Assembly (NCBI GenBank): GCA_030062745.1
Contig: CP099845.1
Coordinates: forward strand, 17,338,903-17,402,902
From: Capitulum mitella
Taxonomy: Eukaryota > Arthropoda > Thecostraca > Pollicipedomorpha > Pollicipedidae
DNA: 64,000 nucleotides
Reading direction: 5' to 3'
A model generated the notes under the pieces. The model searched no databases, was not told where the DNA came from, and worked only from the letters and a program-made list of their open reading frames with translations. Each line of letters opens with the position of its first letter. The stretch's first letter is position 1. Both the position numbers and the translations under genes were made by a program. Shown here one piece after another: positions 1 to 64,000 of this stretch.

Positions 1-2350
1 TTAAAAGAAGCGCACGATATGCATAAAATGCACATCATAGTACTCCTTTTGACACACTGGATCGAAAGACACTTCGCATTCTGTCTCAGGTCATTGGTCA
101 CTGGCCCTGTCGGCAGCAGTGTGGCTTAGATGGGAATGATACTTCAGTCCTCTTAGTGGTCTCGGGGTTCTGGCGACGATGCTATTCGACGACTTGCAGC
201 AGTTACTGCTTTTGCCCTTCATCCTTCGTCAGTACCTTGTTGTATACTTGGATAAGAGTCACAGCTCGTTCGGCGAAGTCGCTAACTACCGCGATCCCGC
301 ACAGGACTTCCTTAGCGTTCGTGAAGCCAGGTGCTGTCTCCCAATCAGCGGGATTGGCGGCAAGGAAGTCCATGTTGATGCCGTAGGCTTTCAGGTTTCC
401 CACCGACTTTGCGGCAGTGAAGTCGACGATGATCTTCCTGGGACGAGAACCTCCTTTTCTGCGAGATCCACCTGCGCTCGCTGGGAGGACTCTCCGATCC
501 CTGTTCCTGGAGTGCCGCGATCATCCTCGTCTTCATCTCACACGGCACGCCCTCATCGAAGAACGACACACCAGCCAGTTCTTCGCTGGGGCACCATAAT
601 AGGTGATTGTTATAATAAATCATATGTCGACTATAATGTCATTATGGATAATAGGTGATCGGCAAACTCCTTGGAGATCCCCTTCGAAATTTCAGCATTC
701 ACATCAGGCTTGGCAGAACGGCCAGGTCGTGCACGGAAGCGCTGACTGCCGATGAAGAACAGAACCATGCACTGACGTGCAAAACAACCATGAAAGAGAC
801 GAAGCGCTTGAGTGCTCCCAATTCACTGAGAGTCACGGAGAACTGATGGCAAAGCCAGAAGATCTTGATCCCGCAGATTATGCGCCCCATCCATCTGGCG
901 CGATGGAACCATCTATCTGACACGTTGGAGAGCATCCGGCTGGGGAACTTGATTCGCCGTGGAGGCTCTTGACCAAAGGGCATAATCGAGACCTCAAAGA
1001 ACCAACGATGATCATCGCTAGGCTGGATTTCGGCGAGCTTCTCACGGCAGAAGGCGACGAAACGATCATTGGAAGGGAAAAACTCATACAACATAGTCTC
1101 GGCCACTGCTGGCTCCAGGTCTTCATACACCATAGGTTCAAACTTGTTCCAACCAATGAGTCTCCGTCTCTTCTTGAAGCTCTTGAACAAGGAGATCGCG
1201 GTCCCGAGGACGGACCGAAGCGCGTGGAGAAAGCCGCCTCTGCCACCAGATCGACGATATGATGACGACAAGCAAAGTGAAAAGGCCGTCACTCAAGCTT
1301 CTGATGAAGAAGCGTGTTTGCTCCCACAACTTGTCCAGTATTGCTGGAGGTGGTGTCGAAGCTCCTGCCGACGACGTTGTCCGAAACCTCCCAGTCTTCT
1401 AGACAAAGCGCGACAACGTCGGCTGGCGTTGCTCCGGCTCTACTTGCAACTTCCAAACACCGAAGAGCTTGGCGGCACTTCTTGGACCGGCTACAATGAC
1501 AGAGTCGATCCACCTTTTCCTTTCCATCGTCAGTAACAGTTTGCCGTCCCAGTGGACCACCAGGTTGGGTAACGCGGAGAAAGAATGCTAGATTTCGTCC
1601 GCAATGGCTTCCCTCTGCGATCTACGTGCGCGCCTGCCCGAGCTTCTGTGATCGCCAGTTCAGAGGAGTCGTGGCCGAGGACCGAAGCCGTCGCCGATAG
1701 GAAGTGAATTGCAGAGCGATCATTGAGCTTGGTCCGATCGAGGGCTGCTCCCTGACCAGGAATGGCGATGTTTTTGGCTCTCCTGCAGGGCCGCTTCGAA
1801 GGCATGGCCAAGGGCTGCGGGTCATCCCGATCTGTCAATTATGTGTTGTCGGTAGGTGAGTATTCCAGCTGGGCAGTTGCCTCATGCTCGGTCTGCTGTT
1901 TAATCTAACGGCGGGCCCTTTAAAGCTTCGGCCTACTGTTGTCGTTGAAGAGCTCGCTCCTCCTTCTCAGAAAGGAACTTATCGAATACCACCCTGACGC
2001 CTCGGCGACCTGGATCCCTTTGGGCCCAGAGAATGTCTTTATCCTCTTGGTTTTGATGATCTTAATGGTGACGACAAGGGCAAGGTCAAAAAGATTGTTA
2101 AGGTTGTCCCTAAATCCATTCTTCTTGTCAATTTCCGGGCTGAACCTCCAGAATTTGCCTTTGGTACTGGTCAAGCTTCCTGTTGAGCTTCTTTATCACG
2201 TTCCGTTCCGATGCAGTGAGAATACGGGCTTTGTTCCACACCTTCATCATTTCGCGGACGATCTGTGTTTTGACCTACCTCTGGGTAAGCCTATCCACAC
2301 GGTGGGACTGAAAATATTGCTGCAGCACTTCTCCCCGCGAAGGCAGTTCT
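1..2350 (-). pseudogene. Broken copy of an uncharacterised transposase-like invertebrate protein family
   Basis: Reading on the minus strand from about 2350 down to the window edge, consecutive blocks in different frames follow one protein layout that I recall from many uncharacterised invertebrate proteins. The order is an N-terminal block (2180-2350, with an IWEKARIP-like stretch), a LFD-containing block (1920-2174), an ALDRTK/SATASVLGHD block (near 1650-1790), HWDGK (near 1540), SFDTTSSNTG (near 1340), ACRHH (near 1280), FGPSSGP (near 1210), a long block at 699-1292 containing FCREKLAE and RARWMG, FFDEGVP (near 560), and VVSDFAERAV with LIQVYNK (203-290). Frames change at least five times and stops follow KDEGQKQ and LLQVVE, so the copy is dead. 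The spaced D, D, CxxH and E positions resemble RNase H-fold DDE transposases such as hAT or KDZ types. That role is inference. The family match is from memory, not a search. Confidence 0.7.
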
Positions 2351-3564
2351 GAGCACCGGTCAACCAAAATTCGTCTTTTTTCTCGTGGTGCAGCCATAGT
2401 GGCACAGACTTCCGTTATAAAAGGTACTTTCTGCATTGACGCAGGTGGTCCTTAAATATCCTGACGTCTAAGAACGTGCGGGAAATTGCCAGACCGGCAC
2501 CGTGGGTTGCCGTGGCATGGCAAGGCGTGGTACTTCAAATATATAAGTCATAGTCTGCAAACGATGGGCAGAATATTGGCGAGATGTTGCGGCAGCTTCG
2601 ATTCTTCCCTAAATGAGACAGTAGGTTGCCTGTCCGGGATAGTTTCTGTTAATCTAATCTATTCCCAAAATACATTTTCTCACCGAATTTTGGCCGTATG
2701 TTTTTCAACAATGCGCAGAAGTGTAAAAGCTGTCCTAACACAGGCAGAACAAACTTCTCCATTTCCAGGTTATCGGCCCCAAAATAAAAAAGTCACCTCA
2801 GATTGAAATATTCGCCTTAGGCCCGCCTCAATGAGCTATCATTAACATTCGTCATTGTCTGCAGTCTTGGCCATGCCATGTTCGTTAAGCAGATGAAGCA
2901 TGCTCATGGGTGCTCAAACCCATGCACTAGGAGCAGCAAGATTGACGGTTTTAATACATGACTGACTAATTTTCTGTTTTCCTCGCGTAAAACTCAGGTT
3001 TAACCGCCTAGTTCAATGAAGTTCTACCAATCAGGTACTGGGATTTTAGCAGGGTTTTCGGATCAGGATGATTGGTGATGACTACAGCACTGCTGGACTG
3101 TTACCGCATTCATATAAACCTTATCTCACCATAGCGAAACCGCCCTGCGCACCAGCTCGCCCTTCAGTTTTCTTGCGCTTGAACACATCAAAGATGGGTA
3201 TCATCATTTTTAACGTGCTTACGATGCAATGAAACGCCTTGGCCGCCCACCAGACAATCGCGGCATCGGGTGCCGGCGTTCTAATTACGAAACACGCTCG
3301 CCAGCGGTCACTAGGTGTTCCTGCAATACGTATTATAAAGTGATGCTTCTAAGTGTGCTCCCACATTACTCAGTGATTCAACACATCCTTCGTTGATAAC
3401 ATGCTGCTTTGCGAGCGCAGCGCTTTATGGAACACCTTCCTGGGTACGCTAGTACACCTGGCTGTTTTTTTCCTTGCATGGGCAAAGGATCTTGACTGGG
3501 GGGGGCAAAGTGCCCGACTGGGGGGGCATTTGCCCCCCCAGTTAACATGTTAAAATAGGCCCTG
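2351..3564. other. No gene recognised; contains a C/G-run hairpin
   Basis: No convincing coding frame is visible. Near 3498-3541 there are two G-runs followed by a C-run (GGGGGGGCA, then TTTGCCCCCCCAGTTAAC). These can fold into a hairpin and resemble the ends of TTAA elements elsewhere in the window. The stretch ends where the duplicated LINE segment begins. Confidence 0.4.
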
Positions 3565-6500
3565 CTAGGGTGCTCTTGTTTTGAGAGGTGAGCGTTTGGA
3601 AACTGATCTGCGAGATGGTCCAAGGAGGGTGGCTACTGTGAATTTTGCTCACGTTGGTCAGCACCGAGAAGCCTATATCTCTGCAGACTTTGTGAAAACG
3701 TAGTGACAGAGGAAAACGACAGAGTCGATAAATTCTTTGTTCGTCCATGTGTCTGAGGTATTCCATAAAGTGTTTCAGATGGTAACAAGGGTGTTCTCGG
3801 TCGCTTAGAATCCGTAGGAAGTACCGTGTGGTCATCTCCCACCTCCTCCGCGACAGTGGTGGCACGTTAGCCTCAACTCTGAGACTCTCAACCGGTGAGG
3901 TTCGCAGAGCGCCCAGTGCGATTTTCAGACAAACATTTTGTATCGTCTCTAAAGACTGAAGGGCCCTTGAGTGGTCGAAGATTTGTGCACCATATTCCAG
4001 AATTGGTCTGATCAGTACGAAGTACATACGAAGAATAGTTTTTCTATCTGCCCCGAGGCCCGAACCAGCTATGCATTTAAGGAAGGGAATTCTTTTCATC
4101 GCTCTTGCCTTAAGATATTGTATGTGAGTGGTGAAATTTAACTTGGTGTCCAGGTGTACTAAAAATTTGACGTTTTCCACGAATTCGATGGGCTGCCCAT
4201 TGAGAAGGAGATCTATCGGAGGTCTGCACTGTTCGTTTCTTATGTATTTTTTGAAAATGATTACTTTCGATTTTGGTGCGGAGAATGAGAAACCCCATTT
4301 GTTGGCCCAGTCTTCAATTCGGGAAAGAGCAGATTGGAGAGTCTGAAAAATCAACCGCAGGTTTTTTTTCCAGTGGCCCACAGAGCACAGTCATCTGCGT
4401 ACAGTGCGTGAGACACACCAGCCGGACAATCGTCGAAGAGATCATTAATCATGAAAAGAAAAAGCGGAGGAGAAATGACCCCGCCCTGGACCACACCATT
4501 GTCCAGGGGGAAGGAGTCCGAGAGGGTTCCGCTTTTAACTTGTAGTGTCCGGCCGCTGAGATAAGAATTTATAAAATGCATGAAGTGTCCACGGAAACCA
4601 TGTGATGAAGTTTTGTAAGAAGACCTGCTCGGGACACCATATTATAGGCGTACTTAACGTCGAAGAAAATTGCCAGGATAAACTTTCTTGCGAAGAAGCC
4701 ACCGCGTATGTCAGATTCAAGGCGAAGTACATGGTCAACTGTGGCTCGCCCAGGGCGAAAAGCACATTGGTATTTCGGCAGAATTTGGAATTTTTCGGCG
4801 TGTCACAACATCCTGGAGTTCACCATTCTTTCCAAGATTTTGCATAAACAAGAAGTAAGTTGAATTGGTCGGTAGGATTCAGGTGTGTCTGTAGGTTTTC
4901 CTGGTTTTAAAAGAGGAACCACAAAAGCGTGCTTCCAAGTCGTGGGGATTCTGATCTGTGTCCACACATAATTGAAGAAAGCAAGGAGTCTGCTTCTTTG
5001 GGTGTCGTCAAGCTACTTGAGAAATTCATGGTGAATGAGATCCGGACCAACCGATGTTGAACCGGATGAATTTATGGATGAGTTCAGTTCGAGCAAAGAG
5101 AAAGGATGGTTGTATGGCTCTGAGTTGTTTGAATCGAGATCAAAGTTCGGCATGTTGTGTGTCATGAGACTGTCTTGGATACGAAAGCCTGGGTCAAAGT
5201 TTGTGGAGGACGACAGTTGGGAGTAAAATTGACCGAGGTGATTGGCCACGTCTTTTGGGTTATCTACCTGGATTCATTGGATTTTGAGAACTGGAAGAGG
5301 ACGCTGGAAGCTTCTTTTGTATATGAAACTTCGAACAGTATCCCATAATGTGTGCACGGGTGTGGAGGTGGAGAATGTACTCAGGAGCTGTAGCCAACTG
5401 GACCGCTTAGCTGCTCGAATAGTTCGTCTGGCTTTGGCTTTTTCCTTTTTGTAGTCAAGGAGAGGCTTGGGTTTTCTCTGTTTCGACGGAAACGGTTTAA
5501 TGCTCCTTTCGCGCTGCTATTGCCTGTTTACAAGCGTCAGACCACCAAGGACACCTGTATTTCCCTTGTGGCTTGGTCATCGTGATATGGGCTCGCGCAG
5601 TGGAAATAATCGATTGCGTTACTTTTATGCAGGCAGAGTCAACATCTGTGAATTCAGGGACGATGTGACACTGGGCTTGGAAGGAGTCCCAGTCAGCTTT
5701 TTTAATGCTTCACCCTGCTGGAGCATCGTATTGGGAATGTGTTGTTTGGGTTGAACCGCCTACGTATTTAATTGTTATCGGAAAGTGGTCACTAGAAAGA
5801 GGGTCGTTGTCAGTTTCCCATGAAAGGAAAGGAGCTAATCCGCTAGAACATAGTGAAACATCAATGTGTGATACGAGTCCAGAGAATTCATCCAGCCTTG
5901 TCGGGGGGCCGTTGTTCAAGACATGTAAAGCGTTGATTCTAGTGAGTTGTTCGAAGACTAGTCCTCCTCTGTCGCAGCGGTCAGAACCCCATAACAAATG
6001 TTTGCTGTTGGCGTCCGAACACAGTATGAATGGCGGTGGGAGCTGATCAGTGAGGTTTTGTAGATCTTGAAGAGAAATGGGTACGCCTGGAGGGAGATAT
6101 AGTGAACATACACTGATACGGCGGTTTGAAATGAGAGCCGTGCAGGCGACCGGTTGTAGGTCTGTTTGAACCAATAGCTCTCTGTGAGGTATTTTATTAG
6201 AAATGTATATGGCAGCTCCACTATGGCATCGGTGAACGTCATCACATTTTATGAACATAGAGTCTCCGGGTAGACGGAAGTCGTAAGGGGCGTATGTGAG
6301 GAAATGTGTCTCCTGTAAACATATGATATTAGAGGAACAAAACATCAGTAAAGGCTTGATTTCGGCCCATTTGCTAATTAAACCACGACAGTTCCACTGA
6401 AGAATAGTCATTAACAATGTTGTGTAGAGCCGAAGGCAGAAACCTTGGCTCTGGGAAAGTAGTGGCATTGAGTGAGATTTAGTTAAAGATGCTCTGAATC

Positions 6501-6725
6501 CCTGAAAGGGCCTGTGATCCCTGCTGCGTCCTACCATGATGAGCGGCCCCGGGGTCGACTGAGACCGGGTCTGGGCGATGGAGGTTGGTTGTCCGTATGC
6601 GGAGTTCGCGGGGGAGCCTCAGCACCAGGGTGGTGTGCGGGTGAATATGACCGGAGTGTAGGCTGCGGTGCTCTTCTGGGGACAAACTACCCAGGAGTCG
6701 CGGGGGCAGTTGCCGATGCCCCTCT
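3565..6725 (-). mobile_element. Duplicated fragment of a dead I/Jockey-type LINE (copy 1)
   Basis: This segment is about 99 percent identical by eye to 13774-16937 and lies in the same orientation. It holds the apurinic-like endonuclease domain (5710-6537: LQWNCRGL, LQETHF, LCSDANSKHLLWGS, SSDHFPI) and most of the reverse transcriptase (VVQGGVISP and YADDCALWA near 4395-4500). It carries an extra stop in the endonuclease frame at about 5720 and a 1-base loss near 4603 relative to copy 2. It lacks the RNase H region: homology stops abruptly at 3565, which is the 3' side of the element. Ordinary LINE copies are truncated at the 5' side. The other end runs into the assembly gap. It shares at least three stop codons with copy 2, so it is a duplicate of a dead copy rather than a fresh insertion. 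Confidence 0.9.
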
Positions 6726-7225
6726 NNNNNNNNNNNNNNNNNNNNNNNNNNNNNNNNNNNNNNNNNNNNNNNNNNNNNNNNNNNNNNNNNNNNNNNNNNN
6801 NNNNNNNNNNNNNNNNNNNNNNNNNNNNNNNNNNNNNNNNNNNNNNNNNNNNNNNNNNNNNNNNNNNNNNNNNNNNNNNNNNNNNNNNNNNNNNNNNNNN
6901 NNNNNNNNNNNNNNNNNNNNNNNNNNNNNNNNNNNNNNNNNNNNNNNNNNNNNNNNNNNNNNNNNNNNNNNNNNNNNNNNNNNNNNNNNNNNNNNNNNNN
7001 NNNNNNNNNNNNNNNNNNNNNNNNNNNNNNNNNNNNNNNNNNNNNNNNNNNNNNNNNNNNNNNNNNNNNNNNNNNNNNNNNNNNNNNNNNNNNNNNNNNN
7101 NNNNNNNNNNNNNNNNNNNNNNNNNNNNNNNNNNNNNNNNNNNNNNNNNNNNNNNNNNNNNNNNNNNNNNNNNNNNNNNNNNNNNNNNNNNNNNNNNNNN
7201 NNNNNNNNNNNNNNNNNNNNNNNNN
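6726..7225. other. Assembly gap of exactly 500 N
   Basis: There are 500 consecutive N. The round number suggests a placeholder of unknown true size. The left edge cuts the LINE gag region of copy 1, and the sequence to the right (from 7226) does not continue that LINE. Confidence 0.99.
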
Positions 7226-8607
7226 TCTGACATAACCCCGAGGCAGGTTGTGGTCTCCTATCCTTTGCTGGGTGCCCTGGGACCACAAAGGGCACTTGCA
7301 CAACTTAATGCATGTTTAAATATCGAAATATACGTATATTATTAGTCCTGTGGCATTAACCACTAAAATTGGCTTCTGCAACAGACTATATCGGCACTCT
7401 TCACTCTTCTTTTTCCATTGTCATTGCCAAACAACTACTTCTTGACACCACCTTGCAAGTAACATTTTGCTCAAACTGGGTCCTGTGGGGAAAGGTCCTC
7501 CATTAAAGACACATTCTACTCAAATTGTGGTTTTTTTTATGCATGTAGGCATCAAGGACATGTTTATGAATCAAAGCAGAGGTACTGTTCCTTTCAGCCA
7601 ACTTTTTTATCCGCTACATTTTACTGTAGGAAGCAGCCAGCCGTCAGTGCAAATTTATCCATTTATTTACCCCTTTTTCCTTCTGCAAAGGAAACTTGCC
7701 TGATGAATCAGGTTAGGCATGTTGATGTTGAAACTTACATCAGTTGACAATACTGGAAATTATGATGACTGCCACCATAGTATTCCAAGCAAGTACCACT
7801 GCTGTTCCTCGAATCTCCCCTGCAGGTATGTATTACCTGAACAGGTCAAAATACATTAGTGTTGTTCGCCAATAATCTGAATGAGCCAAGATACGTCAGT
7901 GTTGTCTGTCAAAATAATTTGCGCCATTTTGGTAACTGGATCTGGTGCAGCAAAGCAGAGTGTTGGATAATCATCGTGATCCAAGGTTTGCTTGTGTATT
8001 TTCCACCTGCCCTTTGGTCCTTTCTCTAGTATTTTGTACTGTATTTTGCTGATTGGTATCATTGTCAATAAATACAATAACTAAATTGCGTGAAGAATAT
8101 TGGTCAAGATGACCAAATGCACTTTCCATTTCCATAATAATCTATAAGCAATCTTAAATATCCCCTGGAGTGTGTTTATGAGATACCAGAAAACCAGATA
8201 TATTCCCTTTAAGGATGTGCTTTCATAAAGTCATCTATGATTTACAGAAGTCATCCTTCTGTAATTTACTTCCATAATACCTTTTAAACTAATTTCACTG
8301 AACTTTATAGTACAAATTGCCTGTCACAACCCCTCCCCTCCAATACCCAATGTCTGGATGTTCCCATATAGGTTTTGGGCACCCACAATCATTTCCGGGA
8401 AACGACACCCATGCCTTGCAGGACAGACCCATACGCACATCACTTTTCATGGCTGGACATATTGTGTCATACTTCAGTGCTCAGTGACACAAGAAAATAT
8501 TCTGGAAAACTCAGCTCCAAATAAGATTTACCAAAAAGTCTACGAATTATTTTAAATGACATGTTAAAACCCCTGCATGTGAAAATTACACCACACTCCA
8601 AACTTCG
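7226..8607. other. Unassigned AT-rich sequence
   Basis: No domain or repeat is recognised. A 73-residue minus-strand frame at 7856-8077 shows no family resemblance that I know and no flanking splice pair that I trust, so it is not called as a gene. Confidence 0.3.
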
Positions 8608-8974
8608 GCAATCCTTTAGAAGCGCACGCCATAAACCAAGCACACTGGATGACACATATACGGCGCGCATGGCAAAAGGAGACGTCAGCTGTTGCAAGAA
8701 ACAACATTATGAACTGGAGCTCCAGGGTCGTGGATCACCTACTATTCGCTAACCTAACCTAACCTAACCTAACCTAACCTAACCTAACTTAACCTAACCT
8801 AACCTAACCTAACCTACTGTGTAAAACAAGAGCGAACAGTAGGTGATCTACGACCCTGGAGCTCCAGTGCATAATGTTGTTGTTTCTTGCAACAGCTGAC
8901 GTCTCCTTTTGCCACGCGCGCCGTATATGTCATCCAGTGTGCTTGGTTTATGGCGTGCACTTCTAAAGGATTGC
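8608..8974. repeat. Inverted repeat with about 143-bp arms enclosing telomeric repeats
   Basis: The left arm (8608-8750) and right arm (8831-8974) are reverse complements with only a few mismatches and a 3-bp indel. Shared blocks include GGAGACGTCAGCTGTTGC, CTGGAGCTCCAGGGTCG and CCAAGCACACTGGATGACA. The 80-bp spacer holds the (CCTAA)n array. The structure resembles a foldback or MITE-type element. No target duplication was found. Confidence 0.9.
8750..8816. repeat. Interstitial telomeric repeat (CCTAA)n
   Basis: About 13 tandem AACCT units (TTAGG on the minus strand) occur with one variant unit (AACTT). TTAGG is the common arthropod telomere unit. The array sits inside an inverted repeat with ordinary sequence on both sides, so it is interstitial and not a chromosome end. 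Confidence 0.95.
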
Positions 8975-9229
8975 CCCAAACTTCCCCACAGAAAAGGGCA
9001 CCCTGGTATCTGTTATGCAACTTGCTAAGGAAACTACGAGAGCAAAGGGAAAAAATGCACCAAGTTCAGGATCTACACCGATTCCTGACTTCATTTCCAA
9101 AAATGACAAGAAATAAGGATGCAGGGAGTTAAATCATCTGGGGCTGACGATAGACACTGCAATGGGCTTCAGAACTTACTCCTGATTACTAGTAGGGGCT
9201 CAGGAGCACCTGAATCCCAACTTAACTAG

Positions 9230-9569
9230 TTTTTTTACGCTCCTACCTGATTAAAATACGTTCTAACCTAATCAAAAATCATTAAGGTATACCCCATGGG
9301 CCTACTCAACGCTTCAGCTCGTGGGCTGCCGACGTTACGCTGCCCCCACTGGGTTCCCGAGCCTATTGTGCCTCTACGAGTAGATATGAGGAATTGTTCA
9401 ACGTACTGCAATCCGACCGACCCCCCCCTAGCAACTCCGAGAATCTGCACCCCAACGCGTCCCTTGTGACCGTGCTTTGCCTACCGCTTCGTTCTTGTCT
9501 TGTGGAGTTAGGGCGCCGCTGCGCCCACCCTTAGGGTCGTTGACCTAAGGCCTGATGGTATGACCAAAG
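9230..9569 (-). other. Probable LINE 3' UTR
   Basis: This is GC-rich non-coding sequence directly after the ORF2 stop at 9570. It ends in a run of seven A on the minus strand near 9230. It is assigned by position only. Confidence 0.5.
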
Positions 9570-9939
9570 TTATTTAACAGCAATCTTGGGTGCTAAATAG
9601 TGCATAGTTAAACTAAACAGTGGAGGACAGAAGCATGTGGGAAAATGTCTCATCAGAGGTGAGAGAACAAGTGGATTTGTTTGAGAAAACACATCAGGGC
9701 TTTTATAACCAGTTCGTTGTTTCCTAATATACCGTGTAATCAGTCGTAGTTTTTCTCTTTCTCTCTGGTACGTCTGGTAGTCAAAGAGTATGTGCCATAC
9801 GGAAAGGTATGAGTGACATGGGACACATCGAGGTCTGTCTAAGTGATTTATTATGTGTGAATGAGTCTGTCTTGTGTGTCCCAGTTGTAACCGTGCCAAA
9901 ACAGTTTCTTCCCGACGGTTTTGGCGGTAGCTGGTATCC
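9570..9939 (-). pseudogene. C-terminal part of LINE ORF2 (zinc-knuckle tail)
   Basis: The frame contains YRQNRREETVLARLQLGHT, then a C-x2-C...H...C-like tail (CVPCHSYLSVWHILFD) and TYQREREKLR. This is the usual end of ORF2 in RNase H-bearing I/Jockey LINEs, just downstream of RNase H. The last cysteine of the usual knuckle appears replaced (HILFDYQTY where a cysteine is expected). The frame ends with a stop at 9570. It continues the ORF2 found at 13199-16749 once the inserted DNA is removed. Confidence 0.85.
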
Positions 9940-12900
9940 AGGGACAACGGATTGCATTTTCGGCTGGGGGGGCAAGATCTGTCGGATCAACAGCCAACCT
10001 CATTTGGGTTACTTTCTTCCCCCATCCCGAAGAAAATAACTGAACTTCGCTTTTTTGCTATCACCAAATTTTTATTTAAATAAGGAAAGTTTTTTCCAGG
10101 TTTTGGCTCTAGTGCACACTTGTGTTCTCCAAAATGCGCGGATTTTTCTTTTCAAGTCTGTACCCATTGCCATTTTTCAGGTCTTTGCCCTTAGGCATCC
10201 ATCTACGTAATGACGAATAATGCAAACTTCTGCTTGTTATTATGTTTGCGTTCATATCACGAATTTAACATTATTATAAAATGCATTTGTAAACGGTTGA
10301 AGGGCAGTTTCCTCCCACAACATTAAATCATAACTGGACACTTAGTAACAAAACTCTTACAGACTATCATACAAGAACCAAATCATTATCTCAAGCACTT
10401 GCCAAAGCAGCTTTGCCTGTCCGCCACACACACATAATGTAACAATGGCAGCGCCAAATCTCTGACATAATGGATCAGGGGCGTAGCCAGGATTCTGCCC
10501 AGGGAGGAGGGCAAATCGAATCAAGGGGACCCTCGAAACCAATGGGAGCCCTTGCCAAAGGCGGATCCAAGATTTCTCTAAGGTGGGGAGAGGGGTGGAG
10601 AAAAATGGTTGGCGCGGGACCCCCATTTTTTGCCCTTCAGATATGGAAAATGACGCAATGCTGCTTTTTACAATATAAGATAACCAAAAAATTCAAACGC
10701 GTCATCTTATTTCACGAAATTCTGCGTTTTGTTTCCAACACAGTGCCCGAAATATGGACAAAAAAGGCAAGATTTTAGGCGGCTCCGTCCCTCTCTTCAT
10801 TTCAAATGTCGTGTCTGTATCTGGTCCAGGAGTCCGTCTGCCCCCCCCCCCCAATCGCGTAGCTTCTGGATTTTTCTTTTAGTTTAGGTTATTTTAGTTT
10901 AGTTTAGTTTTGTTAGTTCAGCTTAGTTTAGGTTCCCTCTTGCAGTTACAGGGGCACTTTTGGTGATCTCGGGCCGTCTGCCGTGCCAGGATCCTCTAGT
11001 GGTCTCAGGTTCATTTTACAAACTCACGTGTCCCGCGGGACGTCTCAGGCGCTCCTTTGGCAGTTTCAGGAGCACCTCGGACAGTTTCAGGGACCCATCT
11101 GGCAGTTTCAGGGACGCTTAAGCCATCTCGGATTCCTTCCTGTTGTCCCTGGGACGTTTTTGCCGTCTAAGGAGCCCCTCAGGCGCTAAAAAGGGCCCTG
11201 TGTAAGCCGCTCTCTGCTGTGACAGGGGCGCCTCTTGCAATCGTCTAAGTCCTGTGGCCGTTTCACGAGCAGTCTGGACGTCTCGAGGTCTAGTAGTTTC
11301 AGGAGCCCCTCTGGTCTTCTCAGTGGCCCCTATTGCTAGAGACTTCTAGTTAGCAGTCTCAAAGGTCTCTCTCTAGCAGTCTCAGTGGACCCCTTGCGGT
11401 CCTGGATACCTCTCTTATCGTCTCTGGGAAACATTTTTGCCATCTCAGGAGCCCTCTGGCAGTTACAAAACCCCTTTTGGCAATTTCAGGGCCCCTATGC
11501 AGCGTCATAGACCCTCTAAACGTCCCCGGTGGTCCCCATGGCTGTATCAGGGGTCTTCCTCTGTTACATAAGGTATACCTGGCAGTCTTTTAGGGCCCCT
11601 CTAGCCGTAACAATTCTAGACGTTTTGTTGGCGCTTCATGGGCCTCGCTGGCAATCTTAGGATCTTGCCCGTGTCAGGAGCCCGCTTATTATATTCGGGG
11701 ACCCTCTGGCCGCCCAGCGCCCCCATAAAGCCCAAATACCGTCTCAGAGGCATTCTTATTGTCATTGTCTCGCAGGGGTCCTGCGACCTTTTTGGTGGTC
11801 TCAGCGGTCATCTGCGGCGTACAGGCCCATCTTACCGTCCCAGATATCACCTGACCTTCCCGGGGGCCCCTGACAGCATCAAGAACCCTCAAGGTTTCAA
11901 AAAAGCCAGTGTAGCCCATTTGTGGCTCCTCTCGAGATTGAGTAGGTTACCGACGAATCCCCTTTCAGGGGGGCCTCTCTGGCTGGCCAGGGTCTCCTTA
12001 TGCCGTGCTAGGCACCATCTAAAGTTCTTTCCTTCTCAGGTGCCTCTCTGGCAATGTTAGCGGTCTCATGGACTCTGCCATGTTGGGGCCCCTTGCAGTC
12101 CCAGGGGCCCTCGAAGAGTTTCAAGGACCCTTCTTTCTATCTTAGGGGCCATCTTACCGTGCCAGGGTCTCAACCCTCCTGGGGGCCCTCTGACTACATC
12201 AAGAACCTTCAGCTTTTCATTCACAGGGGCTCCCTAGGGACTCAGTCCTCATCTTGGCTGTCTCAGGGGCCCTATGAGTCATCTGGCGGTCTCGGGACCA
12301 GTCTGCCGTACTGGGACCCTGTTGTGGTCTCAGAGGGCCTTTGGGAGCTTCAGGGACCCTCAATGCGTCTCAGAGGTCATCTAGCCCTCCAGGAGGACTC
12401 TCTGACTGCATCAAGAGCCCGCCAGGTTTTTATAGAGACCCTGTGAAGCTCATACGGAGCCCCTTCGGGCGTCCTTTTAAGTCTGACAGGGGCCCATTCT
12501 CAGTCCTCAGGGGGGAGGGACGACCACCCCAATTGGAGCTGCGTCTGGCCCTCGTAATGAGTGGGGCCCCATGTGGTTAAAATTACTGTCGGTTTGTAAA
12601 GGTACCTCGTTGAAGTGTTAACGGGTCCATGCTCACCTGTAAAGACGTTCCTGGCGACCTGGCGGATGTCTGTTATTGGTCGGCAGGGGCATCTTTACAG
12701 GAAAAGAGGGGTTCCTGAATGGTCGTTTAGGGGCACCTGTTTGCCAGGGGGGCCACTGCCTGTCTATGGAGGGCATTCCATCTGTCTGTAAAGGGTCCAT
12801 GTCGAACTCTGGAGGCAGGGGCAGGGCCCTTTTTTCCAGACTGAAAGGAGGTTCCTTCAGAGGCTGGCAGGGGTCCTTTATGGGTCCACAGGGAGCCGTC

Positions 12901-13189
12901 CTCAAACAAGCAGTGAATTCCCCCACAAGCTAGCAGGGTCCCTAAACGTTCATCCAGACCATGGGCCTCTCTTCATAGCACAAAGCCCTCTTGTATATTC
13001 GGAGTAGTTTTCTTTCGGTTCGTACATCGATTTTTTTCTTTTTTTTAATGGCGTAAGGTTGATTTTTTACGATTTTGCTTGGTGCAGTGACCGAAATTTC
13101 TGGAGGGCAAAAACATAGTTTTGCCCCCCCAGCCTGACGGCTGGGGGGGCGGCCGCCCCTCCTGCCCCCTCCCCTTTTCCGCCGTCGCT
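9940..13189. mobile_element. 3.25-kb insertion inside the LINE, with 10-bp target duplication
   Basis: The insert is bounded by GCTGGTATCC at 9930-9939 and 13190-13199. Near its two ends are inverted G/C tracts: GGCTGGGGGGGCAA at 9962-9975, and its complement TTGCCCCCCCAGCC near 13120-13133. Its interior contains the GC-rich repeat A (10476-13040). No transposase gene is visible, so the mobilising machinery is unknown. The 10-bp duplication does not point to a class by itself, and 1-2 bases may match by chance. Confidence 0.7.
10476..13040 (+). repeat. Repeat A: about 2.5-kb element of degenerate GGGGCCCC-type short units
   Basis: The element starts with CAGGGGCGTAGCCAGGATTC. It then carries about 350 bp of unique sequence, followed by about 2 kb of loosely periodic units (roughly 25-32 nt) built on gtctcaggggcccctctggcag. 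An inverted homologous copy (B) lies at 24684-27136, and the order of matching blocks is preserved through the whole length. Apparent ORFs inside (for example 10983-11189, 11638-12060 and 12054-12446) reflect the periodic sequence and are not called as genes. Confidence 0.85.
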
Positions 13190-13198
13190 GCTGGTATC

Positions 13199-16100
13199 CC
13201 AATCAGCAACCGAAGTTTTTATGTGTTTTAAAAGTGTTGGACGAGGGTGGCTGCGCCAATATCCATCAAAGTACTGATATACCAGTTTCCTTATTTCCGG
13301 AAAAAATTCCCTGTGACCAACTGGGACCGGGGTGACTGTGGTTATTCGCAAAGCTTCCTTTGCTCACATATCTGCTCTTTCGTTACCACGTATGCCTTGG
13401 TGACTGGGAATCCATGAAAATTTAACGGTCATGCCCTTCTCTGTGATGTCGCAATACAAGTCGAATATAAGGACAGCGAGGGGATCAGGTTTGCGCAAAG
13501 ATTGTAGGGCCTGGAGAGCAGAGAGTGAGTCAGAGCAGATAACCGATTTTCGGATGCCTTGAACCTGAATAAATTTCAGGCTTTGATGAATTGCGCTAAG
13601 TTCCGCGGTGAAAACGGAAATTTTGTCCGGTAATCTGTGTCGTCCGGTGATTTGCCTGCATACAAAAGCGCACCCTACTGTGTCTTGTTCTTTGGACACA
13701 TCGGTAAAAAAGAGGTGGTACTCCGAATGATTTTCAACAAACTGCAAGAACATCTCCTGTACCTTATCATGGTCTAGGGTGCTCTTGTTTTGAGAGGTGA
13801 GCGTTTGGAAACTGATCTGCGAGATGGTCCAAGGAGGGTGGCTACTGTGAATTTTGCTCACGTTGGTCAGCACCGAGAAGCCTATATCTCTGCAGACTTT
13901 GTGAAAACGTAGTGACAGAGGAAAACGACAGAGTCGATAAATTCTTTGTTCGTCCATGTGTCTGAGGTATTCCATAAAGTGTTTCAGATGGTAACAAGGG
14001 TGTTCTCGGTCGCTTAGAATCCGTAGGAAGTACCGTGTGGTCGTCTCCCACCTCCTCCGCGACAGTGGTGGCACGTTAGCCTCAACTCTGAGACTCTCAA
14101 CCGGTGAGGTTCGCAGAGCGCCCAGTGCGATTTTCAGACAAACATTTTGTATCGTCTCTAAAGACTGAAGGGCCCTTGAGTGGTCGAAGATCTGTGCACC
14201 ATATTCCAGAATTGGTCTGATCAGTACGAAGTACATACGAAGAATAGTTTTTCTATCTGCCCCGAGGCCCGAACCAGCTATGCATTTAAGGAAGGGAATT
14301 CTTTTCATCGCTCTTGCCTTAAGATATTGTATGTGAGTGGTGAAATTTAACTTGGTGTCCAGGTGTACTAACAATTTGACGTTTCCCACGAATTCGATGG
14401 GCTGCCCATTGAGAAGGAGATCTATCGGAGGTCTGCACTGTTCGTTTCTTATGTATTTTTTGAAAATGATTACTTTCGATTTTGGTGCGGAGAATGAGAA
14501 ACCCCATTTGTTGGCCCAGTCTTCAATTCGGGAAAGAGCAGATTGGAGAGTCTGAAAAATCAACCGCAGGTTTTTTTTTCCAGTGGCCCACAGAGCACAG
14601 TCATCTGCGTACAGTGCGTGAGACACACCAGCCGGACAATCGTCGAAGAGATCATTAATCATGAAAAGAAAAAGCAGAGGAGAAATGACCCCGCCCTGGA
14701 CCACACCATTGTCCAGGGGGAAGGAGTCCAAGAGGGTTCCGCTTTTAACTTGTAGTGTCCGGCCGCTGAGATAAGAATTTATAAAATGCATGAAGTGTCC
14801 ACGGAAACCTATGTGATGAAGTTTTGTAAGAAGACCTGCTCGGGACACCATATTATAGGCGTACTTAACGTCGAAGAAAATTGCCAGGATAAACTTTCTT
14901 GCGAAGAAGCCACCGCGTATGTCAGATTCAAGGCGAAGTACATGGTCAACTGTGGCTCGCCCAGGGCGAAAAGCACATTGGTATTTCGGCAGAATTTGGA
15001 ATTTTTCGGCGTGTCACAACATCCTGGAGTTCACCATTCTTTCCAAGATTTTGCATAAACAAGAAGTAAGTTGAATTGGTCGGTAGGATTCAGGTGTGTC
15101 TGTAGGTTTTCCTGGTTTTAAAAGAGGAACCACAAAAGCGTGCTTCCAAGTCGTGGGGATTCTGTTTTGTGTCCACACATAATTGAAGAAAGCAAGGAGT
15201 CTGCTTCTTTGGGTGTCGTCAAGCTACTTGAGAAATTCATGGTGAATGAGATCCGGACCAACCGTTGTTGAACCGGATGAATTTATGGATGAGTTCAGTT
15301 CGAGCAAAGAGAAAGGATGGTTGTATGGCTCTGAGTTGTTTGAATCGAGATCAAAGTTCGGCATGTTGTGTGTCATGAGACTGTCTTGGATACGAAAGCC
15401 TGGGTCAAAGTTTGTGGAGGACGACAGTTGGGAGTAAAATTGACCGAGGTGATTGGCCACGTCTTTTGGGTTATCTACCTGGATTCATTGGATTTTGAGA
15501 ACTGGAAGAGGACGCTGGAAGCTTCTTTTGTATATGAAACTTCGAACAGTATCCCATAATGTGTGCACGGGTGTGGAGGTGGAGAATGTACTCAGGAGCT
15601 GTAGCCAACTGGACCGCTTAGCTGCTCGAATAGTTCGTCTGGCTTTGGCTTTTTCCTTTTTGTAGTCAAGGAGAGGCTTGGGTTTTCTCTGTTTCGACGG
15701 AAACGGTTTAATGCTCCTTTTCGCGCTGCTATTGCCTGTTTACAAGCGTCAGACCACCAAGGACACCTGTATTTCCCTTGTGGCTTGGTCATCGTGATAT
15801 GGGCTCGCGCAGTGGAAATAATCGATTGCGTTACTTTTATGCAGGCAAAGTCAACATCTGTGAATTCAGGGACGATGTGACACTGGGCTTGGAAGGAGTC
15901 CCAGTCAGCTTTTTTAATGCTCCTCCCTGCTGGAGCATCGTATTGGGAATGTGTTGTTTGGGTTGAACCGCCTACGTATTTAATTGTTATCGGAAAGTGG
16001 TCACTAGAAAGAGGGTCGTTGTCAGTTTCCCATGAAAGGAAAGGAGCTAATCCGCTAGAACATAGTGAAACATCAATGTGTGATACGAGTCCAGAGAATT

Positions 16101-16749
16101 CATCCAGCCTTGTCGGGGGGCCGTTGTTCAAGACATGTAAAGCGTTGATTCTAGTGAGTTGTTCGAAGACTAGTCCTCCTCTGTCGCAGCGGTCAGAACC
16201 CCATAACAAATGTTTGCTGTTGGCGTCCGAACACAGTATGAATGGCGGTGGGAGCTGATCAGTGAGGTTTTGTAGATCTTGAAGAGAAATGGGTACGCCT
16301 GGAGGGAGATATAGTGAACATACACTGATACGGCGGTTTGAAATGAGAGCCGTGCAGGCGACCGCTTGTAGGTCTGTTTGAACCAAGAGCTGTCGGTGAG
16401 GAATTTTGTTAGAAATGTATATGGCAGCTCCACTATGGCATCGGTGAACGTCATCACATTTTATGAACATAGAGTCTCCGGGTAGACGGAAGTCGTACGG
16501 GTCGTATGTGAGGAAATGTGTCTCCTGTAAACATATGATATTAGAGGAACAAAACATCAGTAAAGGCTTGATTTCGGCCCATTTGCTAATTAAACCACGA
16601 CAGTTCCACTGAAGAATAGTCATTAACAATGTTGTGTAGAGCCGAAGGCAGAAACCTTGGCTCTGGGAAAGTAGTGGCATTGAGTGTGATTTAGTTAAAG
16701 ATGCTCTGAATCCCTGAAAGGGCCTGTGATCCCTGCTGCGTCCTACCAT
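13199..16749 (-). pseudogene. LINE ORF2: endonuclease, reverse transcriptase, RNase H (copy 2)
   Basis: From the first Met at 16749, the AP-like endonuclease runs to about 15700. Its motifs are LQWNCRGL, LQETHF, CSLYLPPG, CSDANSKHLLWGS, SHIDVSL and the catalytic SDH. After a frameshift near 15670 the RT follows, with VVQGGVISPLLF and YADDCALWA at about 14600-14720. RNase H (13364-13740) shows the D, E, D, H series: FFTDVS, FTAELSAI, SDSLSAL and SHQGIRGNERAD. In-frame stops lie at 15485-15487 (TGA), 15224-15226 (TAG), 15014-15016 (TGA) and 13361-13363 (TGA). The frame continues through 13199 into the insertion site. This enzyme set carries out target-primed reverse transcription in living relatives, but this copy cannot make it. 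Confidence 0.92.
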
Positions 16750-16898
16750 GATGAGCGGCCCCGGGGTCGACTGAGACCGGGTCTGGGCGATAGAGGTTGG
16801 TTGTCCGTATGCGGAGTTCGCGGTGGAGGCTCAGCACCAGGGTGGTGTGCGGGTGAATATGACCGGAGTGTAGGCTGCGCTGCTCTTCTGGGGACAAA

Positions 16899-18357
16899 CT
16901 ACCCAGGAGTCGTGGGGGCAGTTGCCGATGCCCCTCTCACAGGTTGTTTTGCACCAGCCTTTTGTGGTTCAGTCACTGTGTGCTTCTCACTGGTCTGAGA
17001 ACGGACAGAACTAGGTTCGTGACAAAGAGGCTTTAAGAGCTGAAATGGAGGAAACTGTCGGATGTCATCAGGCTGGGAAGACGAAGAGGTGGTGCTTATT
17101 GATGTGACTTGAGCATACGTCTTTTGAGGTTGGTTTTTCTGTGATTGTACCTGACGTCGTGCTTCGGGATATGAAATGTTCATTTTTACCTTAAGCTCAC
17201 AAATGCGCTTTTCTGTCAGCCAGACGGGACAGTTCTTCGAATTTGTGGTGTGATCGGAAGAGTCGCAAGAGATGCACCTAGCGGGTTTGGAGCACACAGA
17301 GCCCTCATGCGCAGCATCACCGCAGCGAGCGCAACGAGCAGCTTGTCTGCAGTTACGGGAGCCATGACCAAATCTCTGGCAGTTGAAACAGCGCAGAGGG
17401 TTGGGGATAAATGGGCGCACTTCGAAACAGAGGTAGCCAGCGTGGAGCTTCGGAGGGAGACTGGGAGTTTCGAACGTGAAAACAAGGAGACTGGTGTCTT
17501 GACGCTGTCCGTCCCCGAAGGTGGTCAGTCGACGGACGTGGCTGACCAGCTCGTCCCTCAGTTCGTGTTGAATCTCCGCCTCAGACATGAAGCGGAGTTC
17601 AGATGCGAACACAGTTCCCTTGCACGAGTTTCGAGTTGGGTGAAGGGTGACCGTCACTGCCTTGGTACAGAAAGTAGTCTGTTTGAGAAGCATTTTTGTT
17701 TGGTGGCGGTTGTTGGTTTTGATGATGAGAGAGCCATCGCGAGGTGCTTGGATGTGGAGCCGAATGTTTAGACCACAGATGGCTTCTATCTGTTTTGGAG
17801 GTGCCCAGACGTTGATTTTCTGAAAGTTTGTATTCGGTAGGTTTCACTACTACGTATGACCCGAGCTGGTCCAGGTAGGGTTCTCGAACCGGGCATGGCG
17901 TCCCGTGCATCTGACCGCGTGTTGCCCCGACGGTATCCTCTGCCACAGCGCACATGTCGTTTGCCCTGGCTGCTTGCGCGGGTCGGGATAAGCCCTTCGA
18001 CCCTTCCGGCTGGGCCGGTCCTGGCACGCTGCCAGGGCCGTGGGGCCGGGGAGTAGTCAGGGGCAGGTCAAGGTCACGAGATCGTGAGGAGTCAGCGTGT
18101 TTGAAAATGGTGCGGTCCTGAGCAGTGTCAGAGTTCGTGCGGAGGTCAGTATCCGATATCGTGTCAGACGAAGTGTGTTCGTGTGTCGAGATCTGTTCCG
18201 GGTTCAAGCCGTGGTCATCTTTCTGTTTGTGAATCGTCCTGTCCGGTACACCTCTGCAAACACCAATGTCGATGTCTGCAGAGGGACTGACATCAGAGTC
18301 CGAGTTCGAGCCTATAGAGTCAGTGTCGTTTTTCTTTCGTTTCCGTCGCTTGCCCAT
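16899..18357 (-). pseudogene. LINE ORF1 (gag-like, three CCHC zinc knuckles)
   Basis: The start at 18357 gives a basic N-terminus (MGKRRKRKK) followed by a Ser/Asp-rich, low-complexity region. A frameshift near 17800-17850 separates this from the second half, which holds an RNA-recognition-like region (about 17480-17790) and three knuckles: CFNCQRFGHGSRNC, CARCGDAAHEGSVC and a CISC...C unit. The conserved NCPVWLTEKRICELK tail follows. The stop at 16899 lies 150 bp before the ORF2 Met. ORF1 proteins of this kind bind the element's RNA. Copy 1 lacks this region because of the gap. Confidence 0.9.
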
Positions 18358-18420
18358 GACAGGAAGTCAGGGAACAGCTCGGAAAAGAAAACGAAGTGGA
18401 GAGTAGGCCTACCCTAAAGT

Positions 18421-18824
18421 GTGTGGATCGCAGAAATAAACGTGGAAGTGTAGAAAAAAAACTTTCAGGAAGCGCGAAGTCGAAGTGTGGACAAAAGGCT
18501 TAGTGTTCGTGTCGACCCTATCGACCTAGGAGCGGAGCGGTAGACCCATAGACCCCTAGGAGGACTGCCGCACGACTGTGTCTAACGCTATGCTCGCGCG
18601 TAACACACCATAATTGACACACGTTCGTCAAATTAGATTCACATTCACATTTATAGATTGGAAGTTTTGCAAAAAACGACTCCTCCAAATCCAGTCCAAC
18701 TTGGGGAACTGCCAGTTTTTTCATGGGAGTAGGAGCAGAGGGGGATAGGGGCCAGATGGGCCATACTCCCGCGTTTGGAAAATGTAACATTAGCCCTGTG
18801 GGGAAAAAGTTTTTGGCTTCTCCC
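18421..18824. other. LINE 5' UTR edge and unassigned sequence
   Basis: The 5' end of the LINE could not be placed exactly. A simple palindromic stretch (GACCTAGGAGCGGAGCGG...) lies near 18525-18545. No gene is seen. Confidence 0.3.
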
Positions 18825-18975
18825 AGGGGTGCAGCCAGGACTTTCTTACGGGGGGAGGGCCAGAGCTCATTTTGAACTGCTGGCAGGACGATGTGACATG
18901 GTTTTCGCAAAAAAATTGGACCTAAGGCGGCGGAGCCAGGCCCCCGGGGCCCCCCTTTAGCTGTGCCTGTGGCTC
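18825..18975. repeat. Short MITE-like repeat with GCAGCCAGGA end
   Basis: The repeat starts GGGGTGCAGCCAGGAC, contains GAGGGCCAGAGCTCA and a GGACGATGTG...TGGTTTTC block, and ends in a GGCCCCCGGGGCCCCCC palindrome. The same blocks in the same order occur at 40370-40555. No coding capacity. Confidence 0.7.
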
Positions 18976-19132
18976 CTACCCACTTTGTCTCGATGCTCCC
19001 ACGCCTTTGGGCTCTTAATAACAAACGTATCGTACTTCTGTAAAAGTGTATTGTGTAGGATAATGTTTTAGCAGTTCAAAGCTCACGACCATTTCAAGGT
19101 CCAACTTAGCAGAATCTTGTGAATTCCGTGAA

Positions 19133-20254
19133 TTAATCCGTCCGCCTTGGGGGGGGGCGGCGGTTGACCGCCCCCTTAAGGTTTTTCCGAGATTGCGAGA
19201 GAACGAACTAACGCAGCGCCACGAAACTTTGTGCACCTTTTGCTTGATTATTTTTACGTCTTGTACCCAATTTTTGACCTCAGGTTAACTAAGCTGTCTG
19301 ACCTAACTTAGGTCAAGTGGACCTATGTCCAAAAAACTTAAGCGATCTGCAATTTTTTCGCAAAACATGACATCACAATAAAACTTTGAAGGGTTAGATA
19401 TTTTAATAAATGCAACAAATCTGCTATCTCAGATTTTTGGGAAATGTACGGATCATTGACCTAAGGTCAAGCCTGTTTTCAACATAAGTCGCCTTTTTTA
19501 GAAAATTGAACATTCACGAAAAAAATCGCGCGTTCATAAATTCACGAAGAACTGTTACGGGTCAAAATGAACTGCCATTAAAATCGGCGATGAATGACTC
19601 AGATCGAGTGAAAATGGCAGAAATGGCTCGCACAGCTGCGACTAATACCAAGAAGTTCAAAAAGTTTAAAAAATTGCATATTTTGGAAATGAACAGACCT
19701 TCGAGAATAAAACTCTGCCAGTTATGTAGACTGATAATTAGCGAGTTATTCCAAAATTAAACCATGAGAAATCACTTAAATGGCATATTCTGCGAAAATA
19801 AAAGAACGCTAATATTAATTTCCGTTAATTTGATACCGCCTTCGTCGGCGGCGCCATCTGTATAGCGTTGCAAAAATCACCGAGTCTTTAACTCAACGTT
19901 TCCGTGTACATATTAAGCAAATCGCAGAAATTAGGCATGTATCGACATCTGAGGACTTTTACTTGTCTGCTAGTACCTTTGTCTAGGCTTTATTAGTCAC
20001 AGCCCTTGAGATCCAGGCCGTTTCTCGGTCTCATGCAGGTGACTGAGAAAACATATATAGGGCGTAAATGGCTTACATATTATTCAAAACTAAAGATCAG
20101 ACCCGTTTAGAGCTCTACTTGTCACGACTTTGCAACGGTGAGCTTATTTTTATTGTTCGACCAACCGTTCGTGAGTTAGAAGGGGCGGTCAACTGCCCCC
20201 CCCCCCCCCCAGTCGAGCGTGCATGGAGCCGACCCACAACCGAGCGCGGGTTAG
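19133..20254 (+). mobile_element. TTAA-flanked non-autonomous element, family F1 (copy a)
   Basis: The left end is TTAATCCGTCCGCC followed by a GGGGGGGCGGCGGTTGACCGCCCCC hairpin-forming tract near 19148-19175. The right end has GGGGCGGTCAACTGCCCCC and closes CGCGGGTTAG (TTAA decayed by one base). The interior matches 34028-35210 in the same orientation block by block and contains TGACCTAACTTAGGTCA. It has no ORF of note. TTAA plus CCC ends suggest mobilisation by a piggyBac-type transposase, which is inference. Confidence 0.8.
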
Positions 20255-20804
20255 AAGCCATGGGAGAGCATCCAGCGGCAGATGGCTGGGCAAGGACAGG
20301 GGAATAGCCTACCTGTTGCCTGGAAAGCAAAAAAGCAGACACAAAGCACTGATGGCCCGACACAAACCAAATTTCCTTGTGTTTCTCTAAAATTTTCGGA
20401 TGTCCTGTTTCAAAGCGCCAGTTTCCTTATGTCTGTCATGGAATGGTAAGAGGAGTATAGGGGCTTGCGAATTCCTATCCACAGTTGGGGAGGGGGTGTT
20501 GGGAGGGTGAAGGAGGGGAAAAGAAACATTGTGGGCCATTTCTTTCCAGTCCACGCCCATAGGACTGATGTTAAATTTCAAAAATTCCAAAATGCTGGGG
20601 AAGCTGCAGTCCTACTCCCTCTCCCGCCCTACGTGCATATTACGTGCGTCGTTGAATGTAGTATGGAGCCTTTTTTCTTTTACACTAGATTTTTCCTTAC
20701 GAAAACCTTATACTTGACTTTCCCTCACGAAAACTTTATACTTGACTTGCCCTTACTGGCCACACTACTGCACGTCAGGTAGATCTTCACGAAGGCATAC
20801 CATC
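20255..20804. other. Unassigned sequence
   Basis: Two short near-identical direct repeats (CGAAAACCTTATACTTGAC and CGAAAACTTTATACTTGAC) lie near 20699-20750. No gene is seen. Confidence 0.3.
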
Positions 20805-20980
20805 GTGGAGGCCTTCTTGATATCAAATACGCATCTCCCATTGGCGACACAGTTTCTTGAGTACTTTGAAACCAATAAGAGGGATTTCAATCGTAGCTGT
20901 TCATGTGACGCCCAAAAAATATTTTTACCTCCCGCCCAACCTATTCTTGGTGGATTACAGTTAGCTTGCCCCCCCCCCCA
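20805..20980 (+). repeat. Dispersed repeat fragment, direct copy at 24165-24320
   Basis: Shared blocks in order are TATCAAAT, CTTTGAAA, TTCAA(T/C)CGTA, ATG(T/C)(A/G)ACGCC, TTCTTGGTGGA(T/C)T and a terminal C-run. Identity is roughly 70 percent by eye. Confidence 0.65.
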
Positions 20981-21649
20981 CAGTGGCGTAGCCAAGGCGG
21001 TCCACAGGGACCATGGGCCCTCTGGAGGCCAAGAAGACCCCCTGGCGGCCGAACGGGCCCCCCTAGGGCCGAAGGCCCCATTTGTTTAAATAGCATTAGG
21101 CGCGCGTAGGGCGCCTTAGGCTGTCTGAAACAGACAATTAAAACGAAATAAAAATATTTTAAGCAGGAATTCACCGGATATCCGGTCCGGCCGGATATCC
21201 GGCCGGATATTAGGGATTATCCGGTATCCGGTATCCGGCCGGATATTTTTGTGATCCGGCCGGATATTGCCAGATACTTAACCTCCCGGTGTACGATCAA
21301 GTCGTTGCTCTAATGTTTGCGTCCAAACCCGTTTCAGGAGAAACGTGGCTTGTTGTATTAGATTGTCGATGTAATTGGCAGTTGCAGATCGATCTGGAGA
21401 CCTTGGAACCAATACTTTTCTGTACTGGTCCGGGAGGGTTCGGACATATTTTGCAAGAATGGGACTTAAGTTCAGAGCTGTGAAACAATAGCCAGCATGC
21501 GGTCAGCATCCCATTTTATGAATTATATCCTCCTTTTTCCAAATATTTCTTATCTTTCTCAAATTCTCTGACACTGCATTAAGAGAAAATATAACGTGTG
21601 GGCACAGGGAAATGAGACAGTATTTAATGTCATACCGTAAGCACATTTA

Positions 21650-22578
21650 TTACTGTATGAACATTAAACTTTGCAGAAATGTAGTCACAGACGTTGCAGT
21701 CAGTTCTTGCCTAATGGGTCATCTCCATCTCCTCTCATCTGTCGGCAACACGCAAGCGCCTGGGCAAGCGCACCAGCATTTTACGCGGTACCTATGGGTC
21801 CAGAACGGTACCTGCGGTACCTGTGGGTCCAGAACAGCGATCACCTGGTTCATCCAGCGCTTTAGGGCAACTTTGGGTGTTGCGTACCAGTTTCCCTGAA
21901 ACATCCTCTGCTTAATGATGCCCCAAATGTCCTCAGTAGGACACACATGGGGCACATAGGGGGACTTCTGTCACGCACTCCATCGGCACTCTGGCCTCTT
22001 CCAGCAACTTGAGCGTTTTCTTCGCATAATGAGCGCTGGCCACGTTTCGCCAGATCAACATGTCCCTGTCGAAACAGTCCTCATCCAAATATAGGATGAG
22101 CACATCTCCTACGCACTTCTCACGGTACACGTTGCCATCAACATTACCCGTGCTCGGCATGATAACCGGACTTGTCACACCTCTTGGAGAGATGGCGGGT
22201 CACACGAAAAAAGATTACAGGGAAACTTGCTCTCTTGCCTCAGCTGTACTTCTGCTGGACAGTCTCCACGTGCTCCAACAGAGTACCCAAGGTTTCCTGG
22301 CAAATGCCTCTCGTGATAGGTGAAGCAGCTTTCGTCGTCCATGGCGATGCCACATTCATTCCGATTTCATATGATCCGCGCGACAGTTTCCGGATGAGGG
22401 TCTTTTGAGCGACCTCTTGCTTTTGGGTGGCCTGGAGTGACCTCTTGCTCTTTCGGTACCGAACCTTGTTTGCCACCAACATTTTTTGTCACGTACGCTC
22501 TAGAGATTCCAAACCTTCCAGCCAGAACGCGTTATGACACCCGTTGTTTTTACAGGTCGAATGAGCTGCGGCTGTCTT
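21650..22578 (-). pseudogene. Tc1/mariner-like transposase remnant
   Basis: On the minus strand the DDE-type order is visible across shifting frames. First comes AMDDESCFTY with PGNLGY (near 22250-22350), then LIWRNVASAHYAKKTL (near 22010-22070), then CPTEDIWGIIKQRM and GNWYATP (near 21880-21945). The second catalytic Asp appears replaced (RNVASAHYA where an Asp is usual). The upstream DNA-binding half is missing: sequence homologous to it stops at the TTAA element starting at 22579. At least three frameshifts are needed to read it, so it is inactive. Confidence 0.75.
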
Positions 22579-23626
22579 TTAACACGCGCACTGGAAGGGG
22601 GTCTTTTTGCGCCCCCCCACCCGTTTTTCTTGAATATCTCGAGGACGAATGGAAGCTGGTTGCTGTTACTTTGTGACATTTATGGCAATTAAATAACTCG
22701 TCGAATGACTTAGCAAAATTGGAAATCTGCCGGAAATTTGCTTGAAAAAAAAGTTTGAAGTTTCAAGCATTTGAAGTCACGCAAACATAACGAAAACGAC
22801 GGTTGTCGCTGACAAGTGGGAACTTTGTGAAGGAACTAGCGTTCTACTTAAGACTACCGTTTGAACACAGTTAAGCATTGTAATTCGGGCATAAGTGATG
22901 GACGTACCAAGACCACAGCCAGGGCCAATAAGGGTAAAGGGCATCAAAGGTCAAGGCCAAACAGCTTGTGACCTAATCCAAATTTGCTTTGCAACATGTC
23001 AGTTTGTATGACATATGCATTCAAAGCCCCAATAAAAACACGTGTGCGCACACTGATACGCTTACATATACCGAGGTCAGTGAAGGTCAAGGTCATTAAA
23101 GGTCAAGGCCAAATATCTTGTAACCTGTCCCGGATCTGTTCTGCGACATGTCGATCTGTATGAAATATGAGTTGAAAGACCCTAATAAAGACACGTGTGC
23201 GCACGTGGATACGCATACATATATATCAGAGTCGAAATTTGATCTGGAAAAGATAAAAAATGACGCCATAGGTCAATGACCTGACATGACCTCGACCCAA
23301 AATCCCCAATCAAGACGCCAAATAAATGGAAGTTGTATTTTAAGTTTTAAAGGCACAACAAACTCCCCGTTTCGTTCGAAAAGTTGTACGGAATGGCCTG
23401 CACGGGCCGAGGAAGTGTCCAAAGTTGGCCATTTTTACCCTATTTGACCTTGAAGATATCAACCTAGAGTCATGAAAATTGCACACAATATAAATCGTTA
23501 TAGCCCCACCATGTCCATAGGATTTCATGTCTCTAGCTCTTTCTATTGTCGAGATCGGAGGGAGCACTTTAAGACTCCCCTTCCAGTGCGCGTTAGTGCG
23601 AAACTCCCTTCCACTGCGCGGGTTAA
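22579..23626 (+). mobile_element. TTAA-flanked non-autonomous element, family F2 (copy a)
   Basis: The left end is TTAACACGCGCACTGGAAGG. The right end CCTTCCACTGCGCGGGTTAA is its imperfect inverse, with a second GCGCACTGG-type motif about 30 bp inside. The interior carries many AAGGTCA/TGACCT motifs (22930-23300). The right 400 bp recur at 30239-30619. It interrupts the Tc1/mariner-like remnant. No coding frame. Confidence 0.8.
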
Positions 23627-24164
23627 TGCTCAATCTGGTTGTTTGGTGGTGATCGCCAACATGGGAAACATTACCACGACTCTAGAGGGTTGCCAGCGTT
23701 CTGTTAACAGTCGCTCGTGGGTTCCAAAGGGTCCATAGTGCCTCCAGATAAATGATTTGGGTCGTTCCGGGTTCTCACAGGCAAGTCTCGCGACAATCTC
23801 TCTGTCACCTTGCTTTGATATTGCCTACTGACTGCAAATAAACTGAAATTCCCCACACATTTTTACACGGTTTTAAGGCCAACAGTGGTTAGCATGCATG
23901 AGCCAAATGTTAGTGATAAAACCTGTAATGTTTAAGAAATATCTATAGTTAAAAAAATTTCATTTCTTCATTTCTTCGTACCCACCCGTTACTTCGAGAG
24001 GCATACTTAAGTAATCGTGAAGAAGGCTTGTCAAGTCAGGTATTCTAGTTCTACGAAGGCGCTGTAATGGTATTCTGCGTATTCTGAAGCCTTTGCCTAT
24101 GGGTACCCATGTCCCCCTGCGGTTTTCCAGAAGTGGCGATTTGTCCCCCTAAATTTAAGGTATC

Positions 24165-24320
24165 AAATAGGAAGTTCCCACTGGAGACACTATTTCTCGC
24201 ACTTTGAAATTCAACAAAAGGACATTCAACCGTAAGTTGTCATGCAACGCCAAAAAGTTATTTCTATCCCTCGCCCTATATGTTCTTGGTGGACTGCAGC
24301 CAGCTTATCCCCCCCCCCCA
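24165..24320 (+). repeat. Dispersed repeat fragment, direct copy of 20805-20980
   Basis: It carries the same ordered blocks as the copy outside the hAT element. It lies inside the hAT element. Confidence 0.6.
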
Positions 24321-27136
24321 TTTCTGAATCGTGGCTACATCAATACCTTTGCCTGCAGTGGGAGATGGTGAGCTCCGCTGTTATTGTTGTGTTCTTTGCT
24401 CATCTATTTATTGATTACAAGGAAACCTAAGGAAACGTCACAGTGAGCTTATGCACTAGGGGATGACTCACAGACTGTCGACATTTTTCACTACTTTTTC
24501 AGTTTCCCACATTTTCTTTTCTTTGCTCAGTCTTTTCGGTTCCATTCTTTCGATAGAAATAGTAAATAAAAACACGTAAGCATAATATCCGGTATCCGGC
24601 CGGATGTCCGGCACCCCGATCCGGCATATCCGGTATCCGGCCGGACCACAAAAACCCCGATCCGGTGCATCCCTAATTTTAAGCATTAAAAAAGGTTTGC
24701 GATCCTAATAAATGTACTCTAGATATAAAAGAAGGCTTTCTGTGTTATGAAGAGAGGCACGTGGTCTGAATGATTGTTTAGGGCCCCTCTTAGTTTGTAG
24801 GGAAGTTCACTGCTTGTCTGCGCAGGGCGTCCTGTTGGTCCATAAAGGGGCCATGTCGGCCTCTAGAGGGACCTCTTATTGGTCCGTAAGAACGTTCCTG
24901 ATTTTGCCTCCAGAGGCCGACAGGAGCCATTTATAGGCGGATAGGGGCCCTCAAAAAATAGCCAGTGCCCCCCTTTCCCCCACAGGCTAGCAGGGGCTCC
25001 TAAACGTCCATTCAGAAACGTCCATTCATGCTGGCCTGCAAATGTGCCTCTGCCGACCTGTAAGGGGCACCCGCCGGGTCGACAGGAACATCTCTACAGG
25101 CAGTCAAGGGTCCTGTATTCAAACGGGGCCCCTTTACATACCGACAGTAATTTTAACCACATGGGGCCCATGATTACGAGGGCCAAGCATGGATCCAGGG
25201 GGGCAGCGATGGGGATGATCGTCCCCCCCAAGGCCTGAGAAGGGGCCCCGTATGAGCTTCACAGGGTCTCCAGAAGAACGTGACGGGCTTTTGATGCAGT
25301 CTGGGGGCCTCCAGGAGCGTTAGATGACCCTTGAGACGCATAGCAGACCCCTGAAGCCCCAAAGGGACCCTGAGACCACAACAGGGCCCCAACACAGCAG
25401 AGTGCTCCTGAGACCGCGAGAAGGGTCATAAGGCCCCTGAGACGGCCAAGATGAGGACTGATTCTCGAGGGTGGCATAGAGACCTTGGAATGTCGTAGAG
25501 GCCCCAAATGGATTTCACGAGCCTGTGTAAAAAACTGACGGTTCCTGATGCAGTTAGAGGGCCTCCGAGAGGACTGATGGAACTCTGAGACGGTAGATGG
25601 TCCTAACATGGGTAGAAGGGTCCATAAAACTCTCCAAGTCTCCTGGGACTGCAAGAGGGTTTCAAAACGTCAAATGGTTCATGAGACCGCAAGAACATGA
25701 GGAGACGCCTAGCACGGCATACAAAGGCCCTGACCAACCAGAGGGACCCCCTGAACGGGGATTCATCGGTGACCTCAACTTCGAGAGGGTCCAAATGGGC
25801 TGCACTAGTCTTTTAGAAAACCTGAGTTCTTCATGCATTAAGGGAGCCCCAGGGAGTTCTGCTGGATCCTGAGACGGCGAGTTAGCCCCCTTCACGACAA
25901 ATGACACCTGAGACCGCCAAAAAGGTCCGACAGCCCCTGCGAGGCAAAAACGATAAGAGGCCTCTAAGATGGTAGGGGGACAATGGACAGCCAAAAGGCC
26001 CTCAGGTTTGCTGGTTTGTTAGGCAAGCTTCTGGTACAGCAAAGGTCCTCTTGAGACCTCTAGTGATGTCACTGAAACGCCAGCAGAGGCCCCTGTTACG
26101 GCTACAGGGACCCTAAGACTGCCAAATACACCCCATATGACAGAGAAAGATCCCTGATACAGCCATGACGACCAGCGGAGACGTCCAGAGAGCCCATGTC
26201 GCTGCACAGGGGCCCTGAAATCGCCAAAATGGCTTTTGTAACTATCAGAGGGCCCCTGAGACGGCAACAATGTTCTCCAGAGACGAAAGACAAGACTCAC
26301 TTAGGACAAAAGGGGGCCCCTTGAAACCAATAAATCTTTAGATGTTTTGAAGCTCCTGAAACTGCCAAAGGACCTAGAGGATTGCCAAAGGCGTCTCTGT
26401 CACGGGAGAGAGAGACTTATAGAACACATTTGTTACTGCCTGAGAACCATTTTAGACGGCAAAAATGTCTCAGGGACCACAGGAGGGAACTCAAGATGGC
26501 TTAAGCGTCCCTGAAACCTCAAGATAGGTCTCTGAAACTGTCCGAAGTACCCCTGAAACTGCCAAAGGAGCACCTGAGACGTCCCGAGGGACACGTGAAA
26601 CTTTAAAAGGAACCTGAGACCAGTAGAGGGCCCTGACAAGCAGACGGCCCGAGTCCACCAAAAGCGTCCCTATAACTGCAAGAAGGAACCTAACCTAAGC
26701 TGGCAAAAAAGTCTCCAGAAACCACAGGCTGTGGAGGGGATGGCAGACAGGCCCCTGGACCAAATACAGACACGACATTTCAAACGAAGTAAGGGAAGGA
26801 ACCGCCGAAAATGTCGCCGTTTTTGTCATATTTCGGCTACTATGTGGGAAATAAAATGCGAAGTTTTCTCAGTTAAGGCGAATCGCTTTAATTTTTCGGT
26901 AACCTTTTATAAAAGCAATCACAGAAGTACGCCAAATATTTCCCCATAGACTCTCGCACGGATGAACGTTTTTTTCATACCTGAAAAGCAAAGAATGGGG
27001 ACCCCACGTTGACCATTCCCCTCCCCCCTCGGCTTGGCGACATCATGAAACCGCCCCTAACGAGGGCCCCCATTGATCACGAGAGCTCCCTTGATCTGAC
27101 TTGGTCCCCATGAGCGGAATCCTGGCTATGCCCCTG

Positions 27137-27599
27137 TTCCCTTCCCAATGTCTAAAACGTGCTACACCCACTCCCTTCGCGGCAGGTCACGGGGAAGCCA
27201 ACGCGCAGCCCCGCCAGCGTGCAGACAGCCTGCTGCTGACGACCAGGAGGTCCCTGCGAAGCGGCCGCAGCACGTGTTAGAAGGTCCTGGCTACAGCAAG
27301 CGTTCGGAGGCCCTGCAAAGTACGCACACAGCGGCCCCAACAGCATCCAGCGCCCGGGGGCCTTGCAACAACATACGGCGTCGCCTGCTGCCGCCACCTG
27401 AAGGACATAAACATAGACATAGACTTATTTCTGGGAAATCCACAAAGTACCTGTGACTATTGCAGTCCATCGCCGAGGATGATAAAACTGCGCAGGGGTC
27501 AGAAAGCCGTGGTCAGACAGCCGAGGACCGTGGAGGAGCCACTGCTACCTGAAGCGTTAAGGGCCACCTGGTGGGCTATATTCATTCCTTTCTTTCCAT
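27137..27599. other. Unassigned GC-rich sequence
   Basis: Open frames exist on both strands (27148-27456 + and 27152-27397 -), as expected from GC-rich DNA. Neither resembles a known protein. Confidence 0.3.
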
Positions 27600-29107
27600 G
27601 CAGTACCATAAGGTTAATGCTAAATCTATGTATGTATGTATGTATGTATGTATTGAAGGTGTCCACGCCGTGGCTATTCTGCCCTCTCGTCAAAATTACA
27701 AAAAACGATGATACACAATCACTTGTCAGGCGAAGTAAAACGCACTCCTTTGAACGCGAACGGCAGTCACGGTGTCAGATGTTTCAAATGTTTTAAAAAC
27801 GATGCGCGTGAGGCGGCATTCGAGGCTGCCGGAGGCAGGCGGTTCCAAGCCACTGCGGCTCGGTAGGAGAAGAGCCGCTGGGTCGCCGCCAGCCGCACGC
27901 GAGGCAGATGTATCGCACCTGTGCCAACAAGCAACCGCACGGGTGCGGCGGCAGCAGACCTGGGCACGCTTAGGGAACAGAGCACGTGTGGCGGACGGGC
28001 ACGTGGGGGAGCGCAAAACGTTGTAGACCTTCAGGAGGTCACGCGTTCTGACCAGGTCCTCCACCCGACTCCACCCCATGGCTTCCAGTGACGGGATAAT
28101 GTGGTCCCCCCATCGCGCCCCGGTCACCAACCTCGCAGCAAAGTCAATCACCTTTTGTTGCCGGTTGCTCAGTTGGCGACCGGCGGCTCCTCCCCACGCA
28201 GTGATACAGTAAAGGATGTGAGGGAAGACGTAGGGGTGGACGAGGCGCTTCATGACGTCTGGAGTGAAGTAGAAACAAATTTTGAATAGTGAGACAATGA
28301 TGCTATTACAACGCCGAACAATGGTGGATATGTGCTCTTCCCAAGTAAGACGTCGGTCGATGATTACACCAAGTACCTTCATAGACTTTTTTGGAGTCAT
28401 GACGGAACCCGAAATGTCGATATGAAAATTTTGCGTCTTTTTTTATGGGGGCTCTGGTGCCAATGAGCATGAAGTCCGTTTTTCCTGGGTTTATTTTTAG
28501 ACTGTTGGGCCGAAACCAGTTTTGAAGGCACGAGATGGAATCCTCGATTCGGGTCTTGAGACATGATAGATTGTGGGTGTCGGATGCGGCATGGTCGACA
28601 AGCTGGGTGTCATCGGCATAGGAAAGGAGTCGGCCATAAGGAAGGAAACTGGATAGGTCGTTCATGAAGATTAGAAATAGGATTGGGCCAACGATGGAAC
28701 CCTGGGCCACTCCATGGCACAAGGGTAAGGTAGCCGAGCCACCAGCGACCACCTGCCTCCTGCCACTCAAGGTAACTGGCGAACCAGTCCGACTCAACAC
28801 CGTACCACTCGAGCTTGTTCAGAAGGGCACCGTGGTCGACACTGTCGAAGGCCTTGCTCAAGTCAATTGTCGTAAAAGATACGACGTGACCGGCATCAAT
28901 GATCTTTGCTGACCACTCGACCGCGCCAAGCACGGCGTCCTCCGTAGGGTGACTGGGTCGGTAGGCATACTGAGACGACGACAGTACATGGTTACTAATT
29001 AAGTACGCCGACAGTTGGGTGCACACGACTTTTTCAGTAATTTTTGACATGACTGGCAGGATAGAGATGTTGCCTAACGTTGGGGGGCCCCCCTTCCCAA
29101 CGCCCAT
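27600..29107 (-). mobile_element. 5'-truncated CR1/L2-group LINE with (CATA)n 3' tail
   Basis: The RT reads in three frames: 28610-29107 (LPVMSKITEKVV, LSKAFDSVDH), 28306-28800 (VAQGSIVGPILF, YADDTQL, NSLKINPGKTDFM) and 27726-28400 (KVLGVIIDRRLTWEEHI, HPYVFPHILYCI). The C-terminal LFSYRAAVAWNRLPP lies in a fourth segment (27767-27985). The element therefore has about three frameshifts. The catalytic YADD is intact. The 3' end is the tetranucleotide array near 27628-27653, as is usual in this LINE group. The copy starts inside the RT, at about 29107, so endonuclease and ORF1 are absent. It is inactive. Confidence 0.85.
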
Positions 29108-30238
29108 GGACTTACGTTAAAGTAAGTAATAGATAAACGGCAGTGAACAAGGTTTGAAAAAGGATTGCGGAAAAATGCAGTCCACAATACAGTTCTTTAG
29201 AAAATCACTCAACTTGCCATCTTCAAAAGATTGCAATCCAGGACTGCGAATCCCGCATTCAAAATCCTGATGGTCTCTGCTGTCGAGTTACAGCGAAATC
29301 AAAATATTCCGTTCTACGTTACGTCAAAGTTTGAGGTCAAATATCCTTGTTTTGGCATGTGCTGTTTAGATTTTAAGTGCACAGCTTTCTGATGTCATGT
29401 TTAGCACGTTATGAAAAGCTTTATGTAGGAACTGACAGAGTGAATCTTATTTTCCCCCGGGGGGATATGTTCTTAGTTTTTTTTCGGGAAACTTCCCTCT
29501 GAGGGTTCCTAGCTCAGACCAGCGTTGCGTAGCTTGAACCGACACAGGCGATAAAGGCTGCGGTATATTAAAAAAAGAATGAGCATATGATCTGAGGTGC
29601 ACAAATCTGCCAACTTGCCTACCAACGTGGGTGGCAGATATTGGTTAAAATGATAGCAAACGTGGGACAGGTAATCATTATTTGAATAGAATACAAACGT
29701 CAGGCACGCGATATGAGAAATCGCTGTAGGTGTGTTGACGGCTCCATGACTGGCTCTGGAAGGAGGCGATTCATGTAGTGGAAACCGCCAAATGGGCGCC
29801 ACCCTGCTTAATTGCGCTACCATCCATTTTCTCCTAATCAACACAGTTGACTGGCAGATAAAATATATTTTCTGAGACGGCATGTCTGCAGATTCGATCC
29901 CTTCCTTTTTCTCTATGTCAACGGCTTACCGTTGACAGAGAGGAAAAGGAATAACATATCCACCTCTGCATATGACTGACAAGCACGCAAAGGCCACTCG
30001 CTGAATGAGAAAGAGTGACACCAAAACATCATTCCCGGGCGAACTTAATCGCAACACAAGGGGGAGGAATAACAGGCGAGGTCACGCTCACATGACGCCC
30101 GGACAGCCGCACGACCCGCCGACCACAAAACCCCTCCGAGGTAGTCGGCCAGTCCAGAGTAAGGGTGAGCGTTGAGTCGTCCTAGAGTGCTTAGAGTCCC
30201 CAGACTACCGTGGTTGTCCCAGCCCTCGAAATATACTC
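29108..30238. other. Unassigned sequence
   Basis: No recognisable gene or repeat. A minus frame at 29509-29883 (124 aa) shows no family features. Confidence 0.3.
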
Positions 30239-30619
30239 GTATATGACGCCGTAGGTCAATGACCTGACAGGACCTCGGCCTGAAACCCTCAGTCAAGACG
30301 CCAAATGAATGGAAATTGTCGTATTCCACGTTTTAACGGCCAAACAAACAGCCTTTTTCCGTTTCGTTCCAAACGTTTTACGTAATGGCCTGTACGGGCC
30401 GAGAAAGTGTCAAAAGTTGACGTTTTCGGACCCCTTTTGACCTTGAAGATATTGTCCTAGGATCATGGAGATTGCACACAATGTACATCGTTATAGCCCC
30501 ATCCTGTCCACAAAATTTCATGTCTCTAGCTCTTTCCGTTGCCGAGATCGGAGGGGGCACTTTTGGACCCCCCTTCCAGTGCGCGTTAGCGCGAAACGCC
30601 CTTCCACTGCGCGGGTTAA
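30239..30619 (+). mobile_element. TTAA element, family F2 (copy b, right part only)
   Basis: It matches 23228-23626 block by block, with ATGACGCC(A/G)TAGGTCAATGACCTGACA, GGCCTG(C/T)ACGGGCCGA and GAGATCGGAGGG, and it closes CCACTGCGCGGGTTAA. The left half is missing. Confidence 0.8.
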
Positions 30620-30846
30620 TCGAAACGTTCCGCAAAGCTTTATGACACTTAAGTTTTTCTAGGACATGATCTTACGTGACCTGTCCTGGGTCAGTGAGGT
30701 GGCCCCGTATGGGAAAATTGACACAACATGTAAGGAAGGTTCCATGAAGTGATACCCCAAGTTTCATGTCACTGTACCTCTTTGTTTTCTCTCTGTCCTC
30801 GAAAAATTGGAGGAAGTTGTTATGGCCTCCTCCGGCCCGGCGATGC

Positions 30847-31150
30847 TTAATCCTATTCCCGGCAGGGGGCTGAATCCGCCCCCTTCGGGTTTTTTGCTTG
30901 CCAGTTCCAGGGTTTGTGACGCAGCTGCGCGAAACTTGATGACTTTTCCTAGTCATTGTTTCTACGTGTTGTGGCAAAATTTTGTAATTCTATTCTGCTC
31001 AGGGGCGGAGCCAGGCAACGTTTTTGGGAGGAGTCTCAGGCCATTTTTGACCCTGTAGAGGGTAAAAGAAAAATGTCTCCCAAAAATGGCGTATTTAAGA
31101 CAGAACTTAAACTTTATATGGGTGCATGGATGTATAGGTAAATAGTTGGC
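30847..31150 (+). mobile_element. TTAA element, family F4 (partial copy)
   Basis: It starts TTAATCCTATTCCCGGCAGG with a GGGGGCTGAATCCGCCCCC hairpin. It matches the reverse complement of 51060-51368, including GGGGCGGAGCCAGGCAACG and the GGAATTGGCAAGCAAAAAA-type stretch. Confidence 0.75.
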
Positions 31151-31460
31151 CAAGCATACAAGTACAGTTTTGTTTATCTGAGGTCATTTCACAAGGTCGG
31201 TTCAAGGTGAAAAGTCAGAATTTGATTTCATTTGCCGATTTCCTTAAATGATGTTGATGCTGCCACCTGTTTTGTGGTTGCGGATAACTTGGTGAGTCTC
31301 GGATCCAGGCAGCGCCACGCAGCAGTGGACAGGGATCCAGCGGGACTCGTGTGTGTTGCACTGGAACGATGCTGCTGTGTGGCTGTCTGCACGAGGGGAC
31401 TGTGCTGCTGTGTCGCTGTGTGTACAGGGGAACAAGGCTGCCCCGACTGACTGGTACTTG

Positions 31461-31469
31461 TCATCGCAG
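31461..31469 (+). promoter_or_regulatory. Possible splice acceptor in the PGAP2 5' UTR
   Basis: TCATCGCAG lies 23 bp before the likely start codon. If used, the gene has an upstream non-coding exon. This is weak evidence, from sequence pattern only. Confidence 0.25.
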
Positions 31470-31492
31470 CCAGGCCGCTGACCGGGGTCGGC

Positions 31493-32229
31493 ATGTCTGC
31501 CAGCCGAGCGCAGTACCAGAGGTTGGCCGAGCCGGCCGGCAGGCCCGTCCGCCTCTACTTCCGCCACCTGGCCGTCACCACGCTGGCCATGCCGCTGTTC
31601 GGCTTCCTGTTTTGCGTCGGCTGGTCGCTGAGCTACAATTTCGAGGCGGCTACGTCCACGCACTGCAATGTGACCAACTACCTGCCATCAGTATCGGCCG
31701 CCATCGGCAGCTTCCGCGTCGTCTGGAAGACGCTGATCGCTCTGCACGCCCCGCCGCGCTTCCTCGCTGTCTTCTTCTACCACGTCTACTGGCAGGGAAC
31801 GCTGATGCTGACTTCTCGGGCACGCTGCCTCGTGCTATTGGCCGAGGTGGTGTACGTCAGTGAGAACCTGGACCTGCTTGGCCTCTCGTTCGTCGCTTCG
31901 GACGACAACTTTCCCTTTCATAACATGTCGTTCATTGTGTTCCTGGCCAGCTCTGAGCTGTACATGTTCCTCACGTGCCTACTGTTTCGGCTGTCGCGCA
32001 ACCAAACCATCACGCGTCTGGAACTGGTCTCGCGACGACCGAGTCCATCATATTCATCGTCAGCGCCACTAGCTTGGCGTTCTCCATATACTTCTATGTT
32101 CGCCACAACGCTCACTGTAAGCCAGCCATGTACACCAAGTTTGCATTCTGCGAGTACATAGTCGTACTCTCAAACATGGCTTTTCACATGACCGCCTCCT
32201 TGGACTTGGACTTTCAAGATAGTGCTTGA
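31493..32229 (+). CDS. PGAP2: PGAP2-like GPI-anchor remodelling protein, with one frameshift
   Basis: The translation from 31493 follows PGAP2 (Frag1/DRAM/Sfk1 family), a multi-pass Golgi/ER membrane protein needed for fatty-acid remodelling of GPI anchors. Family hallmarks are FLFCVGWSL (first membrane segment), THCNVTNYLPSVSAAIG, HAPPRFLAVFFYH, VSENLDLLGLSFVAS, FIVFLASSELYMFLTCLL and, in the next frame, IYFYVRHNAHC and VVLSNMAFHMTA. Around 32018-32045 the frame moves back by one base, so the last 65 residues are read from the frame ending at 32229. Joined, the length is about 244 residues, near the usual 250. There is no intron in the coding part. No long A-tail follows, so a young retrocopy is not evident. 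The shift may be an assembly error or a disabling mutation. Confidence 0.85.
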
Positions 32230-32549
32230 TTTGAATAGCTTCACCTGGACGTAGGCAGTGGCCGAGGAGCAAGGAAGTCAGCGATGTCCCGTTGGCGGGC
32301 TGCTGGAGCTCAGTGTTAGGCCGCCGGTGGACCGCGGGAACAGTCTAGCCGCAGTGGCCAGCTGGCGACTCCAAAGAATGACAGCCAAAGCTGACTCGTG
32401 GACTGAATGCTGCGTGGTATGCGTCTTGTCCTCCGGCCATGACTGCGAATCGTGTAGTATTATACGAATATTTATTTGTGTTCTCGTTTATATTGTCTTG
32501 CAGATTGTGCAGATGCAACCATTCTGTTCGGTATTGGGTAGGAAATTGG

Positions 32550-32555
32550 AATAAA
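32550..32555 (+). terminator. Polyadenylation signal AATAAA, probable PGAP2 3' end
   Basis: AATAAA lies about 320 bp after the PGAP2 stop and is followed by a GT-rich stretch. Confidence 0.5.
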
Positions 32556-32559
32556 GTTC

Positions 32560-33577
32560 AATTGTTTTGTCACGCTCACACTTCGTGGTAACGATTACTG
32601 TTTGCTACGTTGAGAAGTCTCTGATGATAGATGAAACCCATTGCTGATCGTTGTTGGCGATGACCCATGGTCCATAGTTTGTTGCACTGCGAACAAGTCC
32701 GGGCTGTGGCTGTGTGCGGACATCAATGACATGTCATTTACAAAAGTATACAGCTCAACTCAAGCCGTCAAGGACCGCTTCCTCTGCCGCTTCAGTTTAG
32801 GTCATGTTGAAATTATATTCATAGATGTGGAGTGTGTGAAGCGCCAATAGGTTTGACCAGTCACAGCAGTGCTTTGCGGAAACGGATTGCGTGAATCACA
32901 CTATGCCTCGCGTTTGCTCTGTGCTGCCGAGGTACACTAACGAATTCCTCCGGCCGTGCCGTTTCCGCCGTCATGAGGAACACCTCCGCGGAAGGTGCTC
33001 ACGCGTTCCAGTTGGCACATGGAACAGGCGGCCAACTGCCAAGTGTGGTCCAGTCTGTTTGGCCATGCTGACATACGTGCCCCTGATGGCAGCCTAGGAC
33101 GATTTTGACCGGACACGTTGATTGGGCTTTTCGCTGCCGATCTTTTGGCCGGAAAGGCGGTTAAATCAGAAGAAATTTCTTTCCGTAACGCCGACTATCT
33201 TACTTCAGTTTTGGTCCAAAATACGAAATTCCGGTTTGCATAGCTCTGGTCTTGTTTTGCGAGAAGGTCATTAAGAAGGAAGACTGTAAACAGCGTGCAT
33301 GCTTACAGGCGAGCTCGGAAGCGGGACTCCTTGGTGTTACGTATGTGAAGCTCGGAGTGCTTCAGCTGTCTGGTGTGGGCGGGGCACGCATTTTTAGCAC
33401 GTGAACCCGTTTTGGACATTATAACAGACGTAAAAAATCACATTTCAGTTTGCCAAGTCGCCAGGAAATTTCTGTCACATTGCACTGGATCCCCAGAACC
33501 TGGAAAAAAAACATTTCATTTTTCCTTGTGATAGATCGGAGAAAGGGGTTGGCTTTTTTGCCTCCCTGGACTTGCTA
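32560..33577. other. Unassigned sequence
   Basis: Short frames (32641-32850 and 32891-33097 on +) have no recognisable family features and no supporting splice signals. Confidence 0.3.
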
Positions 33578-33780
33578 TTAACCCACGCCCAACCGACACC
33601 CTGACGTGGGCGGCCGGAGCACGGGGCGTTTCGACGCCCCCCCCCCTTTATTTCGCGAACGGACCGTCGACGAAAAATGAGCCTTGTATCATCAGAAAGC
33701 TCGCCATGAATACATTCCAGAAAACTCAAATTTTTAGGAAAATTTTGAAAAATGCAACTTGACCTACATACTTAAAAACG
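33578..33780 (+). mobile_element. TTAA element end fragment
   Basis: TTAACCCACGCCC at 33578 is followed by a GGGGCGTTTCGACGCCCCCCCC hairpin near 33624. This is the same end architecture as F1. A matching right end was not found before the next element at 34028. Confidence 0.5.
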
Positions 33781-34027
33781 TAGGATTTTTTAGTAGGGCT
33801 CTTGCTCCGTCCCTGATTAAGCTAGAGCAATTTTGAGCATGCCAATGGAAAGCTCATAAAATGCACATTACTGTGGAATATAATTTACGACATGCATATG
33901 ATCACATATTGCATCAGGTGAACGGTGAACATTTTTCATTGCGCTAGTTGAGGTTTTTGAGCACTGCTGGCGAGCTGTTCTTCATGTGTGCTCTTAGAAC
34001 GATACAAATGACTTGTACGGAAGTTTT

Positions 34028-35210
34028 TTAACCCGTGCCCGACTGGGGGGGGGGGGGGCAGTTGACTGCCCCCTGAGGTTTTTCTGGCATTGCGAGAGAA
34101 CCAACAAACACAGTCACCAAATTTTGTGTACCTTTTGCTCCATCAATTTTACATCTCGTGTCCAAATTTTGACCTCAGGTCACGTCAGGCGCCTGACCTA
34201 GGTCAGGTCAAACACACCTATGTCCAAAAAAGTTAAGCGCCCTCTAACTTTTTCACAAAACAAGATATCTCAATAATACTTTCAGGGATTAGTGATCGTC
34301 ATAGATGCAACAAATCTGCTATCTCAGGTTTTTCGGAATTTTCCGGGTCATTGGCCTGAGGCTAAGCCCATTTTTAAGACACATCGCCATTTTTTTCGAA
34401 AATTGACGTAATATTCCATAACATTTTTAGTGTGGAGTGAAGCAGGCATCTAAATGAGGTCAGGTCACGAATAACTGTAGTGAGCCAAAATGTACCACCG
34501 TCAAAATCGACGATGAATTACTCAGAATGGTTAGAAAATGGCAGAACTAACTTGCACAGACGTAAGTAATACCAGGAACCTCAAAAAGTTTGAAAAAGTA
34601 GCATATTTTGGAAATAAACAGGCTCTCGCGAATAAAGCTCCACCAGTTGTGTAGATTGGTAAGTAATGATTTTTTCCAAAATTTAAGCATGAGAAACCAT
34701 CACAAGAACCACTGAGATCAATAAAATTTCCATGGTTAGGCTTTTTTCGCGAAAATAAAGAAACGCTAAAATTAGTTCCCGTCAATTTCTTACTGCGTAC
34801 GCCTGCGCCGCACGTCGACAGCCGGCGCGAAAATTGGCGTGTCTTTAACTCAACGTTTCAGCGAATATATTAAACAAACCCGAGAAATTAGACGTGTATC
34901 GGCATTTGCGGACCTTTACTTGTGTTCTGGTGCCTTTAACTATGCGTTATTAGTCACAGCCCTTGAGATTCAGGCCGTTTCTCGGTCTGATGCAGTCGGC
35001 TGTGAGAAAACATATAGGACGTAAATTGCTTACATATTATCTAAAACTAAAAATGAGCCCAGTTTCGAGCTTTACTCGTTACAAGCTTTCCAACGCTGTG
35101 CTTATTTTTATCGTGCGACCAACTGTTCGTGAGTTAGAGGGGGGCAGTCAACTGCCCCCCCCCCCCAGTCGCCCATGTTCGAGACGGACCGACGGTCGTG
35201 CGCGGGTTAA
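34028..35210 (+). mobile_element. TTAA-flanked non-autonomous element, family F1 (copy b)
   Basis: The ends are TTAACCCGTGCCCGACTGG and GGTCGTGCGCGGGTTAA, both bounded by TTAA. Each end carries a G-run/C-run inverted tract (GGGGGCAGTTGACTGCCCCC near 34055; GGGGCAGTCAACTGCCCCC near 35143). Near 34193 the everted pair TGACCTAGGTCA is followed by a further AGGTCA. It has no coding frame. Homologous copies are at 19133-20254 (same strand) and 59358-60579 (opposite strand). Confidence 0.88.
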
Positions 35211-36130
35211 TGCCGACAGACTAGAATTCCAACGGCCAGACATGACCTGACCTACCCTTGTGACCTGACAAACATTCGGTCGTTTTCTTTGCTTTATGTC
35301 GCGTTCTGTCGAGGGTCAATAACAATGCAAACAAAAGGGCTAGGAGTACCTTAGGAGTGGAATTTCCTGGGTTCCACAACAGTGATCAATAGGGTGCTAT
35401 ATAAGGTCGATCGTATCACTTGACCTGACGTGGGATCATGACCTGGTTTGAAGCACGCTTGGGTTTCGTCTTTTTATTTTTAGGTTTGCCGACTCATAGA
35501 ACTAACCAGAGAGGTAAAGCAGAAAATTTGGATGTGAACAGAGCCTCTACCGCGGTGACCTCGCATGACTTCAGGCGACCTAAGGTCATTTTGCAGCTTG
35601 GAAGCGCCTTAATGCAATTGTTGGACTGCAAAATCGACTTCATTGCCTATGTTTACCCCAGGGGTCATCAAACAGAGTTTTAGACACCTTTTTGCTAGTT
35701 AACCCCAAATGACTTCCTTGGCCCAAGAATACGTTTCAGGCACCAACAAGCCAGAGAAACCGTTCAAAGTCGTTAGAAATAGAGAAATAGGGCGGGAATT
35801 GAGCTGACCTCAGGTCACTGACCACGACCTTGACAACAAATTCAAGACATCACAACGCTTAGGAATGTTCTCCACTATGTCTGAAAGTTCTAGGTCGATC
35901 AATTGCATGGCGTGGCTTGTACAAGACCAAAAAATCGGAGGCTGAGCTCTTACGAGACCTAGGTCAGTGGCACGAGATGACCGGAGGTTGAAAATTCTAT
36001 GCCGACATGCACAAGAGATGTAAGAAAAGGCAATGAAATTTCAGCGCGCTGCGCGTTGTTTTTTTTTTGCTATCGCCAAACGCCCTTAGGAGGGGCGTCG
36101 AGCCAGCCCCCTCCGTTGGGTGTGGGTTAA
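35211..36130 (+). mobile_element. Probable TTAA element, clear right end only
   Basis: The right end has the usual hairpin tract (AGGGGCGTCGAGCCAGCCCCCT near 36092) and closes GTGTGGGTTAA (TTAA at 36127-36130). The interior is rich in TGACCT motifs. The left end is not certain and may share TTAA with the F1 copy ending at 35210. Confidence 0.45.
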
Positions 36131-37138
36131 TCTGGGGCGTTGCAGTCAGTCATGCTCCCTCAGCGTTCGGTTACATCTGAACCTTGTTCTGTACAATATG
36201 TATGCATGGTTGTGGCGGATACGTTTTCGAACAAAACAGGGTGCATTTCAAAGGTATCTTCGTGGCTGTGGTCGCATGAGTTTTCTCCAAGGCGTAATTT
36301 CATGACATAAGTTGCTAGTTTCAGTCGGATTATCTCGCATTGGCAGATGAGACAATTGTCGAATTTAGACCATTCTCAAGGCGCACTGTGGGGTATTTGT
36401 TATGAAACATTCATTTATGACTGTGTCTGTTTATTCCTGTGGTATTTACCCAAATTCAGGACATTGGCATACGACTCCCTAATAATGCTGCATTGCGGAA
36501 ATGTGAGGTAACAGACACAGAATGAGCATCCCTGCCTTTGCCAACACCGCTGACACATTTACACGAGCATGGTCTGCTGGCTGCTGGTCCCGTTCATAGC
36601 ATTCCAGCGCTGTAGGTTTGGAGCACAGACCTTGCTCTTCCTTTTCTGGACCATCGTGGCAGGTGTTAAAGCCAGCCAACTGGTACCCTGTCAGTCAAGA
36701 TCTTCGCTAGTTACCAAGCACGTCACACCCAACCACTCGCAATGGTCCACTGTCCATTCGATGGAATGCGGTATCATCACATGGCGCCAAGCCACCCGAC
36801 GGCACCAAAGCGCACAGCTTGACGACTCGCAGCCCGTCCCCGAGAAATTGCCCCGCTGCTTCTTAAACCTTATCTTGAGACCACAGAACGCGGCGAACTG
36901 GATGCTCTTAGCTAGTTGCCATCAGTGTATAGGCTGCTGGCAAGCATCCGTCAAAGGACCAACTAGCGGAGCCAAGCGAGAGCGGACTGACCGTTTGAAC
37001 AACCCCTCGGCAATTCTGAGAAATGTCCGACACAGGACCCAATGAGACACTCCGCCCAGTCTCAGATTAGTTTGTCCAGTCCCTCTTGATCATGCTCCCC
37101 CTTCAGGGTCCGCTCTTAGGTTTCGCAACTCTTGGTCC
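36131..37138. other. Unassigned sequence with frames on both strands
   Basis: A 158-residue plus frame (36569-37045) begins with a hydrophobic segment but otherwise looks random. I do not call it a gene. Confidence 0.3.
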
Positions 37139-37355
37139 GGTCCCAGTATCGGAGTACAGCAGTCTTCTGAGGAGACCGGACCAGTTCCGGTCGCTGTCTC
37201 GGAGTACAGCAGTCTTCTGAGGGAATGGGATCAGTTCCGGTCCCAGTCTCCGAGTACAGCAGTCTTCTGAAGGGACAGGACCAGCTCCGGTCCCAGGCTC
37301 AGACTACAACAGTCTTCTGAGAGATGGGACCAGTTCCAGTCCCAGTCTCAGAGCA
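37139..37355. repeat. 50-bp minisatellite, about 4 units
   Basis: The unit is based on GGTCCCAGTCTCGGAGTACA continuing GCAGTCTTCTGAGGG...ACCAGTTCC. Unit lengths are 50, 50, 50 and 49 bp. It lies just beyond the stop codon of the FAM89-like gene, so it is probably in its 3' UTR. Confidence 0.9.
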
Positions 37356-37367
37356 CTACAGAATCGT

Positions 37368-37700
37368 CTACAGGTCGCCGTACTCTGTGCTGGAGCTGGA
37401 CGAGACCGACAACCGCTCGGAGACGGCTGGCAGCCGGTGGCCGGGCCGCGCCGACCCGCCCTGTTCCTCCTCGTCCGCCGAGCCGTCGTAACCGTTGTCC
37501 CAACTGGGCGAGCGTGTCAGCTGGCGGTACTCCTGAATGGCGTCGTTGAGTGACCAGAGCTGGTGGAGCAGCACCAGGTCCAGCTGGCGCAGGTCGGACA
37601 TAGCGCACCGCAGTCTCTCCAGCTGGTGCTCCAGCGGTGAGCGGCGGGTCGGCCGCGGCAGCGGCATCAGCGGGCCAGCCCGCGGCCGCCCGGTCGCCGG
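37368..37700 (-). CDS. FAM89-like protein, C-terminal exon
   Basis: The minus frame ends at 37368 and includes LERLRCAMSDLRQLDLVLLH, then QLWSLNDAIQEYRQL, an acidic ADEEEQ stretch and a serine-rich tail. FAM89A/B proteins have the same order: a leucine-rich helix with GLRQLD, QLW/Y-L-ESIQEYK, then an acidic DEEE patch. In vertebrates FAM89B (LRAP25) is a small cytoplasmic adaptor linked to LIM-kinase and actin control. Whether that holds here is unknown. The exon start is uncertain: candidate acceptors lie in a GC-rich stretch near 37690-37720. The 5' part of the gene lies at higher coordinates beyond two minisatellites. Confidence 0.7.
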   Translation of the reverse strand, partial: PATGRPRAGPLMPLPRPTRRSPLEHQLERLRCAMSDLRQLDLVLLHQLWSLNDAIQEYRQLTRSPSWDNGYDGSADEEEQGGSARPGHRLPAVSERLSVSSSSSTEYGDL

Positions 37701-37703
37701 ACT

Positions 37704-38260
37704 GCCTGACGTCACCAGAGACACACTAGTCAACGTGACGATCCTGACACACTGGTCAGCCTGACGTCACCACAGGCGCACTAGTCAACGTGACGATCCC
37801 GACACACTGGTCAGCCTGACATCACCAGACACACTAGTCAACGTGACGATCCCGACACACCGTCAGCCTGACGTCACCAGAGACACACTAGTCAACGTGA
37901 CGATCCCGACACACTGGTCAGCCTGACGTCACCAGAGGAGCACTGGTCAACGTGACGATCCTGACACACTGGTCAGCCTGACGTCACCAGAGACACACTA
38001 GTCAACGTGACGATCCCGACACACTGGTCAGCCTGACGTCACCAAAGACACGCCGGCCAGCCTGACGTCACCAGAGACACACTAGTCAACGTGACGATCC
38101 CGACACACTGGTCAGCCTGACGTCACCAGAGACACACTGGTCAACGTGATGTTCCCGACACACCGGTCAGCCTGACGTCACCAAAGACACACAGGTCAGC
38201 CTGACGTCAACGGAGACACACTAATCAGTCTGACGTCACCAGAGACACACTGGTACCGGC
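37704..38260. repeat. 55-bp minisatellite, about 10 units, each with a CRE consensus
   Basis: The unit is based on GCCTGACGTCACCAGAGACA continuing CACTAGTCAACGTGACGATC and CCGACACACTGGTCA. About eleven intact TGACGTCA palindromes are present, for example near 37707, 37763, 37870 and 37927. It sits between the two recognised FAM89-like coding blocks, so probably in an intron. Confidence 0.92.
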
Positions 38261-38261
38261 G

Positions 38262-38575
38262 ACAGTGGCCGATAATGGGCTGGTGCCGGGTATTGCGACA
38301 GTGGCCGGTGGGATGGTGCCGAGTATTACGACAGTGGCCGGTGGGATGGTGCCGAGTATTACGACAGTGGCCGGTGGGATGGTGCCGAGTATTACGACAG
38401 TGGCCGGTGGGACGGTGCCGGGTATTACAACAGTGGCCGGTGGGATGGTGCCGGGTATTACGACAGCGGCCCGTGGGATGGTGCCGGGTATTACAACAGT
38501 GGCTGGTGGTCCGGTGCTGGGTATTACGACAGTGACCGGTGGGCCGGTGCCGTGTATTACGACAGCGGCCAGTGG
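38262..38575. repeat. 33-bp minisatellite, about 9 units
   Basis: The unit is based on GTGGCCGGTGGGATGGTGCC continuing GAGTATTACGACA. The period is a multiple of three, so frames stay open on both strands (plus: VAGGMVPSITT repeats; minus: TGHCRNTRHHP repeats). It directly abuts the 55-bp array. Confidence 0.92.
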
Positions 38576-38659
38576 AGGGATGCAAGATCAGGGTACCTCT
38601 GTACCGCTGTACCTCTGTACAGTACCTCTGATGAAATTCGGCGGTGGCGTGCGACTGGA

Positions 38660-38840
38660 GCGGGCCGCCGGCACGTTGCTGTAGGTGGGCTCGGTCTCGG
38701 AGGCCGGTGGTCTGGGGCCTGCCGGCTCCAGGCCTCGGCCGCAACTCGGCCCGGACGCCGCTCAGTATGCTGCTCAGCGACGGCGGCAGAGGCGGCAGGC
38801 CCCGACACAGACGACATTGCCGACTGCAGCTGCGCACCAC
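38660..38840 (-). CDS. Possible N-terminal exon of the FAM89-like gene
   Basis: The minus frame contains RGLPPLPPSLSSILSG, close to the GLPPLP-SLSGLL motif near the N-terminus of FAM89 proteins. It lies on the same strand as, and upstream of, the FAM89-like C-terminal exon. The exon limits, start codon and the WR-LER motif expected next were not found. A GT-type donor at about 38633 (CAGAG then GTACTG) is possible. The frame also runs into the 33-bp minisatellite, which is not coding in my view. Confidence 0.45.
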
Positions 38841-39419
38841 ACCACAGTGCCGCACTATCAGATCGGGTACAGCACAACACAGCACAGTCAGAGCGGACCA
38901 GCACAACGCGACACAGTCAGATAAGATACAACACAGCACAGGACAGTCAGACCAGTCATGGACAGACTGCCCAGGACAGCTCATGACAGTTATCAACATT
39001 TTCTTTTTGCGTCCAAGTCAGTGATGTCTGTTCCTGGTACCGGGCGGAAACACATTAACGATGCGTCGAAGACGGCAAAAAACTTTATGAACCGTGTAGC
39101 TGAACCTGGATTAACAGTTCTCCGCAACGCTCGCGCAATTCTTCACCAATCTGGGTGAACAAAAATGCCTATGGTTGAAATGTAACGTTGAAATGTAAAG
39201 CTGAAATGTCGTTCATCATCTGGAAATGATGAACAACACTTCTGGTTCGATAACCTTTACGTACTGGAATCCCGAAGGCCTCGACGTCAATTCATTTGGA
39301 TTCCGGTACATAGGCCCAGCAACTGTATAACCTCAATACTGTACTGAAACACACACACTCTGACACCTATGATTACATTTTTCGTTAAAATGAAACAAGT
39401 TCTTACCACAAAAATACAT

Positions 39420-39680
39420 TCAAATGCGTAAAAGCCATGTGACAACGATTTTTCCTCGATGCCGGCACACAACACATGACAAACCCTCTGCATTAATGCT
39501 GTCATTAGCTCTACCAGAAACGTAAGCAGCTGTCAGCCACAGCATTCCGTCGCGGCCTGTTGAAACTTTAAATGTATCCCTACAAGCTGTGAAGGCATCG
39601 CTTTTTGTCGCCCATCTGCATCTTCTACACATAAACTTACCTATCCGCGCCACGTACTTTCCCAGACTGTTGGAAAACAG
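39420..39680 (-). CDS. Hypothetical cysteine-bearing exon
   Basis: A minus frame reads GKFMCRRCRWATKSDAF, then TACRDTF, SGRANDS and EGLSCVVCRHRGK, ending in a stop at 39420. Two CxxC pairs suggest a small zinc-binding fold. A good acceptor (TTTTCCAACAG) precedes the frame near 39667, and a GGTAAGT donor-like site lies within it at about 39643. I do not recognise the family, and it could be a chance frame or a decayed transposon part. Confidence 0.3.
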   Translation of the reverse strand: MFSNSLGKYVARIGKFMCRRCRWATKSDAFTACRDTFKVSTGRDGMLWLTAAYVSGRANDSINAEGLSCVVCRHRGKIVVTWLLRI

Positions 39681-40369
39681 CCCCAGTGACTACTGCGCAT
39701 GAGTTTGGACACCGCTCTGATCCCAATGACTTGCCCGATTTATAATTTTTCTGGGTAGAAAATAATGGGAAAAATTTTTCACATGACATATGCATGATCA
39801 CCAAATGCTGTAGCAATAAAAATTCCGTCCTTGTAGCGTCTGTCCTTGGCTCTGGCCAAGTAGCGTCTTCAATAACCAGTGATTTGAGGAACGCCTTTGA
39901 TAGCGCCGAGCATGGCGTCCTGTACAAACCTGAGTGACACCGCATTTCTTTTTGACGTTTACAAGTTATTTCAGCCTCCTGAGTTAGGTCGTCCAAGGCA
40001 GCATGATAAACCTGCCAATCTACCATGGAGTAGCCCAATGATTCTTGATAGGCCCAATCTTTTCCGCATTTTCATCGTAACCTGTACTGGCTCCTTCCTC
40101 ATGGTCAGTTACTGTCCTAAGTCAGTTACATTCAACTCCTCGACGGCGCCAAACCCGATCCAACTGGTCTATCTAATCTCAAAACCAGAGTCGAGGAGCC
40201 CATCTAAAGCCTTCAAATGTGGTTCCGTTCAAACAGTTCCAAAAGAAATCCTGCAAAAACGGATTGGTGCTTACTGACACAACAGTATGCGTTCTGAAGG
40301 CGGCAGGCTTTAAGACCAACCCATCCAGGCCCCTCACATTTCCTGACTCTGTCATGATTCTGGGTGTAC
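39681..40369. other. Unassigned sequence
   Basis: A 133-residue minus frame (39637-40038) ends near the GTAAGT donor-like site but has no recognisable motifs. Confidence 0.25.
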
Positions 40370-40555
40370 CAGCGGAGCAGCCAGGATTTTCCTCGTAAGG
40401 GGAGGGGGAGAGCCCAGTGTGAACTGAAATCATACGAAAAGCGACTGCTGAGAGGACGATGTGCAATGGTTTTCACAAAACTGCGGGCCTAAGGGTGGGG
40501 GGGGGGGTAGGCGGCCCCCGGGCTCCCCCTCTGGCTGCGCCAGTGGGGTATGCTC
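40370..40555. repeat. Short MITE-like repeat, second copy
   Basis: It matches 18825-18975: AGCAGCCAGGATTTTC, GGACGATGTG...TGGTTTTCAC, then a G-run followed by GGCGGCCCCCGGG, ending CTGGCTGCGCCAGTGGGG. The two ends (AGCAGCCAGGA and TGGCTGCGCC) are inverted relative to each other. Confidence 0.7.
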
Positions 40556-41806
40556 CTCAACCAACACCTATCCAAGGTGGTGCATATATCTGTCCTCGTT
40601 TGGCGCTGCTGCTGCTGATCGCAATCCTCGTTTCACTGCAGAAAATTCGGCACCACTCCACCTGCAATATCCTGAAGCTCTGTCCAAATTCACGTTTCTT
40701 TATCCATACCCTGCACTGTGTCCGTGTAGGAAGCAGCATCCCAGTGTCGGACAACATGGGCGCAACAGGATCACAATTTGACTGAGAGATTAGTGGCTAT
40801 CATTCGAAGCTGCAATCGTGCCTCGCCAGTCACAGCTCCGCCTGAATATGATGAAGCAAATATGACTACTCCTCGTCCACCAAAAAAAACTGTCTCGAAG
40901 TCTACCAAGTGCAGAACCTGAAAGAGCCTCCCTGTGTGCCCTCTACCCCACACAAGCAGAAGCCTCACGTCGACAGACCAGGGACGTCCTGTCGGCCACT
41001 CGCTTGATGCACTTTCCGTCATGCCGTCTGGCCCATTACCGGCGGCACAGGCAAACCGTGACATTCTGGCCTGAAACCACCGGCCTTTGCTTATCGTATA
41101 TGCCAGAACGCGTCGCACCTTTTACGCCCCGGTTGGTGACTGCCGTGACTGCGCTGTCACTGTGGTCGACTTTTAAAGATGCTCGCGTGTAATCGTTTCA
41201 ACAACCTAACTGGGACCACAAAGGCCCATATCGCGCACCGTCCCTCATGAGGTGTATCCACAATCTTGAATCGAGGTCAACTATGGGCAATGCCGGGTCC
41301 GGAAATGCGGTATCAAGGTACCTGGTACGGAGTTGGGCAGCATGATGACGGACATGCCTTGGAGCGACGTAAACTACATTAAGTCACTGGAGGTCTTCCG
41401 CGGCAAAATCGTGAAGAAGCACCAGTCTGTCTTTCTCCAGACCTAAACATTCTCCATGGAATTCCGTGGGGATTTAATCCGTTCACCTCGGATGACTCCT
41501 CGCCTGATCTCATTGACTTACACTTAACGGTATGTTAGGCCATCCCACCTATGACCACCACATCACATTTTCTTCCGCTGCAGTGACAAAATACAATATT
41601 TTAACTGGCGCCCTCCTGGCCAGCTGGCACCTATGCGCGCCAGACTGGGGGTTGACATCCCCTCCCCAACTCGCCAACGATTGGCCGCACGATAAAAATA
41701 AGCATACCATTGGGAAGCTCCCGACAAGCAGAGCTCGAAACCCAGATCATTTTCCGTTTTGGAGAATGTTTTGGCTAATGACACCCTGTATATACATGTA
41801 CAACAC
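40556..41806. other. Unassigned sequence
   Basis: No gene is recognised. Several short frames occur on both strands without motifs. Confidence 0.3.
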
Positions 41807-42008
<202 letters not shown>

Positions 42009-42199
42009 AATCTGGAAGCAGGTCGTCAATTATGCATGGTTCGTTAAATGTCGCCGCAGATCGGCAGTTGATGAGCTCTTTGGACAGTCTTTCGATCTCT
42101 CTTACAGTAACTGTATTACTGGCATCATCCTCTTTCTGCATGTTCAGGCTTCATGTTACTTGGTTTGGAAGTGACAGAGTTTAAATATAAATAATACGA

Positions 42200-42250
42200 T
42201 ATTTGTCGAAGTTTCGTCCTACCTAGGACATTATCAAGACTAGTGTAAGT
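42200..42250 (-). ncRNA. Decayed hammerhead-ribozyme-like motif of Penelope type
   Basis: The minus strand reads TTGATAAT, then GTCC-TAGGTA-GGAC, then GAAAC. A hammerhead core is CUGAUGA, a stem II, then GAAA. Here stem II (GTCC/GGAC) and GAAA are intact but the first core block has two changes. Penelope-like elements are known to carry minimal hammerheads near their ends, and Penelope-type RT sequence lies 600 bp away. It is probably not catalytic. Confidence 0.4.
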
Positions 42251-42799
42251 GTAAAATGTCAAAAAGCCAGAAAAGGAAAATTCAAATGAGCATGTGCTAA
42301 GAGTTTCAAGACCCAACAGGCATTTTCCGCCAAAGGAATCCCGCCACTTTGGAAAAAACAAACAAATGCACACACCAGACAGCGCGGACACGCCATGCAA
42401 ACATCAGTCATAAACACAAGCACACAAACGGCATTCTTTCAAACTGGCCCATGCAGTACGCTGTCATATAACGTTAGGGCGTTCATTCCGTTCATTTGTT
42501 TACGTTTGGTTGAAGACCCGTCTGCCGCCTCATCAAAGGCTCGTGCTCGTCATGTTGTCAGAGTAAGTGTATTAATCCGCCGTCGTTCCGCAGATGCGTC
42601 TACTGACAGAGGCGGTTGTCTGACCAACATATCCACTACTTGGAAGGAATGCGCAGTCTCCTGTTGCACATTTGTAAAAGTAGACAATGTTGGCTTCCTT
42701 CAGTGGGCTAGCATCACGCGAAGCGTTGTTCTTCATCATGGAATGATGTCAGTTTAACTCGATAGAAGATGACGAGCTGGAGCTCGTCTGATGGACTGA

Positions 42800-43390
42800 C
42801 CACCTTGTAGTTTCTCCCGACAATGTCCGCACATTAGGCATCTTGGTACTGATACTGGTGATATCCTTGTAGATGGCGACAACCAAGCCACCCTCAATCA
42901 GTTGAAAGCAACAACCTGAGAAGCTCTCCGGCCTGGAGTTCTCGGTCGAAGGAAGCAATGAACATGGCATCAGTTTCCCTGACGCCAGCATCGATGCCAC
43001 GAATAGTGACTTCGCACTCATGTTCACCGCAAGAAAACTGACGGTGCAGCCCGCCTCAACGGGCAAAGCCAGTGCGCTGAGCGATATAAAAACAGGTTCT
43101 TTAAGCGTACATCCAACGCGCTTTCAAACACTGCTCTTCATGGTACTTCGTATCTCAAGAATTGCGAAGAGTTAAGCAAATACTTGCCAACAACGAAAAT
43201 GAAGTTTCCATCACTGACGCTGAGATCAAGAACACCATTTCCACCTTGCTAGAAGCCCCAAAGACAGACAAAAAACAAACTGAAAACCTCCACAAGATCT
43301 TCTACACAAATACCATATCCCACGTCACAAGACCGACGAGAAGGCGCTTCGAGACACCGTGTGGAGAAACTGCTAGGAGGTCAGTCGCCA
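42800..43390 (+). pseudogene. Penelope-like element reverse transcriptase remnant
   Basis: Two plus frames carry parts that resemble the end of a Penelope-type RT. One is FSVEGSNEHGISFPDASIDA (near 42940-43000), like the F-E-E...FLD segment. The other is YIQRAFKHCSSWYFVSQELR then RVKQILANN (near 43110-43195), like the RA-HCSSW...ELxRVKQ(I/L)LxNN segment. HKTDEKALRD follows near 43325. Frames shift and stops intervene, so the copy is dead. The upstream palm domain and the GIY-YIG nuclease were not found. The family call rests on remembered motif layout. Confidence 0.55.
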
Positions 43391-43399
43391 ATTTCTGAC

Positions 43400-43745
43400 A
43401 AAAAGACGTGTTAAAAATGCGTTCGACCTTACGTCAATGACCCAGATTGTTTCGAAGAATCGGAGACAGCGAATTTGCTGCATCTTTGAAGATCTCTAAT
43501 CCTCGAGTTTTGTCCTGATTTTTTTTTTAAGTTACGGAAGGCTTAACTTTTCAACATGGGTTCACTTGACCTGACCTAAGTCAGGACCCTGGCATGACGT
43601 ACGATCGGAACTTTAATGCAAGATGAAAAAGGATAAACCAAAATGTTTGCAAAATTTCGTGGCGCTGCGTTTGTTCGTTCTTGCAAAGTTTCACAAACCT
43701 CGACGCACTGTCAACAGCCCCCCAGACGGGGTCGACTTGAAACGT
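43400..43745 (-). mobile_element. F1-family remnant
   Basis: It matches the reverse strand of the F1 left third: AACATGGGTTCACTTGACCT, TGACCTAAGTCAGG, AAATTTCGTGGCGCTGCGTTTG and GACGGGGTCGAC. Both TTAA ends are lost. Confidence 0.65.
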
Positions 43746-46218
43746 TGACCTCAATGACCTGGAATGACCCGACCTAGGTAATTTCGCTTTGGGGTAAGCA
43801 AAGCCATCACGCGGAGTACATGCACCCAAAATTTGGTTGCAATCGGTTGACTGTATCCGGAGCGCAGACAGAATGCTTCATAATCAATGTTTATTTTGGT
43901 TAACCCCACTGACAACACCTAGATGTCTTGTGTTTCCAAGGTATTAAGCTACTCATGCAGCCTAACATACAACCTCATACACCTCACTGCCCTCAGATAA
44001 ATGGATCAGGAGACAGATGGCGGGCGGAATACGTCCCACCCACATGGTCGGTGTTGTGCGACGGAACCTGCCGCTTCCACACGAACAGAGAGTGACACCA
44101 AGCACGACAGAGCAAACGCAGTCAGAACAAGGTAGGCGAGGTGGTTGCCATCCGAATACGTGCAAACACTGGATTAGCAGAACTTGCTTCAAACATCGGC
44201 TGGCTACACCTAGTCAAAATATGTTAAACAATGCCAACAAACAAAAGCGAACTCTAACCAGGCTTGTGCTTGATTCACGTGAAGTGAGTCAATTCACTGC
44301 ATGCATGCTTTCCAAAGCCGAACATCAATTCCGATTCAGATTTGCACAATTCACGTTAAAAGGAGAATCGATTCAGTTGCGATTCAAACGCATTTGCCAG
44401 TCCATTCAGTTTAGATATATTTCATAACAATGCACGTATTAATTTAAGGATACAACTGATTTGTCAAGTAAGCTGTGAAATATGGATAATGCAATGATTT
44501 TCAAATCGGACAAATATTTGTTTTGTCTGTTCACCACTATTTTGTTCATGTAAGTATCTGAATGCCCATTGCCGTTGTGCTTAGAATTACTTAGTGAATC
44601 GATTCAAGACTGATTCTTTGCATTAGGACGCGAATCGGTTATGGCTCTGATTCGCTGCGTTTTTCAGCTGGATCGATTCTGATCTTTACAAAACGTCAAT
44701 TCCTAGACAAAATCGTAGATTCTTTACAAAACGTAAATTACTAGACTGATTCAAATCGACTTGGAATCAAACACAGGCTTGCTCGTAGCAACAAAAAAGA
44801 AAACGCATAAGAGTGACTTAACGTGGCGGACGGGTACCTTTTTTAGTTTTCGTGCGAGCAGAAGCTCCCGGTATTGTGGGCAGCTGGAGCTCATGATGGT
44901 GTTACAGGGCCAGGCAGCACTCCCGAACACCAATGTCGGCACAACGAGGCGGACCCACCGACGCGCCCACCTCAACTGGGTTACCAGTCTTGCTTTTACG
45001 GATCCGGCCATTACAGAAACGCTGGCTTTCCCACAGTTTTCCGGCCTGGATAACAAATCATCACCACAGTACAATCGTCATGCCTCGACGGGTGCGCCAC
45101 GGACCTAATGACATCTACCGTGAAAGTCACGAGTTAATGTTTCGGCTTACATATCCAAGGAGTACAGCCAACTTGTACCGAAGGGCCCACATAACAATGA
45201 AAAATGTCTTGGAGTGGCAAGTACAATGACGTATACAATGCAGCACCATACACAATAATGTGTACGTACGCGTTGGAAACATAGCTTCATACTTCCAAAC
45301 CAACTGTGCCTGCATGAGACCATCACCAACAAGCTGGACTCAACCCAATGTTTTTCCGGCGTCATGTTATTCATACCTTCCCTCCCCTCCTCCCCACTCC
45401 CCACATACTCCGCCCTTCAGAGCAATGCACAAAAAAGGGTTTATAATGGTGCTGAAATCCAGTGCAGCTGCGTTAGAATATTGTAACTGTACAAAAACAT
45501 GAACGGACCACTTAACAAAACTGCATTATTTGTCACCTTTCTTTTGAAAATAAACAATTATGCCGGCACTAAGCCATATTGAAATTATGCATGGACAATA
45601 GTGCCAAAGTTCGGCTGGCTCTATGGCGATTCAGGCTAACCCCTTGGACTAACCTCTTTATTCCGATGTCAGACTTGTGCAGAACCAAATGTTCAGTCGC
45701 GACGACATACAAAACGTTCCCCAATTTCTCGTTTCGATTAGTCTCCACCACCATCACAATGAAAAGCTAACGGCCCAAAGTCGATAAAAATAACTCAAAA
45801 AGGCTGCACTCGTCACAAGTCGTCACGGCATTCTACGGGCGGCAATGTGTTACAATTGGTGAAACAATACGTAAATTATCACTGCTTCAAAAACTTAAAC
45901 TGTCGTTGCTTCGAGAAACTATTTTCATAAATGCAACACGAGGGACGGATCCAATCGGCCTTTATAGAAAGGTCAAACTTCTTCGTGAAGGGAGGACTAA
46001 TGACACGGACATTTTAACCTTATTTTCCGGCGGCGTGCCGATTCCGCTCCTTCCCTCTGGAATTTTTTCGGCGCTAAAGGCAAACTATTTGCCGAAACTC
46101 GTTAATATTCCTAAGCATGCTTTTTATACATTTCATGAAAACCTGAACGTTCTATGTGGAATACGAGTGGCTCCAGGAGGCGTTTTTCGGAGGCACGACA
46201 CGCCATTTTGAGACCGTT
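43746..46218. other. Unassigned; includes a GATTC-rich stretch
   Basis: From about 44280 to 44760 the motif GAATC/GATTC recurs with local palindromes such as GAATCGATTC. This is a pattern often seen near ends of DNA transposons. No gene is recognised in the rest. Confidence 0.3.
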
Positions 46219-46929
46219 TTAACCCTATTCCCGACAGGGGGTAAATCCGCCCCCCTCGGATTTTTTGCTTGCCAATTCCAGTGAATTCAAATGATTGAAA
46301 ACGTTTTCGGATAATCTTAAATGCACATGAGATCATTCCAAGTGACTTCAGGGTCCCTGGAGATCATTTAAGGCTAAAGGTCACAAGTTGATCTGAAGAA
46401 CATGTGACCATGACAATTCCCCCTTTTTCATGTCCCTGGCACCGCCTATGCTAACATTATACAAACACAGTAATAACATTTGTACTTCTTTAGCATAACA
46501 TGACTAGCAGGAACCAAAAAAGCGCTTCTGCTTTTTTCATTCGATTGTTGAAAAACTAATCCTATTTTTGAAACCCTGTGAACGCCTATGAACTTTCTCA
46601 AAACTGCAAATGTGTGTACCAATGGTAAAAGTGCCATCCATAATCCATCATCATCATAATCATCATTCATGGTGATTTCATCGAAATCTGTCTATAAACA
46701 ACGGAGTTATACGAAGTCCAAAAATGCACCCTATTTTGACATTTTTGTCCTCTGCATCCACCCCTTTCAAAATTCGAAAAGCTTCTCTACTAAACGCGTA
46801 CTTTACATCATAGTAAATTGATTGCCGTTTGTTGCGATGAAATAGGACGTGTAATTCTCGAGATCTTCGCCCCCCCCCCCCCCTGCCGGGAATATGCCAT
46901 ACCGTCTAGCCCTCAGGGAATAGGGTTAA
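46219..46929 (+). mobile_element. TTAA-flanked non-autonomous element, family F4 (copy a, complete)
   Basis: The left end is TTAACCCTATTCCCGACAGG. The right end contains CCCTGCCGGGAATA and CCATACCGTCTAG and closes CAGGGAATAGGGTTAA. Near the left end GGGGGTAAATCCGCCCCC can form a hairpin, and near the right end there is a run of C. It is 711 bp with no coding frame. An inverted relative lies at 50150-51368. Confidence 0.85.
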
Positions 46930-48846
46930 ACGCGTGCTCGCTCGTTTCGATATCGATGCTGTGAACCAACATCTGGCTATAATGTGATGCTAGTGACCAC
47001 TGTGACAGCTATCAACACACTGTAAAAAAGTGCCCGGGACTGCCAAGGGCAGATGCAACCAACACTATCGGCAATTCAACATCATGTGTTTGTTAGTTCT
47101 GCGTAATAAACCAGATATGACTCGGTAAGTAAAGGTTTTTACGTCTCATAGCACAGGATACATTTTGTGTCCCATAGCACAAAGATTATATTTTGTAATG
47201 AGAACATGACTAACGATCAAGGACGGACCCACATACCCAAATATGGGGGGTTCGGACTTCGATCCACATCCACAGTTTACATAATTAATTTCAACCACAT
47301 AAGGACATTTATGAAAAGACATATGCAATAAGCGTATATCTTTATGCAATATGCATAACCGATACTTGCATACCTGTGCGCGCATTGGCAAAGGAATATC
47401 TGTGACAAAGTTCACGTCATGGTTTTGAAGTTCCCGTATCAAAAAACCTTCGAATTTCAATGTTTTCTAAATTTTTCTAAACCGTACAGGTTTCCCTCCA
47501 AAAGCTTTTGGTTTGTGAAGGCTATCTAAGGCTAACAGATAACTTCAACTCTAGTTCCCAGAGTCCGCACCGAAGGGAACCAGACAAAGACGTCTGAGAA
47601 CGCACTGACGCCTCACGTACATCAATCGAGCCGCAGTACCGCTAGGTGAATCATATTCGTAATGCTAAACGATACTCCCTTTTTCTAATCTTAAAATAGC
47701 TCACACCCGCGAAAATTTCTGAGCTCTTTCATCCGCCTTACATCAGCCAGTTCTTTGAATTCTGTACGTGCTGACGCTCGTTCATTGACTAAAGCCTAGT
47801 CTTTACAAAAAAAGTCTAAAACGCCTCCTGATTGGCTGTATATGATATCATAATCGCACCATCCCCTTTCACCATTTCCGTTCGTAGGTGGTGTATAAGC
47901 AGGGCCGGTTTTCGCTCAATATATACCTATCGATCTATCTGTCTACCCATCTGTCGGCTCAACATGCGGTGGATCTCGTGACGCGCGTGACGTAGTGAAG
48001 TGCTAGTGCTGTGAGTGGTTAGTGTTTGGCGTCGGCGTCGAATATACGTGGTGAAAGTGGAAACTCTGTGTGTCTGACGAATACACGTGGAATTGGCAAG
48101 AACTTGTGAAAAGAAAACTACTGAAGCAGACAAAGACTGCCACAAACGAGGTCGTCAACAGTCAAACTATCACGCCAAGCAGAAAACTGCTACAATATCC
48201 AGGAAAAGTAAAGGAGAAAACAAGAAAATAACAGCGCCGGTTCAAATTTATGAATATACCACTGTCACTTTCAGTGCGCTACAACTACTCCTTTTGGTTT
48301 CCTGGACTTATCACTAAGGTCTCCCCCCACAAAAAAAAACGCTGTCTCGCGTGAAACCAGCCAACGGGACAAACTGGCTGTAAAATACCCAAACCCAAAC
48401 CCAACAGACAGCTGACAACTGCTCCTTCCCGTTATGTTATGACCCCGCATCCGCAATACCCCAAAAATTGGCTCCATATATGCCCTGAAACCAACTAAAC
48501 AATAAGTCGACACCAGAGCCAAAGCAAGTACCTGCAGCGCAGTAAGCTACGAGGCACAGGGGAAAGCTGTGGAAAATCGCTTTGAACCGCCATACATGTG
48601 AAGTTCCGAGAAACACTGTTTACTGCAGACTGCGTTCTATAGTACGAACACAGGCTACAACTTGGCTATATTGCTTCAAAACACGCATTACGTAGAATCT
48701 TCCTTCAAATTTTCTGGCCGTGTGGTTCAGAGACCGCGTCCACAAGCTTTGCTGACCGCAACTTCAGTCCCAGCATCACTCTAACAAAACATCCCCGTAA
48801 AATTTTAAAATGAACGACAAAAGGTCAACAAACCTGTATCAGAAGT
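46930..48846. other. Unassigned sequence downstream of ANAPC11
   Basis: No gene is recognised. A lysine-rich plus frame at 48087-48317 follows a GTG-rich leader at 47990-48080, a look shared with 5' ends of some retroelements. The evidence is too weak to call. Confidence 0.3.
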
Positions 48847-48962
48847 CTACTCTTGGAACTTCCAGTCCTGTCTACACATGGGACAGTGTTGGTGTACCTG
48901 CTGCGACTCCAGCCACTTGATGATGCAGTGCATATGAAAGCAGTGGGAGCACTGACCCCACA
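48847..48962 (-). CDS. ANAPC11: ANAPC11, last exon
   Basis: The second half of the RING-H2 domain is WGQCSHCFHMHCIIKWL, then QHCPMCRQDWKFQE and a TAG stop at 48847-48849. The acceptor is GTTTTCAG before 48962. The exon starts in phase after one base carried from the previous exon, giving the conserved PLVWGQC. ANAPC11 is the catalytic RING subunit of the anaphase-promoting complex (E3 ubiquitin ligase) that pairs with ANAPC2 and recruits E2 enzymes in mitosis. All zinc-ligand Cys/His positions of this half are present. The reading frame is intact, so this looks like a working gene. Confidence 0.95.
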
Positions 48963-49171
48963 CTGAAAACGCAACGAATAATGTGTATATACACCGCGGA
49001 ACACAGTCGCAATATGCACAACGAATAACATATCAAAAAACGCAGAGTCGTCACACGGCAATAATGGTACAAAATGCATCCAAACCCCAACAGTTCTAAT
49101 AAAGCCACAGCCAAAACAATGGCCATTGTCCAAGTGATAAACATTTGCAACAGCAGAACACAGACACTCAC
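48963..49171 (-). other. ANAPC11 intron between the two recognised exons
   Basis: This is a 209-bp intron with a GTGAGT donor and TTTTCAG acceptor on the minus strand. Confidence 0.9.
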
Positions 49172-49291
49172 CTAGAGGGCAATCGTCGCCCGGTATTTTG
49201 CAGTTGGAGCAGGTGGCGTCAAATGGCATGCGGCAAATACCGCAGCTGTCGTCGTTGGCGACCCACTTCCACGTGGCCACGCCGTGCCAAG
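49172..49291 (-). CDS. ANAPC11: ANAPC11, internal exon
   Basis: The exon encodes WHGVATWKWVANDDSCGICR, then a CSNCKIPGDDCPL segment. This is the N-terminal half of the RING-H2 finger with the CGIC zinc pair and the family-specific VATWxWVAND motif. The acceptor is TGTCCGCAG and the donor GTGAGTGT. Two bases at the exon start complete a codon begun in exon 1. Exon 1 should encode only about seven residues (start Met plus a short basic stretch), and I could not find it upstream. Intron 1 therefore contains at least the minisatellite at 49375-49745. Confidence 0.95.
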   Translation of the reverse strand, partial: LGTAWPRGSGSPTTTAAVFAACHLTPPAPTAKYRATIAL

Positions 49292-49374
49292 CTGCGGACA
49301 CAGAGAGCACACCGTAGTCGCAACCAGGCCACCAGAAGGGCACAGCCAAATGAATAAACACAGAACACAACGGC

Positions 49375-49745
49375 CCAAACAGATACAGCCAGACGTCCCG
49401 ACACGGCCCGCACAGATGCAGTCGAACGTCTGACACCGCCACCAACAGCCCAGACAGATCCAGTCAAACGTCTGGCATAGCCACGAACAGCCCAGACAGA
49501 TCCAGTCAAACGTCTGGCATAGCCACGAACAGCCCCGACAGATACAGTAAAACGTCTGACACCGCCTCCAACAGCCCAGACAGATACAGTTACAAGTCTG
49601 ATACAGCCATCCACAGCACACGACAGATACAGTCAAACGCCTGGCACAGCCACCAACAGCGCAGACAGATTCAGTCAAACGCCTGACACAGCCAAGAACA
49701 GCGCAGACAGATCCAGTCAAACGTCCGACACGGCGATCAGCAGCC
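49375..49745. repeat. 42-bp minisatellite, about 9 units, in ANAPC11 intron 1
   Basis: The unit is based on CAGTCAAACGTCTGGCATAG continuing CCACGAACAGCCCAGACAGATC. The 42-bp period keeps minus-strand frames open (QTFDWICLGCSW repeats), which I treat as non-coding. A related array lies at 61975-62400. Confidence 0.92.
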
Positions 49746-50149
49746 CACACGGATACTCTCAATCTTAGAATTCTACGAGTGCATCCGTGACCTGAGGTTG
49801 ATAGCAAAATGGAAAAAAGAAACTGAGAACAAACCAAAGTGGAATGCATATTTGTGTGTGACCCACGATGCAAGTGCGCACTCGGTTTCAAAAGTATCAC
49901 AATCACAATTACATATCACAAAACTATCAGCATCCAAACCTGTCCGTCGACAGGTGGCAGTGCCAACAGATGGTGGACCGTTTGGAAGAAGGCTATGAAC
50001 TTTGTACCACAAATGGACTTGACCGGGTCCCAAGCCTCTGGGCTCGAACTATGGGAGGGGAGGGCCATGGTCGTGCAGGCTATCGGAGAAAACCGGGTGA
50101 AATACGGCTCAGCAGAAAGTGATCAGCCTCTCTGATCTGCGTCGATGCC
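49746..50149. other. Unassigned intronic or intergenic sequence
   Basis: No motif is recognised. No ANAPC11 exon 1 is visible here. Confidence 0.3.
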
Positions 50150-51368
50150 GGCTGCTATTCCAGGACTAGACGGTATGGCCGAACCCGGCGGGGGGGGGGG
50201 AGATTCGGCTTCTCCCTTGAGACATTGAGAACTACACATCCAATTTTATCGCAACACACGGCAATCGATTTGCCATGACGTAAACTTAAGTCTTATAAAA
50301 GTTTTTTTTTTTAAATTTTGCACCGGGTGGATACAGTTTGTAAAAACGTCGAAATGGGGGATATTTTTCGACTTGCTATAACTCTGTTGTTTATGGACTG
50401 ATTTTTATGAAATTGTCACGAATCGAGATAATATGGATAGGACTTACACCACTGGTCCATACATTTGGAATTTTTCGAAAATTCATAGGCGTTGACGGGG
50501 ATTCGAAAATAGGAAGATTACCTTTTTAAAAAACTGAATTAACAAGAAAGTTAAAAACACCTTTTTAGCCTTTACTAGTCATATCATGCTGAAGGAGCAT
50601 GATCAGATCAATCATAATACAGTGTTTGTATAATGTTAGCATAGGCGGGGCCAGGGACATGAAAAAGGGGAACTGTCATAGTCACATGTTCATAAGATCA
50701 ACTTACCTTTGATTTTAAATGACCTCCAATGACCTTCGTGTCGCTTGGAATGGTCTTGTATGCATTTCATATGATTTGAAAATGTTTCCAATCATTTGGA
50801 TTCATTCTATTTTTAAAATTCCATTTCACGGCCGTTGCGATATAGGGTGAACGCACTGACATTTGGGTCATAGCTCCGTGACCCGACCTGATATCCAGCT
50901 GATACTTGGTACAAAAGAAGGGGGCACCCTGCTACGTCATATATATTCTGGTATTGGCATTTCAAAGAGGACCAAAATTATTACTATGAATCCAAATCTT
51001 GACTTTTCTCGTTGACCCGACCTTGTGAAGTGACATCAGACAAATAAAATTGCATTTGTATGTTGCCCAACTCTTTACCTATATATCCATATAAGTTTCT
51101 AAGTTCTTTCTAAAAAAAAACATTTTTGGCAGACAATTTCCTCTTACCCTCAACAGCGCGAAAAATGGCCTACGACGCCCTCCAAAAACGTTGCCTGGCT
51201 CCGCCCCAGAGCAAAATAGAATTACGAAAATCTGTTACAATACGAAGAATGAATAGCTATCAAAAGTCTGCAAGTTTCGTGAAACTGCGTCAAAATCCCT
51301 GGAATTGGCAAGCAAAAAACCCGAGGGGGCGGATTCAGCCCCCGCCCCCCTGCCGGGAATAGGGTTAA
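50150..51368 (-). mobile_element. TTAA element, family F4 (copy b, longer form)
   Basis: The left part (50150-50840) is the reverse complement relative of 46219-46929. The right 300 bp match 30847-31150 inverted. The right end is GGGGGCGGATTCAGCCCCC then CTGCCGGGAATAGGGTTAA (TTAA 51365-51368). The left TTAA is lost. It therefore appears to be the full-length form of which the other two copies are parts. Confidence 0.75.
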
Positions 51369-52233
51369 CCTTTGCCGGACGAGGGGACGGGGACCGCCAT
51401 CCCCATGAGGTACTTTTGGGACTGCCGGCAAGCGCCTAGTACCTGAGATTCGTCATAGTCCACCATCTCATATCAGGTCACCTGGTTATGACGCGATTAT
51501 TGAGACCTTGCAAGCTGATTTCCTAGATCTGAGCTACGTTTCGGCTTCTTTCTCAGAAGTTTACCGAGATACAGGGCATTTTTTGATACAAGATTGTTTC
51601 AGCGTAAGTCTGACAACACATCGGGCTTGGAAGCGTCAGTGATCTTTCTCGGGCCCGGCAAGGTCAGTGACCTTGTATGACCCCAAGATGCATTTAAACC
51701 CGTCTCAAGGTAATTGCTGGTGCTGATTCTAATTAAAGCAACGACTTTTACCTTTCACCTTTCATCCTTTTATCACCGCACCTTTCATCCTCCCTTACCT
51801 ACCTTTTGTCACCAGAACACTATTCTGCGGTAATAAACCATGGTCCTTCCTGCGTCATTCATGATCATAATGATATATGATCTCTCGTCGGCCCGACCTT
51901 AACCAGAACAAAAAAATGAATATACAGACTGATCAATTCCAAAACTAAGTCGCCACAAAAAGATGACTCGCAGGCACTTCTTCTACAAAACTACCACGAT
52001 GGCGGCCAAGACAGGATACGGCATAGCTCTCGCAGTGACCTGGGAGGCAACGAGGTAGTCCGAAGGGGGTTACACTGGATGTCACTGCAATCGAAAGAGC
52101 TGCAAGCTCGTTTTTGGTCCATCTGTCCCAGTTGGGAGCGAAATGGGCCAGGGTCGGGGAAGGGGAAGGAGGTGGCAAGCGCCTCCACTCGTCGGGCGCG
52201 TAGATGAAAAACCCTGCGTCCGACAAAGGTTAA
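51365..52233 (+). mobile_element. TTAA-flanked element, family F3 (copy a)
   Basis: The left end TTAACCTTTGCCGGACG and right end CGTCCGACAAAGGTTAA are 16-17-bp inverted repeats with one mismatch. The TTAA on each side is shared with the neighbouring element (F4 on the left, F1 on the right). It has no coding frame. Confidence 0.85.
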
Positions 52234-52755
52234 CCGCGCCAGAGTGGTGGTCGGCGCGCTGCACGCCCCACTGGCGGGGCCGCCCCTTTGACTCACGAAC
52301 GGTTGCTTGCACGGTAAAAACAGGCATACCGCTGGAAAGCTCGTGATGAGTCGAGTTCAAAAACTGGTGTCAGTTTTACTTTTGAATGATATGCGAGCCA
52401 TTTACGCTCTACATATATTTTGTCAGAGCCGACTACATGAAGCCGAAAAACGGCCATGATCTCAAGGGCTGCGATTAACTGAGTCTAGGCAAAGGCACCA
52501 GCCAAGAAATCAGTCGCAGATAACTTCAGCGATATCCCCGCTACTCCACGGCGGGCGCCGGTGCCAAAGGCAGGATAAAATTAACAGGAACCAATTTTAA
52601 GGCTCCTTTAATTTTGGGACATCCGCCTTGCTAGGTGGTGCATCTTGATGCTAGTGGTTCTTGTGAAGGTTTTCCCTGCTTGCATTTAGGAACAATTCAG
52701 TAGTCATAAACCAACACAACTGGCGGAGCTTTCGAATGGAAACTAAATAAGTACG
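52230..52755 (-). mobile_element. F1-family element, truncated (copy d)
   Basis: TTAACCGCGCCAGAGTGG with a GGCGGGGCCGCCCC hairpin is followed by blocks matching 59358-59935 (CTCAAGGGCTG(C/T)GA(C/T)TAA, GGCAAAGGCACCA, ACACAACTGG(C/G)GGAGCTTT). Homology stops near 52755. Confidence 0.75.
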
Positions 52756-53839
52756 AATGGAACTAAGCCTTTTTTCGACTGGACAGTGACCGAATCAACA
52801 TTTCTACCCATCGCATGCATTTGTGCACTGGCGCATCCAATGTTTGCATCTTGATTCCAAATTTAAGGCATTTACGGATGACGGGTAACATGCCATTTTG
52901 AGAAAAACTGAACCAAGGCCAGCATGAAACAATGCTAACGTTCCTAAAGACTGCGCCTAACGTTTAAGTCCATACATGGAAAACAGTCATTGCACCAGAG
53001 TGGCCAAATTCAGTCAGTTGGGTGTCAACGACGTAGATTGAAATTCATGCTGTCAGACTTGTTCCTGCCATGGCTCTGAATCATCACCTCTGGTTATTGG
53101 TTGCCCCTCCAATGACCTTTGCATCTTTTGTGCATTCAGACCTGCCCATCCTATTTGTATTACTTGAGGCAGTTAGACACCAGCTCGGCAACATCCTCTG
53201 CTCAGTGCTAACTGGTTGGTATCAGATAAGGGGAGGAGCAGTCCGGGAAACTTAACAACAAAGGGATCCAGTAGCATGAATTAATACCCGCATCCTTGAC
53301 ACCCAACTAGCTGAATCTGGCCACAACGCATTGCACCCACCATCAGAAGGATAACGGCCCGAATTTTCGTCGTGTAAGTTCTTTCTGTTTCATTTTGAGG
53401 GAAAATATGGCGCCATTTTGTCTGGAGCTACTATAAGACATATCCGATTCCCAGCACTCTCTAGCGTTAAACAAGAGGGAAGCGGGAGAGTTCTGTAACC
53501 AATCCAATCCTCATTTCATTAACAACAAAACCATGCATATTCTATTACGTCTAACTAGGTTTCATAGTTTCAGCGAAGAATAAACGGTGACCGTGTGCAA
53601 AGCGGCGGGCACCGTTTCGCGGCTGCACCTAGATCATAGGACATGTTTGAGCCAAATTATGACACTTTTCGACGTGACGAAAACCTTTTGATACCGTATG
53701 GCGTCACACTGAATGGGTAACAACACTAAAACATGACTTCGCACACAGCGAGTCGTTTTTTCTGTACCTAGCGAAAAACAGAAAAAGCTTACCAATGCGA
53801 ATGCTTTAACTACATGCGCACAGTAAATGTCCGCGTGTC
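52756..53839. other. Unassigned sequence
   Basis: No recognisable coding sequence or repeat. Confidence 0.3.
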
Positions 53840-54160
53840 AATGAGGCGTGGTCCCTAACGAGCGCAGATGCTTCCACTGATGCAGCAACAGCTGCCGCAG
53901 CTCGTCGTCCACACGTCGGCGACCGCTGACGGGCGGGATTTTGGCTAGCACCTCCTCCGCCATGATGGCCCACATGTCTTCGATGGGGCGAGGTCAGAGT
54001 TTTTGGAGTTTCCAGCGTAGCTATGTGATGTGTGAACGAGTACAAATAAAATACATTATGCAGTCTGAGCCGACCAAACAATTCAGAGACGCCTGTACCG
54101 TGAAAAGATTGGTAAGCAGTCACTTTGAAATGTATCAAAATAAACGAAATTCATATCTGA
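53840..54160 (-). pseudogene. Transposase C-terminal remnant (Tc1/mariner-type), copy 1
   Basis: The minus strand reads DMWAIMAEEVLAKIPPVSG, then RRRVDDELRQLLLHQWKHLR after a broken DL-PIED-like stretch. This is the end of a DDE transposase, where the final catalytic acid precedes W. Upstream sequence matches copy 2 at nucleotide level but frames are broken. There is no N-terminal half. Confidence 0.6.
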
Positions 54161-55469
54161 CTGGAGTCAAATGAAGGCCTTCATGAAAAAATGGCGTATG
54201 TTGACGCAATGCCATTTCGCTATCGTTGTCGTCGAGTGATCTTGACCAGTGTCCAAGGATGAGCGATGTCGTCCGAAATATATTGTCTGATTTTTTATCG
54301 AGATCGACATTCCGTCAGTGTTACCCGAAAAGTCGAAATCACAAAATGAACACAGTTCGCATGGCATGCTTTGTTAATGCTGAAACGGCAACACCTCACA
54401 CCATGTGCATAACACGAGCCGTCCTATTGCAAAAAGGTTGCATGCACACAAGGGACCTGTTGACGACAGCTTTTCCGTGCTGAAGGTAACGCCGTCAAAC
54501 GTGTATCTTTTACGTGTGATGCCTGGCAAGCACTTTCCCATACTGTCTTGCCATTGAAAATGGTGATAGCCCATTACATATCTAAGCGATTTTCAGCACT
54601 GACTCGCTGCAATGATTCCCGCGCCCCATTCCTATCCGTAGGATCGCGAGCCGCATTGGGTTCAGATTTCGTGCGTCTCGGAGAGCACGGCTGCTTCAAT
54701 GGTAGCCGTGTCTAGTCAACACTTTGTAACTTCATACACAATGATCTATCGTAATGTGCACGACACCATGTGGCCATTGATTAAATGGATATAAGACAAG
54801 AATTGAGTTAATCCAAATCCTATCGGAAAAGAATCCTTGGCCCCGGAGACATCCGTAACGTCGGCTTTGCTTGTAACCTCAGCAATACTCTCACTACTTG
54901 GGACTTAACAAGAACATGGAACCAGAACATGGAACGGTGGGGCGCACGGACCTGGTTTGAAGGTACGACAATTCATTTACCACTTTTTGTCTACGGTGCC
55001 AGCGAAAAAAACACAAAAGAATGTGCCAGGGTGCGGACTTCTGGTACTACCAGCCCGTGCCACTCATAAATACAAAAATAAATAAATAAATAGAACAGAA
55101 TAGGAGAAAATAACGTAAAATCCAACACTTCCAAATGAATCCACCCCTCACGTGTAAACGACACCAGAAACGCGATCATCGAACGTCATGGTTTGCTTAG
55201 CCGCATGAGCAAGAACAGGGAACATGACGCAACGCAATGTGGTGATCAGCTTCAGCACGAAAAAAAATGATTTCGGAGGGATTGCTTGGTCAAGTGCCAT
55301 GTCTCCATAAAAACTATTTCCAAAACTGCATCTGATTACCTGAGGTGATACCTCCTGTGTCGCTTAGGAAAATGTCACGCCAAATGACTTCATTTCCTCA
55401 TCAAGTGGCTGCCTGGCTGGCGTGCCATGCCGAACTGGCTTAACCTTTCTTTACAGGTGGTATCAACTA
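54161..55469. other. Unassigned spacer between inverted transposase fragments
   Basis: No motif is recognised. Confidence 0.3.
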
Positions 55470-55850
55470 AACATGGATTTCGCTTATTTCGATATCTTTC
55501 ACGGTCACAACCACATTGCTGTCCTAGCCATGGTTTCCGTGTTACAGGCGTCTCAAAACTATTTGGGCGGCTAAGACTGCATTATGTATTATGTTTCCAC
55601 TCGCTGGCAGATCACGCATCCGCGCTGGCCGCCAAAAGGCCCCGACCTCAGCCCCACAGAAAAGATGAGGGCCATCATGGTGGAGGCGGTGTTGCCCCAA
55701 ATCCTACCCATCAGCGATCACCGACGGGTGGACGAGTTGTGGCAGCAGCTGCTGCATCAGAGGGATCAGCTGTGCAGTCGCCAATGGCTTTCTGAGTTGC
55801 TCGCCAGCTCCCTGCCGCAGCGCTTGAGGAACGTTGTTGGTAATGACTGA
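55470..55850 (+). pseudogene. Transposase C-terminal remnant, copy 2, opposite strand
   Basis: The plus frame reads WPPKGPDLSPTEKMRAIM, then RRVDELWQQLLHQRDQL and LPQRLRNVVGND before a stop at 55850. WPP-SPDLSP(I)E is the signature around the third acidic residue of Tc1/mariner transposases. Here Ile is Thr and the usual W after it is R. It is homologous to 53840-54160 in reverse orientation. Confidence 0.65.
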
Positions 55851-57224
55851 AGAATGATCCCTTTCTAAAGTAAACGTGAAGTGTGCACTCCCCTCATAAC
55901 AGATGGTTCTGAAAAAGACTACTGAAGTCATATAAAGGAAAAATAAATAACAAAGAAAAGGGCTAGACATAGATCTAAAACCAAAGGTAATGAATGTCCT
56001 GACGCCCTTTTAACCGCACTTACTGACAGCGGTATACCCTTTCCGTACCTCTACTCCTTCCGCTTTATGTCTGCCAAAATGTTAAGCATCTCCATTCCAC
56101 GGGCACAACAGCAATTAACTGTGGTCGGTGGGTGTGCGTTGGCGATGCGGCCCGACCGCGTTTTGGCTTCTGGACAAATGACACTCAATAAGGTTTTTGT
56201 CCCCTGGCGACCACTCTGATGCGTATTTTACATGGAAATGTCAGCCTCCGCAGTTTCATTATTCTTGCGCAACACACTGACCGACCATTCGTACGACACC
56301 ACTGCCAACTGACGGCGACCACTTTCCAGTGATACGGTACTTTTGAGGCCGACTGTACAGGTCTCCACAAAAGTAATGGTAGATATAAGGGCTCTTGTGG
56401 TAAACCCGCCATAGCTCCGGTGCTTATGGTGCTAATGTAATGTAATTTGAGCAGCCATTTGCCACGACGTAGGAGTACCCGTAATAACTTCAAACCTGTG
56501 CTTCATATTTTAATTTTCATGCCGAAAAACACGAAAAACCATATTTACGCTCCGTACGCGGTGACGTTGGCCAGGTTTCTTAGTTCTGCCACTGCACTAA
56601 CCCTCTCGGCTCCCAAATTGATATGATCAGTTGCGTTGTGAATGAGATACTGGGTAAAGGCCATGAGGAAGGAGTGCGTCTTGATCACATGACATGTTCT
56701 GCCGGAGGGCTGTGAGGGCGTCGTGGAGACTGACCAGGCCGTGTCCGACCTGCAGTCCTTTCCAGTCAGGTAGTTTTTCACCTGACTGGATTTGAACATT
56801 CGACCCGAGCAATGACGGCTGAGAGATTTCTAAGCAATAACGTTGGAAATAACTTACACACGAGTGAACGGTTCATACTGTGTACACAAGAAACCTTTAT
56901 GATAATCATATGGCGAATGCCACTGCCAGGGCAGATTAATGGTAATGACACGAGGTTAAACGGACATATACAGCGTTTATTTACATGGGAGCACTTAACT
57001 CGCCCGAATATATTTCGACATATATACACACACATTCCAAAGGCCGGAGCTTTGTATCTTTTGGGTGGGGGGCATCCCCCAATGTTCAACTGACCTTCTA
57101 ATGTTGAGCTCCCCCTTTCCCCAATGCTTGGCTGGGCCCCCTCATAGTGTGTAACTTGGCCCCCAATATTTTATCAGTTGGCAATGACTTAATAATAAAT
57201 ATTAATAATTAACTAAGTAATAAC
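55851..57224. other. Unassigned sequence
   Basis: No gene is recognised. An AT-rich TTAATAATTAA stretch lies just before the TTAA element at 57225. Confidence 0.3.
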
Positions 57225-57914
57225 TTAACCCTCGCCGGACGACGGGGGTGGATGCTTACCCCAAGCAGTGTTCCCGGGACCACGGCAAAACGGTGCACGA
57301 CAGCGCCGTGAAATTTGGCATAGCTGACGACACATTTATGGCACATGTTTTGGAACAAGAGTGACCCACCCCATCTTGTCGCAGAGCATCGCGTCATGAC
57401 GTCATTACTGAAACCTTGCAGAGCGATTGCTGCGCCAAATGTCGGTTTCGTTATTGTTTCGGGGCAATAGACATGCATAAACGGCAGACGACGGGCATGG
57501 AATCCGCTAAGATTGATAGTCCACATGAGAGCAGGTCGTTTTAGATAGCCCCATCACCTTTAAAGGTCAAACAATGTCAATGACCTTATATGACCTTTTC
57601 TGGCCTCAGAATGTTCCTACGCAATTTTTTGGACGGGACGATTTTAGGCCAATTTGGTCCCAAATGTGTTGTGTTTAACTGGGGAAAATCAATGTCTAGC
57701 TCCCAAACATAGAGTTTGACCTGACCTAGGAGATCACTGGCTGACTTGATGGAGCAAACACGGTTACCACTGGATTCCTTGGGCATATGGCTATCGATTT
57801 CTTCTTGTCCTGAGGCGCCAGATCAATTAAGGACGAAATGGCGAGGAAGTGCCTACCCTCCCCCCTCCCGGTCATCGGTGCGAGTGAAAATCCCTCCCGT
57901 CCGGCGAGGGTTAA
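57225..57914 (+). mobile_element. TTAA-flanked non-autonomous element, family F3 (copy b)
   Basis: The ends are TTAACCCTCGCCGGACG and CGTCCGGCGAGGGTTAA, apart from one mismatch perfect inverted repeats of 17 bp including TTAA. It is 690 bp with no coding frame. Subterminal blocks match 51365-52233 (ACGTCATTACTGA-ACCTTGCA-type region). Confidence 0.9.
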
Positions 57915-58879
57915 ACAAGCGTAAACATTAATGCTGGGAATGCCGGAAAACACGAATATGCATACCCTATCCATATCACACATTTCAAGTGGTGCCAAGA
58001 TAATGCAAACAGAAAACAGTACACGGTAAGTCAGTTATCCATTCCCGATCCGACGAGCCAGGGATGACCAGCCGGAACGTAACTTTTGACACCATGGTGT
58101 TACAAACACGGATCCACTCTTGTCATCAATGTCTTTCATTGGATGGCTTTGCATAACTGCAAAACTGCAACTTCTGTTTAACTTGGCTAGGTCTGAACCG
58201 TTCGCGCAGATTACCAGTGGTGCAGGACATGCACGCCTTTGCGTACGCATCATTTCAACGAAACGAATGAAACGGGCGACCATGTAGTACTGTCGTGAGA
58301 TACCTATACAGCAGTAATATATGGTATCACCGCAGAGGCGAAGGAACGTTTCAGAAAGGGGAAGGGGATATGGCCGCATCGTATTTGCTGATCGGGTACC
58401 AAGGGGAGAAGGTGATTAAGTTCGACAAAAATGTTTCGTCTGATAAAGCGTTAATGTATATTTGGTACAGTGTAAAACATTAATCATTCTTTAGAATAAC
58501 GGCAGTGTAAAATGTTCTTGCAGGGGCTTCCCTGCAGTGAGACTTCGTTCTGAAAGGGCTTCATGTTGGAAATCTCCGGCCGGAATCCAGTGGAGGGGGC
58601 GAAATCCATCCTCGTCTCCGACCTCATGTTTGTCGCAGACTGTCTATTTTCGCACACTTAAGTGATATCTGGTGCGTCGTCAAAACGAAAAAAATAAGAT
58701 GGGCATTTTTGGAGGTATCGCCTCATACAGCCAACCGTACAGAGCGGCAAAACCAGCCGATCGCACCCCCTTCCACCCCCCCCTTTCCGGATATGCGTTA
58801 CTAACGGCGATATTCCATGATATACGAGCGATGTGAAGTAAAATGCTGTAATGTCTGCTAGCCATCGTGGGTCTCCCTT
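57915..58879. other. Unassigned sequence
   Basis: No recognisable feature. Confidence 0.3.
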
Positions 58880-59170
58880 GAAATAAGAATAAGTCTGATT
58901 TTGGCATACTTTCGACCTATGGTAATCATCCGGGAAAAGCCACAAAAACCGCCAAATCGACAAAATTTTGAACATTTGACCCGATATGACCTCGAAGGTG
59001 TTGCCCTCGGGTTACGAAATTCGGACAAATATAGTTGCCCACAGCTGTCCGCTATGAAAGTTTCAAACTAGCTGGTTTCTGAGGCTTTGAGGGTGAAGGG
59101 AGGGGAGGAGAATTTCGCGTCTTTCCTCCGCTGCGTGTTATTTTCAGAGGCCCTCCACTGCGCGTGTCAA
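58880..59170 (+). repeat. F2-like right-end remnant
   Basis: The block order (TTTGACCCGATATGACCTCGAAG, then ...CTCCACTGCGCGTGTCAA) resembles the F2 right end (CCACTGCGCGGGTTAA), but it is heavily diverged. Confidence 0.4.
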
Positions 59171-59357
59171 AAGCATGAAACAAATTGTTTATCAAGCATA
59201 ATTACACATTAAGTAATACCAAGATAGATGTCGGGTGTGTCCAGCATTCTTAGCTTTACGGACATTTCGCAAGACAGGAGTTAAGCATTTTTCGCCGCCT
59301 GGTAGGAATTAGAGCTCTGTCGCCCCCGACGAAGTCTAAATGCCTTTTAATGCCATC

Positions 59358-60579
59358 TTAACCGGCGCACGATCGTGGGTCGGCGACGATCACGCCCGAC
59401 TTGAGGGGGCGGTTGACCCCCCCCCTTACTCACGAAAGGTTCGTCGCACGAGAAAAATAAACACACCGTCGGAAAGCTTGTCACGAGTAGAGCCCGAAAC
59501 TGGCCTCATTTTTAGTTTTAGATCATATGTAAGCTATTTACGTCCTATGTACGTTTTTTTACGGCCGACTGCATGAAACCGAGAAACGACCTGAATCTCA
59601 AGGGCTGTGACTAATAATGCATAGGTAAAGGCACCAACGCACAAGTAAAGGTCCGCAGAAGCCGATACACGTCTAACTTATCAGATTTGTCCAACATATA
59701 CGCTGAAAATATGAGTTAAAGACACATCAATTTTCACGCCGGTTGGCAGCGGGCGCCGCAGCCGTACGCAGTAAGAAACTGACGGGAACTAATTTTAGCG
59801 CCCTTTTATTTTCGCAACAGCAGCCCATCCAGGTAAATTTTTGATCTTAGTAGTTCTTGTGATGGTTTCTCATGCTTAAATTTTGGAAAAATTCATTAGT
59901 TACCAATCTACACAACTGGGGGAGCTTTATTCGCGAGATCCTGTTTATTTCCAAAATATGCAATTTTTAAGGCTTTTTGAGGTTCTTGGTATCACTTACG
60001 TCTGTGCAAGCCAGTTCTGCCATTTTCTACCCATACTGAGTAACTCATCGCTGATTTTGACGGTGGTACATTTTGGTTCACCACAGTTATTCGTGACCCG
60101 ACCTCAGGTCAATGGCTGGAAGTCATTGATAATTTGCCCATTGACGGTAACCAGATGTCTGTTTTACTCCACACTAAAAATGTTGTGAAAAATTCCGCCA
60201 GTTTCCGAAAAACGACGACATGTCTTAAAAATGGTCTTGACCTTTGGTCAATGACCCGGAAAATTCCGAAAAATCTGATAGCAGATCCGTTGCAGCTGTC
60301 AGGATCAATAATCCCTGAAAGCATTATTGTGATATTTTGTTTTGAGAAAAAGTTGCCGGGCGCTTAACTTTTTTGGACATAGGTCCGTTTGACCTGACCT
60401 AAGTCAGACACCTGACTTCATCGAGGTCAAAACTTTGACACAAAGTGTAAAAATGGTCAAGCAAACGGTACACGAGGTTTCGTGGCGATGTGTTTGTTTG
60501 TTCTCTCGCAATCCTAGAAAAACCTCGGGGGGAGGCGGTAAACCGCCGCGCCCCCCCCCCCCAGTCGGGGGTGGGTTAA
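59358..60579 (-). mobile_element. TTAA-flanked non-autonomous element, family F1 (copy e)
   Basis: It is bounded by TTAA at 59358-59361 and 60576-60579, with hairpin tracts GGGGGCGGTTGACCCCCCCC near 59405 and GGAGGCGGTAAACCGCCGCG near 60533. It is homologous to 34028-35210 in reverse orientation over its full length (1222 versus 1183 bp). TGACCTAAGTCA is retained near 60395. No coding frame. Confidence 0.88.
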
Positions 60580-61974
60580 AGATATCGCTCGCTGTCGGTT
60601 TAGGTTAGGATGGGTTTTATGCCTTCCCCATGGCAGACATCACTATTTATAGCTGATGGATTATTTCCAACTGCTTGATACCATCACGGTGTGCAACTCA
60701 TGTGTTCCCGACAGTCGGCATCCCATGTTCCCATGCAACCTCTGCTTAGAAATGAGAACAGAGAAGAAAAAAATAATACGGTTATCCAGGGCCGCGACTC
60801 CCGACTCCGTATCACCCATTTCAGGTTAAACGGTAATACCACTCGGCCAACCAAGAACGTTGCGCAGTGCGCGACTGTGCTGGTCAAGTTGTTCGGAACC
60901 TAGCCACTAGGCCAATGACTGGGAAGCTGGTCCACTCCTCCCTCTTACGGCGCACGAAACACATCCGCTCATTGGTCGGCGTGTTAAAAACTGTCCGATC
61001 CACTACGAAAGGCAGCCTCTAAACATGCCCCGACACAACCGGCCACCTGCCAGCAAAAGGGTCGTAACCGGCAGGGACGCACCCCGCAGGAGGCGGTGAA
61101 AACTCTGGCGAGTGAAGCAAAAAAACATTACTTTGGAAAATTTAGCGATACTAATACAATGCAGATGAGCGCATCTGTATAGAATGATGCGAAACATTGT
61201 CACCTACCATGGTGTGTATCTGTGACAATGTATTACCAACAGTTCGGGAAATACGCTCCATATTGTCAAGGAGCCTAATACCTACCATTACGTTTGTGGA
61301 AAACCGTACATACATAAGCCAATCAATATTGGAACAATGTTTAGGGTGCACATTCAAATTTATATGTGCAGTTACAATATGAAATGAAGGAAACATTGCG
61401 CTGCTATTCGGAATGGGCAGTAGACTGATGATCCTGATATGTGGTACACCATGAACATAACTAAAAGGCATCATTTTAATGGCACCGTTGAATGCAAGCA
61501 CATGGCAGATCTTCCTTTACTTATCTGAGAAAAAAAGTTAACCCAGGTGCAAAATCTGAGGACAACATGTCAAGGTTTGAAAAAAGTACCCAAAATTCTT
61601 ACCTTGCAGTCAAAGGTACACAGAGCCTACACAAATTGAGTAAAAATTCTGATATGGTTAACAACAGCCCACGCCAGGGTTGGAAAATGTGTTGTTTTTC
61701 TTTTGGTGCTGAAGAATGCCAAACAATATGTGCTTCAAAAACATTTCATATGCCCAAGTTTGATCTTGTACCTTCACCAAAAAGCTAAATCTAAACATGT
61801 TCACAACTATGTGACTCTGGAAATAAATGACTCTGTCTCCATTCAGTATGCAATAAGTATAGTCATAACTGACTAACAAGAAGAACATCAACTTCACCTG
61901 GCATTACTCTATGCAAAATTTTGTATTCCAAAATGAAAACTAAACTTTGACACTAAGAACAAGAATCAAATTTC
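60580..61974. other. Unassigned sequence
   Basis: No recognisable gene. Base composition becomes more AT-rich from about 61130 onward. Confidence 0.3.
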
Positions 61975-62400
61975 CAACCAGTACCCAGACAGACACAATC
62001 AAGGCCCATATGGCCAACAACAGCCCAGAGAGATCCAGTCCAACATTCGAGATGGCTAACAACAGCCCAGACTGACACAGTCAACCATCTGACCAGCCAA
62101 CAGCAGCCCAGACAAACCCAGTCAAATGTCCCAATACAGCAAACAACAGTCCAGTCAGATCCCATCTGACACAGGCAACAACAGCCCAGACACATAGTCA
62201 GACTTCCCAATGCAACCAACAGCAGCAAGACAGATCCAGTCAAGCATTCAACACACCCCACAACAGTCCAAGCAGATCTAGTCAAATGTCCAACACAGAC
62301 AACACTCCAAACAGATGCAATCAAACATCTGACACAAGCAACAGCCTAGACAAGCACAGCCCCACAAGAGCAAACAACAAACCAGACAGATACAGGTCAG
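61975..62400. repeat. 40-42-bp minisatellite related to the ANAPC11 intron array
   Basis: Units such as CAACAGCCCAGACAGATCCA continuing GTC...(A)CAT(C/T)TGACA match the unit at 49375-49745 but are more diverged. About 10 units. Confidence 0.85.
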
Positions 62401-62634
62401 GCCTAAACACTGAGAACAATGGCTCAGGAAGATGCATGTAAATGCATGGACACACAACAGTGATTGAGATGAAGAGCATTTTTCTGGGTTGGGAAACAAG
62501 TGACCCACATGGATAACAGCCATGTCAACACAGGCACCCCAAATTCACCCCATCATACACTCACACTGACCAGTAATGGTAGTCCAGATAGGTGACAGTA
62601 ACCAGACTCTGTCAACAGTGGCCCAAACAGAAAA

Positions 62635-62846
62635 TCACTGCTGACATACAACCATGGTCCATACAGATGGCACATAGATTGTCTAGGAAGCTAACAGTGC
62701 AATCTAACAACAGTGTAACTGTTAACTTCCAGTAGCAATTTCTACAGTCAGCCAACAGCACAATCAACAATGCAGTGTTAGCTTCCTAGACATTCTTCAT
62801 GCCATCTGTACGGACCACAGCTGTCTGTATGTCGGCAGTGGTCTGG
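62635..62846. repeat. Inverted repeat with about 70-bp arms
   Basis: The left arm (62635-62707) and right arm (62776-62846) share GTCTAGGAAGCTAACA and TACAGATGGCA in inverted order around a loop of about 70 bp. No ORF. Confidence 0.8.
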
Positions 62847-64000
62847 TGGTAGTTCTCACAGCTAAGCCATAGTTACACAATGACTTACTATTAGTCACTT
62901 ATTTATGATCATCTACTGATAGCATGAGATAGACAGCCCAGATAGTTAATGGCTTTCCAGTCACCAACTCCTAAAAAAGTCCACAGGTTCCTGGACAGTA
63001 CATGGCTACTGATGCAACAAAATGTAAAAAATGGTTCAGGCTAAATGACATGACAGGCAAGAACAATGGGAAGTAAAGCTAGATGGGGCCAGCCAGATAT
63101 ACCAGCACAGATAAATGTACAAACAAAGGTACACAAGGATGCCAAATTTTGGGGCACAAAATTAAAAACTGAATATTGGTAAAAAAAATGAATAAATATA
63201 CCAGACATCTTTTACATTCATGGTATTGAGGGTTTGACACACAGCACCACTTGGTGGCTGGAGTTTTGTTTGAATAACCCATTGTGCATACACAAAACCA
63301 AGGAATAAATAGCATTATTCAATTTACTGCCCATAAATAAGTGCAATTTGGGCTACCAAAAACTATAATTGTGCAGGATTTTTTCACCTACAACTCAATT
63401 AGTTTCATGCAAAACACACCCCAGTATCATGTTACCTTTCACAGTCACTTTCATAAGATGTTTCTGGACTTCAAGCAGCTTTTAAACAGCATCAGCAGTT
63501 CCACTTTTGTCACATGTAAACCAATGCAGCCTGAAAAAACACAATTAGCAGTGCATTAGGCATTCACCACGGCTGACATTACGGTGGAACACAGTAAGCA
63601 ATGTTCCAGTCTCCAGTTTGCCATTAGTGCACTGTTCACAGCCCAATGAACCAAATACAATCTAAATGGGGGTCAAATTGTCCTCCCCATGACATGGTGG
63701 GTTAAGGTTCTGGTACAGAGAACCCAGACACTTTTTGCGATGTGACAGTTTTGGTGAGGTGGATGTGCAAATATGGTAAGCATGGTAATTGTAGGATAAA
63801 TCAGCAAAGTAAAAAGGGGATAAAAATCAGTTCCTTATGTCTTGTGTGATGACTGGAGAAAAAGTAGGATTTCAAGCTGGCCAAATAAGTTAAGTTTGAC
63901 AGGATTACATTAAGTTAGGTTAGGCTAGGGTATATTAGATGGTGAGCTCTGCATACACTGTCCACAACTGTGGAAGACAAAGTAGAATAACTGATGTTCT
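62847..64000. other. Unassigned AT-rich sequence
   Basis: No recognisable gene. A short TTAGGTTAGGCTAGG near 63914 is a telomere-like trace of about two units. Confidence 0.3.

Follow-up and report, generated by a model that had tools for sequence, protein, structure and literature searches.

The window, a stretch of 64,000 nucleotides from Capitulum mitella, carries copies and remnants of several TTAA-bounded repeat families, whose positions are collected in Table 1. F1, F2 and F4 each occur in many copies bounded by TTAA. They lack long open reading frames and differ in their interiors, and BLAST found no match among the three, which bears out an earlier, sequence-only reading of the window that held the interiors to be unrelated between families. 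An Rfam scan of the window returned no matches. The same reading had assigned the termini TTAACC...GGTTAA to all of its four families; five loci carry these termini exactly, whereas the F1 copy at 19133 is mutated, the copies listed at 30239 and 30847 are truncated, and the far end of the copy at 50150 is degenerate. The genome (477 Mb, 16 contigs) was searched for further copies, and the best 40 of 8525 (F1), 3953 (F2) and 7189 (F4) first-look candidates were scored per family. The F4 copy at 46219 is internally deleted; in the 39 other scored loci the main alignment starts no earlier than query position 56, and one of them has an extra, separate piece covering query positions 1-63. F7 has its left TTAA in common with F4 and its right TTAA in common with an F1 remnant (52230).

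Table 1. Repeat elements in the window and the layout of their ends
Feature	Position	Strand	Remarks
F1 copy, intact ends	34028..35210	+	A end 34028 (short, left-type), B end 35210 (long, right-type); exact TTAACC...GGTTAA; nested in F6
A-end palindrome of the F1 34028 copy: G-run, CAGTTGACTG, C-run	34045..34073	+	base 14 after TTAA; read from sequence
B-end palindrome of the F1 34028 copy	35139..35166	-	base 41 after TTAA, behind ~27-bp extra segment
F1 copy, near full length	19133..20253	+	mutated ends TTAATCC ... GGGTTAG
F1 copy	59358..60579	-	A end 60579, B end 59358; exact TTAACC...GGTTAA
F1 remnant, B-type end at 52230	52230..52732	-	BLAST 52283-52501, 52570-52732; end by eye
F1 remnant	43386..43723	-	68% identity, F1 bases 26-381
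F1 remnant	41651..41767	-	75% identity, F1 bases 1009-1125
F2 copy	22579..23626	+	A end 22579 (start TTAACACG), B end 23626 (end GGGTTAA)
F2 copy, left-truncated	30243..30619	+	B end 30619; earlier listed at 30239
F4 copy, internal deletion	46219..46929	+	A end 46219, B end 46929; exact TTAACC...GGTTAA
F4 copy	50150..51368	-	A end 51368; degenerate B end near 50150, without TTAA
F4 copy, right-truncated at ~31231	30847..31231	+	A end 30847 (TTAATCC)
F7	51365..52233	+	separate family, offset 27; exact TTAACC...GGTTAA; earlier listed as first F3 locus
F3	57225..57914	+	TTAA-bounded, exact TTAACC...GGTTAA; earlier listed as second F3 locus; sampled copies all within larger repeat
F6	33578..36130	-	A end 36130, B end 33578; interrupted by F1 34028-35210; absent from earlier list

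TIR scores of at least 8 were obtained for 7 of the 3113 TTAA pairs lying 80-3000 bp apart in the window, whereas ten control tetramers yielded 0-2 such pairs apiece. A G-rich palindrome at either expected distance was found at 16 of the 56 TTAA(N)CC sites of the window, whereas 30 Markov control sequences averaged 1.07 such sites with no more than 4 in any of them, and eight other tetramers yielded 0-5; the count includes several copies per family and is hence non-independent, 14 of the 16 sites belonging to tabulated families while 63705 and 12580 lie outside them. TTAACC is also present at the ends 46929, 57225 and 52230, which did not score as palindrome sites. Genome-wide, a 13-mer of the F1 B end occurs 1891+1852 times, while the reversed pattern is found 3+3 times. 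One further pair of repeats, with ends at 12580 and 25153, was set aside, because its flanks at that TTAA are, by eye, also alike.

Insertion behaviour and independence of the families

TTAA is found on either side of 16 of 20 F1 copies and 7 of 10 F4 copies. None of the same-side flank pairs is alike (0/190 for F1, 0/45 for F4), indicating that insertions of both families were independent. An empty site is available for F1, which interrupts F6: 11 of 14 sampled F6 loci align through the F1 insertion point, with a top identity of 89.6%, and 7 of these 11 carry TTAA there. The expectation that empty sites would hold a single TTAA was thereby upheld for this family.

The pair of loci previously joined as a single family F3 does not stand as one. 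The elements at 51365 (F7) and 57225 (F3) belong to different families that have a 24-nt BLAST match in common. Among 16 copies of the latter, the flanks are alike in 120/120 left and 105/120 right pairs, and the predicted empty site is spanned by 0/40 scored loci (the best 40 of 152 candidates), which together rule F3 out as an independent family. The sampled copies of the 57225 element travel solely inside a larger repeat.

Layout of the two ends

The inverted G-run/C-run tract described earlier inside each end of F1 and F4 is present, but its layout is asymmetric. In an A-type end the TIR is followed by the G-run/C-run palindrome, while in a B-type end some 27-28 additional bp, among them a second copy of a TIR segment, precede the palindrome. 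The first G-run starts at a median of 14 (A) and 41 (B) bases after TTAA in F1 and of 15 and 43 in F4; overall, the distance from TTAA to the palindrome is ~14-15 bp at one end and ~41-43 bp at the other. The B end repeats the A-end segment at an offset of 27 in F1, 28 in F4, 28 in F2 and 27 in F7, the values for F2 and F7 coming from one window copy each; the fractions of 5000 shuffles that were equally good are 0.0006, 0, 0 and 0.0016, respectively. The duplication is non-significant in F3 and F6 (shuffle fractions 0.77 and 0.94).

The terminal consensus is CCC in F1, F3 and F4, with T in fourth place only in F3 and F4. Termini reported in a piggyBac survey include CCCTC, CCCTT, CCCAT and CACTA (PMC10813416). 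The other families end in CCCA (F6), CACG/CCCG (the F2 window copy) and CCTT (F7).

Transposases and alternative mobilisers

Together with their flanks, 38 PF13843 loci were examined. Judged by sequence similarity, the genome holds a transposase clade resembling that of Trichoplusia ni (T. ni) piggyBac, apart from its piggyBat-like families, and these related transposases match T. ni piggyBac better than piggyBat. An exon at locus L084 matches the two at 3.2e-26 and 3.8e-6, respectively; the alignment of its cysteine-rich C terminus to T. ni piggyBac is below significance. At locus L081, F2 bases 1-645 and 654-1033 flank the remnant of a piggyBac-type transposase gene, which is broken. Since a decayed transposase sits between F2-type ends, the F2 copy at 22579-23626 is probably an internal-deletion derivative of an L081-like element.

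The search for a transposase with the same ends, proposed with the sequence-only reading, thus has a result for F2, a decayed gene at one locus; no autonomous partner for F1, F4, F6 or F7 was found among the transposase loci examined. None of the eight divergent loci L079-L086 has a TTAA-type TIR pair scoring above 7 at its ends. A B-type end lies near the L084 gene, followed by TTTA instead of TTAA. Of 40 scored loci, 36 contain a match to the last 240 bp of this locus, and 26 of these matches run to base 4381; the match of two sister loci on C13 stops at 4035, short of the B-type end. Because of the TTTA and these sisters, the B-type end could belong to an adjacent MITE, and L084 as proof of an end common to gene and MITE was downgraded to suggestive. 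L082 was rejected as an autonomous F6, the transposase region in common with L085 stopping at 3513 with the F6-like part outside it, and L079, a transposase between F4 pieces, was rejected as the F4 parent, the two F4 copies being separate neighbours outside it.

F1, F2, F4 and F7, and probably F6, are best read as large, non-autonomous cut-and-paste MITEs of the piggyBac superfamily, mobilised by a T. ni-like clade of transposases, with a probability of about 0.78. Mobilisation of piggyBac type, raised earlier as a possibility, is well supported by TTAA duplication, the CCC termini, the F1 empty site, the LE/RE asymmetry of T. ni type in four families and the transposase with F2 ends at L081. 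The companion proposal of a common mobilising enzyme fares differently: the data are better accommodated by several related transposases of a T. ni-like clade than by a single enzyme.

The L081 transposase might instead be a later chance insertion into an F2 MITE, the true mobiliser lying elsewhere, and L081 is indeed the only one of the 40 scored F2-like loci to carry this interior. Such an insertion seems unlikely, given that the middle (1101-3560) contains only two TTAAs and is bounded by no TIR pair, that the gene reads from the A end to the B end, and that the other scored F2-like loci match the parts on either side without the gene-bearing middle.

It is likewise improbable that the piggyBat-like PB-A and PB-B mobilised F1-F4 in trans. 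These two abundant families are the best-preserved piggyBac elements found in the genome, use TTAA and start with CCC, and cross-mobilisation through a common CC[C/T]T motif has been proposed for coral MITEs (PMC2872659). They belong, like piggyBat of Myotis, to the TTAA-using piggyBac superfamily and are closer to piggyBat, which is described as having another CRD fold and a right end without a matching palindrome (PMC11707139). Their ends (CCCATTAACGCCCA, CCC[T/A]TTAGTGCCCA) are unlike those of the F families; they contain no G/C palindromes and no offset copy of an end segment (shuffle fractions 0.38 and 0.46). Since F1 and F2 are interrupted by copies of PB-A, and F4 by a copy of PB-B, some F copies predate these insertions.

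The G-run/C-run tracts could also be roleless slippage products of simple G/C runs, whose lengths do differ among copies, but this is very unlikely, as tract position, arm pairing and inter-end offset are maintained across families with different TIRs and palindrome sites outnumber the Markov controls. Sola3 elements combine TTAA duplication with a Sola transposase. A driver from another TTAA-targeting superfamily, Kolobok or possibly Sola3, is the least credible source, for although Kolobok likewise duplicates TTAA and forms MITEs, its termini are given as RR, and as AGGRR in T2-MITE (PMC6004289), whereas the F families begin with CC and the transposase between F2 ends is of piggyBac type.

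Relation to known elements and significance

T. ni piggyBac (IFP2) has a CCC terminus, and the F families resemble it in this and in the TTAA target. Its ends are reported as LE35 and RE63, the RE containing a 17-bp insertion and a duplication, so that the palindrome lies near one end and is shifted inward at the other (63 vs 35 bp); the palindrome at LE bp 17-33 is bound by the CRD, and the asymmetry is necessary in cells (PMC7351741). The F palindrome differs from the T. ni repeat in consisting of a G-run and a C-run with a short core, and the window elements, unlike T. ni piggyBac, lack a transposase. By analogy, the mobilising enzyme would contact the TIR and the inner copy of it through its catalytic core and the G-run/C-run palindrome through its cysteine-rich domains, and would synapse the ends asymmetrically in the T. 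ni fashion; the palindrome would then be a putative binding site and not an extruded hairpin. The families may have been born by internal deletion, which for F2 is traced in outline only, and then have spread in trans.

Pokey/mPok of Daphnia offers a parallel in its large MITEs (~750 bp for mPok), which are apparent deletion derivatives of autonomous elements, use TTAA sites and frequently insert into the TTAA of another copy, although mPok is put at 90-110 copies in total (PMC3849761) against thousands of F1 end motifs. Acropora CMITEs show TTAA duplication, CC[C/T]T termini and several families per genome, but are described as having common interiors and differing TIRs (PMC2872659), whereas the F families have unrelated interiors and a common end layout. 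The suggestion of an undescribed group does not hold at that level: the families are new, but TTAA piggyBac MITEs occur in corals and Daphnia, and the lopsided, piggyBac-like ends and the decayed likely parent of F2 make the families look like additions to a known kind. A literature search found no prior description of them; one survey of piggyBac elements, which covers the barnacle Amphibalanus amphitrite, deliberately excluded MITEs (PMC10813416).

Overall, the sequence-only reading is largely confirmed, with the corrections given above to both its description and its interpretation; the F families are best placed as new piggyBac MITEs of an already known kind, giving comparative evidence for conserved spacing. 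In T. ni piggyBac, the asymmetry between the ends has been termed "a puzzling arrangement" and "enigmatic" (PMC7351741). The combination of differing TIRs and palindromes with an equal offset argues that geometry, rather than sequence, is maintained by selection. Tentatively, the ~28-bp T. ni offset may be an old constraint kept across unrelated families, in a clade that could have co-evolved with matched palindromes and MITE swarms. The F families supply natural variants for tests of the asymmetric-synapse model and for a wider piggyBac tool set and, if the proposed co-evolution is true, would form a natural series of cysteine-rich domains and their binding sites.

Insertion at TTAA and tests of family independence

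Within the window, seven TTAA pairs with inverted terminal similarity reach a score of at least 8, versus 0-2 pairs for each of ten other tetramers. A G-rich palindrome follows 16 of 56 TTAA(N)CC sites at one of two expected distances, and 14 of these 16 belong to the listed non-autonomous families; 30 first-order Markov sequences averaged 1.07 and never exceeded 4. The same test on eight other tetramers returned 0-5 sites, with ATTA and TTTA highest at 5 each, perhaps through letter overlap with TTAA. None of the window's 27 ORFs of at least 150 aa lies inside any F1, F2 or F4 copy, and two cross a short F1 remnant.

The window lies at G000:C7:17338903-17402902 in a genome of 477 Mb and 16 contigs. 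Across this genome, F1, F2, F3 and F4 each have at least 40 scored loci, from 8525, 3953, 1129 and 7189 first-look candidates, respectively, and there are 3743 occurrences of the F1 end 13-mer versus 6 of its reversed control. For F1 copies and INDEPENDENCE, TTAA flanks both sides in 16/20 fetched copies, and no same-side flank pairs are alike (0/190 per side); F4 has TTAA on both sides in 7/10 copies and 0/45 alike flank pairs. F1 and F4 are thus independent insertions, TTAA-bounded as the sequence-only reading proposed. Its F3 had to be divided: the 51365 element is a different family (F7), and the 57225 element, although TTAA-bounded (both sides in 11/16 copies), is not independently inserted. 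Flank pairs of the latter are alike in 120/120 comparisons on the left and 105/120 on the right (16 copies), and none of 40 scored loci spans the predicted empty site; F3 is therefore transported by a larger repeat.

Two inverted repeat copies that carry TTAACCACATGGGGCCC at one end are probably also part of a larger repeat, since the bases outside this TTAA look similar too. Two LINE-type retrotransposon copies, about 10.2 kb apart, carry endonuclease, reverse transcriptase and RNase H-like ORFs (judged by eye) and are 99-100% identical in compared blocks, part of the first being N. The window also holds a (CTAAC)n array resembling the arthropod TTAGG telomere repeat.

The empty site of F1 is provided by a copy nested within F6. 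Eleven of 14 sampled F6 copies align across the insertion point, and 7 of these 11 carry TTAA there, giving the single TTAA expected of an unoccupied site; the remaining three match from about the insertion point rightwards, two with a separate left piece. Autonomous piggyBac copies, each flanked by TTAAs, in turn lie inside F1 (L031) and F2 (L046), both of the PB-A family, and inside F4 (L037, PB-B), which gives relative ages.

Locations of features (window positions unless a contig is named)
Feature	Location	Strand	Remark
LINE-type copy, first	3542-7303		
(CTAAC)n array	8749-8816		13.6 units, interior position
Inverted repeat, first copy	10724-12580	-	
LINE-type copy, second	13364-18357	-	
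Inverted repeat, second copy	25153-26859	+	
F6	33578-36130		
F1 copy nested in F6	34028		
F1 remnant	41651		short; crossed by two ORFs
F7	51365-52233		
F3	57225		
L047, piggyBac-type ORF	G000:C2:27091099-27092190	-	593 codons, no stops

Asymmetric end geometry

Consensus ends were built from copies retaining TTAACC (F1, 14 A and 18 B ends from 21 loci; F3, 8 and 13 from 16; F4, 7 and 9 from 10). At the short, left-type A end, the terminal inverted repeat (TIR) leads directly into a G-run/C-run palindrome, while the long, right-type B end runs from TIR through extra bases and a duplicate of the inner TIR to the palindrome. The offset, defined as the position where A-end bases 5-18 align best within the B end and compared with 5000 mononucleotide shuffles, is 27 in F1 (12/14 bases; shuffle fraction 0.0006), 28 in F4 (14/14; 0), 28 in F2 (14/14; 0) and 27 in F7 (11/14; 0.0016), the last two from one window copy each. 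F3 and F6, with offsets of 25 each, are indistinct from shuffles (0.77 and 0.94), and the abundant piggyBat-like families PB-A and PB-B gave fractions of 0.38 and 0.46. Median first G-run starts at A and B ends are 14 and 41 in F1, 15 and 42 in F3 (6/8 A ends used), and 15 and 43 in F4 (6/7 used). The asymmetric end design is accordingly shown for four families, F1, F2, F4 and F7, and by offset is not significant in F3 and F6.

Candidate transposases

PF13843 has 118 matches in the genome, and 38 loci were read together with their flanking DNA, namely the 30 best (L029-L058) plus 8 (L079-L086) out of 20 additional matching regions. The best 30 comprise 14 PB-A and 13 PB-B loci by protein, L050 and L054 as PB-B by ends, and L047. 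The last, 47-48% identical to PB-A and the sole one of its kind among the 30, has no TTAA terminal repeats in its 1.5 kb flanks and is possibly a domesticated gene. PB-A and PB-B score higher against piggyBat than T. ni piggyBac (93.4 vs 70.8 and 87 vs 43.5 bits), whereas the L084 exon (95.6 vs 29.6), L082 (136.1 vs 65.5) and P0003, a relative from the protein search (102 vs 31.1), are closer to T. ni piggyBac; judged by these scores, they form a group apart. L081 and L084 are mutual nearest relatives among loci compared; neither matches PB-A, PB-B or L047 by tblastx at 1e-4, and tblastn gives weak matches only (best 4.6e-7, 26% identity). The L084 exon has 39 protein matches: one is the exon itself, the rest show 29-83% identity, and stops occur in 25 of the 39. 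One transposase has its best named relative in the barnacle Amphibalanus amphitrite, at 61% identity and 53% query coverage, a name being given for 1 of its 12 hits. L082 and L085, about 81% identical, represent another T. ni-like family, for which no ends were found.

One transposase locus, L081, has F2 ends: F2 bases 1-645 lie at 344-972 (78% identity) and bases 654-1033 at 3835-4221 (69%), enclosing a T. ni-like remnant that reads from A to B end but has stops and is a single locus. With L081 as query, the left side is matched by 39/39 other scored loci and the right by most, and the middle is absent from all 39. On the plain reading, F2 elements would be internal deletions of an L081-like parent. 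Because that parent is known from one locus, chance insertion of a transposase gene is possible; the middle (1101-3560) contains two TTAAs and no TIR pair. L084 has a B-type end about 575 bp past its last exon, with a G-run at +42 (hand count). Of 40 scored loci, 36 match the final 240 bp of L084, and 26 of these matches share one end point. This B-type end may belong to a neighbouring element, given that its last four bases are TTTA and that similarity to two sister gene loci breaks off 346 bp before it.

Relation to known elements

The minimal ends of T. ni piggyBac measure 35 and 63 bp (PMC7351741) and so differ by 28, close to the offsets of F1, F2, F4 and F7; the longer end contains a 17-bp insertion and a duplication. 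The same paper describes a palindromic 19-bp repeat (left end bp 17-33) bound by a cysteine-rich domain dimer, and a requirement in cells for both ends together. For bat piggyBat, PMC11707139 gives an unrelated cysteine-rich fold and a right end without such a palindrome. The RR termini of Kolobok (PMC6004289) speak against it as driver. T. ni-like transposases would instead move F1, F2, F4, F7 and probably F6 in trans by cut-and-paste, with the palindromes serving as putative cysteine-rich-domain sites, double-stranded rather than extruded as hairpins.

F4, F7 and an F1 remnant, three different families, lie end to end, joined by single common TTAAs; a like arrangement is reported for Daphnia mPok. 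No report of these families or of the conserved offset appeared in titles or abstract openings, within partial literature coverage, and a survey that includes A. amphitrite, with the values 5 and 3 in its table row, excludes MITEs (PMC10813416). The view of an undescribed group survives for the families but not for their kind, since TTAA piggyBac MITEs are known from coral (CMITEs, PMC2872659) and Daphnia (mPok, PMC3849761). These are thus new piggyBac MITE families of a kind already known, and the conserved offset is a comparative point of moderate interest.
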